DNA from: Erodium maritimum
Taxonomy: Eukaryota; Streptophyta; Magnoliopsida; Geraniales; Geraniaceae
Length of the DNA: 64,000 nucleotides
Direction of reading: 5' to 3'
Assembly (NCBI GenBank): GCA_963921825.1
Contig: OY997594.1
Span: 28,130,956 to 28,194,955, forward strand
The position numbers and the translations under genes were made by a program. Shown piece after piece: positions 1 to 64,000 of the stretch. The stretch's first letter is position 1; each line of letters opens with the position of its first letter. Below the pieces are notes generated by a model. That model did not search any database, was not told the DNA's origin, and worked only from the letters and a program-made list of their open reading frames with translations.

Positions 1-34
1 GATAAGTCCTCGGTCCTATTTAGTAGGAATACAT

Positions 35-77
<43 letters not shown>

Positions 78-1649
78 ACAGACATGTTGCCAAATCCTAT
101 CAATTGGGGGGACATCGAAATCATCCATGTACCTTGGGGTTTCGAACATGATTGGACGTAACAGGAATACTGTAATGGCTTATCTTGGGGATAGAATTAT
201 TAAGCGTATAAGATCGTGGGACAAGAAGCTACTATCTTCAGCGGGTCGGGAAGTCATGATACGGTCAGTACTTACCTCTCTACCGGTTTATGTTATGTGC
301 ATGTTCAGAGTACCCGCTAAAATAGTATCTAGAATTCATGTTGCTCTCGCCTGGTTTTGGTGGGGAAACGTCTAGTCGGCCGATTATCTGGCAAGACTAG
401 GACAAACCGTGCATGCCCAAGGAAGTAGGTGGCATGGCGTTTCGCCACTTATGTGATGTCAATACGGCGCTCCTCAGGAAACAGGCGTGGAGTCTGATTC
501 ATAATCCTCAATCCCTGATGGCTCGGGTTCTCAAGGAAAGATATTTCCCTGATACCGGGTTTTTGGAAGCTCGGCTGAAAGGAAACTCTAGCAACACTTG
601 GGCTAGCATTATGTCCACCCAGGGTCTTCTCCGACAGGGCCTTCGAATAGCCATAGGGGACGGCATGGATACCTTGATTAAAGGGACATCGTGGCTCTTA
701 GGCAGCAACCAGGAGGTGGTATCGACATACCCTACACTAGACGGTGTCAGGGTTGCAGGGCTGATGATCCCTAACCAGTTATGTTGGGATGTCCATTTGT
801 TGAATGGGATGCTCTCCGCGGAAGAACGGGATCAGATCCTCCAAGTCTCATTATCCGATATTCGTAGGAAAGACATTTGGTACTGGGCTTCTGAGAGGAC
901 ATGAAGGTATACTACAAAAGATGGGTACTCAGTACTCGCCCGAGAGAGACATGTGGCAAGACAGAATACGACTTTAGTTACATGGTCACAAATATGGTAT
1001 ATCCCAGCACCACCTCGACTTCTGGTCTTTCTATGGAGGTGTTTGAACAATACCCTGCAAGTGGTATCCAACCTCTACCAACGGTATGTCCCGATATCCA
1101 CTACTTGTGATATTTGTGGTCAGGGCACCGAAACGGTGGAACATTTGTTCCTAGAATGTGGCTTTGCACAAACGTGTTGGGAACAACTTGGAGGTAATAT
1201 GGGTCAACATTCTGGAGGAGGTTTTGTGACTTGGTGGGAAGGAGCGAGTGCAGCAAAACCGAAATATAAGATGGCAGACGTTCTCTCCGTCCTTTGAGAG
1301 ATATGGAAGGCCAGGAACGAGCTCAAATGGGGTAGGACACCTCCAGCAGCTCAAATGGGGGCCACTGGTGATCAGTTCTGACGCTCAGGTCCTTATCAAC
1401 ATGATTCTTCAAGAGGACCCACCAAATTCCTCAGTGGGCACGATTATTCGGGATATTCGTCATCTTCTATCTCAACAAGAGGGCATTGTCTTTCAATTTG
1501 TAAAAAGAACTGCGAACAGGGCCTCCCATTGACTAGCAAGGGGGGCTCGGTCAATATTTGTTCTTCCGTGGACTGACCCTTTACCCGATGCACTCCAATG
1601 TATTCTCAACACAAAAGCTAAATAATATTACACCTTTCGTTAAAAAAAA
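1..1649 (+). mobile_element. LINE remnant: end of reverse transcriptase, zinc-binding and RNase H domains
   Basis: This is the 3' part of a plant L1-type LINE whose 5' side lies outside the window. Frame pieces read DKSSVLFSRNTS at the left edge, then YLGV and the SWDKKLLSSAGREVMIRSVL block that follows the RT palm, then a linker with VGGMAFRHL. The zf-RVT finger follows (PPRLLVFLWRCLNN, CDICGQGTETVEHLFLECG, about 1012-1180), then an RNase H end (VISSDAQVLINMI to FVKRTANRASH, about 1370-1530). The frame changes at about 375-410 and 900, an in-frame stop lies near 1295, and sequence is lost before the RNase H part, so it is dead. It ends in AATAATATTACACC, a T-rich stretch and poly(A) at 1641-1649. 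The same 3' signature recurs in the LINE at 49591. Confidence 0.85.
36..73 (+). repeat. 38-base G homopolymer inside the LINE
   Basis: An uninterrupted run of 38 G sits where the RT frame should run from FSRNTS into VKQTCCQIL. Comparison with the family suggests only a short GGGG-type codon stretch belongs there. A pure G run of this length is unusual in plant DNA, and no-signal G calls from two-colour sequencing chemistry give exactly this look, so an assembly artefact is likely. Confidence 0.9.
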
Positions 1650-2479
1650 ATGCAAATAAAAAAACCAGCTCAATTATTAAATACGATATTTCTGCCAATC
1701 ATATCCTATTGGCAAATAAAATGACAAAAATGTTATTTTGTGAGAGGGATTAGGCAAGAAATTTCCTTGGAGCAGAAGCCAAATCCGGTAGGACCTGTAC
1801 CAGTCTACGATGAGCAAAAGCTGCCTATTGCGTGGTAGCTTCTAATTCTCTGTTTCTTTTTTGTGTCTATATAGACATTTAAGTCAATTATTGTACTTCA
1901 CAGGTTCTATGACCAGAAACAACATTATACATACTCATTTTAAACATAAACCAATACGAAAATTATAAAGGAAAATGTTAATGATCTCATCTAGCCATTC
2001 ACAATAATCAGTATATATTGCATCTTTTGGAACAAAACTGTTACTATGAAGCAAGAGAAAAAACGTTCGGGCGGTTCATTATGCCTATCGTATATGCTTT
2101 TATGTTATTGATTTTTTGATCACCAATACAGATATATAAATCTACCTCTTCAAAGGTTGAAAAGGAGAATAATGTTCAAGCTATAGAACCAAAAAAAAAC
2201 AGTCCAAAATGAACAACATACAACACAAACCACCATAGCCAAGAAGTAAGCCTAGGAAAACAGAGCAGTGACCTTGGACTCGGACTAGGACCAACCCACC
2301 ATCATCCTCATACTAAAAGGCCTGCTCCTCTCCAAAAGACTGAGGTCACAATTCAGACCCTTGAAACTCCCAAGCCACTACACATTCAAGGGTCAATTGT
2401 TTCAAAGCAAGACCTGCTTCTTCAACACTGTCACTTAGCCATAACACACAACAATCACAATGTTCAATCTATCATGAGG
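1650..2479. other. AT-rich intergenic stretch without recognised features
   Basis: I see no open frame of note, no terminal repeats and no known domain here. It separates two retroelement remnants. Confidence 0.5.
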
Positions 2480-3255
2480 GAAATAACTCTTGAAAGTTGT
2501 CTGTGAAGTTCAAGTTAAGTCACTAGGAAATAGAACTATAATTGTTCATTGCCCTGATCCTTTGTTTGATAAGGAGCTGATGAAAGATGGTAGAATATGG
2601 CTGCAGAAATGGCTCTTTTTCATTCCTAGAAAAGAGAAACTCTGTAAAAATGAAGGAAGTTTACTTGGCTTACTATTCATAGTATTCTTTATCATAGGGT
2701 GGGTGAAGAAACCTTTGAGGTCTTCGTAAGTCAATTTGGCACTTTACTTTATACTCACTCCTACAATAAACCATATCTCTTTGTGGATTTAGCCTATGTT
2801 TTAGTCCATACTATAAACCTGAATAATTTTTCTACTGAAATGGAAATTTATCTGGTTCATCATGCTTACACAGTTAGGGTGGCAACAATTATATCTGTTG
2901 TTATTCATGTTATAATAGGAGACCTTCTAAGTTATGCTCCAACTACTCAGTCAGGTAATACTTCTAACTCTAATCTTTTTGTCTCCCTTTTTTGAAGGAA
3001 AGCTCAGATAATTTTTCTAGGAATCATGGTAAATTAAATTCTGATGATTTAGAAGAGAATGTTCCTCTGCGTAATTTGGAGCTACCTCCTTTTATTCCCT
3101 CTGTTGTTCAGACAATTAATTTTTCACAAGAGGACACTCAGGTTTTAGCTTTTCACAACATTATCATTAATGATTCTTATGTTGAGGAGGAAAGAATAGA
3201 GGAAGATGGTGTTTGTTACAAAAAGAAAGAAGTGGTAGTTATACTTGGTCTATGA
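2480..3255 (+). pseudogene. Degraded LINE ORF1-like (DUF4283-type) remnant
   Basis: Three overlapping plus-strand frames (2490-2729, 2699-2995, 2992-3255) read as one decayed protein. The pattern RIWLQKWLFF, then a hydrophobic stretch, then GEETFEVFVSQFGT and AYVLV recalls the DUF4283 region of plant LINE ORF1 proteins (W..LP.HLW..ETF..IG, then ARI.V). The last piece is acidic and continues as a spacer. The likeness is only of pattern, so an unrelated retrotransposon gag-like origin is possible. The frame breaks at about 2720 and 2990. Confidence 0.35.
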
Positions 3256-3295
3256 TATGGAGAAACCAAATAACAACATATAAATGGTAAAAAGA

Positions 3296-4626
3296 GGAAT
3301 CAATTTCCCCTCCCCTCTCTAGATTTTCGCTCCTGCTTCTCTCTTCTTCCTTTCAACCCTAACCCCTTTTTTTGAAGCCGCCGGTGTTAGATCTGGTTTC
3401 CTCGGAAACCAGAGACGACGCCGGTGGCTTCCATCCTCTTCTCTCCTCTTTTTTCCTTTTTTGTTTACTATGTTTCTTCCCCTCTTGTACCCTGTGATTT
3501 CAACCGATTTTTTTGACGCCGACACCTTTGCTTTTCCAGCTTTGCGAGTGGGAGGCGTTTCCCCACCACTCCTAGTGGGGATCGTCGTTTTTTTTGGAAG
3601 TCTTGCTTCAGATCTTCCATAAGTGAAGAGATCTTGGTCTTTTGAGTCCTTCAACCCCAGATCCACTCTATCCTCTTCCTCAATTTTCGGTTGTTAGGGT
3701 TCCGGACCTCGCCGGAGCGCGTGGACTGCCGGCGAGGGGTTTGCCAGGTTGGCGTTTGGTTCTTAAGCTTTATTTGAAGTGGAGGAGCACTCTTCACCGA
3801 GTTGTTTTTGCTTGGATCTATGGCTGGGTTGCAGGTGTTGTTCCAGTTTTCGGGCCCTTCCACTAGGTAAATCTCTTCTCCTTTAACTCCTTTATCTCTA
3901 TTTTCAGAGATATCGGACGTGTCGTTCCCAGTGTTGTCCGACGATAGTTGGGTCCGATTTGCATGCTTGGGAGTAGGGGTTTGTTTGGGGGTAACGCTTG
4001 CACTCGACATCTAGTTTGATGTCGGTTCTCCTCTGTCGGATCGTCTCTTAGTGCTGGTTAGAGGCAAGTTACCTTCGGGTAACGGAGGACCGAGTGGTTG
4101 GTTATCTCCAATGGTTTGGTTTGGGCCTGGCTATTGGAGTTGAAGATTTGGCTGCTTGTTCTTTTCTGGGTACTTGTCTTCTTTTGTATTCTTCTTTTTT
4201 CCTGTACTTTTCTGATTCTGGCCCTCGTTGGCTCTGGTTTTCTTCTTGGTGGACATTTCTACTTGGGTATGAGTCCCTGATCCGGTGTGGATCCTTAGTT
4301 TGGTTTATGGTTCGCTTCAATTAGTCTTTTTAGGTTACTAGACCTTTGTCCCACTCTTAGTTTGGGTGAGTAGTTCTGGTTGGAGGTGCCGATGAAGCAT
4401 TCTCAAGTTGTTTTTTAGGGTTTATTTGGTTGTACTTCATGTATGACATATTCAGTTCTTAGACTACTATTGTGGATCTTGAGGTGTGTCTCAGATCCCG
4501 GGGTTCTGGTGTTTATGTTTGGCTAGGTTGTAATGTGTTTGGTGTGTTTGGAGGGCAGAGCTCTTGTCCTTGTCTTTTTTTCAAAGACCTGGATCTTAAT
4601 AATAATTTGCTGATCAAAAAAAAAAT
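3296..4626 (+). mobile_element. Short poly(A) retroposon, same family as the element at 13291-14935
   Basis: The 5' end (ATCAATTTCCCCTCCCC, then CTCTCTAG and CTTCTCTC) and an inner block GACGACGCCGGTGGCTTCC at about 3415-3433 align with the 5' end of the minus-strand element at 13291-14935. The 3' end reads TTTGCTGATC followed by poly(A), against TTGATC plus poly(A) there. The short frames inside do not form a recognisable protein. No target duplication is visible because the right side abuts LTR-retrotransposon DNA. Shared 5' and 3' ends show that both copies are 5'-complete. Confidence 0.65.
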
Positions 4627-4889
4627 TATCCCACACCGGTGTAAACCTAATAGGAAACCAACAAATAGAGCCAATCATGAAACACAACGCACGCAAGATT
4701 TTAACGTGGAAAACCTTCTCAAGACGAGAAGTAAAAACCACGGGACCCTCTAACTCACTTAATCATCCACTATCAACAATAATGGGTACAACGTCTCTCT
4801 AGACAAACTAGAGGTCACACAATATCTCAACACAACCTAGTGTTGGAACTAGCAACAAAGCACAAGAAAGAAGAAGAGAAATCTCACCA

Positions 4890-6394
4890 ACTTGGTGGTA
4901 CAACTTGCAGCTCGTGTATCTGAAAAGCGAACCGTCGAAATCCAAATTCCGAGAGAGATCCCCAATGCTGCAGAATATTTGAAAAGGGAATTTGAAATGA
5001 AAGATTTGGGGGAGATAAAACATTGTCTCGGCCTGCAACTCGAGCATTTTTCTGATGGTATTTTGATCCATCAATTTGCATATGTTGAAAAGCTCATAAA
5101 ACGCTTTAGCATGTATAATGCTCATCCACTTAGCACTTAGTACTTCAATGGTCGTCCGTTCTTTAGATCCCAAGAGAGATCCATTATGTCCCAAGGAAGC
5201 TAATGAAGGGATACTTGGTCCTGAAGTACCATATCTAAATGCTATTGGGGATTTGTTATATTTGGCACAATGTACGCGACCTGATATAGCGTTCGTAGTA
5301 AATGTACTTGCCAGGTTCAGTTCAGAACCCACTCGACAAAAATGGAATGGTATCAAGCATATACTTCGTTATCTAAGTGGAACTAAAGATTTGGGACTTT
5401 TGTATTCTAAGTCCAGGGGGAGCGCTGGCTTGGTTGGATATGCAGATGCATGATATTTATCAGATCACCTTAAAACTCACTCCCAGACGGGATATGTATT
5501 TACCTGCAATGAGACGGTCATTTCCTGACGCTCAACGAAGCAGACTTTGGTTGCGACGTCGTCCAATCATTCGGAAATTCTTGTATTACATGAAGCTACC
5601 CGAGAATGTGTGTTCCTCCGATCTGTTATTCAGCATATACAAAGCCCAATCGGCATTCCTCTGGAAAATTCCTCTTTGTATTGCTCAAATCAAAAGACAC
5701 TATATCAAAGGAGATAGAATCAAACACATATCTCCGAAATTCCTTTATACTCATGAACTCCAGAATAGTCATGAGATAGATGTCAAACAAATTCAATCTA
5801 GTGAAAATCTTGCCGACTTATTCAATAAGGTCTTACCAACATCTACTTCTGAGAAGCTAGTGTTCAAGATCGAGATGCGTCGACTCAACCAGCAGTCAAA
5901 GTGATCTTGTTAGTCATCAAGGGGAGTAACGATGAGGGGGAGTGAGAATCTTGCGATGTACTCTTTTTCCCTTATCCAAGTTTTGTCTCACAGGTTTTTC
6001 TTGGAAAGGTTTTTAACGAGGCAGCATCAAGCACAACTTCAAGCACGTTTATGCGTTGCACTCTTTTCCTTACAGGTTTTGTCCCACCGGATTTTTCCTG
6101 AGGAGGTTTTTAACGAGGCAACCTAAACTTGAAGCACATACACAGTTTGCGATTTTTTTAATACTAAATGTAATATTTTGCAAGTGGTGGTGACCAAGAG
6201 GGAGTGTTTTAAATTATTGTGATGGCCCCCACCACCATGACTTTTGTTACCTAATTATTGAGGGGGGACTATTTTGGGTGGGTCTCTTGCCTATAAAAGA
6301 CAGAACCCCCTCCAAGGTTTTGACATCCAAAACACAACACCTCCAACCGAGAAATAAAACCTTTCTGTTATCTCTACATTCTCACTTTTATTCT
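4890..6394 (+). mobile_element. Fragment of a Ty1/Copia LTR retrotransposon (broken)
   Basis: Frames across 4890-5904 show the end of a Copia reverse transcriptase (EFEMKDLGEIKHCLGLQL) followed by the YLNAIGDLLYLAQCTRPDIAF block and the RNase H start (GYADA). Non-coding sequence with a purine-rich tract (AAGAGGGAG) precedes a probable 3' LTR beginning TGTTTTAAATT at about 6206 and carrying a TATAAAAG box near 6293. The 5' half (LTR, gag, integrase) is absent and the coding part is broken several times. The LTR seems cut short where the next retroposon inserted. It is an old fossil. The 4627-4889 stretch may belong to the same or another LTR element. Confidence 0.75.
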
Positions 6395-6404
6395 AACCAT
6401 ATAA

Positions 6405-7557
6405 TTTTTTTTCAAATAAAGATTCATTAATCATAATAAACCTTACAAACCATACGAAACAAAGCCTTGCATCCACTGATCGTTTTCGAGAACCCGAGAA
6501 ACGATTAGTGAGATGATAACTCTCGACACAAAGCGACACAACGCCTAGATAACCAACGATCAGGTCGGTCTTTCTTATCGACGGTCCGGAAAGAACCGTC
6601 AATGGAAAGACCCAACCGACCACGCCACCAAAGGTAGAAACCACAACTAGCGGGGACTCATTAGTTAAAGACAAGTCTTTGACGACGATGTTCCGATAGG
6701 CGAGACTTTGAGGAAAACAAAACAGCAGTACAAAGCTACTTAACAAAATAACAACAATATCGAATCTGAAGCAACTCATGGCCAGCCTTCGATGGTCGAG
6801 GCTAAGGTCGAAGCGAGCGGGGGGGTGGACGGCGTCGACATTACAGATCTGATTCGCTTGGGGTGATTGCACGAGACTGACCGGGTGAGCACTGTAAAAG
6901 CAGGAGCATAGCTCGGACTGCGACACTCCGACGGACGATGGGAACAGATCTGCATGTCTGGTCGTAAAAAGTAACATGATAGAGAGAGTCGTCCAAAGTT
7001 GTTCAGGTCGACCTTGTCGACGAAAGCTGAGGTCAAAAGGGTGGAGTTGGTTGCCGGCCGTCGTCGTCGGGGGAGGCCGAAGGAGGGGTTTTGTCGGAGT
7101 GGAGTTGGGTGGGGACGGGTCTACCGAACAGGGATGAAGGAGGGTGGTGGGAGACAGAGCTGGCCAGTAGGGGAGTGGGTGATGGAAGATCTGTCCGGTG
7201 GGGGTGGATGGTGGCAGATCTGGCCAGTGGAGAGCGGTTGGTGGAAGATATTGACGGAGGACGGCCGGGAGAGGTGGAGCTGGCCCGAGAAGGACAGAGG
7301 ACGGCCGGGAGAGGTGAAGCTGGCTAGTGGAGTACGGCGGCGGAACAGGTGTGGTGACGAATGGTGTTGACAGCGGGCAAGAAGGCGAGGAGCATGAGAG
7401 GAACAGAAACCAGACGACGGTAGGGAGAGGTTGTCGGCTTTCATGACCGTCGACGGCGGCGACACAAGGAATGAGAAGTATAAGAGGTTTAGTGTTTTCG
7501 CAGAGAGAGAACGTCTGTTTTTCTAACAAGATAATTTTAGTTCTTTGCACAATTTAC
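6405..7557 (-). mobile_element. Short LINE-like retroposon with poly(A) tail and 10-bp target duplication
   Basis: On the minus strand the element begins at 7557 and ends in poly(A) (T run 6405-6412). It is flanked by AACCATATAA at 6395-6404 and 7558-7567. The sequence before the tail, ATTAATGAATCTTTATTTG, follows the tail style of neighbouring LINE copies. A chance 385-codon open frame spans most of it, but composition (Pro/Ser/Leu rich) and lack of domains argue against a protein. A 40-bp unit is duplicated in tandem at 7253-7292 and 7293-7332. It inserted into the end of the Copia fragment. Confidence 0.8.
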
Positions 7558-7605
7558 AACCATATAAGATTTCCAAAAATGTCATATGTGATACTGATAG
7601 GCATT

Positions 7606-8121
7606 GTTGTAAAAGTCCCCGCCTAGGCCCTAAAATCTGTAAAAACACCCGACTCGCCGTCCCGCCTAGGCCCCACAATATGAAAACCATCGTACTCGCA
7701 GTCCCGTTAGATTAGTCGAAAACTTGGGACTCTAGTTTGTGAAATTGGACATTTGAAAAAGATTTGAAAAGTTGAGAGAGACAATATGTTTGTAATGGTC
7801 TTTAATTTCTTGATAAAAAGAATATGGAACGTGTCCCTATTTGGTGGTTTATCATTATAATTTAGATTTTTACTAAAATAAAGAGTAAAATCAAAATAAG
7901 AGCATTATTTGGTTTAGTTTTTTTGTATTTTATTACTTGATATTTTTTTTATATTATACAAATATAGTATATATTTTGAATTTTTTATTAAATTTGTGTA
8001 ATATATATTTATTAATAATTAAAAATATTAAAAAAAATTAAATCCGTTTAGGCCTCGACTAATCCCCGCTTAATGTTCAAGGGTCCTCACCGCCCGATTA
8101 GCGCCTTACGCTTTTTACAAC
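7606..8121. mobile_element. Non-autonomous DNA element with GTTGTAAAA ends
   Basis: The left end GTTGTAAAAG and right end CTTTTTACAAC are inverted copies. Inside both ends lie CCTAGGCC-type and CCGCCCGATTAGCGCC-type motifs, while the middle is AT-rich. A shorter relative lies at 33416-33568 with the same inner motifs. No clean target duplication is visible, so the superfamily (hAT is possible) is open. Confidence 0.55.
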
Positions 8122-8148
8122 CATGCTGATAGGTCGTTGCGCGTATTT

Positions 8149-9377
8149 TTTTTTTGAGAAGAAATGGTAATATTCATTAATAATAACTTAACTCGGGGAC
8201 CCCACAATGGGGTGTCGCCGTACATAAACCAAACTGGAATAATTGAAAAACAAGTGCATAAAGAGTAAATGTGCTCATTAGCATAATAGTAGGTCGGGGA
8301 TTTGGGACTGCGGTAGCATCCGGAGATACCGATACAGTGTACGCCAACCAAAGGAACTGATCGAGCAGACCAGACGATAGGTAAACAGTGGTGGACCAAT
8401 TACTCCCCCGGTATGTCAGCGTGCGTCGTCCTCCCTTGACTGATAATGGTAGGGCTCCTGAACGCGGGATTGTTGACTCCGAAGTGGTAGGAGAGTAACA
8501 TAACGACTGTTGGTGGTACCCTTGCCACCTATACACCAGGGAGGAGGCACAATCGACCAACCTCTCCCTGGCCATCCCAGCATTCATTCCTGGAGGCGAG
8601 GGTGCTCGAAACCCCCCGCCGCTGCTGAAGACGCCCCGTCTGACGCCGCTGATTCTTCATCCTCTACTGAGTCCTCGTCTGCATCACCCATGAACCCGCG
8701 ACCCGGCTCCGGCGGTCGTTCAACCCTACCCGATTCCTCAGCCGCCACACCCTTCCCCTTCCTTCGGTGCCAAGCAATCTCTTCCGGAGTCTCCTCCGGC
8801 AATCCCTCCGATGTCAAAGTCGACCCCGAGGATATCGGGATCGGCGTCTGCTTCTCCCCCACCGACGTCTGCAGCGAGAAGCCAGCGGCGATGACCAGAG
8901 TCACCCCTACTCCCGTCTTCCTTGGCCGAGGCTCCCTCGCCGGCGTGCGACGGAGGCATGCTAGCCCCGATCGAATCCTGCCCCCCGGAACCCATCCCGG
9001 TTCCTCTCCGGCCGAGAAACACACAACCCGCACCGAGTACACGGGATCGTCCGACAGCCCCTGCGCCGCCTGCACTCCCATCCCCACCATCGCCTCCGCC
9101 AGCATCGTAGACGCAGGCAGCGGCTCCTCCTCCGGATCAGCGTCCGACCGCTCCGTGCCGGAGTCGTACTCGACGTCCGCAGCACTCCTCTCCGGTAGAC
9201 AAGGCCCCCAATGGACGCCCCCGTCATCGGCTTGCTCTCCATCTCCCTCAACACCCGGAACCTCCATGGAAGACAGATGCACTTTCGCAAAACACCAAGC
9301 CCTAGCTAAACCCTAGCAGAGAAAGCAAGGAGGCGCTGCGATACCACTCTCTCCTTTTCTTGTTCGATACGGATACT
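8149..9377 (-). mobile_element. Retroposon with intact ORF, poly(A) tail and 17-bp target duplication
   Basis: The insertion is bounded by GGTCGTTGCGCGTATTT at 8132-8148 and 9378-9394, a perfect 17-bp duplication. Read on the minus strand it starts at 9377 with a leader, has an ATG at 9267, and ends TTATTAATGAATATTACC...CTC plus poly(A) (T run from 8149). The leader contains CTCTGCTAGGGTTTAG; a similar CTCTGCTAGGGTT occurs near the 5' end of the element at 40242-42830. It is much more GC-rich than the flanks. It is either a short non-autonomous LINE or a processed retrogene. Confidence 0.85.
8584..9267 (-). CDS. Uncharacterised 227-residue protein inside the 8149-9377 retroposon
   Basis: An uninterrupted frame begins MEVPGVEGDGEQADDGG and ends AAGGFEHPRLQE. 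I chose the ATG at 9267 because it follows the element's leader; no earlier in-frame ATG is seen in the element. The protein is acidic and rich in Gly, Glu, Ala and Ser, with no signal peptide, membrane span or motif that I recognise. A second open frame in another phase follows it (8177-8587), which may mean one longer ancestral frame was shifted. It could be the N-terminal part of a LINE ORF1, a captured host exon, or a chance frame preserved because the insertion is young. Function is unknown. Confidence 0.4.
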   Translation of the reverse strand: MEVPGVEGDGEQADDGGVHWGPCLPERSAADVEYDSGTERSDADPEEEPLPASTMLAEAMVGMGVQAAQGLSDDPVYSVRVVCFSAGEEPGWVPGGRIRSGLACLRRTPAREPRPRKTGVGVTLVIAAGFSLQTSVGEKQTPIPISSGSTLTSEGLPEETPEEIAWHRRKGKGVAAEESGRVERPPEPGRGFMGDADEDSVEDEESAASDGASSAAAGGFEHPRLQE

Positions 9378-9644
9378 GGTCGTTGCGCGTATTTAAGTTA
9401 CAAGATTTCCAAAAAAATCCCTTTTATTTAATTTGAAAATCTCAAATAAAGCACGGCGTGAGGGTAGGTTGTTGCGCGTATTTAGCTTAATTCGCTGGTT
9501 CTACTCTTCACATGTTACCCACCTCACCACATTTTCCCTAATATAAAGCTCTACAACTTTCACATTGATTACTTCACAACGCACCCAATCGAACAAGAAG
9601 AAGAAGAAACCGAACCTACACCCAGATCTTGCAAACTTCAGAAT
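9378..9644 (+). promoter_or_regulatory. Promoter of the CYSTM gene: repeated CGCG boxes and TATA box
   Basis: Two near-identical 17-mers, GGTCGTTGCGCGTATTT at 9378 and GGTTGTTGCGCGTATTT at 9467, each contain GCGCGT (9385-9390 and 9474-9479). This fits VCGCGB, the CGCG box bound by CAMTA calmodulin-dependent activators. A third copy at 8132-8148 is the far target duplication of the retroposon. TATAAA lies at 9542-9547, about 100 bases before the ATG. A calcium/stress response is inferred from the motif only. Confidence 0.55.
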
Positions 9645-10746
9645 ATGAGTCACTACGATCCGAACCAGCAGCCCCCTGTCGGTGTTCCTCCTCCGCAAGG
9701 TAACAACTCACCGAATCGAGTGTTCATTGATTTGTTTTTGTTTCTGATTGTGGTTTCAAAATCTGATTTTGATTTGGATTTTGGGTACAGGGTATCCCAA
9801 GGACGCTTACCCTCCACCTGGGTACCCAGCTCAGGGCTACCCACAATCTTACCCTCCACAAGGGTACCCTCCGCAGGGAGGTTACCCTCCACAAGGGTAC
9901 CCGCCGCAGCAGCCTGGCTACGCTCCCCAGTACGCCCAGCCTCAACAGAACAACAAGAACGCTGGTTTCATGGAAGGATGGTAACCTCTAAGCTTTTCCT
10001 TGTTTCTTAAGCCCTTGTATCTGATCTTGTGCACTCTAATTAAGTTTTGTCAAAATCTGAAAAGGAAGTCACTTTTCTTGGTGGGTTTAATGAGTTTTTG
10101 TTCATCTGATCTGATTATAATCGTTCAGAATGCCTTTTGATCACTTGGTATCCAATTTTAAGTTTTAGGGTTTCATCCTCTTTCTTCATCCTATTGAAGT
10201 TATGGTTTGTTCTAATGTCAAATCCACAGAAAGTTAGAAGCCAGAGTTTCATTAGGCAGCCTATTGTATTTCAATGTATTTAGTAATTATGCCCTGTTTG
10301 GTTAGGTTATATGTCAGTGTAATTGTATTCTTATAAGACAGTCCATGCCTTAGTACTGGGTATTGTCTGGCATTGCTATGTCTTCAAGGCAAAGGAAATG
10401 TCTTTATTTATCGCTTTTGTTGATGACAGGTTGGATTTCATTGTTGAATGTGAGCTCAGACCTAATTTGATAGATATGTGACTTTAGTCTACCATATAGT
10501 GTTCTGAAAGCAAAAGAATATACCTTACCTCACATGCGTTCTGGAACATGCTCAAATTGTAGGATATATTCCCTTGAGAGCATCTTTAAATGTTTTTGTT
10601 ATTCCAATTGATCTGTCATTATGAATTCATATCTTCAACCTTGTCATTCTTTTTTACATGATCTGGTTGGCTAAATTATGTATTTTTTGTGCTTCTTCAG
10701 TTTGGCAATGCTTTGCTGTTGCTGCCTTTTGGATGCGTGCTTTTGA
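9645..10746 (+). CDS. CYSTM-type proline/tyrosine-rich small protein (WINDHOSE-like)
   Basis: Three coding exons, 9645-9699, 9791-9980 and 10701-10746, give 96 residues with GT-AG introns. The N-terminal half is proline-rich with GYPPQG-type repeats (about residues 15-70). The end reads FMEGCLAMLCCCCLLDACF, the cysteine-rich transmembrane (CYSTM) module. The last exon was found by splicing TG|T across the 720-base second intron. CYSTM proteins are short, membrane-inserted and often stress-induced. By type and place in the gene order it matches Arabidopsis At5g67600 (WIH1), which acts with WIH2 and TRN2 in megasporogenesis. The intact reading frame suggests a working gene. A retroposon has inserted about 270 bases upstream of the ATG. 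Confidence 0.9.
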
Positions 10747-11560
10747 AGAGAAGCTTTGCCGGTTCTTTGATCATGTTATTGCTTTGGAACAGCATTAGCT
10801 ATTGTGTCGATATACTGAAAAAACAATGTTGTTTTCATCTTTACTCTTTGGACCATTTTCCCTTGCTTGTGTATGAGACCATACTTTATATGCAAATGCA
10901 ATGAATGAGTTGAAGATTTCATGCCTTACATAGTTATGAACAACCCAAACTTGTGATTGTGCAACTTTGTCTTGTATTTCCTATGATTCACTATGACCAA
11001 AGTGGTGGCTTTTCTTGTTCTTGTCAAAAGTCAGATTAGTGGCAACTTGCAAGAGGTACTGTCGTCAAATAATGGAGAGATATTTGGAGCATATCCTTTA
11101 TATTACTCATCTCAGGAGAGCCTTGTTGACTCAGAGATTGAATGTGTTCATTATAATGAAACAAGAAATGAAAGGTGGAGGGACCACCTCATCTCTGCAT
11201 AATCCTTGGATGTTTCTGTTGTCAACTTGTCTGTACATTTGTTGTTGTAAGAACTTTGCAACCGTCCATCACTTCCTCAATGGGTTGAAATGGATGTGAA
11301 CTTGTGATTAACTCTACTAATTGAACCTGAGTGCTCAAAGATTTATGAAAACACACTGGTGAAACATGAAATGATATGATGTGGACATGAGAGAGACAGA
11401 GAGAGATAGAGAGAGAGCAGGTGGCTTTCTAAGAAGAGGCTCAAGGTTGCTAACAGAGACACCAATTGATTCCACAAGCTCACAAGTGTTGCTCTGAACT
11501 AAACTCTCTCAATTCATTTTCTGCCGTTTTGTTTTTATCCTATCTGTTGAAGCAATCACA
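10747..11560. other. CYSTM 3' region and intergenic DNA
   Basis: This holds the 3' UTR of the CYSTM gene and then unassigned sequence. A 69-codon plus-strand frame at 10993-11202 has no recognisable features. A short GA-rich microsatellite lies at about 11388-11418. Confidence 0.5.
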
Positions 11561-11626
11561 GACTTGCATTTATTAGCTCAGCTCTGTAGTTTTGCCGCAT
11601 ATCTCTCTAAAAAGCTAGAACCAGCA

Positions 11627-11950
11627 ATGAGTAGTGCTACTCTCAGGCAGAACCCATCTTCAACTTGGCCTCAAAGTCATGGAGTCTCCTCTTCTTCTTC
11701 ATCTTCTAGTTGGATCCACAATGAGCTGGTTTCAAGGTTTGAAGGGTTGAGATGCAAGCAGAAGAAGAAGAAGGTGATTAGGCCATGTGTGAGATGTGAG
11801 GATGGTGCAGCTCCGGCGAGAGAGAGGAGCTTTGTGGAGGCCATTAGGGAGGCTCAGCCATATATTCAGACTCACAAAGGCTCTACTTTTGTGCTTCTTC
11901 TCTCCTCTGAGCTACTTGTCTCCTCCTCTTACCTACCCACCATTCTTCAG
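11627..11950 (+). pseudogene. Orphan NAGS-like first exon (possible alternative first exon or truncated duplicate)
   Basis: From ATG 11627 the 108 codons start with a serine-rich, transit-peptide-like stretch. They then read ERSFVEAIREAQPYIQTHKG, STFVLLLSSELL and YLPTILQ. This aligns with the end of exon 1 of the downstream NAGS gene ([39 protein letters not shown]). The exon ends in phase 0 at CAG|GTACTT, a canonical donor, just as the NAGS exon 1 ends in phase 0. No second, third or later NAGS-like exon follows before 15868; two retroposons lie in between. It is either a duplicated gene that lost its other exons, or an alternative start that splices to exon 2 at 16418. The frame is open, which mildly favours function. 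Confidence 0.65.
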
Positions 11951-12274
11951 GTACTTTTTCCCTTCATTTTATTCCAACAATCAGATTAATTCAATGGTTA
12001 CTCTCATTTTTATCTAAATATCCCATTAACATCTTTCTAATTAACTAATTTTTTAGTTACAAGTATGTCAACAAAAATCTCTTCGAAAAAGAAAGTCTAC
12101 AAAAGATATAAGACAGTAGACACTAATTGGGTCGGTAGTATATCCGGATATTAATAGGGAATTTATTATATTTTATATATTTTTGACTTTTATTAAGTAA
12201 ATTGTTCATGCATCATTAAAATAAAATGATATTATATTATATCAAACTAAAATTTTCAAATAAATTAAAACATT

Positions 12275-13174
12275 TTTTTTTGAAAGGAGTATAGCTGGAT
12301 TTTATATATCAATCGGTGAGGGCATACAAATGATCCTTCACAACTTACAACCGTTGATCGCACAAGCAAAACGATAACTATTACAGACTCTAGACAAAAT
12401 AGACCATAATATTACCGACTCCTAATAATAACCTGCAACGCAACAAAATGCGCCCAGAACGTGCAACATAATCGTGCACGCCAAAAGTGCACACCAAAAG
12501 TGTCACACCAAAAGTGCCACATAACGGGCACACCAAAGTACAACCGGTGCAAACAAGCAACCGATGCACACCAAGCTGCAACAAGTGCAGTTATTCGGGA
12601 TAAACCCAACCCAACCAAACTAAAACCAAAACCTAAAATAACGAGAAAACGAAAAATATAGAAACAAACCCCACTCTAAGCTTCCTGCGAGATCAAATTG
12701 GATGCCGGAAACCAATCCCACGAGACAAACTCTGGTTTCAAACGATCACTCCGAGCAGCACCACACCGGCCGACAAGCAACGCCCACGGTAAGCACTCCG
12801 GCGACATCACCACCAAGACCAAATTTGGCAAGAGAATCAAACCTGACCGGAAAGCAGGGAACCCCCACTCCTGATGGAGACGAGAACACCGGATCGGAGA
12901 AGGAGCCGGCTATGTTTTTCACGAACCACCGAAAGGGACCGGCTCCAAGGACACGCGCCACCAGCGACTGACACGCCCACCCGAAAACCAGCGGCGGTCA
13001 GCCACCACCTCAATCCCTAGAAACGATACCGCCGTAGCCCCTTTACTCTAAAGACCACAAAAGCGGATCTCGTGAATCACCAACAGAAAAACGCAGAGAC
13101 ACACTTAGAAACGGGAGAGGGAGAAGGGAGGGTGAGGATGAAAGGGGAGGAGGCAAAAGGGAGCCCTCCGCCGA
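12275..13174 (-). mobile_element. 900-bp retroposon with poly(A) tail and 18-bp target duplication
   Basis: CAAATAAATTAAAACATT occurs at 12257-12274 and again at 13175-13192. On the minus strand the insert begins GTCGGCGGAGGG and ends with poly(A) (T run from 12275). It has no convincing coding frame. A degenerate short tandem array built on CACCAAAAGTG lies at about 12478-12540. It sits between the orphan NAGS-like exon and NAGS. Confidence 0.85.
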
Positions 13175-13290
13175 CAAATAAATTAAAACATTACTATTTA
13201 TTATGTTCACTTTTTTATTATTGAATCGGTTTGATGTTTTAAAAAAATCATCTATACGATTTGTTAGAATACTAAATTTGTCTTGACATT

Positions 13291-14935
13291 TTTTTTTGAT
13301 CAACAGGTTTTTTTTAATAATTAAAATCCAACGATTACAAATTGTAATCGGAGGGCAAGGGTCGAACCCTCAAGTTACAAACAAGAGCATCGTTAAAAAA
13401 CGACCTCGGAACAAGTCCAACAAATGGACAACCTTACAATGGTCTCAGAACCAGATATCAACTTTTAAGCAACCAGTTTTAAACGCCAACAAGGGCAACT
13501 AAAAACAACTAAACCTATTCCCAACAAGGGGAACTAAACCACAACAGTTCAGAGGTCAAAAACAAAACAGCAAATAAAAATGACATGAACTAACAGTAAA
13601 CAAGTCGGTCCACTCCCGAAACAAAACACAGGCCCAAAGCCCAACCAAGACCGGCCCAAGGCCCAGTCAAACAACACCAAATCTTTCTTCCACCTCGCGA
13701 CCCGAGCAGACCCACCCGACCAGAGTTGCAGAAGTCCACCTCAGAAGAAAAGCACCGGAAACCGTCTGACCATACCGGCCGGACCAAAACGAACTCCACC
13801 AAACCGAAGTGCCAATCCAAGAACATGAACCCAAAACAACCCCTACCCGCACCACCAGACGCACCAGAGCCACTCCTCCAACCAAAACTCCAAACCACAT
13901 CTCAACCAGCACTCAGAATAGAATCCAAATTTTTTGCACAACAATACACCCCCCCAATCTCCCAGTACCTAGAAACTGAGTAAACTAGGACGACTCATCC
14001 ATGTCCAAAAGATTCGAAACAGTTCCCACGATCCCCTATCCACAAAACTTCCCCACGTCGTTAGGCATCACCCAATATTGGCCAACACCAACGATTGGGT
14101 CTCGATCTCAACTGAGACCGAGGGGAGGAAGAAAGGCATAGATGGAAAGGTGAGAAGGATCCGATCTATTTTGGTTAGGGAGAGAAGAGTGAGCCAGATC
14201 TATTTCTCTCAAATCTCAGAAGAGATTCACCGGTGGCCTACACCAAACCGATGACCCAAGGAGAGAGGCCAGGCTCAATAGAGCCTGACGAACAGATCTG
14301 AAGAGGGTGGAGTAGAAAAGTACAAAAAAGAGGATAAATCGGGAACTTACCGAGACGAGTTGAGAAGAAGAGGCTTCAGCCACACCAGATCTGACGAACC
14401 ACGACCGAAAACCCGACCATTCCACCAAAGCCTCCACACCTAAGCCAAACGTGGCTTAAACCCTTCGCCGCTCCGACGAAGCCTGGACAACCCCGAGAAC
14501 ACAGTGAGGAAGGAGGTGGATCTGTGGCTGAGACCTCCACCGCGAGGAGTCGAGAACCAGAAAGGACGTGAAACCTAACAGTTGCCGGACCCAAAACTCG
14601 CCATCAACACAAGGGTTGAAAAACGCCCCACGAAGAACCAGAACCATCACTGCCGTTGAAAAAGTGGCTCAAAACGCCGGAAGCACAATAGATCTGAAGA
14701 GAAAACGAGATGAAAGAGAGATAACCAGTACCCACAAAGGAAGAAGGAAGGAAGAGGAAATAAGGGAAGGGGAAGGAGTGGGTAAAGGAAAGGAAGCCAC
14801 CGGCGTCGTCACCGGCTCCTGAGGAGACCGGATTCAACGCCGGCGACGGTGACAAACGAACTAGGGTTGGGAAAGTTAGAGAGAAGCGAGAGAGTTTTAA
14901 GCTAGAGAGAGAAAAATGGGGTTGATCACGTTGCA
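13291..14935 (-). mobile_element. 1.65-kb retroposon with poly(A) tail and 18-bp target duplication
   Basis: TAAATTTGTCTTGACATT flanks it at 13273-13290 and 14936-14953. The minus-strand 5' end (ATCAACCCC, then CTCTCTAG, GACGACGCCGGTGGCTTCC) and 3' end (TTGATC plus poly(A)) match the plus-strand copy at 3296-4626. Scattered open frames (for example 13590-13898 and 14604-14936) have no domain. It inserted only about 80 bases from the 12275-13174 element. Confidence 0.88.
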
Positions 14936-15439
14936 TAAATTTGTCTTGACATTGTGCATGGTAGTTAAAAGTAGAATCTAACCTTGTTAACTTTTGGTCC
15001 TCTCTTTTGTCCTGGATTCCACTTTGATTGATCTTTTACAAACTTCCAGTCACCAACGGTTCTTACAATTCTTCCCATTCTAGTTTGGTTCGTAACCGGT
15101 GTTTAGAAGTTCAACCTCTTTGTCGATGGCATCTTAGAAAGACTTGGTCCTTTTGCTATTCTCTTGAATCGATTGACAGAGTGGTTCGTTCATACATGTG
15201 CAACACGTTTTCCTTCCGTTACTTCAAATATAGCGTCGGAAATTTTGGGAGTGAGTGAGGTGGTATTTATAATAAAAATTAATGTATTATGAGGACTTAT
15301 ACTTATTTTTTCACGTGTTGGAATTTACGTGGTCTATACTACTATCTATTAAGCTAGTTGTTATTAATTCTCTTGAGCGTGGGTAAATTATCCGAACGAT
15401 GAAACCTTCGCCTGATTTTAGTAATTCGTTTGTCAAATC

Positions 15440-15605
15440 GACTGACGACAATATCACTCACAGCGCCATGGTTGGATTCTAAGGCAACACGTAGCAACGA
15501 CCCACCAAACTACGGCTTCAACGACGGCATGTCGTGACAGCAAACTGTGACAGAGCCTGCAACGACACGCAAATCACAACGCTACAACGACCGCTAGAGC
15601 TGCTC
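15440..15605. mobile_element. Terminal fragment of a Harbinger-type element
   Basis: The right end, read inward on the minus strand, is GAGCAGCTCTAGCGGTCG followed by TTGTAGCGTTGTG. It resembles the end at 45820 (GAACACCTCTGGCGGTCG) and is followed by TTA, the usual 3-bp target. The partner end was not found, so the left limit is a guess. Confidence 0.4.
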
Positions 15606-15867
15606 TTAAAACATCGGACTATATGAATCAACGTCTAGACGACCTTTAAGTATATTTTTAAAACATCCCAAAAAAGTACGACAAGTCGTGTTTGTAAACC
15701 GTATCTGTGTCCAGAGTCTGCTGTATTTGGTTTGGTGGCGCCGTCTCAAAACCTTGAAGCTGCCTGGGACCCACCATCCATGGCGGCTTCTCTGGACTTC
15801 CTTCTCTTGCCTTTCTCAAATTAGGGCTTTTCTCTTCAACACTCTCTGCTTATCCATCCCCATCTCC

Positions 15868-18800
15868 ATGGTTGCGTTACTCGCTTCTCTATCTCAAACC
15901 AAGCTCCTCTTCTCTCCCAATTATTTTTCCACCAGTTCGCAGATTTCCCAGTTTCGGTTTCGATATCAGCATCGATCACTCAAAAAATTTCAATTGGCTG
16001 AAGCGGGTGGCGGAACCAAATGGAGAATCGGAGCTTCGCCAACGCCGAAATGCAATGACTTCAGCGACGCGGAGACGGAAGGTGGAAGTGACGTTTCACC
16101 TAGGGACGAGCAGTTCGTGAGCTGGTTTCGCGAGGCCTGGCCCTACTTCCGAGCTCACAGGGGCGGCACTTTCGTTGTCATCGTCTCCGGTGAAGTCGTC
16201 GCCGGTCCCTTCTTGGATCCTATTCTCAAGGCACACTCTCCCTCTTCAATTGCTCTCTTCATTTTCTTCTAGATTTTATGCTCACCGAATCAGTGCTCGA
16301 GTGAGGAGTAGAAAGCGCGATCCAAATTTTTATTGGGTTAAGTTTGTTTATTATAATGGTGAATTGGGTGTAGTTTTGTGGGGGTAAGATTCGATCTTGG
16401 AATGTGATTATGTGCAGGATATTGCTCTGCTTCATGGGTTGGGAATAAGGTTTGTTCTTGTACCAGGGACGCATGTGCAGATTGATAAGCTATTGACTGA
16501 CAGAGGTAAGAGAATCTCTGCTTTCATGTCTAGAAGTGATTGTTCCTGTGGGAATTAACTTAATACATGCACCATCAAGTATTGTATCTATTCAAGTATT
16601 TGTTAAGCTTTTTCCTTGCTACATTTTCTTACTCAGTTATACAGACATGCCTGGGATAGCTTTCAATACTGATTCAGGAAAGCAAATGCTTTTCGTATCT
16701 AAAAACGTTAACCGTCTTGGGTTCTTCATTTGGGATTTGTATTCCTTATTCATCGTATCATCAACTATGTATTTCATAGGCTTTATTGCATATATCTAAT
16801 TTATTCAAGCAATTTTACATGCATACTGTTAAGCTTTTTCATTTTCATTGAATCAATAAAATTATCATATTGGACATCTTTGTTTTTGTAGGGAGTGAAC
16901 CTAAATATGTAGGTAGATACAGAATAACCGATGAAGAATCCCTAGCAGCAGCAATGGAAGCAGCTGGGGGAATCCGTATAATGATGGAAGCAAAGCTTTC
17001 ACCAGGACCCTCTATTTGTCATATTCGTAGACACGGTGATAGCAGTCGTTTGCATGATGTTGGTGTCAGCGTAGCTAGTGGCAACTTTCTTGCTGCTAAA
17101 GTAAGATTGTCAAGTAATATGCTTCATTTTGCTTTAATCCTTTAGCATGATCATTAGCCTAATTATCACATTTCCTTGTTATGACATTGATAGAGACGAG
17201 GAGTTGTTGAAGGTGTTGATTATGGGGCAACTGGGGAAGTAAAGAAAGTAGATGTTTCTCGTATACGTGAAAGGCTTGATGCTGGCTGTATAGTTATAGT
17301 GAGCAACTTGGGATATTCCAGTTCTGGAGAGGTTCTAAATTGCAAGTATGTTGTATAGCCTCATGAGTGGTCATTTTATATTCAAGTTTTTAAAAGCCGT
17401 TTATAACTCAAGTTCTTACAACTTGCAGCACATATGAAGTTGCTACAGCTTGTGCCTTAGCACTTGGGGCAGAAAAGCTTATATGCATCATAGATGGCCC
17501 TATTTTAGATGAAAGTGGACATCTTATACGTTTCTTGAGTCTTCCAGAAGCTGACATGTTAATTCGTAAAAGGGCCGAGCAAAGTGACATAGCTGCAAGC
17601 TACGTCAAAGCTGTTAGTGGAGAAGGTTTGACTAGTCCTCCTCGGCTTGATGGTTCTAATGGAGCTGAGCCTTTCCCCCAGTATGGAAAAGCTTTGACTG
17701 AAAGGCTTAATGCAACGTTTCTGAATGGAGTTGGTTTCGACAATGGAAATGGGATGTGGTCTGGTGAACAGGGTTTTGCTATTGGAGGCCAGGAGCGGCT
17801 AAGTCGATCACATGGTTACCTCTCAGAGTTAGCAGCTGCAGCTTTTGTTTGCCGAGTAAGTCTATTTTCTTTTCTTGGCTTTACCTTTGCATTCTTTTCG
17901 TTTCCCTTTCAAAGTTGTGTGAGACATTTATATGACTTGTGGGGATGAAAATGAACCATTATAAGCTAACAAAGTAAACGATACGGAGACTTAAAAGTTA
18001 AAAGCAAATGAGTTTATGAAATAGACAAAACTTGGATGAAGAGAAATCAGAAACAAATGACACTGTTTCATCTCAAAATGGATTGGTTCTGTGCTTGTTC
18101 TTGTAGTAGTGTATTTCCTTTATGCACTTGCCGCATCTTTTCGTTTTGTCATTACACGTTTAGAACTCAAGTGAGATATTGATTTCATTTGAGTTAGTGT
18201 CATGCTGGTTAAACATCGTAGGCAATTTTTTTATCTTATTGCTGATTGAGGATGTAGAGATATTAATACTTTTGCCTTATTGCAAAACTTATGTCATCAA
18301 TGTCTTTAACTGAGTCCAGAAGTCCTGTCTGTACTTTGTTAAACAGGGTTTCACGAAGTTTTCTTCCTGGTGCTCGTTTTAGTGGAGGGGGCTCCATTTA
18401 TTAGTTAAAGTAAATATAAAATATTCAAGCATGAGGAGAAATTACTTTTATAATAAATGAAAGGTCCTGTAACAAGGGATTCACGATGGGTCTTTAATTT
18501 TATTCTTTGTTAATAAGATCCTATCTATCTTTTCCATCAGAAAAGTTGAACTAAAAAATACCTTGGGCGTCCACTGAGCCTTTCTTGAACTGAAAATTAC
18601 CATGATAGTATCACTCTTCAGGCTGAAATTTGAAGCATCTCATGTCAAAAAAAATTCATCATTCTTCTGTCAGGGAGGTGTTCAAAGAGTGCATTTATTA
18701 GATGGCACTATTGGTGGAGTTCTACTGTTGGAATTGTTTTCAAGGGATGGAATGGGGACGATGGTAGCTAGGTATGCCATTTGTTTCTCCAGAACAGTAT

Positions 18801-19991
18801 CATTTCTCTTGCCTAAGTTCACGTTATTTTAATTTACCCCAAATCAAATTATTTTGTTACCCTAAATCATACTGACACATCTTAAATGCATATTAAAGTG
18901 ATCTTTATGAGGGAACTCGAATGGCTAGGGTGACAGATCTCTCTGGAATTAGACAACTTCTACAGCCTTTGGAAGAATCTGGCACGCTGGTTAGAAGGAG
19001 TGATGAAGAGGTCAGCTTTACTTTTGTATTCTTATATGTTGGAAATTGCAGTTTGAAATGAATATTTATCATAACTTGTTCTTGTTTCTCAGTTACTTAA
19101 TGCCTTGGAGTCGTTCATTGTTGTGGAGAGAGAAGGTCAAATCATTGCTTCTGCTGCCCTTTTCCCCTTCTTTGAGGATAAGTGTGGGGAGGTTGCTGCT
19201 ATTGCTGTTTCCCCCGATTGTCGTGGACAAGGGCAAGGAGATAAGTTACTCGGTATGATGCCCAAACACCATTGTGTTATAACAATAGAACCAGCTTAAC
19301 ATCCAAGGTAATGGGTTGAAACATAATTACAACGTGACCACCAAGTCTGATTAGATTTAAGGATATATAATGGGGATAATTACATAAAAGTACCATGCAA
19401 TCGACTTTTTGCTGGTTGGTGCTGTTATCTTCAAACCGTTGTAGATTGTGACCCTGAAGTTGTATCTTGGTGCATTTTATCAATTTATTCTAAAATGACA
19501 ATTTCGCCCTTGAAATAATAAATTGCAAAAAAAAAGTAAAAAAATTATCATGTTGTTTTAATTGGGGCAAGACTTGCAACTTCCTTGGTCACTCTAACAA
19601 ACCGTATATGTATTTGTTTCTTCTTTGGGGTGGTATTTACTAACAATAATGTGGATGGAACCGCAGATTACATTGAGAAGAAGGCTTCTTCACTTGGGCT
19701 CACCAGACTTTTCCTGCTTACTACACGAACTGCAGATTGGTTTGTCCCTCACCTTAATGCTACTCGGAATGCTATGTGATATGAATGCTATTGTGTGTAA
19801 CCGTGTAAGTGACATTTCATGCTGTGTTAAACAGGTTTGTGAGGCGGGGCTTTTCGGAGTGTTCCATTGAAATGATTCCGGAGAAAAAGAGGGAGAAAAT
19901 CAATCTTTCCCGGAGATCCAAATACTACATGAAGAAGCTGCTACCTAATACCAGTGGCATTAAGGTCGCCAGAGCCTACACTAAGACTTAA
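15868..19991 (+). CDS. NAGS: N-acetylglutamate synthase, chloroplast (arginine biosynthesis)
   Basis: Ten coding exons are supported: 15868-16230, 16418-16505, 16892-17100, 17194-17345, 17429-17855, 18674-18771, 18899-19010, 19093-19252, 19667-19739 and 19835-19991. They give 612 residues, close to Arabidopsis NAGS1/2. The enzyme makes N-acetylglutamate from acetyl-CoA and glutamate, the first committed step toward ornithine and arginine. Residues 1 to about 60 look like a plastid transit peptide. An amino-acid-kinase-fold domain follows ([40 protein letters not shown]). The C-terminal GNAT domain holds the acetyl-CoA loop [12 protein letters not shown] at about residue 527. The first intron has a GC donor (AAG|GCACAC); all other introns are GT-AG. 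Its stop is 306 bases from that of the convergent NDUFS4 gene. No frame damage is seen. Confidence 0.95.
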
Positions 19992-20297
19992 ATTTCAATG
20001 CCTATAGTAAATTCTGTCTCAGAGAGAACAGCAGCAGATGTAGTTAGAAAATAAGCTGTTTTGGGTTGGTGTTCTGTTTTTGTATGGTGAGGCTAATGCC
20101 ATTGTATTCAAGCAAAATTTGCAATACCAGTTTTGTAGTGATCAGATCTTTAAAAAGTCTGGACTTGCAAAATTTCTTATGCTAAAAATTTATCCAAAGC
20201 ACAGAAATTTCATAAGGCGATCCAGTAAGGCGATTCATCGTCTACCCCATTTATTCAAATCAAGTACACAAGAAAATAACTTTTGCATCCTCCAACT

Positions 20298-23246
20298 TCA
20301 TTCTTCAGCTTTAGGAGGGCCCTTCCACTTGAAGTTATCAGCATATGCCTTCACCTGCAAACACCACAGGGTTTGTATATCAGAGGTCATGTATGTAGGA
20401 GACAGTAATTAAGAACAACAATAAATCACAGGGCAATGGAGCATTCGCCAATCTTTCTAGCTAGACTCTGAGATTGCTGTATTAATCTTGTAAATAGACA
20501 AAGTACCAGATTCCAAGTAGTCAATGCTATACCAATATACACTCTTATTAATCAACAATGATGTCATTTTTTATGCAGAACAGAATGTGATGGTCGAGAA
20601 TCAAAGTTGACGATGGTGGTGAATCATGAAGCTCCATTCAGATCCAATAAAGCAGATAATTACTAAACAGGTGATTATGCATCAGATGTTGGATTTAAAA
20701 GTGTCTAAGAGAGCACAAGGACGGCCAAAAAAGATGTGGGCAGAAGGACTTGGCAATCGATCACAATAAATGGAGAAAAAGTATTCATGTGAATGACTCA
20801 ATGTGATCTGCATTTGGTTCATGGAGCCTGCCCCAATTGATTGGGGATATGGCTATGTTGTTGTTGTTGGGTCTACTCGGGGCCAACAAAAACAATAATC
20901 TTAATATCAACTTAACAGAAAGTACTATGTTGTTGTCCCATCAACCCAAAAGCAATCAAAAGAACAATAGTATGCTACAGTATGGCCATATAAATAACTA
21001 TAGTTTCCACGAAAACCAAGAAAATGACATACCCTCAATACAGGCGTGTGGCGCTTTTTCACCTGCATGGATCCAAGAAATGCTGTCAAAAGTTGTTTGA
21101 ATGGAAATAAAAAAAATGGAAGCAATAAATGGTATATGCTTATAAAAATTATGATAGTAATTGGAAGGATAACATCTTGACACTATTATCATACTACAAT
21201 AACATATCACAACTGTTGTCCATAACTCAGAGAATTTGAAGTGAAGCACTTTTGAAGCCAATTAACAAGAAATAAATTATTATTTTAGGAATGTAAATAA
21301 TGCACAGCAATTTCTTGCAGCCATAAAGCAACAAATAATTACACATTTTACAAGAAAAAAGAACAGCACAAACAATGTAAGACAGAAGAATAAGAGCTAA
21401 TAAAAAGTAATCTAATGTTGTTCTATTCATAGAGCAACATGTAGTATGGATGCATAATTGTTGCCAATTCGTTCCAGTATTAATAAACTTAAATGAACAA
21501 ATAAGAAACACACCGTGTAATCCCAGCCATGTTTTTCAGCGAATGCCTCAGCAGCTTCTTTACTGTCAAAAGTCAGTGCAGACTCACCAACATTGGCATA
21601 TGGGTCTCCAGTAGAGGTCCAGCCCATTAATGGATTTTCCCACCTACCAGTGGGAATCAAGTACTTGATCAGCTAACCATGTGGTCTATAAAGTACTCAA
21701 TATTATATAAACGCTAATATAATTCATAATTGACGACTTGATGAGAATAAGCAAAATCAGGCTTCTTAATCAATGCCACATTTGAAATATGTCCACATAA
21801 CAACAAAGAAAGTGTTCATAACTGTACAAAAATGTGGACAGATATACTGGAAACTAGAACTTTGCAATTTCAAAAAAAGTATTAACCTAGAAAATATCCA
21901 AGACACGCATACATAAAAATAGCAACTCACTAAAAGTTTCACTTTTGTTGTCATGGACCTATATTGTTGCAGGTATCACCCCTTATAAATCCTTCAGGTT
22001 ATTCATTAAGCAACCAGGCATGTAAGATTGCGATGACCAAAATTAATAACATACATCATGTTAAAACAAATCCATATCAGATGAATGCATCACAGCAAAA
22101 TAAATCACTCAATTGAAAAAGGTTAGATAAAGACAATGAGTAGAGATAGTAGCAAAAGATGTACTTTTGTGTTGACAAAAAATTGATCTTCCATCTTCCA
22201 GTTTTTCCCGACCCTTGTTGAGATGCGGTCCTAGCTGGTGAATAGATGACAACCTGCAATGCAAATCCAAAAATCAAATAAACTGAGAGAAGAAAACCCA
22301 ACGCAACATGATATATATAAGACAAAACCAATCTAGTATATATGTTCAACTCAAACGAAAATTGTCATCATATCATCAATGTTTAGAAGGACCAACACCA
22401 AAAACCAGCCTATTGTACTGTCATATACATGGAAGAGAGAGTCTCTAATGATACACGAAGAAGCTTAAGCCAAAAAAAAAAATTGATCACAAGCAAAGGG
22501 CTCTTTTACAATTCACATATACCTACCCCTTCTACAAGAAAGGGTAAGCTTGCAATAGCATAACCGTGCATATAAGCTCATATCAAGATGTAATACACTA
22601 ATCCTCTGCACTTCAACCTTAAATGAGCTTATGGTAGATACTTTGCCACTGAAAACACTTCGATGTTACTAGGCATGCCCAGCTCCAAGCACCCATTTTC
22701 ATGTTTATGGTGCTAGACCATGTTCCATCAATTGTATTGCCGTACCCATTAAGCACTCCTAATTGCATTGAACCCAACCATATGCCCTAGACCACAATCT
22801 AGGGCATATGTTTATGCACTATATCATTTGGCAACCAAATACCCAAAATCTCAATAAAGTGGAAAATAGCTATATTGATCAAAGGCTGAATTCATCAAAT
22901 CCCAGTTAAAATTGTGACATAAAAAACATTTCTCTGATTCCTCCACACCCAAATACATTAATCAATACACATTTCCAACAAAAGGGGCGATACAAAAAAA
23001 ACCCACCAAAAACCATAGCAATCAAGATGCAATTTTTGATAAGCTAACTTCGTATACAGACACGCATAGAGAAGGCAAAACCTTTCGGCGAAGGTGTTCT
23101 TCAGGGATTCCAGAGACCATTCCGATCTCGCCCGGTTTGATCTCCACCAAAGCATCGGCGGAGAATGGTCTCGAGACAGGAACGAGAGCGGTTCGCAGAC
23201 CACGAGCTCGGGCTGATATTCGCTGCAGAGAGGCGGCCATTGCCAT
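20298..23246 (-). CDS. FRO1: NADH dehydrogenase (complex I) iron-sulfur protein 4, mitochondrial
   Basis: Five minus-strand exons, 23246-23082, 22253-22165, 21643-21514, 21062-21033 and 20354-20298, encode 156 residues. The protein is the 18-kDa accessory subunit NDUFS4 of mitochondrial complex I, called FROSTBITE1 in Arabidopsis (At5g67590). A short Arg/Ser/Ala-rich presequence ([17 protein letters not shown]) is followed by the family core: [35 protein letters not shown] and the end [13 protein letters not shown] chose ATG 23246 because it starts the presequence; a second ATG two codons on is possible. All introns are GT-AG. It is head-to-head with the TRB gene (about 1 kb between start codons) and tail-to-tail with NAGS. 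Intron 4 carries an RTE LINE tail. Confidence 0.95.
20690..20875 (+). mobile_element. RTE-clade LINE 3' tail fragment in FRO1 intron 4
   Basis: The translated end [16 protein letters not shown] matches the last conserved block of plant RTE reverse transcriptase proteins (GRPKKTW). It is followed by the tail motif CCCCAATTGATTGGGGATAT and a short GTT repeat, in place of poly(A), as is usual for RTE. Only about 180 bases are left. Confidence 0.6.
22779..22810. repeat. Perfect 13-bp inverted repeat (hairpin) in FRO1 intron 1
   Basis: CATATGCCCTAGA and TCTAGGGCATATG face each other across a 6-base loop, CCACAA. No larger structure was found around it. Confidence 0.7.
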
Positions 23247-24252
23247 CTTCAACAAGTGAATCTGTATGCGCGAGAGAGAGAAATGTTGGTGTTGGGTAGG
23301 AATGACTAGAATGTAAATACACGCTACAAAAGCAGGTGAGAATTGAAAATATACAATAGTATTTGGGCCGAAGTGTATTGTACCCTAAATATTGGGGTAG
23401 AAATTTTATTTCTGAAACTAGCAGGGAAGTTTTTGATGTTTTTAAGAAGTATTGGGCATAAGATTTACTTCTTTTAATATATTTTATGTGTATCGAAAAC
23501 GCAAGAGAAAAGAGAATGAAGAAAATTGGTCCATATATCAAAACTCTCGTCTGTCTGAATTTTATGCCAAATCCAATTACTCTTCACATTTTCTAGAAAG
23601 TTCTGCTCCCTAATCAGGTTCTCCTCTGTGTCTCGTCGTGCATTTCCCTTCATTTTCTCGAGAAAATCGAGTCCCTCATTATGCGCGGCTTCTTGAATCG
23701 TTTTTTTTTTTGTTCCTGTATGGTTTTTTCGAACTGTGGATGATTTTATGCGTTGTTTTGGTGTCAATTTGCATACCTAACTGAACATATGTGATGATTT
23801 TGTTGCTGGGTTGCTGTAAATTTATCTTTTTTTCCATTGATCAGCTTGGGAGGATGTGAAATTGAGATATAGGATTCTGGTTCCTCCTTTTGAGCTTAGT
23901 TTGTTGAAATATAAGCCAATCTAAGCTTTGTTATGTGATTGTGCTGATAGGGTGTCCATGGAATTGGATTTGAAGATTCATACCGAGCAAAATTTGGACA
24001 AAGCCCAGATGTGAATTTGCTAGATTGTTCAGAGTTAACTTGCAAATTTTTGTTGTTGAAATTGTGTCTATGTTTTTTAATTGAGTTAAGGTTTGATTGT
24101 ATGGAATTGCAGCATAGGATGTCATGTCAGTTTCCAAATGTTGGAAGTAACAGGAAATATCTTTGTTGAATAGGGAGTTCTGAGAGCAGGAAGAGATTGC
24201 ATCAGTTTGTATACTGTTGGCTAATCTAGGGAGGTCTTGGAACTCTTTGGTG

Positions 24253-26556
24253 ATGGGTGCTCCCAAGCAGAAGTGGACCACTGAGGAAGAATCGGCTCTT
24301 AAAGCTGGAGTAGCTAAGCATGGTTCTGGCAAATGGCGCACCATACTTACAGATCCAGAGTTCAGTTCTATCTTACGTCTGCGCTCCAATGTGGATCTCA
24401 AGGTATGCATTGTCCAAATTCACCTGGGATTATCCATTATTTATTGGGATAAATAATGCAATCGGAAAAGAAAGAAAAAAACATTCTTGTTATCTAGGAT
24501 TTGGGATGATACAAATGATCTCTTGCAATTTCAGTTGATGGAATGTAGTTTGTGTTTACTCCATATGGCTAATTGTGTTGACTTTCAAATGATGACAGGA
24601 CAAATGGAGGAATATCAATGTGATGATAAGTGGATTGGGGTCTAGGAGTAAGGCTAGGCTTGCATTAAAAAAGAATCTGCCAAGCCAAAAACATCATGAT
24701 AACCGCCAACAAGCTAGCAGCACTGTTCTTCAAAGTGATGAAGTGCTTGATCCACAGTCGCTTGCAGTTTCTGCTAGTCCAAAAGAACCAATTGCAAGGT
24801 TACATCACTTCCGGCTCTATAGTATCATTTTTGCCATTCGTTGATTTAGATACTTGTAGAGAAGCCGTGAATTGATGTACTCCCTCCTCCACCCCAAAAT
24901 AAATATCTCATTGAAGAATTCAATTTGTATTGTTTGATTTTCTATCATGTACCCCTATGTCCCAACTACTCAAGTTGGTATGACTAGTTTATATGGGGAT
25001 AACATTGGTAATTCATGGCTAATTAACTAAGTGAAATGGGAACGAGACACTTATATTGGGGCATATGTTTTAGGAAATTAATGATTCAAATGACTCCATT
25101 ACTGTAAAGCAACATATCTTACTTCCTTGGAAATTAATGATTGAAATGACTTTTTCAGAGTAAATTAGCTGTACTTTCAGGGTGTTCCTTGGAAATTAAT
25201 GATTCAAATGACTTTATCTCTATCTTTAAACATGAAGTGGAGATTTTTGCGTCTAATAGACTATGAAAGAATCTTGTATAGAAACTTATCCCTTTTCATT
25301 TACTACTATGGAACCGTGTCTGCATTTGTGTAGGTTGGACAAAGTTATATTGGACTCTATAAGACAGTTGAATGAACCCGGTGGTTCTGACAAGGCTTCA
25401 ATTGCTATGTTCATCGAGGTACTTTTCATTGTGTCTTTCAGTTGTTGATTAGCTGACTGCAAATAACTTTTGTCTCGGTAGTCAGTTTTAATCGTTTTGT
25501 TCTTGTAACATGCTAACAGATTTTGAGTGAGTTTCATGGTTGCAGTAACAATAGCCTACATATTCTTCAACGTTTTATTTTAAGAAATCAAATATTATTG
25601 CATTTTTACAGCCAGTCATAACTGCTATGTAATTAGAGAATTGAGAGATTACGAAACCCTTCTGACTATTTCCTTACATAATACCAAACCATTATGGTTT
25701 AAAGCCATCATAAAATATTGCTGTAACATCTGTCTATACGATTTAAGTGTCCTGTGATCTTTGGAAGAAAAAAATCCAGCAAATATTTTTGTGTGAGTTG
25801 GGGAACAACTAATTTTCATTTTGCAGGAACAATGCCATACAGAGCCAGACTTCAAAAAGAAATTAACAGCGAAGTTAAAACATCTGGCAGCAAATGGAAA
25901 GTTGATGAAGGTATTCTTTTTGCCACACTCTTACATCAAGATAATTTTATGATATTTTCCCAATTTCACATGTTAATGAAAGTATTAAAGGTCAATCACT
26001 AATTACAGAAGTTGTACTTGACATGTTTATGCATTATTAACTTGGAAATTATGCCCAGTATCTGGAGTCTCTTTTGGAATCATAACTATCACCTTCATTT
26101 ATGGATTTGACAAGTACTAAAGTTGGGTTATAGATTCTTGTATCACTATGGGTGGTATTTTTCATAGCGTGAATTCAGTTTCAAGTAGTTTTAGCGCATG
26201 AACAGGTAAAACATAAATATAAAATCAAAAAGCGTGTGACTTCATCTGAAACGAGAAGAAGCTCTCTCATGTATCCCCTGGAAGGACGAAAACAAAATAC
26301 AAGATCAGAAATTGGTGAATTCAGCCAGCGCACCAGATCTCAGATTGATGAAGAGCTATCGAAGATGAGGAGCATGACTCCAGAAGAGGCTGCTGCAGCA
26401 GCAGCACAAGCAGTTGCAGAGGCAGAAGTTGCCATAGCAGAGGCTGCAGAAGCGGCAAGGAAGGCAGAGGAAGCAGAAGCTGAAGCAGAATCAGCAGATA
26501 TTTTTTTCAAGGCAGCATTGCAAGCATTAAAATCTAAAACACTTCGCTCCTGCTAA
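24253..26556 (+). CDS. TRB2: Telomere repeat-binding factor, single Myb plus histone H1/H5 domain (TRB2-like)
   Basis: Five coding exons, 24253-24402, 24599-24798, 25334-25418, 25827-25910 and 26206-26556, give 289 residues. The N-terminal telobox Myb ([20 protein letters not shown] to [12 protein letters not shown], residues 5-57) is typical of plant TRB/SMH proteins. The H1/H5-like globular domain spans about 118-181 ([17 protein letters not shown], then IAMFIEEQCH, ending [10 protein letters not shown]). An Ala/Glu-rich coiled coil lies at about 230-280 ([16 protein letters not shown]). TRB proteins bind telomeric repeats and teloboxes and recruit PRC2 and other chromatin regulators. The place beside FRO1 and DG1 matches At5g67580 (TRB2). 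At least one 5' UTR intron upstream of 24253 is likely. No damage is seen. Confidence 0.94.
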
Positions 26557-27348
26557 AGTCCTCCAGCAATGGTTGTCTCTTCAAGGTACTTCATACATGC
26601 CAACTTCAATGGTTCAGGTTTTATGTCTTTCTTGTGTTGCGAGCCGTGAACACTGAGATAGTGGATGCAATGTTTCATGCCTTGTTTTTGGTTAAAATTT
26701 TAATATTCATTCTTTTCTATCCATTTCTTTGTTGCTCTTTCAAAAAAAAATATAACTACCTAAATGTTCCATGAATCATCAGAAAATGACCGATTTAATT
26801 CCTGAATTAAAGATATGCCAAAATTTGGTCCCCGGTTGTAAAGATCCACTGTTTAGTGGACTTTGGCAGGTTGATTTGCAGACTAAATGGGTGGCTTTTT
26901 GATAATTCATTCGGGTAGCTATTCATACCATAAAATACCAGTGGAACTTGACTGTACAGTCTGACTTTTGCAAATCATTATTGTCTAACTTCCTTAATTG
27001 CATAAAGTTGCCGTGAATTTGCCAATTTCGTACTGTTTGTCGGTATCTGTGAAAATGGAGGAAAATAGGTCACGTGCCCCCCCCCCCCTCCTGATTTGTC
27101 AAAATGCCGTTATTGTCCTTGGAATGAAAATAGTTAAAATTTAAAAATATTTTCCCAATTTATAAATGTAATATAATTCTTTTTATTTTTCCATGTGATT
27201 TTTTTTTATAATTTAAAGGGTATTGTTGTCTTTTCACTTCATTTTGATGGGCATGATTAACAGTGCAAAAATTATCAGAGTTGGCAGCAAGTTCTTACAA
27301 AAAATGCATAGTATGCAGCAACTCCTTGCAAAAGTGTCATATATATAG
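26557..27348. other. TRB 3' UTR and intergenic DNA
   Basis: No gene is seen. A short C homopolymer lies at about 27078-27090. The rest is AT-rich. Confidence 0.5.
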
Positions 27349-27694
27349 GGGTTAGTTGCTAAAAACTACAAAAAAGTCTTGTCCACATGCTAAAAACTAC
27401 ACAGTTTCTAAAACTGGACAAAAACACACTATACGTATTGTCCCCAGTCTTCTGTTACAAATAATGAACAAAATATTTTGTTATGTTAACCCCTACAGGA
27501 TATGTGGACAATACATATAGCATTGAAAAGTAATGTGGTCAAAACATATGGCCCAATACTTAACAAAACAGAATATTCTGTTCATTATTTTAACAGAAAG
27601 ATTGTGGACAGTACTTATTACATGTGTTTGTCCACTTTTAAACGTAGTTTTTAGCATGTGAACAAAACTTTTTGTAGTTTTTAGCAATTAACCC
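27349..27694. mobile_element. Mutator-like MITE with GGGTTARTTGC ends and 9-bp target duplication
   Basis: Terminal inverted repeats of about 50 bp begin GGGTTAGTTGCTAAAAACTA on the left and GGGTTAATTGCTAAAAACTA on the right complement. TATATATAG flanks it at 27340-27348 and 27695-27703. The 9-bp duplication and long inverted repeats point to a Mutator-type, non-autonomous element. No coding capacity is seen. Confidence 0.85.
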
Positions 27695-28499
27695 TATATA
27701 TAGGGTAATTAATTGCTTAAATTAATATAGAGGAACCTCCTTGATGTTACTCATAGAGTTGCTCCTCTAATGGTACTGTGTAGGTTGTTGTGGCTTCCAG
27801 GAATTCAGAGGTGGCATGGTGATGACTGATGAATGACAAGAGCAGTGATTGAGACCCGATATCATGCAGTTTGCCAGCAGCTGTAAATATTGGCTAGGCT
27901 TGTATATCTGTTCTGTGTATTTCCTTTTTGAAGGTCACTTGATTGAGCTCCTAGTCCTAGGTATTATGTTGATGACTTTGAAAACTGTAAGTAAAATGTG
28001 GGATGCTGTTCTGAAGGTGTGAGTGTGGGGAGAGAGCATTTGAGAAATATACAGAGATGATCCCATTTTGCTTCCATAACCAGAGAGTCACATTGCAACT
28101 ACTCTCAAACTGTACCAGAGATGGTCTCTATTTCAGTTTTTTTGTTTTTGAAGAGTCTCTATTTCAGTTAATCATGATGTTGTTAGAATCTCATATGAGC
28201 CGGGTCTAGCTACCAAGGAATATAGAATATCTTTCAGATTATGTCCCATGCGATTGCGAGCTACTATCTTAAACAAAGAATTGTAATAATTGTTTATTAT
28301 TTTCAAACTTTTCATGGCATGGGAGAAGGGAGAACGAACACACATGGAGAGTATAGATTGCATGCTACACTCCAGAAGGATAAATCGCTCTCCAAAGAAA
28401 AACTATTTCTTCTCTCTCAACTGGTTGGGCTACAGTTGTCCTTTATCTCTATTTTTCATTGTATATGACTCTGGCATGAACTTGATATGATGCTGCAGG

Positions 28500-29340
28500 C
28501 CTATACGAATCAAACATTATGATGGTAAGCTTATGAGCTTGTGCTGATCAGCGTTAATATCGAACTCGACGATTCCGTCATCAATGTTAATCAGTATTAA
28601 CGTTGAACTCTTCTGGTGGTTTCGTCGCTCCTTTTGGAGTTATGGGTGTCTCTGTTGGGGGTTCTTCGGTTGAGGTATGAATAGACTGTATCGGGCTATT
28701 GAGTTTGTGGCATATCTGGCTTGAGCAGAATCGGCACGTCTTCTCTAGGGTGGTAGTTATCGAGCCAAGTATACTTCTCATCAGGGTCCAATAACGGTTT
28801 TTTCCAGTCTGAGGGTGGCCGGTCATCAATTTAGCTTCCTTAATTGGATCCAGTCTTTGGGTGTTGCAATGTCTAGGAGTTGTTGAGTTGTTGTGCTATG
28901 GTTGAGGAGTTCGGCATCTAATCTCCCGGTTCTTTCGAGTTCCTGTCCTTTTTTTCCGTTAGGTCTGGTGAGTGCTTGTTCGGGGATTGGTTTGGGGCCC
29001 CTTCCCTCGATTGGGTCTAGTGACTACTTGTTCTGGGATCGCGTTTGTGGCTGATCTATTCTTTTTGGTGGAGAGGCACGGATTACTTGATCTTTCTGAG
29101 GCCAGAAGATCCACATGTGTGGTCCCCTGTAATACTATTCACTTGTCCGGCTGAGGTTTTTCAGAACGATCCCCTGAACACTGTTCGCCAGTCAGACGGA
29201 TTTCAAGTACTTGGGAAGGATTAGGGTGGGTTTTGCTTTGTTTTGTTTTGGCTTGTTCTAACGTTTCTCTTTTATATTTATTTTTTGTTAGATTTTGGTT
29301 TGACGGTTGTGATTCCTATTCCGAGACCCACACCTCTTTT
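28500..29340 (+). other. GT-rich unassigned region, possibly a decayed retroposon
   Basis: The base composition (G and T rich, many TTGG, GGTTT and TTTTG words) and lack of frames resemble the 3' halves of the short retroposons in this window read in sense. No poly(A), target duplication or domain was found, so the call is weak. Confidence 0.25.
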
Positions 29341-29539
29341 TTCTTTAATGCATTTCTCTCTCTAAAACTTGCAAATAAAGAATATTACAAGAAAACATAG
29401 CTCCGCACATACACCCCATCGAACAGAAATTAGATTAGGAATTATGCTAGGAATTATGCTAGGAATTGCGAATGAATCCCACTCTAAAACAGAAGTTATA
29501 GGAAATAATGACCAGGTGAAACAAAAAGAGGCATTGCTC

Positions 29540-32500
29540 TTAGTCCCTGAGCTTATAAGGGAAGAATATACCATCCCTCCTTTTCCTATTCCCCTGCCAA
29601 CCCTTCAATATTTCATATGCCGATGGAACTTTGGATCCGTCATGATCACTATCCTCAATGTCAGAATACATCTCATCCTCATCTGACGAGCTCTGGTCCA
29701 AACTGAAAGATGAGATCAAGTTGTCCACGTCACTAGACTCACAAGCCAATACATCATCTGTGCTATTATCCCCCTCTTCGTCACATGCTTTTTCAGCTGA
29801 GTAATTATCTGCAGACTCTGCTTTTGCAGTATCAAATGCATCACTAATGCCACTAAGAGAATTCTTGCCGTCCAATGTGTCTGCAGAAGCATTTAGCCTT
29901 TTTCCTCCAATATCTGCTTCGTCATCAACCAAGAACGACATATCTGCAGATTCGCTGCCAAAAGCAGCAAAAGTTGTGTAATCTTTTGATGAGTCAGATT
30001 CGTACAGAGAATGCAATGATCTCAATAAGTTGAGAACCGAAGGCTCTGATGCAGCCTCACAGTTGTGGAGTGCGTCCAAGAGTTGCTTTAAACTATCTTC
30101 ACTGATCCTGTCTTCGTTCTTCTTGAAGAGGCATGTCCATTGCTTTTCATCAATACAAAATGGAGCATGAGCCATAGAGTTTACCAGTATGACAGCTCGC
30201 TCGTAGTTCTCTTGAGCTGTAGCCTCAAGTACCATTTCAGAGAAATAAGATGGGTGGGGGATTTCTCCATTTTCTAAAATGGCATCAAATGCGTGCTCCA
30301 AAAGATGCCACTGCATTAAAACAAAACATCCGGTTATTTCATCATCTATGATGAGTCTAGCGAAGCCAAAATAAATTTCTAGAGAAAACAACATGGTGAC
30401 TTTCTTCTTAGGATTAGTTGCACTTAACTACCTTTATGAATTGCCCTCAAACACATGGCCCCATAGTAAATTTTCCAAATGATTACCCTAATGAATTTCC
30501 ACATGTATAAAATAGACAAAAACAATCAAAATTTGCGATTTTTTCGTCTTAACTTTAAAACCTTATAATATCCCTAAACTACTCATTCATATCCTTTGAT
30601 CTTCCGATTTCAAAATGATTTTGTGGAGGATTCCGAGAATGGAATCAAGTTGAAATCGGAAGAGTAAAGCGTAAAAGTGAGCCATTTAAAATTTACACTC
30701 ATGTGTAAGTTGGGTGACGGAAAAACCGAAATTTAGATGTTTACCGTCTATTTCGTATGATAGTGACACGTGGAAATTCATAAAGGTGGCCATGTGACTG
30801 GATAATTTACTAAGGGATCATGTGTTTGTGTGCAATTTATAAAGGTAGTTATGTGAAATTCACCCCTCTTAATATGAAAACCTACAACCGGGTGCTTTTG
30901 ATCAAAGAAAAATAAAAACCACAAAGATGAAAAATAAATTTACCTTCCCGGCTCTGGAGGCTTCCACAAGCAGATACGCGTGCTTATTGTGATTGATTTG
31001 GTACCCAGCAAGAGTCATTTCTTTGTACACATATTCAAAGTATTCCCATTGCAAAGCTGCAGCTGATGCTTCTAGCATTGCACTATATGTATACATGTCG
31101 GGGGTAAGTGCTATAGCACCTTTGTCCATGGAGCTGTTAGGATCCAATCTATGAATCTTGATACCTTCAAATAGCTCTTTAGCCTTGGAGAACATATCAT
31201 TCCGACCACAAACTTTCAGCATGACATTTATGGTCCCTATGTTGGGAGAGCAATGAGCTTTCATGTGTTCAAAAATAGATGTACAATCATCGATATGTCC
31301 AGCTTCCATGGAACACTTTATCATGCCAGTGAAAGCCACCTCTAGTGGCTGAGAATAACGAAGATTTTTCATCTTCACTACCTCCACCATAGCATCTTCC
31401 CACCTTCCGCTTTTGCAAAGGCAGCAAGCTAGCTCATAATATACAGTAGCTGTTCCAACCACTCCTCTTCGTTCCATATCTCTAACAGCTCCCAAAGCCT
31501 CATCTACTTTACCTTCCTCCCAGAATGCTCTGACAAGAACTGGAAAGTCACAGATTCAAAAGATATACCAAGCATCATACATTTACTAGTGAAGGAACAA
31601 ACATGATACCTTTGTAAGTAAGGGCTTTTGGAGTTTCTCCACTTCGTCTCATCTTTCCAAAGAACTCATGGACGAGGTCATATCTTCCAGATTTCAGCAT
31701 TACCTTTCAACAAGCATCTCCTGTAAGACTTGAATACAGATATGACTTAAGGATAAACAACAGACTGCAGGTAGAACAACCTTTTTCATTCAAACATCAA
31801 TTTGAGGTTCAAGTTTAACATAACCATAATAGATTCATAGTGACACTGCGGGTAAGATACAATACCACAACCATCAGATAGTGATGGATGCCTAGGTTTC
31901 ACCCATAACACAACTTCTAAGAAAGAATAGCATTTTGACAATGTTAAATAATTTACGTATAACAGTAAATATACCTTTCCTAAGTGCTTTTTGCTTAAAT
32001 ATTTTTGTGTTATCTAAATAATATATTATACCAGAGCATGTCCCAGTACTCATCTTCTAGATATTAAAAGCATCTAGACCAGTAGGCAGTAGCCAACATT
32101 TATTTTCATAGGCATGAAAATATCATATTGCCTCTTGTGATTATCTAAAAGAAGGGTTAATTGTCAAAAAGTGCACTGGAGTTTTGTCCACAAACGAGAG
32201 CATGCATAAACTTTTGTCCACGCTTTGTGGGTGCACTGAAGTTTTGTCCAAAAACTTTTTTAGAAAAAATTTAACAGGTATGTTCAGAATGAATGGTCTG
32301 GGTAGTTCTTCGCGGATTAAATAGATTTGTGGGCAATTCATAATGCATTCTATAGTTGTGTGGGCAATTCATAATGCATTCTATAGTTGTCTGGGCGATA
32401 TGTTTTTCTAAAACAGTCTGGACAAAACTTCAGTGCACCCACAAAGCGTGGACAAAAGTTTATGCATTCTTTCGTTTGTGGACAAAACTTCAGTGCACTT

Positions 32501-34543
32501 TTTGACAATTAACCCCTAAAAGAACACGACAGCACAAGAGTTCCATATCCATTAAGTTTAAGTTTTATAATACTTATTCAGTTTCCAGAATAGCATTGTA
32601 GACTTGTAGTAGACAACCATGCTTGTAATGATGCCAACCAATAGCTACATCATCTATCAATTACCTCCATTGCAAGTCCATAACTAGCTTCTGTAGGTTT
32701 GAGGCCGTTCTTCCTCAACTCCTGGAAGACCCAAGATACACCCTTCCATTGTTTGGACGGGACACAAGCATTTAGTACCTGACAACCAATTTCAAAGAGA
32801 TTAATCAATAAAATCAGTAAGCAAAATAATATAAGCAGGTAAAGGTGAAATAAGCAATAAAATCATAGTTATGCTCTCTTTGCATCTTACAGCATTGTAT
32901 ACAACAACATCAGGTTCAAGTGTGGGGTCCCAATTTCTGCGCCCCATAATTTTGGTTAGCTTAGAAGGTTTGCTCCTCATGCATTCAATAATATTAACCA
33001 ACTTTTTCAGATGACCAGCCTGACCAAGTGTGACTGCAATGCTGTGATATGCAGCCAGATCCGGATATATATAGTAATCTCCCTGAATCACCTCAGAGTT
33101 AGATGCCATCCACAATCATATCAACATTTAAAGAAAAACATAAACAAAAGTAAACAGTCTAGACTACCAGCATCAAGTTGAAGATTTGAAGAGCTTCCCG
33201 CGGCCGCCTTGCCTTCCCAAGAACTGACAAGAGTTTTGTATAAACAAACCTAAAAGAGGCAAATCAGATTCTGACAAGCCAATTCCAAAGACAGTAGTTT
33301 TAGAAAGTCCAAGCTAGAGAACTTATTTTGTGTGGATCAGTACTGAAGCTCTCTAAAGTAGATAAGCCATGAAGCATTCATGTAATAATAAAAATAGCCT
33401 ATTACAAAAAACAGTGTTCTGTAAATCCCTACCAGGCCCTGCCTAGGCCCAATTTCCTTGTTGGTCGACCCGATTAATCGCCGATTAATTCGATTAATTG
33501 CCGTTTAGTCCCGGATTAATCCCCAAAAGGCCCTAGCCGCCCGACTAGCGCCTAACAGTTTTTAGAACCTTGCAAAAAACCTTCTTATACGATCCCGTTC
33601 CATGACATGCTCAATAAGTGAAATGTGATTTTCTATGGGAGCAAGGATTGTAAGAAGAGACATGAAACCAATTCTCTCACAATGTGAATTACCTGCTCTT
33701 GAAATGCTTCTGCCGCTTGTCGGCATAGATCCACTCCACAACAGATAAGGCTTGTTTCCATCTTCCATTGTCACCAAGTCCTCCCACAATCTTGAGCAGC
33801 TGAACCTCAGTGAACTGCAGTTCAGACTTCTTCATCATCCAAGAGAACTTCCAGTCCTTTGAAGTCAACTGAGTTTCACTAAGCCTACACAAGAAGCCAC
33901 CGTAGAAACGATTTCAACAACAAATTGAATCACACAAACAACCAAAACCCAGTATAATTACAAACCTCTCAACGAGAAACTTAATGGAGTCAGTCTCGCT
34001 CCGTCTCCGCCTCCCCGGGTCCCAACTTCTCTCATCACTCTCGACCCAATCCTGCTCCAATTCAACATCGTCATCCAAGACCCACTTCAACGTATCCCGC
34101 TTCCGCTCCTCGAAAACCTCGCGAAGCTCTCTCAATTCCTCCCTCTTCAGCCTCTCTCCCAGAAACTCCTGACTTTTGATGGCCAGCTCTCTCAGCTCTG
34201 CCTTCTCCAGCCTCTCCCAGGGCATGCCCACCATCAGGTCCTTGGCGGGGTCGCATGTCTGCGACTTGACGGCCCTGGTGAAGTCCCTGTATTCGCGCTT
34301 GAGGGCCAGGAAGTGGGTCTCCTCGGCGATTTCCTGTTTCTGGGCATCGGTGAGCGGAGGGGGCTCCTTCTGGGCGAGACGATTGGCTTTGCGGTTGTGC
34401 TTCTGGATTTCTTTCTTGCGAAGGGTGTGGACGATTTTGGGAGTGGGGTGGACGCCATGTTTGAGGAGCCTCCGCTTGATCTTCTCGACGTCTGGTTCGA
34501 ACCTGGGAGATGAGAGCTGAGCTTTGGCTATTGAAGCTTCCAT
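29540..34543 (-). CDS. DG1: DG1-type pentatricopeptide repeat protein
   Basis: Eight minus-strand exons, 34543-33966, 33884-33693, 33249-33168, 33082-32891, 32778-32665, 31703-31610, 31539-30944 and 30310-29540, give 872 residues. The N-terminus carries the conserved block RRLLKHGVHPTPKIVHTLRK (about 25-45) and a charged helix-rich region to about 190. PPR repeats cover about 230-600 (for example RFVYTKLLSVLGKARRPREA, PDVVVYNAVLNACV, TINVMLKVCGRN). An acidic tail (SSSDEDEMYSDIEDSDHD) ends FFPYKLRD. By likeness and position it matches At5g67570, DELAYED GREENING 1, needed for early chloroplast development and plastid-encoded polymerase transcripts, working with SIG6. It is longer than the roughly 800 residues I recall for Arabidopsis. 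All introns are GT-AG and two hold MITEs. It is tail-to-tail with TRB. Confidence 0.93.
32154..32515. mobile_element. Mutator-like MITE with GGGTTAATTG ends in DG1 intron 5
   Basis: The inverted repeats start GGGTTAATTGTCAAAAAGTG on both sides and extend over 90 bp. CTAAAAGAA flanks it at 32145-32153 and 32516-32524 (9 bp). It lies between DG1 exons 5 and 6 on non-coding DNA and is related in its end sequence to the element at 27349. Confidence 0.88.
33416..33568. mobile_element. Short DNA element with GTTCT...AGAAC ends in DG1 intron 2
   Basis: The left end GTTCTGTAAA and right end TTTTTAGAAC are inverted. The inner motifs CTAGGCCC and CCGCCCGACTAGCGCC match those of the element at 7606-8121. 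The middle is built of repeated CGATTAAT words. No target duplication was found. Confidence 0.55.
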
Positions 34544-34912
34544 GGCTCATCAAGTACCAGAAATGGAGTTTAGGAGTGGCCGATTGGATGAGGTTTATGG
34601 TGAGGGCTTGTTTGTTTCCCTCCAATTCGTTTCTACTGATGCCTTACATGTCAAAATATTAACCTTTCTACTTGTATTTGTAAATAAGTGATAGTTGGGC
34701 TGGACAAATATTCGTCCGTCAACACAAACCACCATCCTCATTATCATGACCGGTCTCATCAACGACGGTTACGGTTACAAAACTATCAAACTAATGGTAT
34801 TTCGGGTTGGGTCGGGTTTTTTATGTTTCAAATTGGAAAAAAAAACGACCGACCGACCTTTTACTTCATGAAATCCCTCTGTCGTTGTTGTTTTTCAGTT
34901 CCCATCGCTTTA

Positions 34913-36342
34913 GAACATGTACAATGGGTCAAATCGTATATGCAAACCGTATGCCGACTGTGCAAAATAGTGGTTTGCAGTCCCTAAAATTAATTGGGAT
35001 CCACAATGGGTCAAACCGGATAGGGAACTGTATTGTGAGTGGATGCTGACTGAATGTTGAATTTGATTTTTTTTGCTTTTTTATTAAATTCTTTATAAAA
35101 ACAGTAAATGTTATTTAAATTTGACAACATTAATTAATAATAAATCAATTAATTATAACGAATATTAACACAAGTTATATAAAATGAACTTCAATTTTTA
35201 TTCCTACACCCCCAAAAAATACAAGTTCAAACATAAAATACAACTTTTTATTCATTCTTGTTGAAGCTTGGTCATTTGAGCTGCAACGTCTTCTATTCGA
35301 GCCCACAATCGAGACATCATTAATCTGTGTCGGATCAACTGATCGTCATTGTAGTTGGAGATATCCTTATCCAACAAGGCATTGTATTCTCTGAAGAGTT
35401 GATGTCATTGGTCGTTGAACTCTGCATGTTGCGTGGAAGAACAGGTAGAGGATGATCGCGACGACATACGGGTACCGTTGTTGTCGCCGATATTTTGTTG
35501 CCATGGTCGAGGATCGGGGTACCCATAGTAGTTGGGAACATGGTGGAATTGTTGTTGACCGGGATTGAATTGCGGTGGATCGGGGTTGAATTACAGTGGA
35601 TCGGGGTTGAATTGCGAGGGACCGGTGTTGAGTTGCGGTGGAACCGGGTAGCTTTGACCCGGAAATGGGTTGAATTGTTGTTGGAAATGATGGAATTGAC
35701 CTAGAAAGGGCTGGAATTGACTTTGTTGAAATTCATTTTCCAACATTACTGTTACTTCATACAAATTACAAAAATAAAAAGAAAAAAATCGAGAGTTTGA
35801 AAGTACTTGGGGAGGAAACCGGTTGCATATATGGTGTGAAATCGCTTGGGTTCGAGGAATTCTCATCGGGTTGTGTCAACATGTCGCGGAAGCTTCCAAG
35901 GTCATTGGCGGTGAATTGAAAATCTTCCGACCTCCGTTGGTCATCATCTGATGAATGAGAACGTTGAGTTTCGTCATTGGACATTTTTCGATCGGCTTTT
36001 GAGAGAGAGAAAGTAGGGAATGGGAGTGTGGAAGTGTAGAAAAATTAGAGAGTAGTAGGAGAATTGTTGTGGTTTTAGAATAGGGATGGAGATATTTATA
36101 GTGTTTAAATTCGGATATAATGAGTAAAAAAATTAAGTTACCATTTCCGACCGTTGCCAACAGTCGTATTTTTTTGCCGGCGAGTCGTAATCACGCGTCG
36201 CACGTCGCGGGTCGCGACCCCGGCCGTGATTTGACGGTTCGCGGTTCGCAAAATCAACGTCACACAACGCACTGACTCGCGAACCGCAAAAATACGGTTC
36301 GACGACGCGGTTTGCTTATGGTCCGACGCGTTGTACGTGCTC
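34913..36342 (-). mobile_element. Harbinger-type DNA transposon carrying only the accessory ORF1
   Basis: TTA flanks it at 34910-34912 and 36343-36345. The ends are imperfect inverted repeats: GAACATGTACAATGGGTC on the left against GAGCACGTACAACGCGTC on the right complement, with a second shared block GCAAACCG. A TATAAATA box on the minus strand near 36095 precedes ORF1 (ATG 35984). No DDE transposase is present, so it is non-autonomous. Confidence 0.82.
35252..35984 (-). pseudogene. Spliced ORF1 remnant of the Harbinger element (MYB-like accessory protein without its MYB domain)
   Basis: Exon 1 starts MSNDETQRSHSS and runs to PSDFTPYMQPVSSP. A short intron (GTACTT...AACAG, about 35815 to 35740) restores the frame into MLENEFQQSQFQPF and a run of QFNP-type repeats. 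The end reads EYNALLDKDISNYNDDQL and finishes KLQQE at 35252, overlapping an AATAAA signal. Two in-frame stops (about 35594 and 35403) interrupt it, and the SANT/MYB segment expected between the repeats and the C-terminal helix is missing. In PIF/Harbinger elements ORF1 is the DNA-binding partner of the transposase. Confidence 0.6.
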
Positions 36343-36724
36343 TTAGAAGATGATGGAGAATAGAATAGGGTTATAATTTTTAGGCTAGACCTAACTTAAT
36401 TAATGAGAAAGATAAATTTGTGTTAGGCCCGTTAGCAACAAGCCCACACCATCTTATGTACCGCGCGGCCCATTTTAGATAAGATAATTTATCTCGTCGT
36501 CCATATTAGGTTTTTAAACCCATCCCTTTAATTAGTTTCACCTAATTCTATATATATAGCCACTACACCCTTCCCCCTTTCTTAGTTTACACTCACTCTC
36601 AACTCTCAAACCATCATAAGATTGTTCACAATCTCAACTCATATTAATTTTAGTCAATATTATATCTGGCCCTTCTAATTATAATTTCTTCTCCTATTAT
36701 ATTTTTATTTTATTTCATGGATCT

Positions 36725-37774
36725 TTTTTTTTTTGATAAGCGATGAAATTATTATTACAGGAATCCAAGGTGGAAACCTGAAAAAAGAACCAAAACCTCG
36801 GAAGGTTACACCAAATAAAACCCTGAAAGGTCACACCTAATAAACCTCGAAAGGTTACCCATAACCCTGAAAACATAAAACACGAAAAAGCCAGCGAAAA
36901 AATAACTGAATCACCCTCGAACCTACAACCTATTCCTTCGCCGAAACAGAAATGAACTAGGAGCTGCCAACCAATGAAAGTAGTAGCCAAAGAAAATCAC
37001 CAGCCAAAGAGAAGAGGCCTGGTCTTCTCAAACACTTCAAAGCTGGATTGCACTGAGCTTCTGAAAAACCTTTTCTCTGTAACCAAAATTACCAACAGGT
37101 AACCCAACACAACAGAACTGCGCAAAAACAACTTCGTCTCTTGGACGACAATCACCCCATCACAATCCAGGAGATGATTACACCTTAGACAAAAACTAGA
37201 AAGGTAAAGAAGTAGGTAAAGAACTTCCCTCTTCTCCCTCCTCATCAGTGCAAAATTCCTCGGAGTCCTCCTGAAACTCAGGATCAACCGAATCACCCAG
37301 CTCAAAGTCTAAAGCTTCTATTTGTTCTGCAGTTTCAGGATTACCAGCAATGATTTTCTGGCTCGCTTTCATAAGTTTCCATCGTTTGTCACGATCCGCA
37401 TGCTCCTTGGCCAAAGAACATCTCCTGGCAACGTAAGATCGATATACATAATTAGGGTTACCTGATTTAAGCAAACTTCGACTGACTGAGCAATCGGCCT
37501 GAAGGGCCTAAGTCCCCCGCAACAGACTCGAAGGGCTCGGGCTACTCTGACTCTGAGATTCTACGACTTTGCTGCCCGAGGAAGGTGATGCGCACAGTAT
37601 TCCTTTATGCTTCAATACGACGGCCGGAGGTGGGAATTGAACTCTATCATTCAGACCAAGAGATTCCATGGAATTTAGCTGTTGATCTTTCAACTCCAAA
37701 GCAGATCCGATAACAGGGACCTCTAAGGTTCGACAGGCTTCAATAAGGTACCGTTTACCATCCAACAACAAGAA
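36725..37774 (-). mobile_element. 1.05-kb LINE-like retroposon with poly(A) tail and 13-bp target duplication
   Basis: ATTTCATGGATCT occurs at 36712-36724 and 37775-37787. The minus-strand 3' end is AATAATAATTTCATCGCTT, ATC and poly(A) (T run from 36725). Two frames at 37508-37771 and 37196-37474 could be pieces of one decayed ORF1; I recognise no domain. Confidence 0.85.
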
Positions 37775-37822
37775 ATTTCATGGATCTATAGCCAAACTTT
37801 AGATCCAAATTCAGAATATGTT

Positions 37823-39882
37823 TTTTTGGGGGTTAACTTCAAAAAGCCGCATAAAACTATACACGTTTATCACCTACATACCTACTTATATTTTTATTTC
37901 AGATGGCACCCCAAACTATACATTTTTTTATCACCGTTTGGTTTTCTGTCAGTTTTTCTGTTAGTTTTTTCAGAAATGACGAAAATACCCCTACCCCTAA
38001 AAACCCCAACCATGACTTTCACATAATTACGAAAATGCCATTACACATAAAATAAGAAAAATAAGAAATAAAAATTAATTTTTATTTATTATCAGAAAAT
38101 AAGAAAAAATAAATTTTTATTTATTTATTTTCAGAAAATAAGAAAAATAATTTTTTATTATTTATTTTCAGAAATAAGAAAAAATATTTATTTTTTTATT
38201 AATGTTCAAAAAATAAGGAAATAAGAAAAAATTATTTTTCACCTAAAAAAAATATTTTTTGTCTATTTTTCACAAATTATTTTTTATTTATTTTCAGAAA
38301 ATAAGAAAATGAAAAAAAATATTTTTTTATTTATTTTCAGAAATAAGAAATAATAATTTTTTATTTTATGAAAATAAATAAAAAATAATTTTTTCTTGAA
38401 ATAATTTCTGGAAAACAAACAAAAAGTATTTTTTTTAGGTGAAAATTTATTTTTTTCTTATCTTCTGAAAATAAATAAAAAATAATTAATTTTTTTCTTA
38501 TTTCCTTATTTTCTAAAAATAAATAAATGATTATTATTTTTTATTATTTCTGAAAATATATAAAAAATAAATATTTTTTCTTATTTTCTGAAATGAAATA
38601 AAAAATGATTATTTTTTGTTATTTTCTGAAAATGAATAAAAAATAATTATTTTTCTTATTTTCTGAAAATAAATAAAATTAATTTTGATTTTCTATTTTT
38701 CTTATTTTATGTGTAATGGCATTTTCGTAATTATGTGAAAGTCATGGTTGATATTAGGGTTTATAAGGGTAGGGGTATTTTCGTCATTTCTAAAAAAATT
38801 AACAGAAAACCAAACGGTGATAAAAAAATGTATAGTTTGGGGTGCCATCTGAAATAAAAATAAAAGTGGGTATGTAGGTGATAAACGCGTATAGTTTTAT
38901 GCGGCTTTTTGAAGTTATCCTTTTTTTTAACGGGTAATTGGAGACTTTCATTAATACTAAATGGTAATTAAGTACGGTGAGGCGTGACCGCCTCGGGTTC
39001 CAGATTTATGTCCGGACCGACCGTAGCAAGCCCGGCGCTCATGGACCCATAATAATAGCCCACTTTGTTTCGTGGGCACAAAACTAAGCCAACTCCTTAC
39101 TACCGTTCCAATTATTCGACCTAAAACAGCTAACGTCTCAAAACAACGAGGCTTGAAATTAAAAATCCTAAGCAACAGAATGTCTAAACAGCAAATTATT
39201 CGACCTACAACAGGATAAAAAATTAACACACGATCGAAAGAGCAAGCTACCAAATCTGCGATGCCAGTTCTTCTAGGCCCCGTGCCGTTGGAGCGATCTG
39301 GTATCGGCAAATCTTTGTCTTGATTCGCCCGGATCTTTCGAAGTAGTCCGGGAGGCGAGAGCAACGAATTGAACCGCCACGGTTTGTCCGAGATCGAGGG
39401 TCCCGACTTCGGGTGCCGTGGAGTCAGACTCCGATCTATCGTCCTTCCTCTCGGATCCCAGATCCATCTAGGGAGCAGGCCCATGCCGGCGAGGGGTGAC
39501 CCCGGGGCGGTAGGCCGCTGCAGATAGAAGGCGGCGCGTGGAGCCCGTCTTCCAGAGAACGGTAGGGGGCCCACAGTGGCTACTGGCTCGAAGGCGGGGC
39601 CGCTCCGGCGATGCAGGAACGGTAGCGCGAGACGAGGGAGAGACCGTGGCACTGATTGAACGATGGCGGCGACCTGTGCGGGTAGACCGGCTGCAAAAAA
39701 AGACAAAAACAAAAAAGTAACACCCATAAATGGGTAGAATGGACCCTGGTAGTTAGGGTAGAATGGACCCTGGTGGTTAGGATAGACGAGTGCTTTGAGT
39801 TAAGATCTTAAAGAGATTCCATGGTGAAGAAGGAGGGGGAGGGGGTGGGAGGAGAGGAGGCTGCGCAGAGAGCGCAGTCCCT
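37823..39882 (-). mobile_element. LINE-like retroposon (about 0.96 kb plus a nested MITE) with 16-bp target duplication
   Basis: AAATTCAGAATATGTT flanks it at 37807-37822 and 39883-39898. The GC-rich body (about 38921-39882) reads on the minus strand with a chance 256-codon frame, and ends ATTAATGAAAGTCTCC, ATTACCCGTT plus poly(A). A hairpin MITE has entered that poly(A) tract, so the tail is split between 38921-38928 and 37823-37827. It lies only 35 bases from the previous retroposon. Confidence 0.82.
37830..38920. mobile_element. Giant hairpin MITE (about 1.09 kb) inside a poly(A) tract
   Basis: The left arm (GGTTAACTTCAAAAAGCCGC, CATAAAACTATACACG ...) is repeated inverted from 38920 (GGATAACTTCAAAAAGCCGC, CATAAAACTATACGCG ...). 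High similarity continues over at least 230 bp per side. The centre, about 38040-38700, is A/T with self-complementary TTATTTTCAGAAAATAAG words, so nearly the whole element can fold back. The target duplication is masked by T runs on both sides. The GGGTTAAYT-style ends suggest kinship with the Mutator-like MITEs at 27349 and 32154. Confidence 0.8.
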
Positions 39883-40241
39883 AAATTCAGAATATGTTAG
39901 TACTTTGTTGGATTCTATTTTTGTTTGTATTTATAGTTTTTACGATTTTTTTTGTTAGCTATGGTTTTGCGATATAAAACTAGGTCTACTTTTTTTCGTT
40001 TTACCTTTTTCATATCTATTATGACCTTTTTTATATTTGATTTCGTTTTTTCCATTCGAATAATTGTTACTGATCAGTGATGCAACCTAAAGCTGAGATC
40101 CATGCGTTGGTTAAGTAAGTTAGATCTGAGTTTGCTTTGTCTTTGTTTGGTTTTTTCTGATTCTAATATCTTTATACATATATTTGTAGTTTGTGTTATA
40201 ATTTGATGTTTTTAACTCATACCTATGTGTTTTGCATTGTT

Positions 40242-42830
40242 TTTTGAGCGAAAGGTACGACATTTCATTAATCAAATTGTATAATAACAATAAAGTACAT
40301 CAGAGACTCTCTGACCACGAAGATTAAGGGAAGAACACTTAAGAATGTTCGCTATTCTTTTCACAGTAGAACAGTCCTCGACGGTTTTGAATTGGTGCCC
40401 CATGGGCAAGAACAGAATATGGGTGAGGGGAACGGGGTGCCGGAGATTAGAGACCTCGACGATAATGTTGATGGTGGGAGGAAAAGCATCGTCTAGGGAC
40501 CCTGTTAGTCTTAGTGTTAGTCTTAGTGCCCGTAGTTCAATCCTAAATGTCCAAATGTACATATCATCGTTAGCAATAAAATTAAAGCGGCTTTATATTA
40601 CTTATGTGTTGGAGTAATATATCGACGTGTGCTCTGATCTATGCCCACCATGCGAATAGAACCATAGATCGAGATAGATCACACTCGATGGGTCCCTAGT
40701 CAACAAAGCTTCACTAGAAGCGACTAGTATGAAAAATGGCTCTTTATGGCTTACGTTCTATTAGTCATTGGAATGGGATTCCGGAGTCTGATCATAGATA
40801 TCATGTGGGACATGATATTGGACGACCCTCCCTGAATATGTGCCATAGATTAAGTCATGAACATATTCAGTGTTGTAGCTTGTCATGTATCCTTAGACCA
40901 AGGAGTCTTTGTGATCGCTATGTAGTCAACAACTGAGTTTGACCTGAGCCTAACGTTGTCCGTAACAGGGCTTCCATAACGGCCAGGATTGGCTTGGGGA
41001 CGGGCTACATGAGTGACACGAAAGACGGCTAAGGGATTTATCCCTCATACTAAGGTATGGGAAAGATATCGGTTCTCGGCCGCTTGATCGAGAGTGACTG
41101 AAAGAATAGCATGGCCATGCACATGATACTGGGTATCATATCTTTAGTCATCTCACATATCAAGGAACATTGATTGAGAATAATAAGGATGACGGCTCTA
41201 TGCCTTATCTCAATCAGGATATCGGAGATAAAAGGATAATGACAGGGACGACGGAAAGGTTAGAATCGATAGGGTCGATTCGTTATGTAGTGTCAGGCAA
41301 TACTAAAGTCTCGTTAGTTGCCACTTAAATAGGATCAAGTAAAATGGGATTTTACGTTGATCTATTGACATGCATAAACCTAAGGGTCACACTGGAGGAT
41401 GAAACTCATTGACACATTTATGGAGAATGGCCAAAAGGGAGTTGTCTCGGGACATGACCAAAACTGGGTTTTGGGTCATGTGCCCGTACGTGAATAGGAC
41501 TTTACGGATCGAGACAAGGCTTGGAGTCTTGGGATTGATCGCGTCGGATAATGTTGGACATTTCCGGTATGGAAGGCTTGGAGGCGATGAGCGAATCACG
41601 GGACCTCGTTAGAAATGGCCACAAGCCATGTTCCAAGAGGCCCATGAAAGGCCCATGCAACCAAGGCCTATAGAACTAATTAATCAAGTCTTGATTAATT
41701 AGTACTAAGTAAGCAAGACAAGGATTAAGGTGTTGGTGATTCACCACCTAACCCAATCTTGTCTTGCCATACTTTGTCCTATTTACACCTTACTTGACAC
41801 CATACTTGTCCCATGCCTTTAGTTGGAAAAGTATGGGTTTTGTTATGTTTAATTCATCTTTTTTCAACATAACAAACACAAGACAAGAATAGGAAACACA
41901 TTTTCTCTCCCTCTTCCATGGCCATTTCGGGTTTGGCTAGTTTCCACCTCCATGTTTGTGTTCTTGAGTCCTCAAAGAGAAGAACTACGTGGCTTTGATT
42001 CCCATGTGGATACGTAGGCGTCTTGGAGACTCAAGCCAATCATTCGTTAACCGGTGTTCTTGTTTTGGTAAGAACTAGTGCTGAATTTTTCTCTTGTGAA
42101 TCCATTCTTTGTTAGTTGTTTCATGGTTTTAATCGTCTCTTGGTTTTCATTGATTTTCCGCTGCGAGTTGGTTCATCTCCAACCCTACCTCGAGACCCAA
42201 CAGACCCCTCTCAGGGCCAGTCCCAGATGCTCCCATCCCTATGAGAAGGACGCGTCGGCTGCGGCTGCAGATCCAGCGGCGACGACTTAAGGGGCGACTC
42301 TAGAGATGGCGGCGGCATCCGAGACGGCGGCGACATCAGAAGAGGCGACGACGGCGGCTTCAAAGGTGGCAGCAGCTGTAGAGACGGAAACCCCCAGGGC
42401 GGCGGAATCAGGCGTGCGTCAGGGGTGGCGACAACGACTGTAGAGGCGTCGACGGCTTCAGGCGGCTTGAAGGGTGGATGACGTCGAGGTGAGCCAAACA
42501 AAAAGCATCGGGATTGTAGAGGGGGACCGAACAGGATCAGTAGGCGCGTCGGTGGTGGTGGGGGAGAGTCCACGGCGCGGTGGCTAGCGGCGACCCAAGA
42601 GGAACCCTAGCAGAGAAAAACTCGTGCAAGCCCGAGAGGAACCCTAACAGAGAAAACTCACGCAGGATTCAAAGGGGATGTGCCGAGGAGATGGTGGATA
42701 AAGAAGAGAAGAAAAACCATGACATAGGCTATAGCAATTGTTATAGCCATAACCATGGTGGTGTGTACGACGGCAGAGGCTCAAAACCCTATCAGAGTTT
42801 AAAATAGTTATGTATATGAATAGTTATATT
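40242..42830 (-). mobile_element. LINE-like retroposon (about 0.88 kb net) split by a solo LTR, 16-bp target duplication
   Basis: TGTGTTTTGCATTGTT occurs at 40226-40241 and 42831-42846. The minus-strand 5' part is GC-rich (42203-42830, with a CTCTGCTAGGGTT motif near 42600) and the 3' part, 40242-40497, ends ATTAATGAAATGTCGTACC, TTTCGCTC and poly(A). The junction sequence CTAGGGACCCCTCTCAGG, once the LTR and one GACCC are taken out, matches CATCGTATAGGGACCCCTC at about 49841 in the LINE at 49591-51995. Confidence 0.85.
40503..42202 (+). mobile_element. Solo LTR of an LTR retrotransposon (1.7 kb)
   Basis: It starts TGTTAGTC, ends CCCAACA and is flanked by the 5-bp duplication GACCC at 40498-40502 and 42203-42207. 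No internal domain remains, which fits recombination between two LTRs. Family is not certain. It is younger than the retroposon that it interrupts. The strand is arbitrary, since both ends are TG...CA. Confidence 0.8.
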
Positions 42831-42846
42831 TGTGTTTTGCATTGTT

Positions 42847-44159
42847 AAATCCCGAAGTGTAATATAAAAATGGAATATTGAGGCACGTAAATAGTAGAGA
42901 ATTACTAAAATTTAATAAGTTAAGATCAAATATTGACTAATAAGAGAAGTGAAGACAAAAAAATGACTTGGACATAGACTAAGTATTTTCCGGAAGCTCA
43001 ATTAAATGCCCAATGGGTCGATTATTACTGGTAAAAAATCGGCACCAGCCGATCGGCTATTTGGTCTCCCTCCGGTCTCCAACATCGGTTAACGATTTTA
43101 GGAAACCGAGGCTATTAGTTTGGTTACAGGGTATTTCTTATGGTGCTGGCTACCGACTGATGCCCATCCTTACTGATAATAGTAGATCCCGATATTTACA
43201 TTTTGGGAGCCAAAATTAGCCGAGGTAGAAATTGTATCTCTAACTTTTATCAAATCATTGTTTTCTTCGGAAAGGGATAAACTTCCTTAATAGTTTAAGT
43301 CGGTAACAGAAGTATGGGAACATATATTTTAAGACCAAGATTATAGTTTGGGATCCCCACTAAAAACAGGTGTATCAGTGTTCTAAACCATCGAACCAAA
43401 ACACATTTGACATCATAGGTAAAAATTTAACGTAACTGCATAGGTAACAATGTAATGTAACTGTCAGGCACACATAAACAAGCATAAAGAGCTAGAGATT
43501 ATATTGGGTAGTTGTCTTGAGCTGTTAGGACAATCTGGGTCGTCCCTCCCTATCGAAGAGAATCGGAAAGACCCGGGCGTACTGATGTGAAGTGGGCTTT
43601 CAGTCGCCACCTGACACCCCATTCATTAGATCATATCTCTTGGTGAGGCTGCTTTGTAGACAGCAGTCTCGTTGCTGAAACTAGGTCTTATACCTCTTTA
43701 TGGGATGGTGGACATGGGCCGAGCTCCATAAAGTCAAAGTCTCGTTACTTCATCTGGCCTTTGACCGTATATGCATGCTTGAACTTCTCTTTGACCAAAT
43801 ATTTCAAGTTCCTCATTATTCTGAGCCCAAGGATGTAAGGGGTGGGTGGATTTCTATGCTCTTCATCATAGGATTTAGACGCAGAACCTCTCTAGGAACG
43901 TACATCATGATGGTGAAGACTTTCGGTTCTGATGGAAGGGGTGTACGGTTTGGTGGAAGAGGTGTCACACGAATCTTCTGGCTTATGTTAGGTAGGACAT
44001 GGATCTGTGTGATACTTAGGGCTTCTTCAACCTGTGTCAACCCCGACCCATCTACGAGGAGGCTTAAAGTCTCAACCCTTGGACCCCCATTAGAGATTGG
44101 GGAATTAGACCAATACTTCCCCCGACCTCAACGACGATGAGCCAGGTCAATATCAGATG
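42847..44159. other. Intergenic DNA without recognised genes
   Basis: A 146-codon plus-strand frame at 43700-44140 has no domain, and lies opposite what seems to be leader or decayed ORF1 DNA of a Harbinger-type element. A CCCAATGGGTCG motif at 43010 recalls a Harbinger end but has no partner. Confidence 0.4.
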
Positions 44160-45820
44160 CATCTCTTTATCGTCGGACCAAAAGGGACTGGTTGCCTAAG
44201 AAGACGATGTCATTACAAACACGAGAGAAAGTACAAAATTTGAGAGAGATTTTGAGATGTGTGAATTTTTTAGGGAGGGTTGGGTGGTATTTATAGGGAG
44301 GGATGGAGGAATTTCGTCGTAGATGCGACGACGCAACGCATGCTATTCCCCGAATAGTGTACGTGCACAAAAATCGAAGTACCATGAATTCGATAAGAAA
44401 ATTGAAAAATAGAAAAAACGTCAACTAATTTTATTGTTCATATTAAAAACCTGGTTACAACTTGTAGGCTACATCAGATAGACGTCAACCGGTTGGCAAG
44501 GCTTTCCATTACCCGTCCACGAGAGGCTCGTTCCTTCGGGGTCATCTACGAGGTGTCTTGGCTCTGCTTTGCCATCAACATTTGCATGATTTTTCCCTGC
44601 ATCCTTTTTTTGCTCGCAATGATCTGGGCTTGGTTTGCAGTCATTGTAACATGACGGTCTCCAAACCCTGAAAGGAACTGCACTGTGTCGGGTGCAACGA
44701 CCGGGTCCACCTCCACTTGTTTCCTTTTGCCTCTAACTTTAGCCTTGTCTTTTTTCTAGCTCGGTTGGACGCTCCTCCCGTGGAAGTGATGTCAACTCGT
44801 GATCGTGCCCGTCGCCCGATGTATAGTTGCAGTTGTCGTCCAATCTTGTACGCTTGCTAACTTCACGTGCAGCGTCTAGGTCAATGTCAACGTCACAATG
44901 CGGCGTCTTCAGGTTCTTTCACTTTGTTTGCACCCTCACGATCCTCTAAACATGCTTCCAAGAAAACTCTTGGTTCTCCTCTTCCTTGTACGCACGTTCA
45001 ACTTTTATCATGATGTTAGCGTCGTTTCTCCCACTAACGATTGCGTCATCAAACTCTGGATATTTTTAACGGAATTTGGTCACTTTTCAGTTGATCGGAT
45101 TCCAGTGGTCCTTGCAATTTTTCCAGGATCGATATGACTTGTGTTCTTTTCTCGTCGACTCGAACTCATCTCCGACCTTTTTCCAGTACATGTTGTTCTT
45201 CTGGTTCTTCCCTGTGATGCTATCTAGAGAATGGTTGAGCCACGAACTAGACAACTGTTCCTCCTCCGCGACACTCCATTTTACCCGCGGCCCTGAAGTC
45301 GGTGGAGGTACAACGTTCTTCCCCTTCCTTTTCGGTTGACTGGCCGGAGTAGATTGGGAAGGTTGCTCGTTTGGGCTTTGCGATGGTGGCCATTGCGAAT
45401 GTTGGAGCAGATTGAATTGTGAGGGCATGGATTGGGTCGGGTGGAGTGGGATTCGATGTGGCATGTAAGCTCTTCTTCCGTGTGCACCGAGTCCTCAAAG
45501 TTGAAGCCTTCCAAGATGAACTCGATGTTGGAGGGGTCGACCATTGGAGAAACAATGTAGAAAAAATTAGAGCAAAATGAGAGAAAAATAGAAGAGGATG
45601 TGTGTAGAAAAGATGTGTGCATTTAGGGTAGGGGTGGTTGCGTATTTATAAGAAAAATTAGTTTTTTTTTAATTTAGTCGTCACCACGTGTCGGTGTGGG
45701 ACAGACTCGCCGACTAGTCGTTAGGCCAATGACGACACGTCGCATTGCTGCAGGATCCTGAGGCGACAGTCTACGACAGTTGTCCAAACCACGGCGCAAC
45801 GACGACCGCCAGAGGTGTTC
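44160..45820 (-). mobile_element. Harbinger-type element(s), right end at 45820
   Basis: The right end, read inward, is GAACACCTCTGGCGGTCG and is followed by TAA (45821-45823), the 3-bp Harbinger target. A TATAAATA promoter on the minus strand near 45645 precedes the MYB-like ORF1. A second similar promoter (TATAAATACC near 44292) and leader, followed by a start ATG and an early stop, suggest a second, truncated copy at 44160-44430. The left end and a transposase were not found. Confidence 0.6.
44555..45542 (-). pseudogene. MYB/SANT-like ORF1 of a Harbinger element (broken)
   Basis: The frame starts MVDPSNIEFILEGFNFEDSV at 45542, shifts near 45460 and continues through 45087. It carries the hallmark RVKWSVAEEEQLSSSWLNHS, LDSITGKNQ and WKKVGDEFES of the plant Harbinger MYB-like accessory protein (often mis-annotated as glutathione S-transferase T3-like). 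It shifts again after KDHWNPIN. The C-terminal piece lies at about 44750-44555 (VVAPDTVQFLSGFGDRH to LMAKQSQDTS). At least two frameshifts make it non-functional as found. Confidence 0.7.
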
Positions 45821-46120
45821 TAAATCATTCATGTAATATGTAGGATATATATGAAATTATTAATTTATATTATATATGAGACTTGCATATATTATCAAAA
45901 GTGTATTACCTTATCATTTTAATGAATTATTAACTTAACACTCTATTCCCAAATCGAGACCAGACAAAAATATTATCTTAAAGAGTTTATTAAATAATCG
46001 GATTTCTACTGTATTTTGTTAATTTTGAATTTTAGAACGAAGTAGCCAAAATGAGCAACAAATTAAATTTGTACTCATGTTCCGAAATAAACCTCACGCA
46101 TCATACTCATCAGCTCCAGT

Positions 46121-46695
46121 TAGGGGTGGGCATTGGGTGGTTAACCACCCAATAGAACCCTTTACGAACCCAACCCGATATTACCGGTTTGACATATCTT
46201 GAAACCAGCCCCAACCCAAAAACCAATTTTTCACCGTGAAACCAACCAGTTCACTGACCGGTTGGTTAGTGGTTTTAACCAACCAACCACTTTACTACAT
46301 GTAAATACAAATTTAGATACCAATAACCATACACATATTTCTATTTCAAGCAAAAACATATTACTACATTTTCCAAAACAGAAGAAAAATTACATATAAG
46401 TCATCGTTTTTTTATGTTGGCAATTCTTGTGACAGAGAAGAGTGCTCATGGATCATTCATCTATATCATATTAGTGCCTATTTTGAAGCCACATATATAT
46501 GATGAATAATACCGGTTTGGTTGGTTAACCGATGATTTGACGTTTCAAGAACCGACAACCAACCATTAACTTTTCGGTTCGATCGTTAAGAACCCGCAAT
46601 CAACCGTTAACTTTCTGGTTTTGGGTTTTCCGGTGCGGTTTCCGGTTGGTGGTGGTTGGTTTTAGCGGTTTCGTTTTTTTTTTTGCCCACCCCTA
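46121..46695. mobile_element. hAT-type MITE with 8-bp target duplication
   Basis: The ends TAGGGGTGGGCA and TGCCCACCCCTA are perfect inverted repeats. GCTCCAGT flanks it at 46113-46120 and 46696-46703. Inner repeats are built on GGTTGGTT and AACCGG words. It has no coding capacity. It lies about 290 bases beyond the ARL8 stop. Confidence 0.9.
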
Positions 46696-46984
46696 GCTCC
46701 AGTAACAAGAATTTAAAAGATGAAAACTGAAAACTGAGGCTAAAATTTGAAACTTTTTACTCTTACTAATAATTAAATGAAAGGACAAAAAAAATCAATT
46801 AGAAATATGAGTTAAATATACAGAACAAATATGACCTCAGAAAAAAACAATACAACAACTAAGAAATGAGCAAAGCAAATTAGACAATTGAATCATCTCT
46901 CCACCACCACCACCAACCTCAATATATCTCCTCCATAAATTACAACACACAAATCACAAACACAGGGGAAAGAGAGAATCCTTT

Positions 46985-48833
46985 TTAACTTTTTGATTTG
47001 GAATGCTTTACAAGCCAATCTATGACTGAGTCAATGTTCGTCGAGTTCTTGCACGAGATCATGAAACAGCAAACTTCTCTGTCAGTAATCGAAGTAAGCC
47101 CCCTGCACCACATAATACCAATCACTCTTAACTTAAGCTTGAATAGGAAGCTCGTTATGATTTTAATTGGTAAAAGTGTCTTACATTTGAGCCGTCAATG
47201 CCTGCTTCGACAGAGCTCCGGGTTTGTCAATCTTGTTACCGAGGACTAGCACGGGAATGCCATTGAGGGAAGGTTTGCTCAGTAAATCATGAAGTTCGCT
47301 TCTTGAGACGATGAGGTTGTCATGATCTGCAGCATCAACCACATAACTGCAGGAAAGAAAAGGATTAGAGTAATCCACCATAGAGGGGGGAATGAGAAGG
47401 ATTACTAATGCAACTTGAAGATTTCTATAAACCGTCTGCACCATTACCAATGCATAACTTGTTAATGTTTGTTGCTGCAATCTCCGGCAAAAGAATATTT
47501 ATTGGACCTCTTTATATCAAAACAACACCCTTCACTTCAATTTAGCATCTTATTGACTTGATTGTCAAAGGCCATTTGATTTTACAAGACAAAGGCTAAC
47601 AAGATAGAAGATAGGTTGCAGTTCTAAAACCATATAAGGCAAGAATTATCATGAAGAGAAAATTATGATGGCAGTATTCTGTGGGATTGCACTGAAAAAA
47701 AATCAACAAATGAAATAGTCATAAAAGTATTTGGTAAACCTCTTTCGATTAATCTGTCTTGATACAGAACACGCAAACCTTTAAAGGGCTAGATGTAATT
47801 GTGTCACTCTAAGGACACAAAGCAAAAGCAAGAGCCTTAGTTACTACACATATCACTTTGAACCAGCATATATGAATGCCAGAGGTCAGTGTTGATCTTC
47901 TTGCAAATTTAGGCGCGGTTATATCTCATCTCCCTTATAACTAGGAGATACTATCTTGATGTTCCTAATGCAAGAGAAAACTTTTGACTTAGGTGAACTG
48001 AAGTCTTTTCCCCAAGTACTAAAATGAAGACTTGTCTCCAACGCAAGCAATAGGCAAAGAGAATATAGCAAGATAGAGGAATTAATTCATACACAATGGC
48101 AGAAACAGCTCGACAATAGCGCTCCCACATGCTACGAAACCGCGGTTGGCCTCCAAGATCCCATAACTTTATTGTAACATTCCCTTTCGTTACTTTCCTC
48201 ATATTGAATCCAACCTGAAAAATTAACACAATCTCAATGGATCAATATAATTTTAGACTAGAAAGGTAGCAAACAGATTTCTGGGTAAATCGAAAAACGG
48301 AAGCAAGATTACTCACAGTAGGGATCATGTCTTCACTGTATCCACCAGTCTAAACACAAAAAACCAACATCAGTTGGAACAAATTTAAGAAAAATGGAAA
48401 CTAAGGACTGGGTGATGTTCTACTTACTGCAACAACATTTACAAGTGAAGTTTTTCCAGCATTCTGAAGTCCTATCAAAGACAATTCCATTTCCTGTTTG
48501 AAGAAAAGGCTGCAACAACACAAGAATGAAGTGGGTCAGTAAATTTCACTGAATCAGTGCAAGAGTCTAGCAGATAATCAAAATCACCCTAGCTGGTCAA
48601 CATTCTTCTACATAAGTATAATGATCATGATCCTATCTTGAACTAAAGCTGGAAATCATTCTGGGTTACATTATAGACACACAAAGAGTAAAAAAAAAGT
48701 ATCTTTCATCAATTTCACGAAGAACCCAACTCATAAACACAAACAAGTAATCAGAAAACAACAGATTTTTTAGGGGATGAAGGAAAAAAGCTGACCTTCG
48801 CAGCCAATTGAGAAAAGCTTCCCACAATCCCAT
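46985..48833 (-). CDS. ARL8: ADP-ribosylation factor-like small GTPase ARL8
   Basis: Six minus-strand exons, 48833-48796, 48509-48428, 48349-48317, 48214-48093, 47346-47185 and 47102-46985, encode 184 residues, the usual ARL8 length. Motifs in order: [20 protein letters not shown] amphipathic N-terminus, P-loop GLQNAGKTS (26-34), switch I Thr in MIPTVGFNM, WDLGGQ (G3), NKID (G4) and SCKN (G5). The end is [18 protein letters not shown]8 GTPases act on late endosome, lysosome or vacuole membranes; plant ARL8 is also known as a host factor with TOM1 in tobamovirus replication. Position next to DG1 in the old gene order matches At5g67560 (ARLA1D). All introns are GT-AG and no damage is seen. Confidence 0.95.
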
Positions 48834-49590
48834 TGTCGAGAAAATCCGAAAAAAAGAGCCGAAAATGGAAAGAAGCAGAGATCTATAACCTCCGAATTAG
48901 CCTCTTCTTCGCAAAGAAGCCTCTTCTGCTACTGATTCACCGTATCCGCACACAGATTTGTGTACACAGAAGATTTATATACATACGCTCTACAGACTCG
49001 GAATCAAGAGAGTCGGGTTATTAGAGAAACGACCTCTATCTTCCAAAATTTTACGAAATCGCCCATTCGGATTTGGACGGTTGTGATGTTGTGGGACTAG
49101 GGTCCAGCTGTGGCGTGGACGGTTTGGAATGGTTCTGAAATGGACGGTCAGAGATCGATGTGGACAGGTCACTTTACGGAGCCCGCAAGCGTTGTGACAT
49201 TGCGCGAATAACGAACCAATGATGGATAAGAGATTCCAATTGGTTGATTTGTTGAGTGACGATTGGAGGAGAGTGGAGTACACGTGCAAGCTTCGTGTCT
49301 GGTTTTGGCTGGATATTTTGGGGAGTGGGGGTCACTCGCACGGGGTGGCGGTTGGTTTTGGTGTGTGGTTTCTTGGTCAACGAATGTGGGTTACATGTGG
49401 AGTTTTGCTTCTATGGCTCCGTTCATGTTCCTCGACTTCGAACATCAGCAATTACAACTCATTTTGTTATAATGAATGTCATTTTGTTAGGTTTTAAACG
49501 TTTGAGAATTAATATTTTTAAATAGTACTATGAAAATTACGACAAACATTATTTGTATTAGTATTATTAAATTTTGAAACAATCTTCTTC
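48834..49590. other. ARL8 upstream region
   Basis: This holds the 5' UTR and promoter of ARL8 on the minus strand and then unassigned sequence. The open plus-strand frames at 49219-49525 overlap each other in three phases and have no domain. Confidence 0.4.
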
Positions 49591-51995
49591 TTTTTTTAAC
49601 AAAAGGTGCAATATTATTGATATCAAGAGATAACATAGGTGTGTCTCGAGGAATAGATTCCCCGACCACGAGAAAAATGTCGGAATAGTTGAACAACGGT
49701 TCATTAATCCTTATCGTAACATAATCGACGTAAGCGGTATTTTGATGCCTCAGAGGCCATGACAGAAGACGAAGATGGGGAGTGGGAGACGGAGATCCTG
49801 AGGGACTCAACAGTAAGAGTGAAGGGGGGAGACAACACATCGTATAGGGACCCCTCTCAGGTCCAGTCCCTAATGCACGACGGACCACTCATTCCTTCTG
49901 GCGGGGAAAACTGTTCCTCCCTAGGGACTCCAACTGCTGACCGTTTCAGTGTGGTATGATTGTCCTCAACTCTAGCTCCTCTAGGGACACCCTCCTCCGG
50001 ACCTTCCGAACCCGCCCGAGCCCTCCCAACTAGCTTGTCCTAGCGCGATGACGGATCCTCCAACACTGGAGGGGCAGATGGTCGAAATGGCGGCTCACTA
50101 GACGACACCTGATGTCTTAGCCGCGGGGGTATATGGGGCCAAGGGCCCTTATCCAGGTTCAAATGACCCTGAGAGCCAAGAACAGGCAGGCGGACCGGTT
50201 CTCCCCAATTTGTAGCGTATGCCTTGACCTTCTTCTTCGGGTGGTATTCCAGCATGAATTCCCCAAACCGTAGGGGGGCTGTAACCGCCCACGTACAGTA
50301 CTTCAAAATATGGCCTAGACGACCACAATTATAACATAAGCTTGGGAGCTTCGTGTACGTGAGGTCAACATGGATTGGATCCGGGAACTCCGAGAACCTG
50401 AGCACCAACCCTTTCCGTAGTGGCATTTCAAGGAGGTTCTAGACGCGAACCTTGACAGTTCCTCCCTAGCCCATCCCCCATTCGTCACATGGAACATTCA
50501 CGCTCATTACCAATGCATTGGAAATGGAGATACCTCTCTCCCTTGTCCGAACCAGAGGCGGCATCACTCTTGCATGGACCCACAACTACACCCGGTTCAG
50601 AGGAGGTAGCTCCCGAGCACACGGGTCTAAATCTCCCAACAGCAGGACCTTGTCATCAAAGTACCAGGGTTCATTGCTTCGAACCCATGACTGGGACTCA
50701 GATGACCAGAAGTAGAAGTCGAACAAGTCCGACTCTAAGTCTTTAATCACCAGGCCTTTGGCAGCTTTTTCCAATGTGTTGGTGATGATACGCAGAAGTG
50801 TGTCCTTCCGTGGAGGCTTAGGGGCCCAGAGACGTCCCAACAAACCCCATTGTTGGCGAGCGAGGTCTGTCGATGTTGTCGTTTGAGACGCCGAGACCAT
50901 GACCTCAACTTCTTCCTCCTCCTCCAGGGAACAAGATGATAGTCCATCCTGCAGGCCTTCTAAGGATGGTTGAATGTCCGTCAACCTATCCTTCGAGGAT
51001 GAAGGAAGTTCAATCGTAGTCAGGCGCCGCGCCCTATCCCGCATCGTACCCGGCGGGGTAATGAGGGCCGCAGGAATGGTTGGTACGGTACCCTGTTTAG
51101 GTAGACAACACCCTAGTCCCAAGGCCATTACTGTCGTCCTTGGCAGTTCCTCCATGGGGGTCTTCCCTTTCGCCGGGTCCCTCCGCAACGAGGGAAACAC
51201 ACTAGGGTTGGCACCCGAAGCCTCATCTGTGGGAATGTGTACCTGGTTCCAAATAATCTTAGGGACAGGTGCCCGCCCAGGGACAGGACCAAGGGGACCC
51301 TCAACCCTAGACAGAGCGGAGGTAATATCCAACGGCGCCGAAACCCTAAGAACCTCGTCGCCGGACAGTAGTGCCAGAGCAAGTCGTGGCACGCTAGATT
51401 GGTACTCGTAGGGCCCACTGGAGGTTTAGGGTTTAGGGGAGCCATACTGGGATCACGGCCCGACTTGTCAGGGATCAGGAGAGCCGGAGCGGTAACATGA
51501 CTTGTAGGGCACGACGGTCCTCTAGGTCCCAAATGAACCAGAGCGGGGTCCCAGCTTGCCGCGCAAGCCGGTCCGCTAGGGTTTAGGGGAGGTAGGCCGA
51601 GAAGGCCCTTACTTGGGGAAGAATGCACCGGTGGTCGACGTAGAGGCCTCCCCCGTTTTGGTTTCGTGATCGGGACTGGAGAGGTTGATCTCACCGAGAA
51701 TGAGATCTCGTTCACGGTCCTACCCCGAGGAGGAGGACATGGTGGCGGCGGGACATGTGATGTCGACGAATGAGCCATGGGAGTAGGCTTTTGTTTTCGA
51801 CAACGACGGCTCTTGTCCCCAACACCGACAACGGGTTGCGGAGTACAAGACAGAGGAAGAGGAGCAGCACCGGTGGGAGCATCAGCGATCACCAGAGGCA
51901 CAGTTGTAGCAGAAGACACGACGACGGGAGAAGGAGAGAAAAGCACCATGGCGTTGTGCGGTTAAGGCTAAGAGAGAGCTCTCAACGTTGAGAAA
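49591..51995 (-). mobile_element. LINE copy that keeps ORF1 and the 3' tail but lacks ORF2
   Basis: The minus-strand ORF1 begins at ATG 51949 with a Pro/Ser-rich stretch and shifts frame in the 51130-51390 region. The DUF4283-type region follows (AAKGLVIKDLESDLFDFYFW, then PWYFDDKVLLLGDLDP, about 50600-50770). It ends with a CCHC zinc knuckle, CYNCGRLGHILKYC (about 50300-50340). After a further Pro-rich part the element goes straight into a tail ending AATAATATTGCACC, TTTTGTT and poly(A) (T run 49591-49597). The endonuclease and RT of ORF2 are absent. At least two frame changes and one stop break ORF1. No target duplication was found. Confidence 0.78.
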
Positions 51996-51999
51996 GTTT

Positions 52000-52428
52000 T
52001 TTTTCCCCCAAGATATCACCTCAACTGATTTTGAAAATAAAAACTGATTTTTAAATATAAAAATATGATTTAAAAAAAAATAAAAACTGATTTTTGAAAA
52101 TAAAAACCAAATTCAGTTTTTAAAAAATATAACTTTTAAAAATATATATAATTTATTTATTTTATTTTGAAAATTAAAAATAATTAGAAGAAATAAATTA
52201 AAGAAAAATAATAACTGAGGGTATAATGGTCTTTTAACTCTTAAGTCAAAAGTCAACTGAAATGTCAAAGGGCAAAATAATCATTCTACATAATTCTGTT
52301 AGTTTTTTAACCCCATTAACCCAAATCGTTCGTGGACGAAACATTTGGGTACCATATTGGGAAAAAAATCATAAGGGTACCTTATCGTTCGTGGACGAAT
52401 CATTTGAGTACCTTATCGTAAATAACCC
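52000..52428. mobile_element. Partial Mutator-like MITE
   Basis: The right end read inward is GGGTTATTTACGATAAGGTA, in the style of the GGGTTAAYT elements. ATCGTTCGTGGACGAA-type words are repeated at about 52325 and 52384. The left part is A/T-rich, and no matching left end or target duplication was seen. Confidence 0.4.
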
Positions 52429-52559
52429 TAAAAAAATCGAATTGCAACACGCAAACGTGCATATTACCTATACATACATATTATAACAATCCAACAACAA
52501 TCTATAAATAGAAAAATGTCACTACCATTACCATAAGCAGTCAAGTATTTAATGGATAA

Positions 52560-53179
52560 TACCATAGTCCAACACAGCCACATTAGTATACACAAACACG
52601 AAAATGAATAATGTTTCGATGAAAACGTTCAGGAATGACATTACAACGGGGCAAGAAGGTTGGTGACGGGTTAGCTGATTGGTGGGTGTTGAACCATTTT
52701 GAGAGAATCTCCTGCATCGATTCTTGTAAGACATTCCTTTCTTGTACAAACCTTTCCTCCAACTGTATGTGTTGTTCCTCCATCATCTGGGAGAATTGTG
52801 GTTACTGCTCAGCAATATGGGCCTTCAACACTTCTATCTCATCGAAGGAGCTTACAGACCTCCCACTAGAGAAACCACCACCCTCCATCTCCCTCACCGT
52901 TGGGAGCTTCACCGCCTTCCCGAGGCCGGACTACAATCGTCCCTTTTGTCTTTTATGTGTGACTTGCTGGATTAGGGGAAAATCTTGTTCCACAATCATT
53001 GGCGTCACAAAAAGGGAAGAACCCTTGCACTTGGTCACCTACAAAGCTGATCCCTTTTCCCGGGCTTCCTCCACAACTATTCTGGCTTCCTCGTACGCAA
53101 CTTGGGCTATTAAATCCCCATTTTGAGTCACCGTGATCTTTTGGCTAATCTCCGATAGCCACAATGTAGTGCCTTGCGA
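52560..53179 (-). pseudogene. Decayed transposon-like coding remnant, family uncertain
   Basis: The minus-strand piece near 53170-53040 reads TTLWLSEISQKITVTQNGDL and YEEARIVVEEAREKG. A later piece at 52786-52583 reads MMEEQHIQLEERFVQERNVL with a coiled-coil look. The combination resembles accessory proteins of plant En/Spm (CACTA) elements, but the match is only by style. Stops lie between the pieces. Confidence 0.3.
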
Positions 53180-54640
53180 GGACCGGCGAGAGAGGTTCTG
53201 ATAGAAAGAGTGAATGTGATAACTCAGCCCCGTATCCCACGTCAACACTGTACCATAAACATCGTTTAGAGCCTTGACACAATTAGTTCGACGACGCTGA
53301 GAAGTCGAAGCATGAAAGAACTTAGTGTTTTGGAACTTAGTCCCCAGGGTCATCCTCATCTTTATTGTCTTATCTAGGATCGACATATCGCCCTCTAGAC
53401 CCTAAACGGACTGGATCAAGTGGTCGCACCTTAATCCTTTCCCCACACATTCTCGAATCAGAACTTTCTCTCAGACAGATGTACAACCTTCGGCTCTATA
53501 TCCAACAGAATAGGTAAATGATCGGATGTGAATATTCCCACAGTTTGTCAAGCGTCCCGAAGCGGCCCATAATTAAGGACCTTGTCCAACTGGACCTCCA
53601 TTCATGTAGTCGTCGGCTCACTATAACTAAGTCATGTGTGCTCGTAGCCCTGCAGGGGGTATGTCATACAATGCCAATTCCCCCACCACTTCACTAAAAT
53701 TCATAATTAGCCTAGTCGGATAAGGGGGCCCCGTTTCTCTATAATGCAGAATATCATTGAAGTCTCCTATCAGAACCCAATTGACCCCACACCTCTTCCG
53801 AGGCCCAGCTAAATACCGGAGTTACTCTCAATTCTTCCACTAAATCTCTTGTTGAACCTCACCATAAATCCCTATCAGGCGAAACTCCTCCACTCCGACT
53901 CTTAAGATTCGGGCGTCAATGTGTCGATTCCCAGTACTCAAGATAGTGACCTCGACTTCCTCCGTCCAAAGCATCATTAGGCCACCACGATGCCCATCAT
54001 ACATCACCACCCAACCTCCCTGATAACCGATTTGCAACTTTAAAGTACTCAACCGATCTACCGACGCAAAAGTCTAGTAGAGGAACACCACATGTCGCCT
54101 ACGCCGAACCACGAATCTTTTGAGGTATTTGGTAGTTGCCGATTTCCATAAACCTTGACAATTCCATACCAGAATATGCATGACTAATTTCTGAAGACAA
54201 TCCCAATTTCAGACACTACTAGTCCCAAAATTCGATCAAACAAAAACAAAATCACAAAGAGAGAGGTCTTTCCCCACCTTTAAATCGTGACCACCTCAAC
54301 GCACAACACCTGACTCTTGACCCCCCTCGTCCCTATTTGTATCATTGCGTCACCTTCCGGCCAAGCTCATCCAAACAACTTGGAGGCAGAACAACCTCAC
54401 CGTCTAACCGCCCTATCATCGTTGCCCTCTCCAACCATTGTTATCATAGAATGGAAAGACAACCTACTCTTGTCGACGACTTCAGCCGTGACAACCCCTC
54501 ATACACCCACAGAATCTCGCCCCCACCCCGTAAGCGGTGGCGTCTCACCAGTGGTATCGGCTGCAAACCCAAGGTCGCGCCCCTTCCATTTTCTTGGTCG
54601 TCTTTTCTTTGAAAATTTAATGTATGAAACAACACTTACT
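53180..54640 (-). mobile_element. LINE fragment: ORF1 end, endonuclease start and linker
   Basis: On the minus strand ORF2 starts at about 54182 with MHILVWNCQGLWKSATTKYL, the classic start of a plant L1 apurinic-type endonuclease. GYQGGWVVMYDGHRGGLMML and RLIGIYGEV follow, then the SDHLPILLD end of the endonuclease at about 53520. A deletion joins this to the pre-RT linker (NTKFFHASTSQRRRTNCVKA, about 53300). The RT itself is lost. Upstream, 54190-54640 looks like a decayed ORF1 end. Several stops and frame changes make it dead. Confidence 0.7.
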
Positions 54641-55121
54641 CATTTACAACAAAAGGCCTTCATGTTCATGTTATAATGAACAAGTTGAGTTTATAAAATG
54701 TTAATGTTACAGATAAGATATAGGGGAAACCTCAAAAACATGCCTTCAATCGACCTTTGTTAGCATAAACATGTTATGCTGATCTTTTTTTTTCTTCTCA
54801 AAAACATGCTTATACCTTTCGTTTATTATCAAAAAGTAGTGACTTATGTTTATTATTTTTATTTTTTTCGTTACTTTGGATGAAAAAGGAACATGTGCTC
54901 GACACATGGTCTTTATATTTATCATAAATACCGAAATTGTCCCTATTTCTCTTATGTAAACGACATCCGGAGAAAAAATTAAACACTCAGTACGATCATA
55001 TCCAATATGTAGACAAGAGGAATAGCGACAATTTCGGTACTTATGATAAATATGAAGACTATGTGTCTAGCATATGTTCGTTTTCCATCCAAAGTAACAG
55101 AAACATAACGTAAGTCGTTAC

Positions 55122-57995
55122 TTTTTTTGACAGATGATGTATTTTATTCATAGGCTTTAGAAAAAGAAATTACAAAGCCAAGGTTTAAAACCCCAATAAC
55201 CTTCACAAGACAAAACAAAACAGAAGAAAAAATTAATTCCTAAGACAAGGGAGAATGCACCGAGAAGGGGAAACTAGCCAAATAGAGAGGCTAGAATCCT
55301 CAAGAAGATCTCCCGCCATCTTGCAAATACTGAACGAATGCATTTGCAGCTTTGAAAAAGTAGAGTCAACACACACCACAGTCTTGAAAGACTATAACAT
55401 TTCGATGGATCCAAATATGCCAAAAACAAAGATAACCAACTTTCACCCAAGAGGTCCACCAAGAAGGCTTTCCTCAGCCTTTCCATGCAGAAATCATCGA
55501 TACACAATCACCAGGTATTGTCCAAATCAGAGACCACCAAAGAAAAACTTTGGACCATAGTAACCAAGCAAATTCACAATGTATGAAGAGGTTAGTGGTG
55601 TCTTCAAATACCCTGGAACACAAGCAACAAAACATATCCTGTAGAGAAATACGAATACCACGTTCCTCCAGAAAAGATTTCGTGGGAATAACATTATGTG
55701 CAATTAACCAAACCAGAGAGCTATATTTTGGGGGGAGATTTTTGATCCATAAAAACTCGCCCAGGGTACAGAAATCGGGGTATAATCCTGCAAAAGAAGG
55801 TAAGCCGAAGCTGAGGAAAAACCTCGTTCTCTCTGAGACCAAGTAATGGTGTCAGGGGACCTTGGTCTAACACATACCGATGCTAAAAGAGTCATAAGGG
55901 CATCATATTCAACTTGTTCCTGCACAAAAATAAAGGGGCAGCTATACTCGATATCCCAAGTATCATCATGCCAAACCTCACCAACTCGAGCCCATTTGGT
56001 CTGACAAATGATAAAAAGCCTGGGGAAGCGATAAAGAATAGCTAAAGTTCCCACCCAAATGTCATGCCAAAAACGTATCCTGTCACCACAACCAAGTCTC
56101 CAATGAAGGCTCTGATTCCCGAAGATCGCTCTGAAGTCCGGGTTATCAGCTAGAGCCATAATATGACCAAAGAGGAAAGATGAACCGTGCTTATCTAAGG
56201 CAGTTAGGTCCCATTCAGAAGTGCGCCAACCATATTTAGCACAAAGGACACGCTTCCAAATATATTCTTTATTAGCTGTGAAACGCCAAAACCATTTGGC
56301 TAAGAGGCTTCTATTGACCCTGTCCAGATCTTTGATACCCAAGCCTCCCTCAACCCTGGGTTTGCAAATAGTTGACCAACGTACCTTGCACAAAACCCGA
56401 GAGTTGGCCTTATTATGCCAAATAAAACGACGTCGTCGTGCTTCTAGCTCAAGTAATACTCCCTTTGGTGCTCTGAAAAGGGTCATAAAGAAAATGGGCA
56501 GGGCTGACAGGGTGGACTTGATCAAAACCAAGCGCCCAGGTAAAGTGAGGTCTTTAGTTTTCCACAGAGCCAGAGAATTCTTAAACTTCTGAATAACCGG
56601 TTGCCAAAAGAAGAATTGACGAGGGTTTGCACCAAGCATAAAACCAAGATACTTAAACGGCAAAGAACCCACTGAACAATCAAGAGAAGAAGCAACAAGT
56701 TCAGGTGTGACATAACACTAATTGAGAAGGATGGTAGTGGACTTCTCAAAATTGATCTTAAGCCCCGAGCATGCTTGAAAACCAATTAAAGAATTTTTGA
56801 GTGCCACAAGATCATCAGCAGAACCTTGAATAAACAAGAGAGTATCGTCTGCAAATTGCAAATGGGAGATGATAGGGCCCTCATTTCCCACTTGAACACC
56901 TGAAAACTCACCCAACCGACTTCCATTTTCCAAAACTTAATGGAGGCCCTCGGTTGCCAGAAGAAAAAGAAAGGGTGATAAAGGACACCCATGTCTTAAA
57001 CCATTAAGAACAGCAAAGTCATTGCTTGGTGAACCATTAATCAGAACAACTATATGGGCTGTGAAGCAGGACCTCATCCAAAGACGTCATCTGGAACCAA
57101 AATCCATAATAAGCATAACTTCATCAAGATAAGCCCAATTCACCTTGTCAAAGGTCTTTTCGAAATCCAATTTTAACACAACCACTTCTTTCCTCGACTT
57201 CTTTATCAAGTCAATGACCTCGGAAGCAATTAGCACCCCATCTACAAGTTGCCTCCCAACTACAAACGCGGATTGGGAATCACTAATAACATCATTTAAG
57301 ACCTGCCGGAGACGATTTGCCAAGACCTCCGAAAGGATCTTACAAGGAGCTGAAATTAGACTGATCAGTCTATAGTCGTTGAAGCTCTCTGCATTTCTTG
57401 ACTTTGGAATAAGAGTGAGAAAGGTTGAGATTAAACTTTTTCCAATAGTCATTGAAGTATAAAATTCAGCAAAAAAGCGTACAATATCATCTTTCACCGT
57501 GTCCCAACAGAACTTGAAGAACAATAGAGAAAAACCATCCGGGGCGGGTGCTTTATCTGACCCACAGTCATTCACATCTGCTTGAATTTCATTAACAGAG
57601 AATGGTTCCTCTAGAAAGGAAGATTGAAAAGAGGATAACCGAGTAAAGGGGAGGTCTTGCAAAGGAAGACGAACTATTGCAGACTTGGAGAACCGAAGCT
57701 GGAAATGATCTTTAGCAAGAGCCTTGATGGAGACTGGGTCGGAGAACGCAGAGTCACCGTCTCGTATTTGTGAAATATGGTTTCTGGCCGCTCTTAGATT
57801 TGCTACCTTGTGGAAGAAACGTGAGCAGGTGTCGCCTTGCTTGTTCCACTTCTAGCGAGCTTTCTGACTCCAAACATGAGCCAGCGAGCGTTGTTTGCGA
57901 ATGAGGTCAACCCTGAGCAAGGATCGTTGTGAGACTTCGGTCATCCAGAAGACAATCCAGGCGAGTGTGTTGCTCTCTTCAAGAGACAATCCAGG
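55122..57995 (-). mobile_element. 5'-truncated LINE with reverse transcriptase and zinc-binding domain (broken)
   Basis: The minus-strand order is: linker (CSRFFHKVANLRAARNHI, about 57800); RT start KAPAPDGFSLLFFKFCW (57500s); SQSAFVVGRQLVDGVLIASE; LKLDFEKTFDKVNW; then FADDTLLF with the catalytic Asp pair (about 56850). The long 322-codon frame 56672-55704 follows (YLGFMLGANPRQ, GRLVLIKSTLSALPIFFMTL, WHNKANSRVLCKVRW), then the zf-RVT piece CCLCSRVFEDTTNLFIHCEF. The 3' end is ACATCATCTGTC plus poly(A) (T run 55122-55128). The endonuclease is missing. Frames change at about 57090, 56700 and 55710, so it is inactive. It sits in one arm of the surrounding Mutator-like element, without a clear target duplication. 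Confidence 0.85.
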
Positions 57996-58052
57996 CAAAA
58001 GTTATAAGTATGTTTTTGAAGGAAAAAAAAATCACCGCAACATGTTTGAAGT

Positions 58053-58954
58053 TAGGGCTGTGTTCGGTCGGATATCCGGCCCGACCCGAACATGTTCGAA
58101 TCCGACCGTATATTTTCGGACCGGATAAGTTGGAATCAACATCCGACCGTCGGATCAATATTCTCGGTTCAGATCCGTCCGTTCAGATTTCGGTCGGATC
58201 GGGTCATAACCGAAAACCCGCAACTTAATTTTTTTAACCTATCAAAACCTCTACTCTCTTTAACCTAGTCAAACTCAGCCGCTATCTTTGTCCCTCAAAA
58301 CCCACCATCTGTGAGACAGTACTCGCCTCACTGGAAAACATGGAGAAGATTAGAGACGAAATGAAAGCTGAAGCGAGGAGAGGTTCGTTGGAGACGAAAT
58401 CAAAAGTGACCGAGCGAGACGAAGAAAGAAAGCGGGGAATAGTGGGATTGTGGCGGAGAGAAGGACGATGGTGAGGCGATTTACAGTGGTCTTTCTTCGA
58501 TTTGCTGTTCGTGATAGATGGATTCGATGTTGGTTTGGAATTTTGAGGGAAGAAGCCTCACAAACGTATCTGTGAATTTTTCTCACAAACTTATCTGGTT
58601 CGTTATTTGTGAGAGAAAAAGATAAGTTTCAAATCTGAAAAATGGGTTGAGAGAAGAGTGGTTGACAGCTAGGGATAAGTGGTATTAAATGCCCTTTAAT
58701 GGATGGTGTGGTTAAGAATGTGAGTGGGAATTAATTACAAATGGGTTGAAGACTGAAGTGAAGCAGTGTTGATCGGGTGGGTCGGATGATCCGCGGATCT
58801 CAGACCCATAATCCATCACCCGCCCGATAATTATCGGATCTTGAGATATTTGATCCGTAATCCGATCCATCACCCACGGATACGTCTCATATGGGTTTCG
58901 GATCGGTCGGATTACGGATCGGGTTGCGTGTCACGGGTTTTTTGAACAGTCCTA
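58053..58954. mobile_element. hAT-type non-autonomous element with 8-bp target duplication
   Basis: The ends are TAGGGCTGT and ACAGTCCTA (imperfect inverted pair). TTTGAAGT flanks it at 58045-58052 and 58955-58962. Sub-terminal CGGATC/GATCCG words are dense at both sides. The middle (about 58220-58760) is unlike the ends and may be leader DNA of the parent transposon. No transposase is seen. Confidence 0.85.
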
Positions 58955-59010
58955 TTTGAAGTAATAAAGGTCGTCTGAGAACATGTTTTTGAGGTTTTCC
59001 CTAAGATATA

Positions 59011-60256
59011 ACCACATGTCATGATACTAAACTAATGGCGGTGACCACACGAGGTCATCCACCACAACAAAGATAAATAAATATTTTTTTAAAGCTACAA
59101 AGATAAATATATATTTTTTAGAGCTACAAAAATAAATATATTAATCGAATTAACGAGTTTTTTGGCACGGTATTTACTGAATTATAATTACAAAGAAAAT
59201 GTAACGTGTCGATGACTTTACTAATTTTTACTACTATTTCAATAAGTTTTCAGTTAAATATCATCCACGAGGTTATTTTGAAAGCCATGTGAAGGAAGCA
59301 ACAGCTGCTATTGCTTAGTAATGAAAAATGTTCCGTTTTTCTTTCTTTCTTTTGGTTAGAAAATTGAACTGTCCTAGTGAATCATCATGACCAAGCTTCC
59401 ATTAGTATCTGAGATTCCGAAGATCACATCTCTCAGGCAAGCAACATAATCCCAAAGCCACCGCCATCAGATCCGGTCAAGATCTTTCAGCTTTCTGTAC
59501 CCTGGAACTCCGGTGAAGATCATCCCGGTGAGCTTTTTAACTGCCCTCTTCTGTTCTGTGGCTCTTGACTGATATAGTGAACTGGGTTGGCGTGGATTGC
59601 TTGGCCTACTAATTAAAATTTGATTTTGTCTCCTTCTTCTGAGTTTTGCAGGGATTCTGGAGGATGCCCATGTCGGGAAATTCATCTTCTTCCGTCATCG
59701 GAGCGGTATTAGGTAAGTTGGTTGATTTTGGTTACTGAAATGTTTGTGGGTATTTGAAATCTTGATAATAGACATAAAACTGAAGTTATTTGGATTATGG
59801 GTTTAAGCAGCCTTGGTGGGTTTCTCTTTTGGATGAATCAGTTTGATGGACTTGGGTTGTATTTTGATAGATTTTAAGGTTATTGTTTGATTTTATTGAG
59901 CATATGATACTGTCAGGGAAGATGTTTAACAAAGTTAAGGTTAAAGTGCAGTCACTATTAGTAATGGTTTTCATAGTAAAATCTTGAGAACAAATAAAAA
60001 TGGGGATTGAGTTGTCTTGAGCTATTAGGGGAAAATGATTTGCAATTGATTTCTGAAAGTAGGAAGTTGAATGCTTTGAATTTTAGATTGTGAAAAAATG
60101 TACTTCAATATATTATTGTTTCATTTAAAGACCCTTCTGTAATCCAAGTTTTGCTCTGAAGCTTTGATTGAACTCGGTTGAGCTATTCAGATCAAATGAT
60201 TTGCCATTGGCTTCTGAAACTAGGAAGTTGAATGTTTTGTATGTTAGAGGGTGAGG
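59011..60256 (+). promoter_or_regulatory. Upstream and 5' UTR region of the GH43-like gene
   Basis: A probable non-coding first exon ends near 59526 at a GTGAGC donor. A small exon (about 59651-59711, GGATTCTGGAGG to GTATTAG) is bounded by GCAG and GTAAGT. It contains two upstream ATGs (ATGCCCATG) opening a short upstream frame. The main exon starts a few bases before ATG 60257. This exon structure is inferred from splice signals only. Confidence 0.45.
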
Positions 60257-62238
60257 ATGAGGAACAAATACAGCAAACCAACTGCTTTCCCTTTCAATGC
60301 AGGGGGTAGATGTTCAATTTCTGTTGTGGTGTTGAGCCTGGTGGGATTTTTCGTTATGCTACACCTTTACACTCTTGTTCATCATAAAGATGAGGTGGGC
60401 GGGACGATACAATCACATTTCAGTCGCGACCCTGAGTTCCGTCAACTTTTTGAAGAGGCGGACGAGGAGAATCTCCAAATCCCCCCATCAAAAGGAAAGC
60501 GGTCTTCCCGTTCTCATAGACGGATACCTAAGGAGGCTGTTCCGATTATTGAGGAGTTTCTTGATGAGAACTCCAAAATTAAGAACGTATTTTTTCCCGA
60601 CCAGAAAAATGCCATAAATCCGCTCAAGGGTGGTGGAAATGATAGCTTCTACTATTATCCGGGCCGAGTGTGGCTGGACACTGATGGAAATCCTATTCAT
60701 GCTCATGGTGGGGGTGTTTTGTATGATAGCATATTGGGGAAATACTATTGGTACGGAGAGTATAAGGATGGACGGACTTACTATGCCCACAAAAAAGGAG
60801 CAGCAAGGGTGAGATATCTCATTTAATATATATTTCTATTCTCATTTGTGATTGATATATACATATATGCACAGACACTTGTTCAGAATGTTTTCAGGAG
60901 AAAATGCTTTAAGTTTATATTTTCCACATGTCAGTTCAGTCCAAATGTACAATGCTGTTTGTGTGAGATTCCAACGTTCTTAGTTCTTGTGGTTTGTTTC
61001 TTCTTTTCAGAACACCATAGATATTCAGTTAAAAGATATTACATCAAGGTTTGGGCTTCCCTTGCTTATGTAGAAACAAAACTTTCCCGTGAGACTTGAA
61101 CCCTGGTCTCAAGGACCCAAGTTCACGTGGTTGACCATTCTATTGAAAGAATTATCCATGTAATGTAATTTTATGGAATTGTTTCCCTATATATAGGGTA
61201 TTGCTGAGAGATATCTTAATTTTTGTGTGATATTGGTTTGTCTCTTAATCCATTGTTACAACATTTTGTGGCAGGATTAGCTTTGATTAGCATTATGTGT
61301 TATTTGCTAATCCTTATTGACTGAAAATATGATAACTTCCTTCTTCTATTCTCTGATAAAAAAAAAAACTTCCTTCTTCTATTCAGGTTGACATCATAGG
61401 GGTGGGTTGCTATTCTTCGAATGACTTGTGGACGTGGAAAAACGAAGGAATTGTGCTAGCAGGGGAAGAAACAGACGAAACCCACGATCTTTACAAGCTC
61501 AATGTCCTCGAAAGACCAAAAGTGATATACAATGAAAAGACGAAAAAGTACGTGATGTGGATGCATATTGACGATACCAACTACACAAAAGCATCTGTAG
61601 GCATTGCCACCAGTGATAACCTCACTGGCCCCTTTGTTTATCTCCACAGCAAACAGCCCCATGGATACGAAAGCAGGGACATGACCCTCTTCAAGGACGA
61701 TGATGGCATAGCATACCTCATCTACTCCTCCGAACACAACAACGTGCTTCACGTGAGCCCACTCACAGCTGATTATCTTGATGTGAAGCCCGAAATGAGC
61801 AGGGTTTTTGTGGGCCAGCGTCGCGAAGCCCCGGCTTTGTTCAAGCACGAAGGGACTTATTACATGATCACCTCGGGCTGCACGGGCTGGTCTCCGAACG
61901 AGGCCCTGGCCCATGCAGCAGAGTCGATATTTGGCCCCTGGGAGACGATAGGGAACCCTTGTGTTGGAGGGAACAAAGTTTATCGACTCACGACGTTCCT
62001 TGCTCAGAGCACGTTTGTGATTCCCATGCCAGAGATGTATGGTTCGTTTATTTTCATGGCAGATAGGTGGAATCCGGCAGACTTGAAGAATTCAAGATAT
62101 GTATGGTTGCCTTTATCAGTAGCCGGTCCTGTTGACCGGCCTCTTGACTATAGTTTCGGGTTCCCGTTATGGTCAAGAGTGTCCATTTATTGGCACAGGA
62201 AGTGGAAGTTACCTCACAGGTCCTCGAAGTCAAAATGA
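60257..62238 (+). CDS. Membrane-anchored glycosyl hydrolase family 43-like protein
   Basis: Two coding exons, 60257-60808 and 61387-62238, give 467 residues. I chose ATG 60257 since the frame then begins MRNKYSKPTAFPFNAGG, followed by one membrane span at about 21-41 (SISVVVLSLVGFFVMLHL): a type II anchor, so the catalytic fold should face the secretory lumen. The five-bladed GH43-type propeller begins near residue 135 (VWLDTDGNPIHAHGGGVLYD, with the likely general-base Asp). It continues with YYWYGEYKDG, LERPKVIYNEKTKKYVMWMH, GYESRDMTLFKDDDG, REAPALFKHEGTYYMITSGC and MADRWNP. Family members are annotated as arabinanase/xylosidase-like, but the substrate of this plant-conserved group is not established. 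It matches At5g67540 by type and gene order. The reading frame is whole. Confidence 0.92.
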
Positions 62239-63700
62239 TTATGTCATCTCGTGCATTTTAATTCTATGCTATACTGTTGATCTGAACTCAACAGTAAGGT
62301 TAGTGTCTTGTGACTACAAGTTACTTGGTTTAAGTATGTCTGTCATATATGTAACTTATGTTGTTCTTTCACTGGTGTTTCCTGGTGGAGCCATTGAGCT
62401 TACTGAGTTTCATTTTTGTTTTCAGATTATGAATGGTGTTGGTATGGGCTTCTGCTGTAAATTCTACCATCGTAAAAAGCTCAACCTCATGGTTAGTGCG
62501 TGTTCTTCATGTTTGAGCAAAAGATTGGTGTCTGGTAGAGACATAATCTGCATGAAAAGCCCATAATAGCATAGCAAATGAAAAGGAGGAAACTAAGAGC
62601 TGATGAGATGGCTCAGTGTATCCTGGTACCTGATTTTTCTGCAGAATCTTTTTGGATACTTTTTTTTCCTGTGGTATAAGAAAATTTGTTCTCAGAACAT
62701 GTGCTAGATTATTGATAGCAAGTTCAATTCACTTTTCAAATACGATTAAGTTTCACATAACATAGGATAAACTGTGTTCAGGATTGTCTTGTTTTACAAA
62801 TTATTGTTACTTATTGCCTTTAATGTATGTATTATGTACTTAATACAATGAGTTTTATTGTGTTCTGCCCAATGAGTCAAAATGTTCTTATTTGTTACTT
62901 TGCCAAGTTTTCGTCAACCCGAGCTCTAGAACCTTGAGAAATATTAATCGAATTGACTTGTGAATTTATCGACCATTGGAAGGTTTTGTAAGAGTTCAAT
63001 GTTTATTAGTCGAGACTTCTAGATGTTTATAACAAGTCACTCGGTCCACATTGGTTCGATGCTGAGACAACTTCACCATTTATTTGTCAAATTGATAAAA
63101 TTAATAGAAATAGTAGACTGTCAGACTCTGAACTATGCCCATTTTTACACTCCAAGCCAGTATATAAAGTGTATAATTTTCTTTTGTATCATACCTAACA
63201 ACATTTATCTATTCTATAGAGAATTCTCCATGTTTAAATTTCTTGACACAAAAAAAAAAACTATAGGGATTTTTAAACTTCAAAATATATTTGTACAGAG
63301 TTATATGTGGTAAATTTTAACATCGAAAATGTAATTTTTGGAATAAATAATTGCAAAAAAATACCATGAGTATCCTTTTTTAATTTTGTAATTTGTAATT
63401 TTTTTTGATAATTACAAACAAGTATTTTGAGTTTGTCTTTTTGTTACAATTTGTATAAAAATAATATAAAAAAATCCGAAATTTGTATCCTTAATTTTCC
63501 TTTTCTCTAATCTATATTGAGCAAAGCAAGGGATATCTTAGTTGATTTGCACATGAGACGTACGGTATTTGGTTTGGAAAAGTAAAAGTGGTACAAAGCA
63601 ATAAAGTCATTGGTTACTACTACTTACCCCAACTGAGCCAACAGTAACACCCACCGACACCGAGAGATTAATTAAGCATGTGTTTGGTTCATCTACATTA
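62239..63700. other. Intergenic DNA after the GH43-like gene
   Basis: It includes the likely 3' UTR of the GH43-like gene (to about 62580) and then AT-rich sequence without genes, inverted ends or tRNA-like structure that I can see. Confidence 0.5.
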
Positions 63701-63713
63701 TCACTTCATTTCA

Positions 63714-63724
63714 TATATATATAA
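63714..63724 (+). promoter_or_regulatory. TATA box of a right-edge gene
   Basis: TATATATATAA stands 43 bases before an ATG in good plant context (GGAAGATGGC at 63767). A two-codon upstream frame (ATGAGTTAG) lies between. Confidence 0.5.
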
Positions 63725-63766
63725 GGTCCCAAGATTTGCAGATGAGTTAGTGGTTCTACTTGGAAG

Positions 63767-63934
63767 ATGGCTGTGGCGCTAACAATGGTGGCTTATGGAA
63801 TTACTTGGCTTCTCAGCACCCTCTTGGATGGGCGCTTCCTTGCCATTTTTGAGGCTGCAACAATGCCCTTCACCTTGTGCTTTGTCTCGCCCCACACCTC
63901 CACACAGGAACAACTCGCCCTTGCTTTTCGTTGA
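63767..63934 (+). CDS. Possible first exon of an unidentified gene at the window edge
   Basis: The first well-placed ATG opens 55 codons (MAVALTMVAYGITWLLSTLL ... LALAFR, then stop). A second frame from ATG 63795 (MELLGFSAPSWMGASLPFLR, then CPSPCALSRPTPPHRN) is open to 63995 and looks more like a plastid transit peptide. Which frame is used, and where the exon ends, cannot be told because the window stops. No family is recognised. Confidence 0.35.
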   Translation: MAVALTMVAYGITWLLSTLLDGRFLAIFEAATMPFTLCFVSPHTSTQEQLALAFR

Positions 63935-64000
63935 TCTTTTTTCTTCTACCTTATCTAGCTTCTCAACTTTTCTTTATTTTCCTCATTGTGATTGAGATTT

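Follow-up and report, generated by a model that had tools for sequence, protein, structure and literature searches.

This locus, a 64,000-nt stretch of Erodium maritimum DNA (the window), raises the question of what its seven short poly(A)-tailed elements, A to G, are and what inserted them. A sequence-only reading had described them as 5'-complete retroposons with clean target duplications, all in one orientation and suggestive of mobilisation by LINE machinery. Searching the 763-Mb genome for family copies, we find that the seven elements are real and that the interpretation stands in part: LINE-type insertion and fixed starts hold, whereas details on A, C and E, including the completeness of C and E, and the proposed strand bias fail. 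The elements probably represent non-autonomous retroposon families inserted by L1-clade LINE proteins, with B, E and probably G derived from L1.

Seven elements, their duplications and their starts

All seven elements lie on the minus strand and carry poly(A) tails. A (6408..7520, 1.1 kb) shares its 3' part, positions 437-1113, with many short relatives; B (8149..9377, 1.2 kb) has a core ending at 9342; C (12275..13174, 0.9 kb) is about 75 nt short at its 5' end; D (13291..14935, 1.65 kb) has a core ending at 14915; and E (36725..37774) is 5'-truncated. F (38921..39882) is 5'-complete, and its poly(A) tail is interrupted by a MITE-like inverted-repeat insertion (37831..38920; arms 37831-37957 and 38794-38920, 95% alike), which leaves an outer tail at 37823-37830. 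G (40242..42830, core ending at 42800) holds a nested solo LTR recognised by eye (40503..42202, TG...CA, 5-bp duplication GACCC). The claimed net lengths of 0.9-1.65 kb hold: A 1113, B 1229, C 900, D 1645 and E 1050 nt, with F at about 960 nt without its MITE and G at about 885 nt without the 1.7-kb LTR. The absence of a reverse transcriptase (RT) is likewise borne out for A-F, whose eight open frames, the ones scanned, contain no Pfam RT domain.

The duplications are exact for B (17 bp), C (18), D (18), E (13), F (16) and G (16), and these are the only matches scoring at least 13 when every A/T run of at least six in the window (174 in all) is scanned; random positions give 0.575 such matches per 174. 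A further nine matches score 11-12, so that 15 reach 11 or more, where controls average 3.45 and never exceed 7. The scan relies on an exact seed and thus misses A, whose duplication is imperfect (15/17) rather than the clean 10 bp first reported. D also has a relative in the window, D' (3297..4614, plus strand, core starting at 3315), for which no duplication was recognised by eye; as claimed, the two share both ends, with 67% identity over 174 nt at the 5' end and GATC-A(n) at both tails.

In the genome-wide check for fixed 5' ends, the families of B, D, D', F and G have fixed starts, and A probably belongs to a short family with one, so that of the seven supposedly complete elements B, D, F, G and probably A are complete, and C and E are not. 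The F start motif occurs at 139 places with up to three mismatches (reversed control, 0), and at 28 of the 40 F loci scored an unbroken match reaches position 1. For G, 37 of 39 other rows start at 28-37; for D', 11 of the 15 best non-self rows start at 19-40; long D copies start at 22-42. There are several unrelated families of 0.9-1.8 kb, their subfamilies multicopy with 70-98% identity and fixed ends (first-look candidate numbers of 271 to 3984 are not copy counts).

These starts oppose the idea that the seven are ordinary 5'-truncated LINEs, which is right in kind for E, and C does lack some 75 nt, yet as a general account is quite improbable: for F it is contradicted by the shared starts, and protein similarity to a LINE RT region was seen at just 3 of 68 A/B/D loci, in none of them inside or directly before the match. 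It is more doubtful still that the common orientation reflects a local strand preference. The seven are indeed all minus (p 0.016), as are eight of nine short elements once D' and an ORF1-only element, H, are added (p 0.039); however, D' and the fragment LINE1 are plus, counting D', H, LINE1 and LINE2 gives nine minus against two plus (p 0.065), and F, the family counted genome-wide, is balanced with 66 forward and 73 reverse starts, the outcome that the sequence-only reading had itself named as pointing to chance. Least likely of all is that the elements are processed pseudogenes of host genes, which would account for poly(A) and duplications and for the lack of a known parent for A, C, D, D' and F, but not for multicopy subfamilies with fixed ends, for the absence of any Pfam domain above cut-off in the eight frames, or for F, which has no codon periodicity (42, 26, 30, p 0.12). 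In 20 trimmed F copies, 7 indels are multiples of three against 36 others, and stops interrupt every full-length frame (20/20).

Probable insertion by LINE machinery and descent from L1

Insertion hallmarks can be read directly from 44 copies of the A/B/D/F group (29 A/B/D and 15 F). This set leaves out 31 of 68 A/B/D loci that offer no usable duplication (among them 13 carrying ORF1), 8 of the 37 resolved ones that are truncated or have no close relative to fix the start (L009, L015, L017, L023, L029, L032, L037, L038), and, for F, 4 of 20 loci without a duplication plus L088 with a rearranged start. Duplications are 13-23 bp, and the nick is T|AA, with T at -1 in 66% and A at +1 in 82%, letters that are partly forced since the duplication was extended into the A run. 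TC precedes poly(A) in 31/44 copies, and AATNA lies within 36 nt in 39/44. The same TC is found in all seven tails recovered among eight LINE ends, five of the seven being one LINE group. In the window it ends one of two LINEs: LINE2 (55122..57980, minus, RVT_1) has the tail CTGTC-A(n), and LINE1 (1..1650, plus, a LINE fragment with zf-RVT, RVT_3 and poly(A)), like the window's F, ends in TT instead. Among seven C and E copies compared, the duplication was resolved in none.

Together with poly(A), duplications and the T|AA nick, a terminal 3' motif that also occurs on RT-bearing LINEs suggests that L1 machinery acts in trans, and candidates for its source are many: all 150 zf-RVT places scored lie above cut-off, and first-look candidates number 12,902. 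In this respect the proposal of LINE mobilisation is supported, but similarity of the element bodies to RT-bearing LINEs is not convincing; comparing ten RT-bearing LINE ends with the families, we find the terminal motif alone in common, with three weak matches beyond it (E 0.009). A tRNA-, 7SL- or 5S-derived SINE head was found nowhere in the window (ARAGORN 0, Rfam gathering 0), although strongly decayed heads could escape such searches.

At least B and E, and probably G by its 3' part, trace to L1. B shares its 3' 500 nt with 13 relatives at 89-93%, and these carry an ORF1 domain upstream, identified as DUF4283 in the three tested (E 5e-15 to 5e-14). In ten copies of this parental ORF1, variable columns fall by codon position as 88, 83 and 158, gaps are multiples of three in 28 cases against 9 others, and the frame is open for 526 codons in four; about 420 nt separate its stop from poly(A). 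The frame of B aligns with this ORF1 in two separate parts. By these comparisons B derives, through internal deletion, from abundant L1-type elements that carry only ORF1, which is constrained and sometimes open. E, an L1 derivative without most of ORF2, belongs to another ORF1-only line: changes in its family fall as 415, 450 and 880 by codon position, and its relatives retain roughly 50 ORF2 codons. B's parents and the E family thus combine a constrained ORF1 with the loss of ORF2, and both B and E take their ends from a longer element. The 3' part of G matches a third such line, represented by H (49595..51996, minus; zf-CCHC_4, with DUF4283 below cut-off), with a score of 41 against at most 16 in 60 shuffles, which points to L1 as G's probable source; the 3' end of LINE1 resembles that of H.

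The suggestion that longer elements share the tails is therefore right for the L1-type ones, but those found carry ORF1, not RT. No parent was found for A and D by comparing LINE ends and by LINE protein and ORF1 searches of the 68 A/B/D loci, where no sense ORF1 match overlapped the matched part of any locus, nor for C, D' and F by the LINE-end comparison, the one applied to them. Two sampled relatives sharing only the 3' part of D (L121, L122) show no RT upstream.

We therefore picture families that would be transcribed, presumably by polymerase II, and polyadenylated like mRNAs, and that would be inserted by target-primed reverse transcription through L1-clade LINE proteins of this genome acting in trans. 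For at least B, E and probably G, descent from L1 was probably stepwise, ORF2 being lost first to give ORF1-only elements and then, in B, most of ORF1; an L1 origin for A, C, D, D' and F would be an extension of this scheme.

Copy-specific sequence at the 5' junction

Of the 44 copies whose start can be defined, 34 have a copy-specific stretch of 9-58 nt between the duplication and the family start. In the window such extras are 35 nt in B (9343..9377, minus, matching its own site alone), 20 nt in D (14916-14935) and 30 nt in G (42801-42830). Searched genome-wide, 14 of 14 long extras match their own site and 3 of 11 shorter ones match even themselves; among these 17 searchable extras, three have a second match, at unrelated loci. 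The cDNA would usually be joined to the target through this short patch, and we see about an even chance that the patch arises by template switching onto another RNA or as repair filler.

A possible but less favoured explanation is that the extras are 5' transductions, transcription beginning upstream in the parent's flank, as has been proposed for full-length human L1 in the available text of PMC2912911. L018 and L026 share ACCAGACGAACC upstream of a common start, as expected of an inherited piece, many F extras end in AAACCCTA, and most parents or donors would in any case be out of sight, given second matches for so few findable extras. Against this, none of the three second matches adjoins a family copy; L056, L061 and L068 are about 95% alike yet have unrelated extras; and the L040 extra aligns with its donor over part of its length, 43 nt including the junction. 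Copying from the target neighbourhood is improbable as a general source: in 3 of the 22 extras tested outside F (L006, L013, L052; about 0.9 expected) the longest match lies in the copy's own flanks and in the other 19 it does not, so that local filler explains a minority at most.

Returning to template switching or filler, we tentatively entertain, at rather less than even confidence, a three-level L1 system of RT-bearing LINEs, abundant, constrained ORF1-only half-LINEs and short derivatives, whose machinery would routinely end insertion by copying unrelated RNA or DNA, making most copies chimeras with a captured 5' piece. One such piece apparently stems from a coding gene, from its 3' end and in sense. 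The sequence-only reading makes no mention of 5' extras.

Relation to known retroposons

The nearest known systems are HAL1, SIDEs and Sadhu. HAL1 elements are mammalian half-LINEs with an ORF1 but no ORF2. B's parents, the E family and H resemble them in retaining ORF1 without ORF2, but with a plant ORF1 that combines DUF4283 and a zinc knuckle and, in E relatives, the ORF2 remnant described above.

SIDEs (Persaeus/Zenon, TbRIME, R2 SIDE) are, in the available account, short non-LTR elements that arose by internal deletion and depend on the machinery of a partner (PMC6740152). B, E and probably G are similar; the differences from the SIDEs covered there are the L1 clade in a plant, immediate parents that themselves have ORF1 without ORF2, and A, C, D, D' and F, for which no parent was found.

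Sadhu of Arabidopsis is described, in the available text of Rangwala and Richards 2010 (PMC2848041), as about 0.9 kb, with poly(A), 7-16 bp duplications, a T|A nick and a polypyrimidine start. It is presumed to be LINE-driven and comprises 39 sequences, a small Brassicaceae family whose relatives elsewhere were predicted to be recognisable by form (PMC2848041). The likeness here is one of form: size, poly(A), duplications, T|A nick and polypyrimidine start. F fits the described form (about 900 bp, poly(A), 7-16 bp duplication, non-coding), whereas other families exceed this length and B still has a remnant of ORF1. The Sadhu 5' motif CAATCGTTSC is absent, the best match in 11 cores having 3-4 mismatches. 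As far as the same text goes, Sadhu also differs in that here there are several unrelated families, the F start alone exceeding the number of Sadhu sequences, that the L1 parents of B and E can be traced, and that 5' extras occur, of which the available part of PMC2848041 makes no mention. Erodium thus offers several Sadhu-like families in a genome rich in LINEs, together with L1 derivatives, reduced to ORF1, that link LINEs to short retroposons. As a result it can be tested directly what the ORF1 protein does, what the shared 3' ending contributes and where the 5' extras come from.

Extra nucleotides between duplication and 5' end are known from LINE insertions and depend on the host; the available text of PMC4245944 and PMC2912911 gives 12.4% of full-length Alu copies and about half of ZfL2-2 copies, the latter with 'several' nucleotides. 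Set against those figures, the 9-58 nt extras here are present in 34 of 44 copies.

Short poly(A) elements and their families

We combined a reading of the sequence with a scan of all A or T runs of at least 6 nt (174 runs) for flanking target-site duplications. The sequence-only reading had listed seven short minus-strand retroposons with clean duplications, delimited here as A (6408..7520), B (8149..9377), C (12275..13174), D (13291..14935), E (36725..37774), F (38921..39882) and G (40242..42830). Six runs score at least 13, against 0.575 expected, and these are six of the seven elements and nothing else (nine further, weaker runs score 11-12). The duplication of A is imperfect, matching at 15 of 17 positions. 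D and its plus-strand relative D' (3297..4614) are the sole similar pair, with no DNA similarity found among A to G. A long MITE-like element, an inverted repeat around an AT-rich repetitive center, sits in the poly(A) tail of F (37831-38920), and G is interrupted by a 1.7-kb solo LTR with the 5-bp duplication GACCC (40503-42202). C and D sit between two adjacent genes (11630-20000) whose starts look N-acetylglutamate-synthase-like.

Each element served as a query on the genome (763 Mb in 40 contigs), with no more than about 40 candidates scored in each search, so that family counts are samples. Of 40 scored F loci, 28 cover the query without interruption from its first position (85-100% identity), and the 27-nt start of F occurs 139 times genome-wide at up to 3 mismatches (reversed control, 0). 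Starts fall at 28-37 in 37 of the 39 other G matches listed and at 19-40 in 11 of the 15 best others for D'. Long D copies start at 22-42; one copy starts at 258, and two starting at 216 carry a different head with its own common start at 54-57. Junction sequences from seven copies (three of C, four of E) have shared sequence upstream of the window copies' starts, and thus C is ~75 nt short and E truncated. The proposed 5' completeness is borne out for B, D, F and G and probably for A, but fails for C and E. B has at least three other near full-length copies (98%), with relatives of 1.17-1.32 kb where duplications are resolved; resolved A relatives span 1.0-1.54 kb, plus one cut to 0.6 kb, and have their 3' 650 nt in common, A's own start being common to only two. 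At the A-group locus L017 (C1:13364991-13368663), ~280 nt of foreign sequence precede the usual start inside the apparent duplication.

Orientation and mobilization

All seven elements lie on the minus strand (p 0.016); the count is 8 versus 1 (p 0.039) with D' and the ORF1-only element H, 9 versus 2 (p 0.065) with LINEs added, and F starts are balanced genome-wide (66 forward, 73 reverse). Chance suffices to explain the bias.

In 44 resolved A/B/D/F-group copies (duplications of 13-23 bp, the lower limit set by threshold), T (66%) or C (27%) precedes the nick and AA follows it, a pattern partly forced by the method; it resembles the Sadhu nick as described in PMC2848041. TC precedes the tail in 31 of these copies and AATNA in 39. 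Eight LINE 3' ends yielded seven poly(A) tails, five from one LINE group; each of the seven follows TC and, before it, a signal resembling TTAATAA, TTAATACA or TATAAA. LINEs with zf-RVT are abundant in the genome, and where RT-region similarity occurs near the short copies (3 of 68 A/B/D loci), it lies outside the elements. The simplest reading is that the families are mobilized by L1 proteins which, supplied in trans (a step we infer), would insert the short copies.

ORF1-only relatives and known systems

H (49595-51996, minus strand), absent from the sequence-only list, is an ORF1-only L1-type element, the third such, with zf-CCHC_4 over cut-off; no duplication was found for it. LINE1 (1..1650, plus strand; domains zf-RVT and RVT_3) has a 3' end similar to that of H, which reads AATAATATTGCACCTTTTGTT-A(n). 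The 3' 205 nt of G match H at 64% (score 41, whereas none of 60 block shuffles exceeded 16).

An H-like ORF1 lies in sense upstream of the shared part in 13 of 30 B-group loci, those 13 having no duplication in reach, and DUF4283 is over cut-off in all three tested. Between the stop of this ORF1 and the poly(A) lie ~420 nt, too short a stretch to hold ORF2. Across ten loci (nine of the 13 plus L066, alike in DNA with no ORF1 match), variable columns number 88, 83 and 158 by codon position, gaps are 28 in threes versus 9 not, and in four loci the frame stays open through 526 codons, as far as the locus extends. Because its 227-aa frame matches ORF1 residues 13-77 and, separately, the C-terminal part, B is an internally deleted ORF1-only element. 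ORF1-only L1-type elements of the kind seen in these 13 loci (within L043-L065) are abundant, with 5' ends beyond the locus edges.

An L1-type ORF1 also lies upstream of one E copy (DUF4283, E-value 1e-4; RRM, 0.12; both below cut-off). In 6 of 6 E relatives ORF1 is followed by an MVKFISWNVRG-like sequence, presumably the start of the L1 endonuclease, and changes by codon position are 415, 450 and 880; one relative, read further by eye, passes within some 500 nt through ~50 recognizable ORF2 codons into the 3' UTR.

For A, C, D, D' and F we found no such ancestry. F is non-coding: its variable columns by phase are 42, 26 and 30 (p 0.12), the first 90 columns alone being uneven (10, 1, 14; p 0.005), and 7 indels are in threes, 36 not. 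In the flank of L010 (C1:133288737-133292849), a close antisense H relative (63% at the protein level) adjoins the only near full-length A relative.

We take the ORF1-only parents of B and E to be half-LINEs, as HAL1. B and E fit the short internally deleted elements described in PMC6740152. The families are like Arabidopsis Sadhu retroposons in form; we do not claim membership, because the Sadhu motif is absent from the element cores tested. The window has no tRNA or Rfam match, and a literature search thin on subscription journals found neither an account of such families beyond Brassicaceae nor one of plant LINEs with ORF1 alone.

Extra nucleotides at 5' ends

In a different set of 44 copies, those with a definable start (15 F and 29 A/B/D-group; starts of L052, L054, L064 and L067 depend on ~72% alignments), 34 carry at least 9 extra nt, at most 58, between the duplication and the family's common start; of the window elements, B carries 35 such nt, G 30, D 20 and F none. 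Transcription starting in the parent's flank could produce such extras, and L018 and L026 do share part of one, but extras are unrelated even between closely similar copies (L056, L061, L068; likewise L039, L040, L041). All 14 long extras searched match their own site and three match one additional place: the one for L067 reads as the 3' end of an open frame, in sense and with the stop; those for L074 and L040 are other DNA. No family copy adjoins these second matches in the 1.4-1.7 kb downstream examined, which also disfavors a flanking start. Eleven shorter extras gave self matches for three and no other place. We favor template switching or repair filler, as a lead because the donors number three. 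The 5' extra of L041 (C6:4476752-4480935) contains an inverted repeat, CTCCA...TGGAG.
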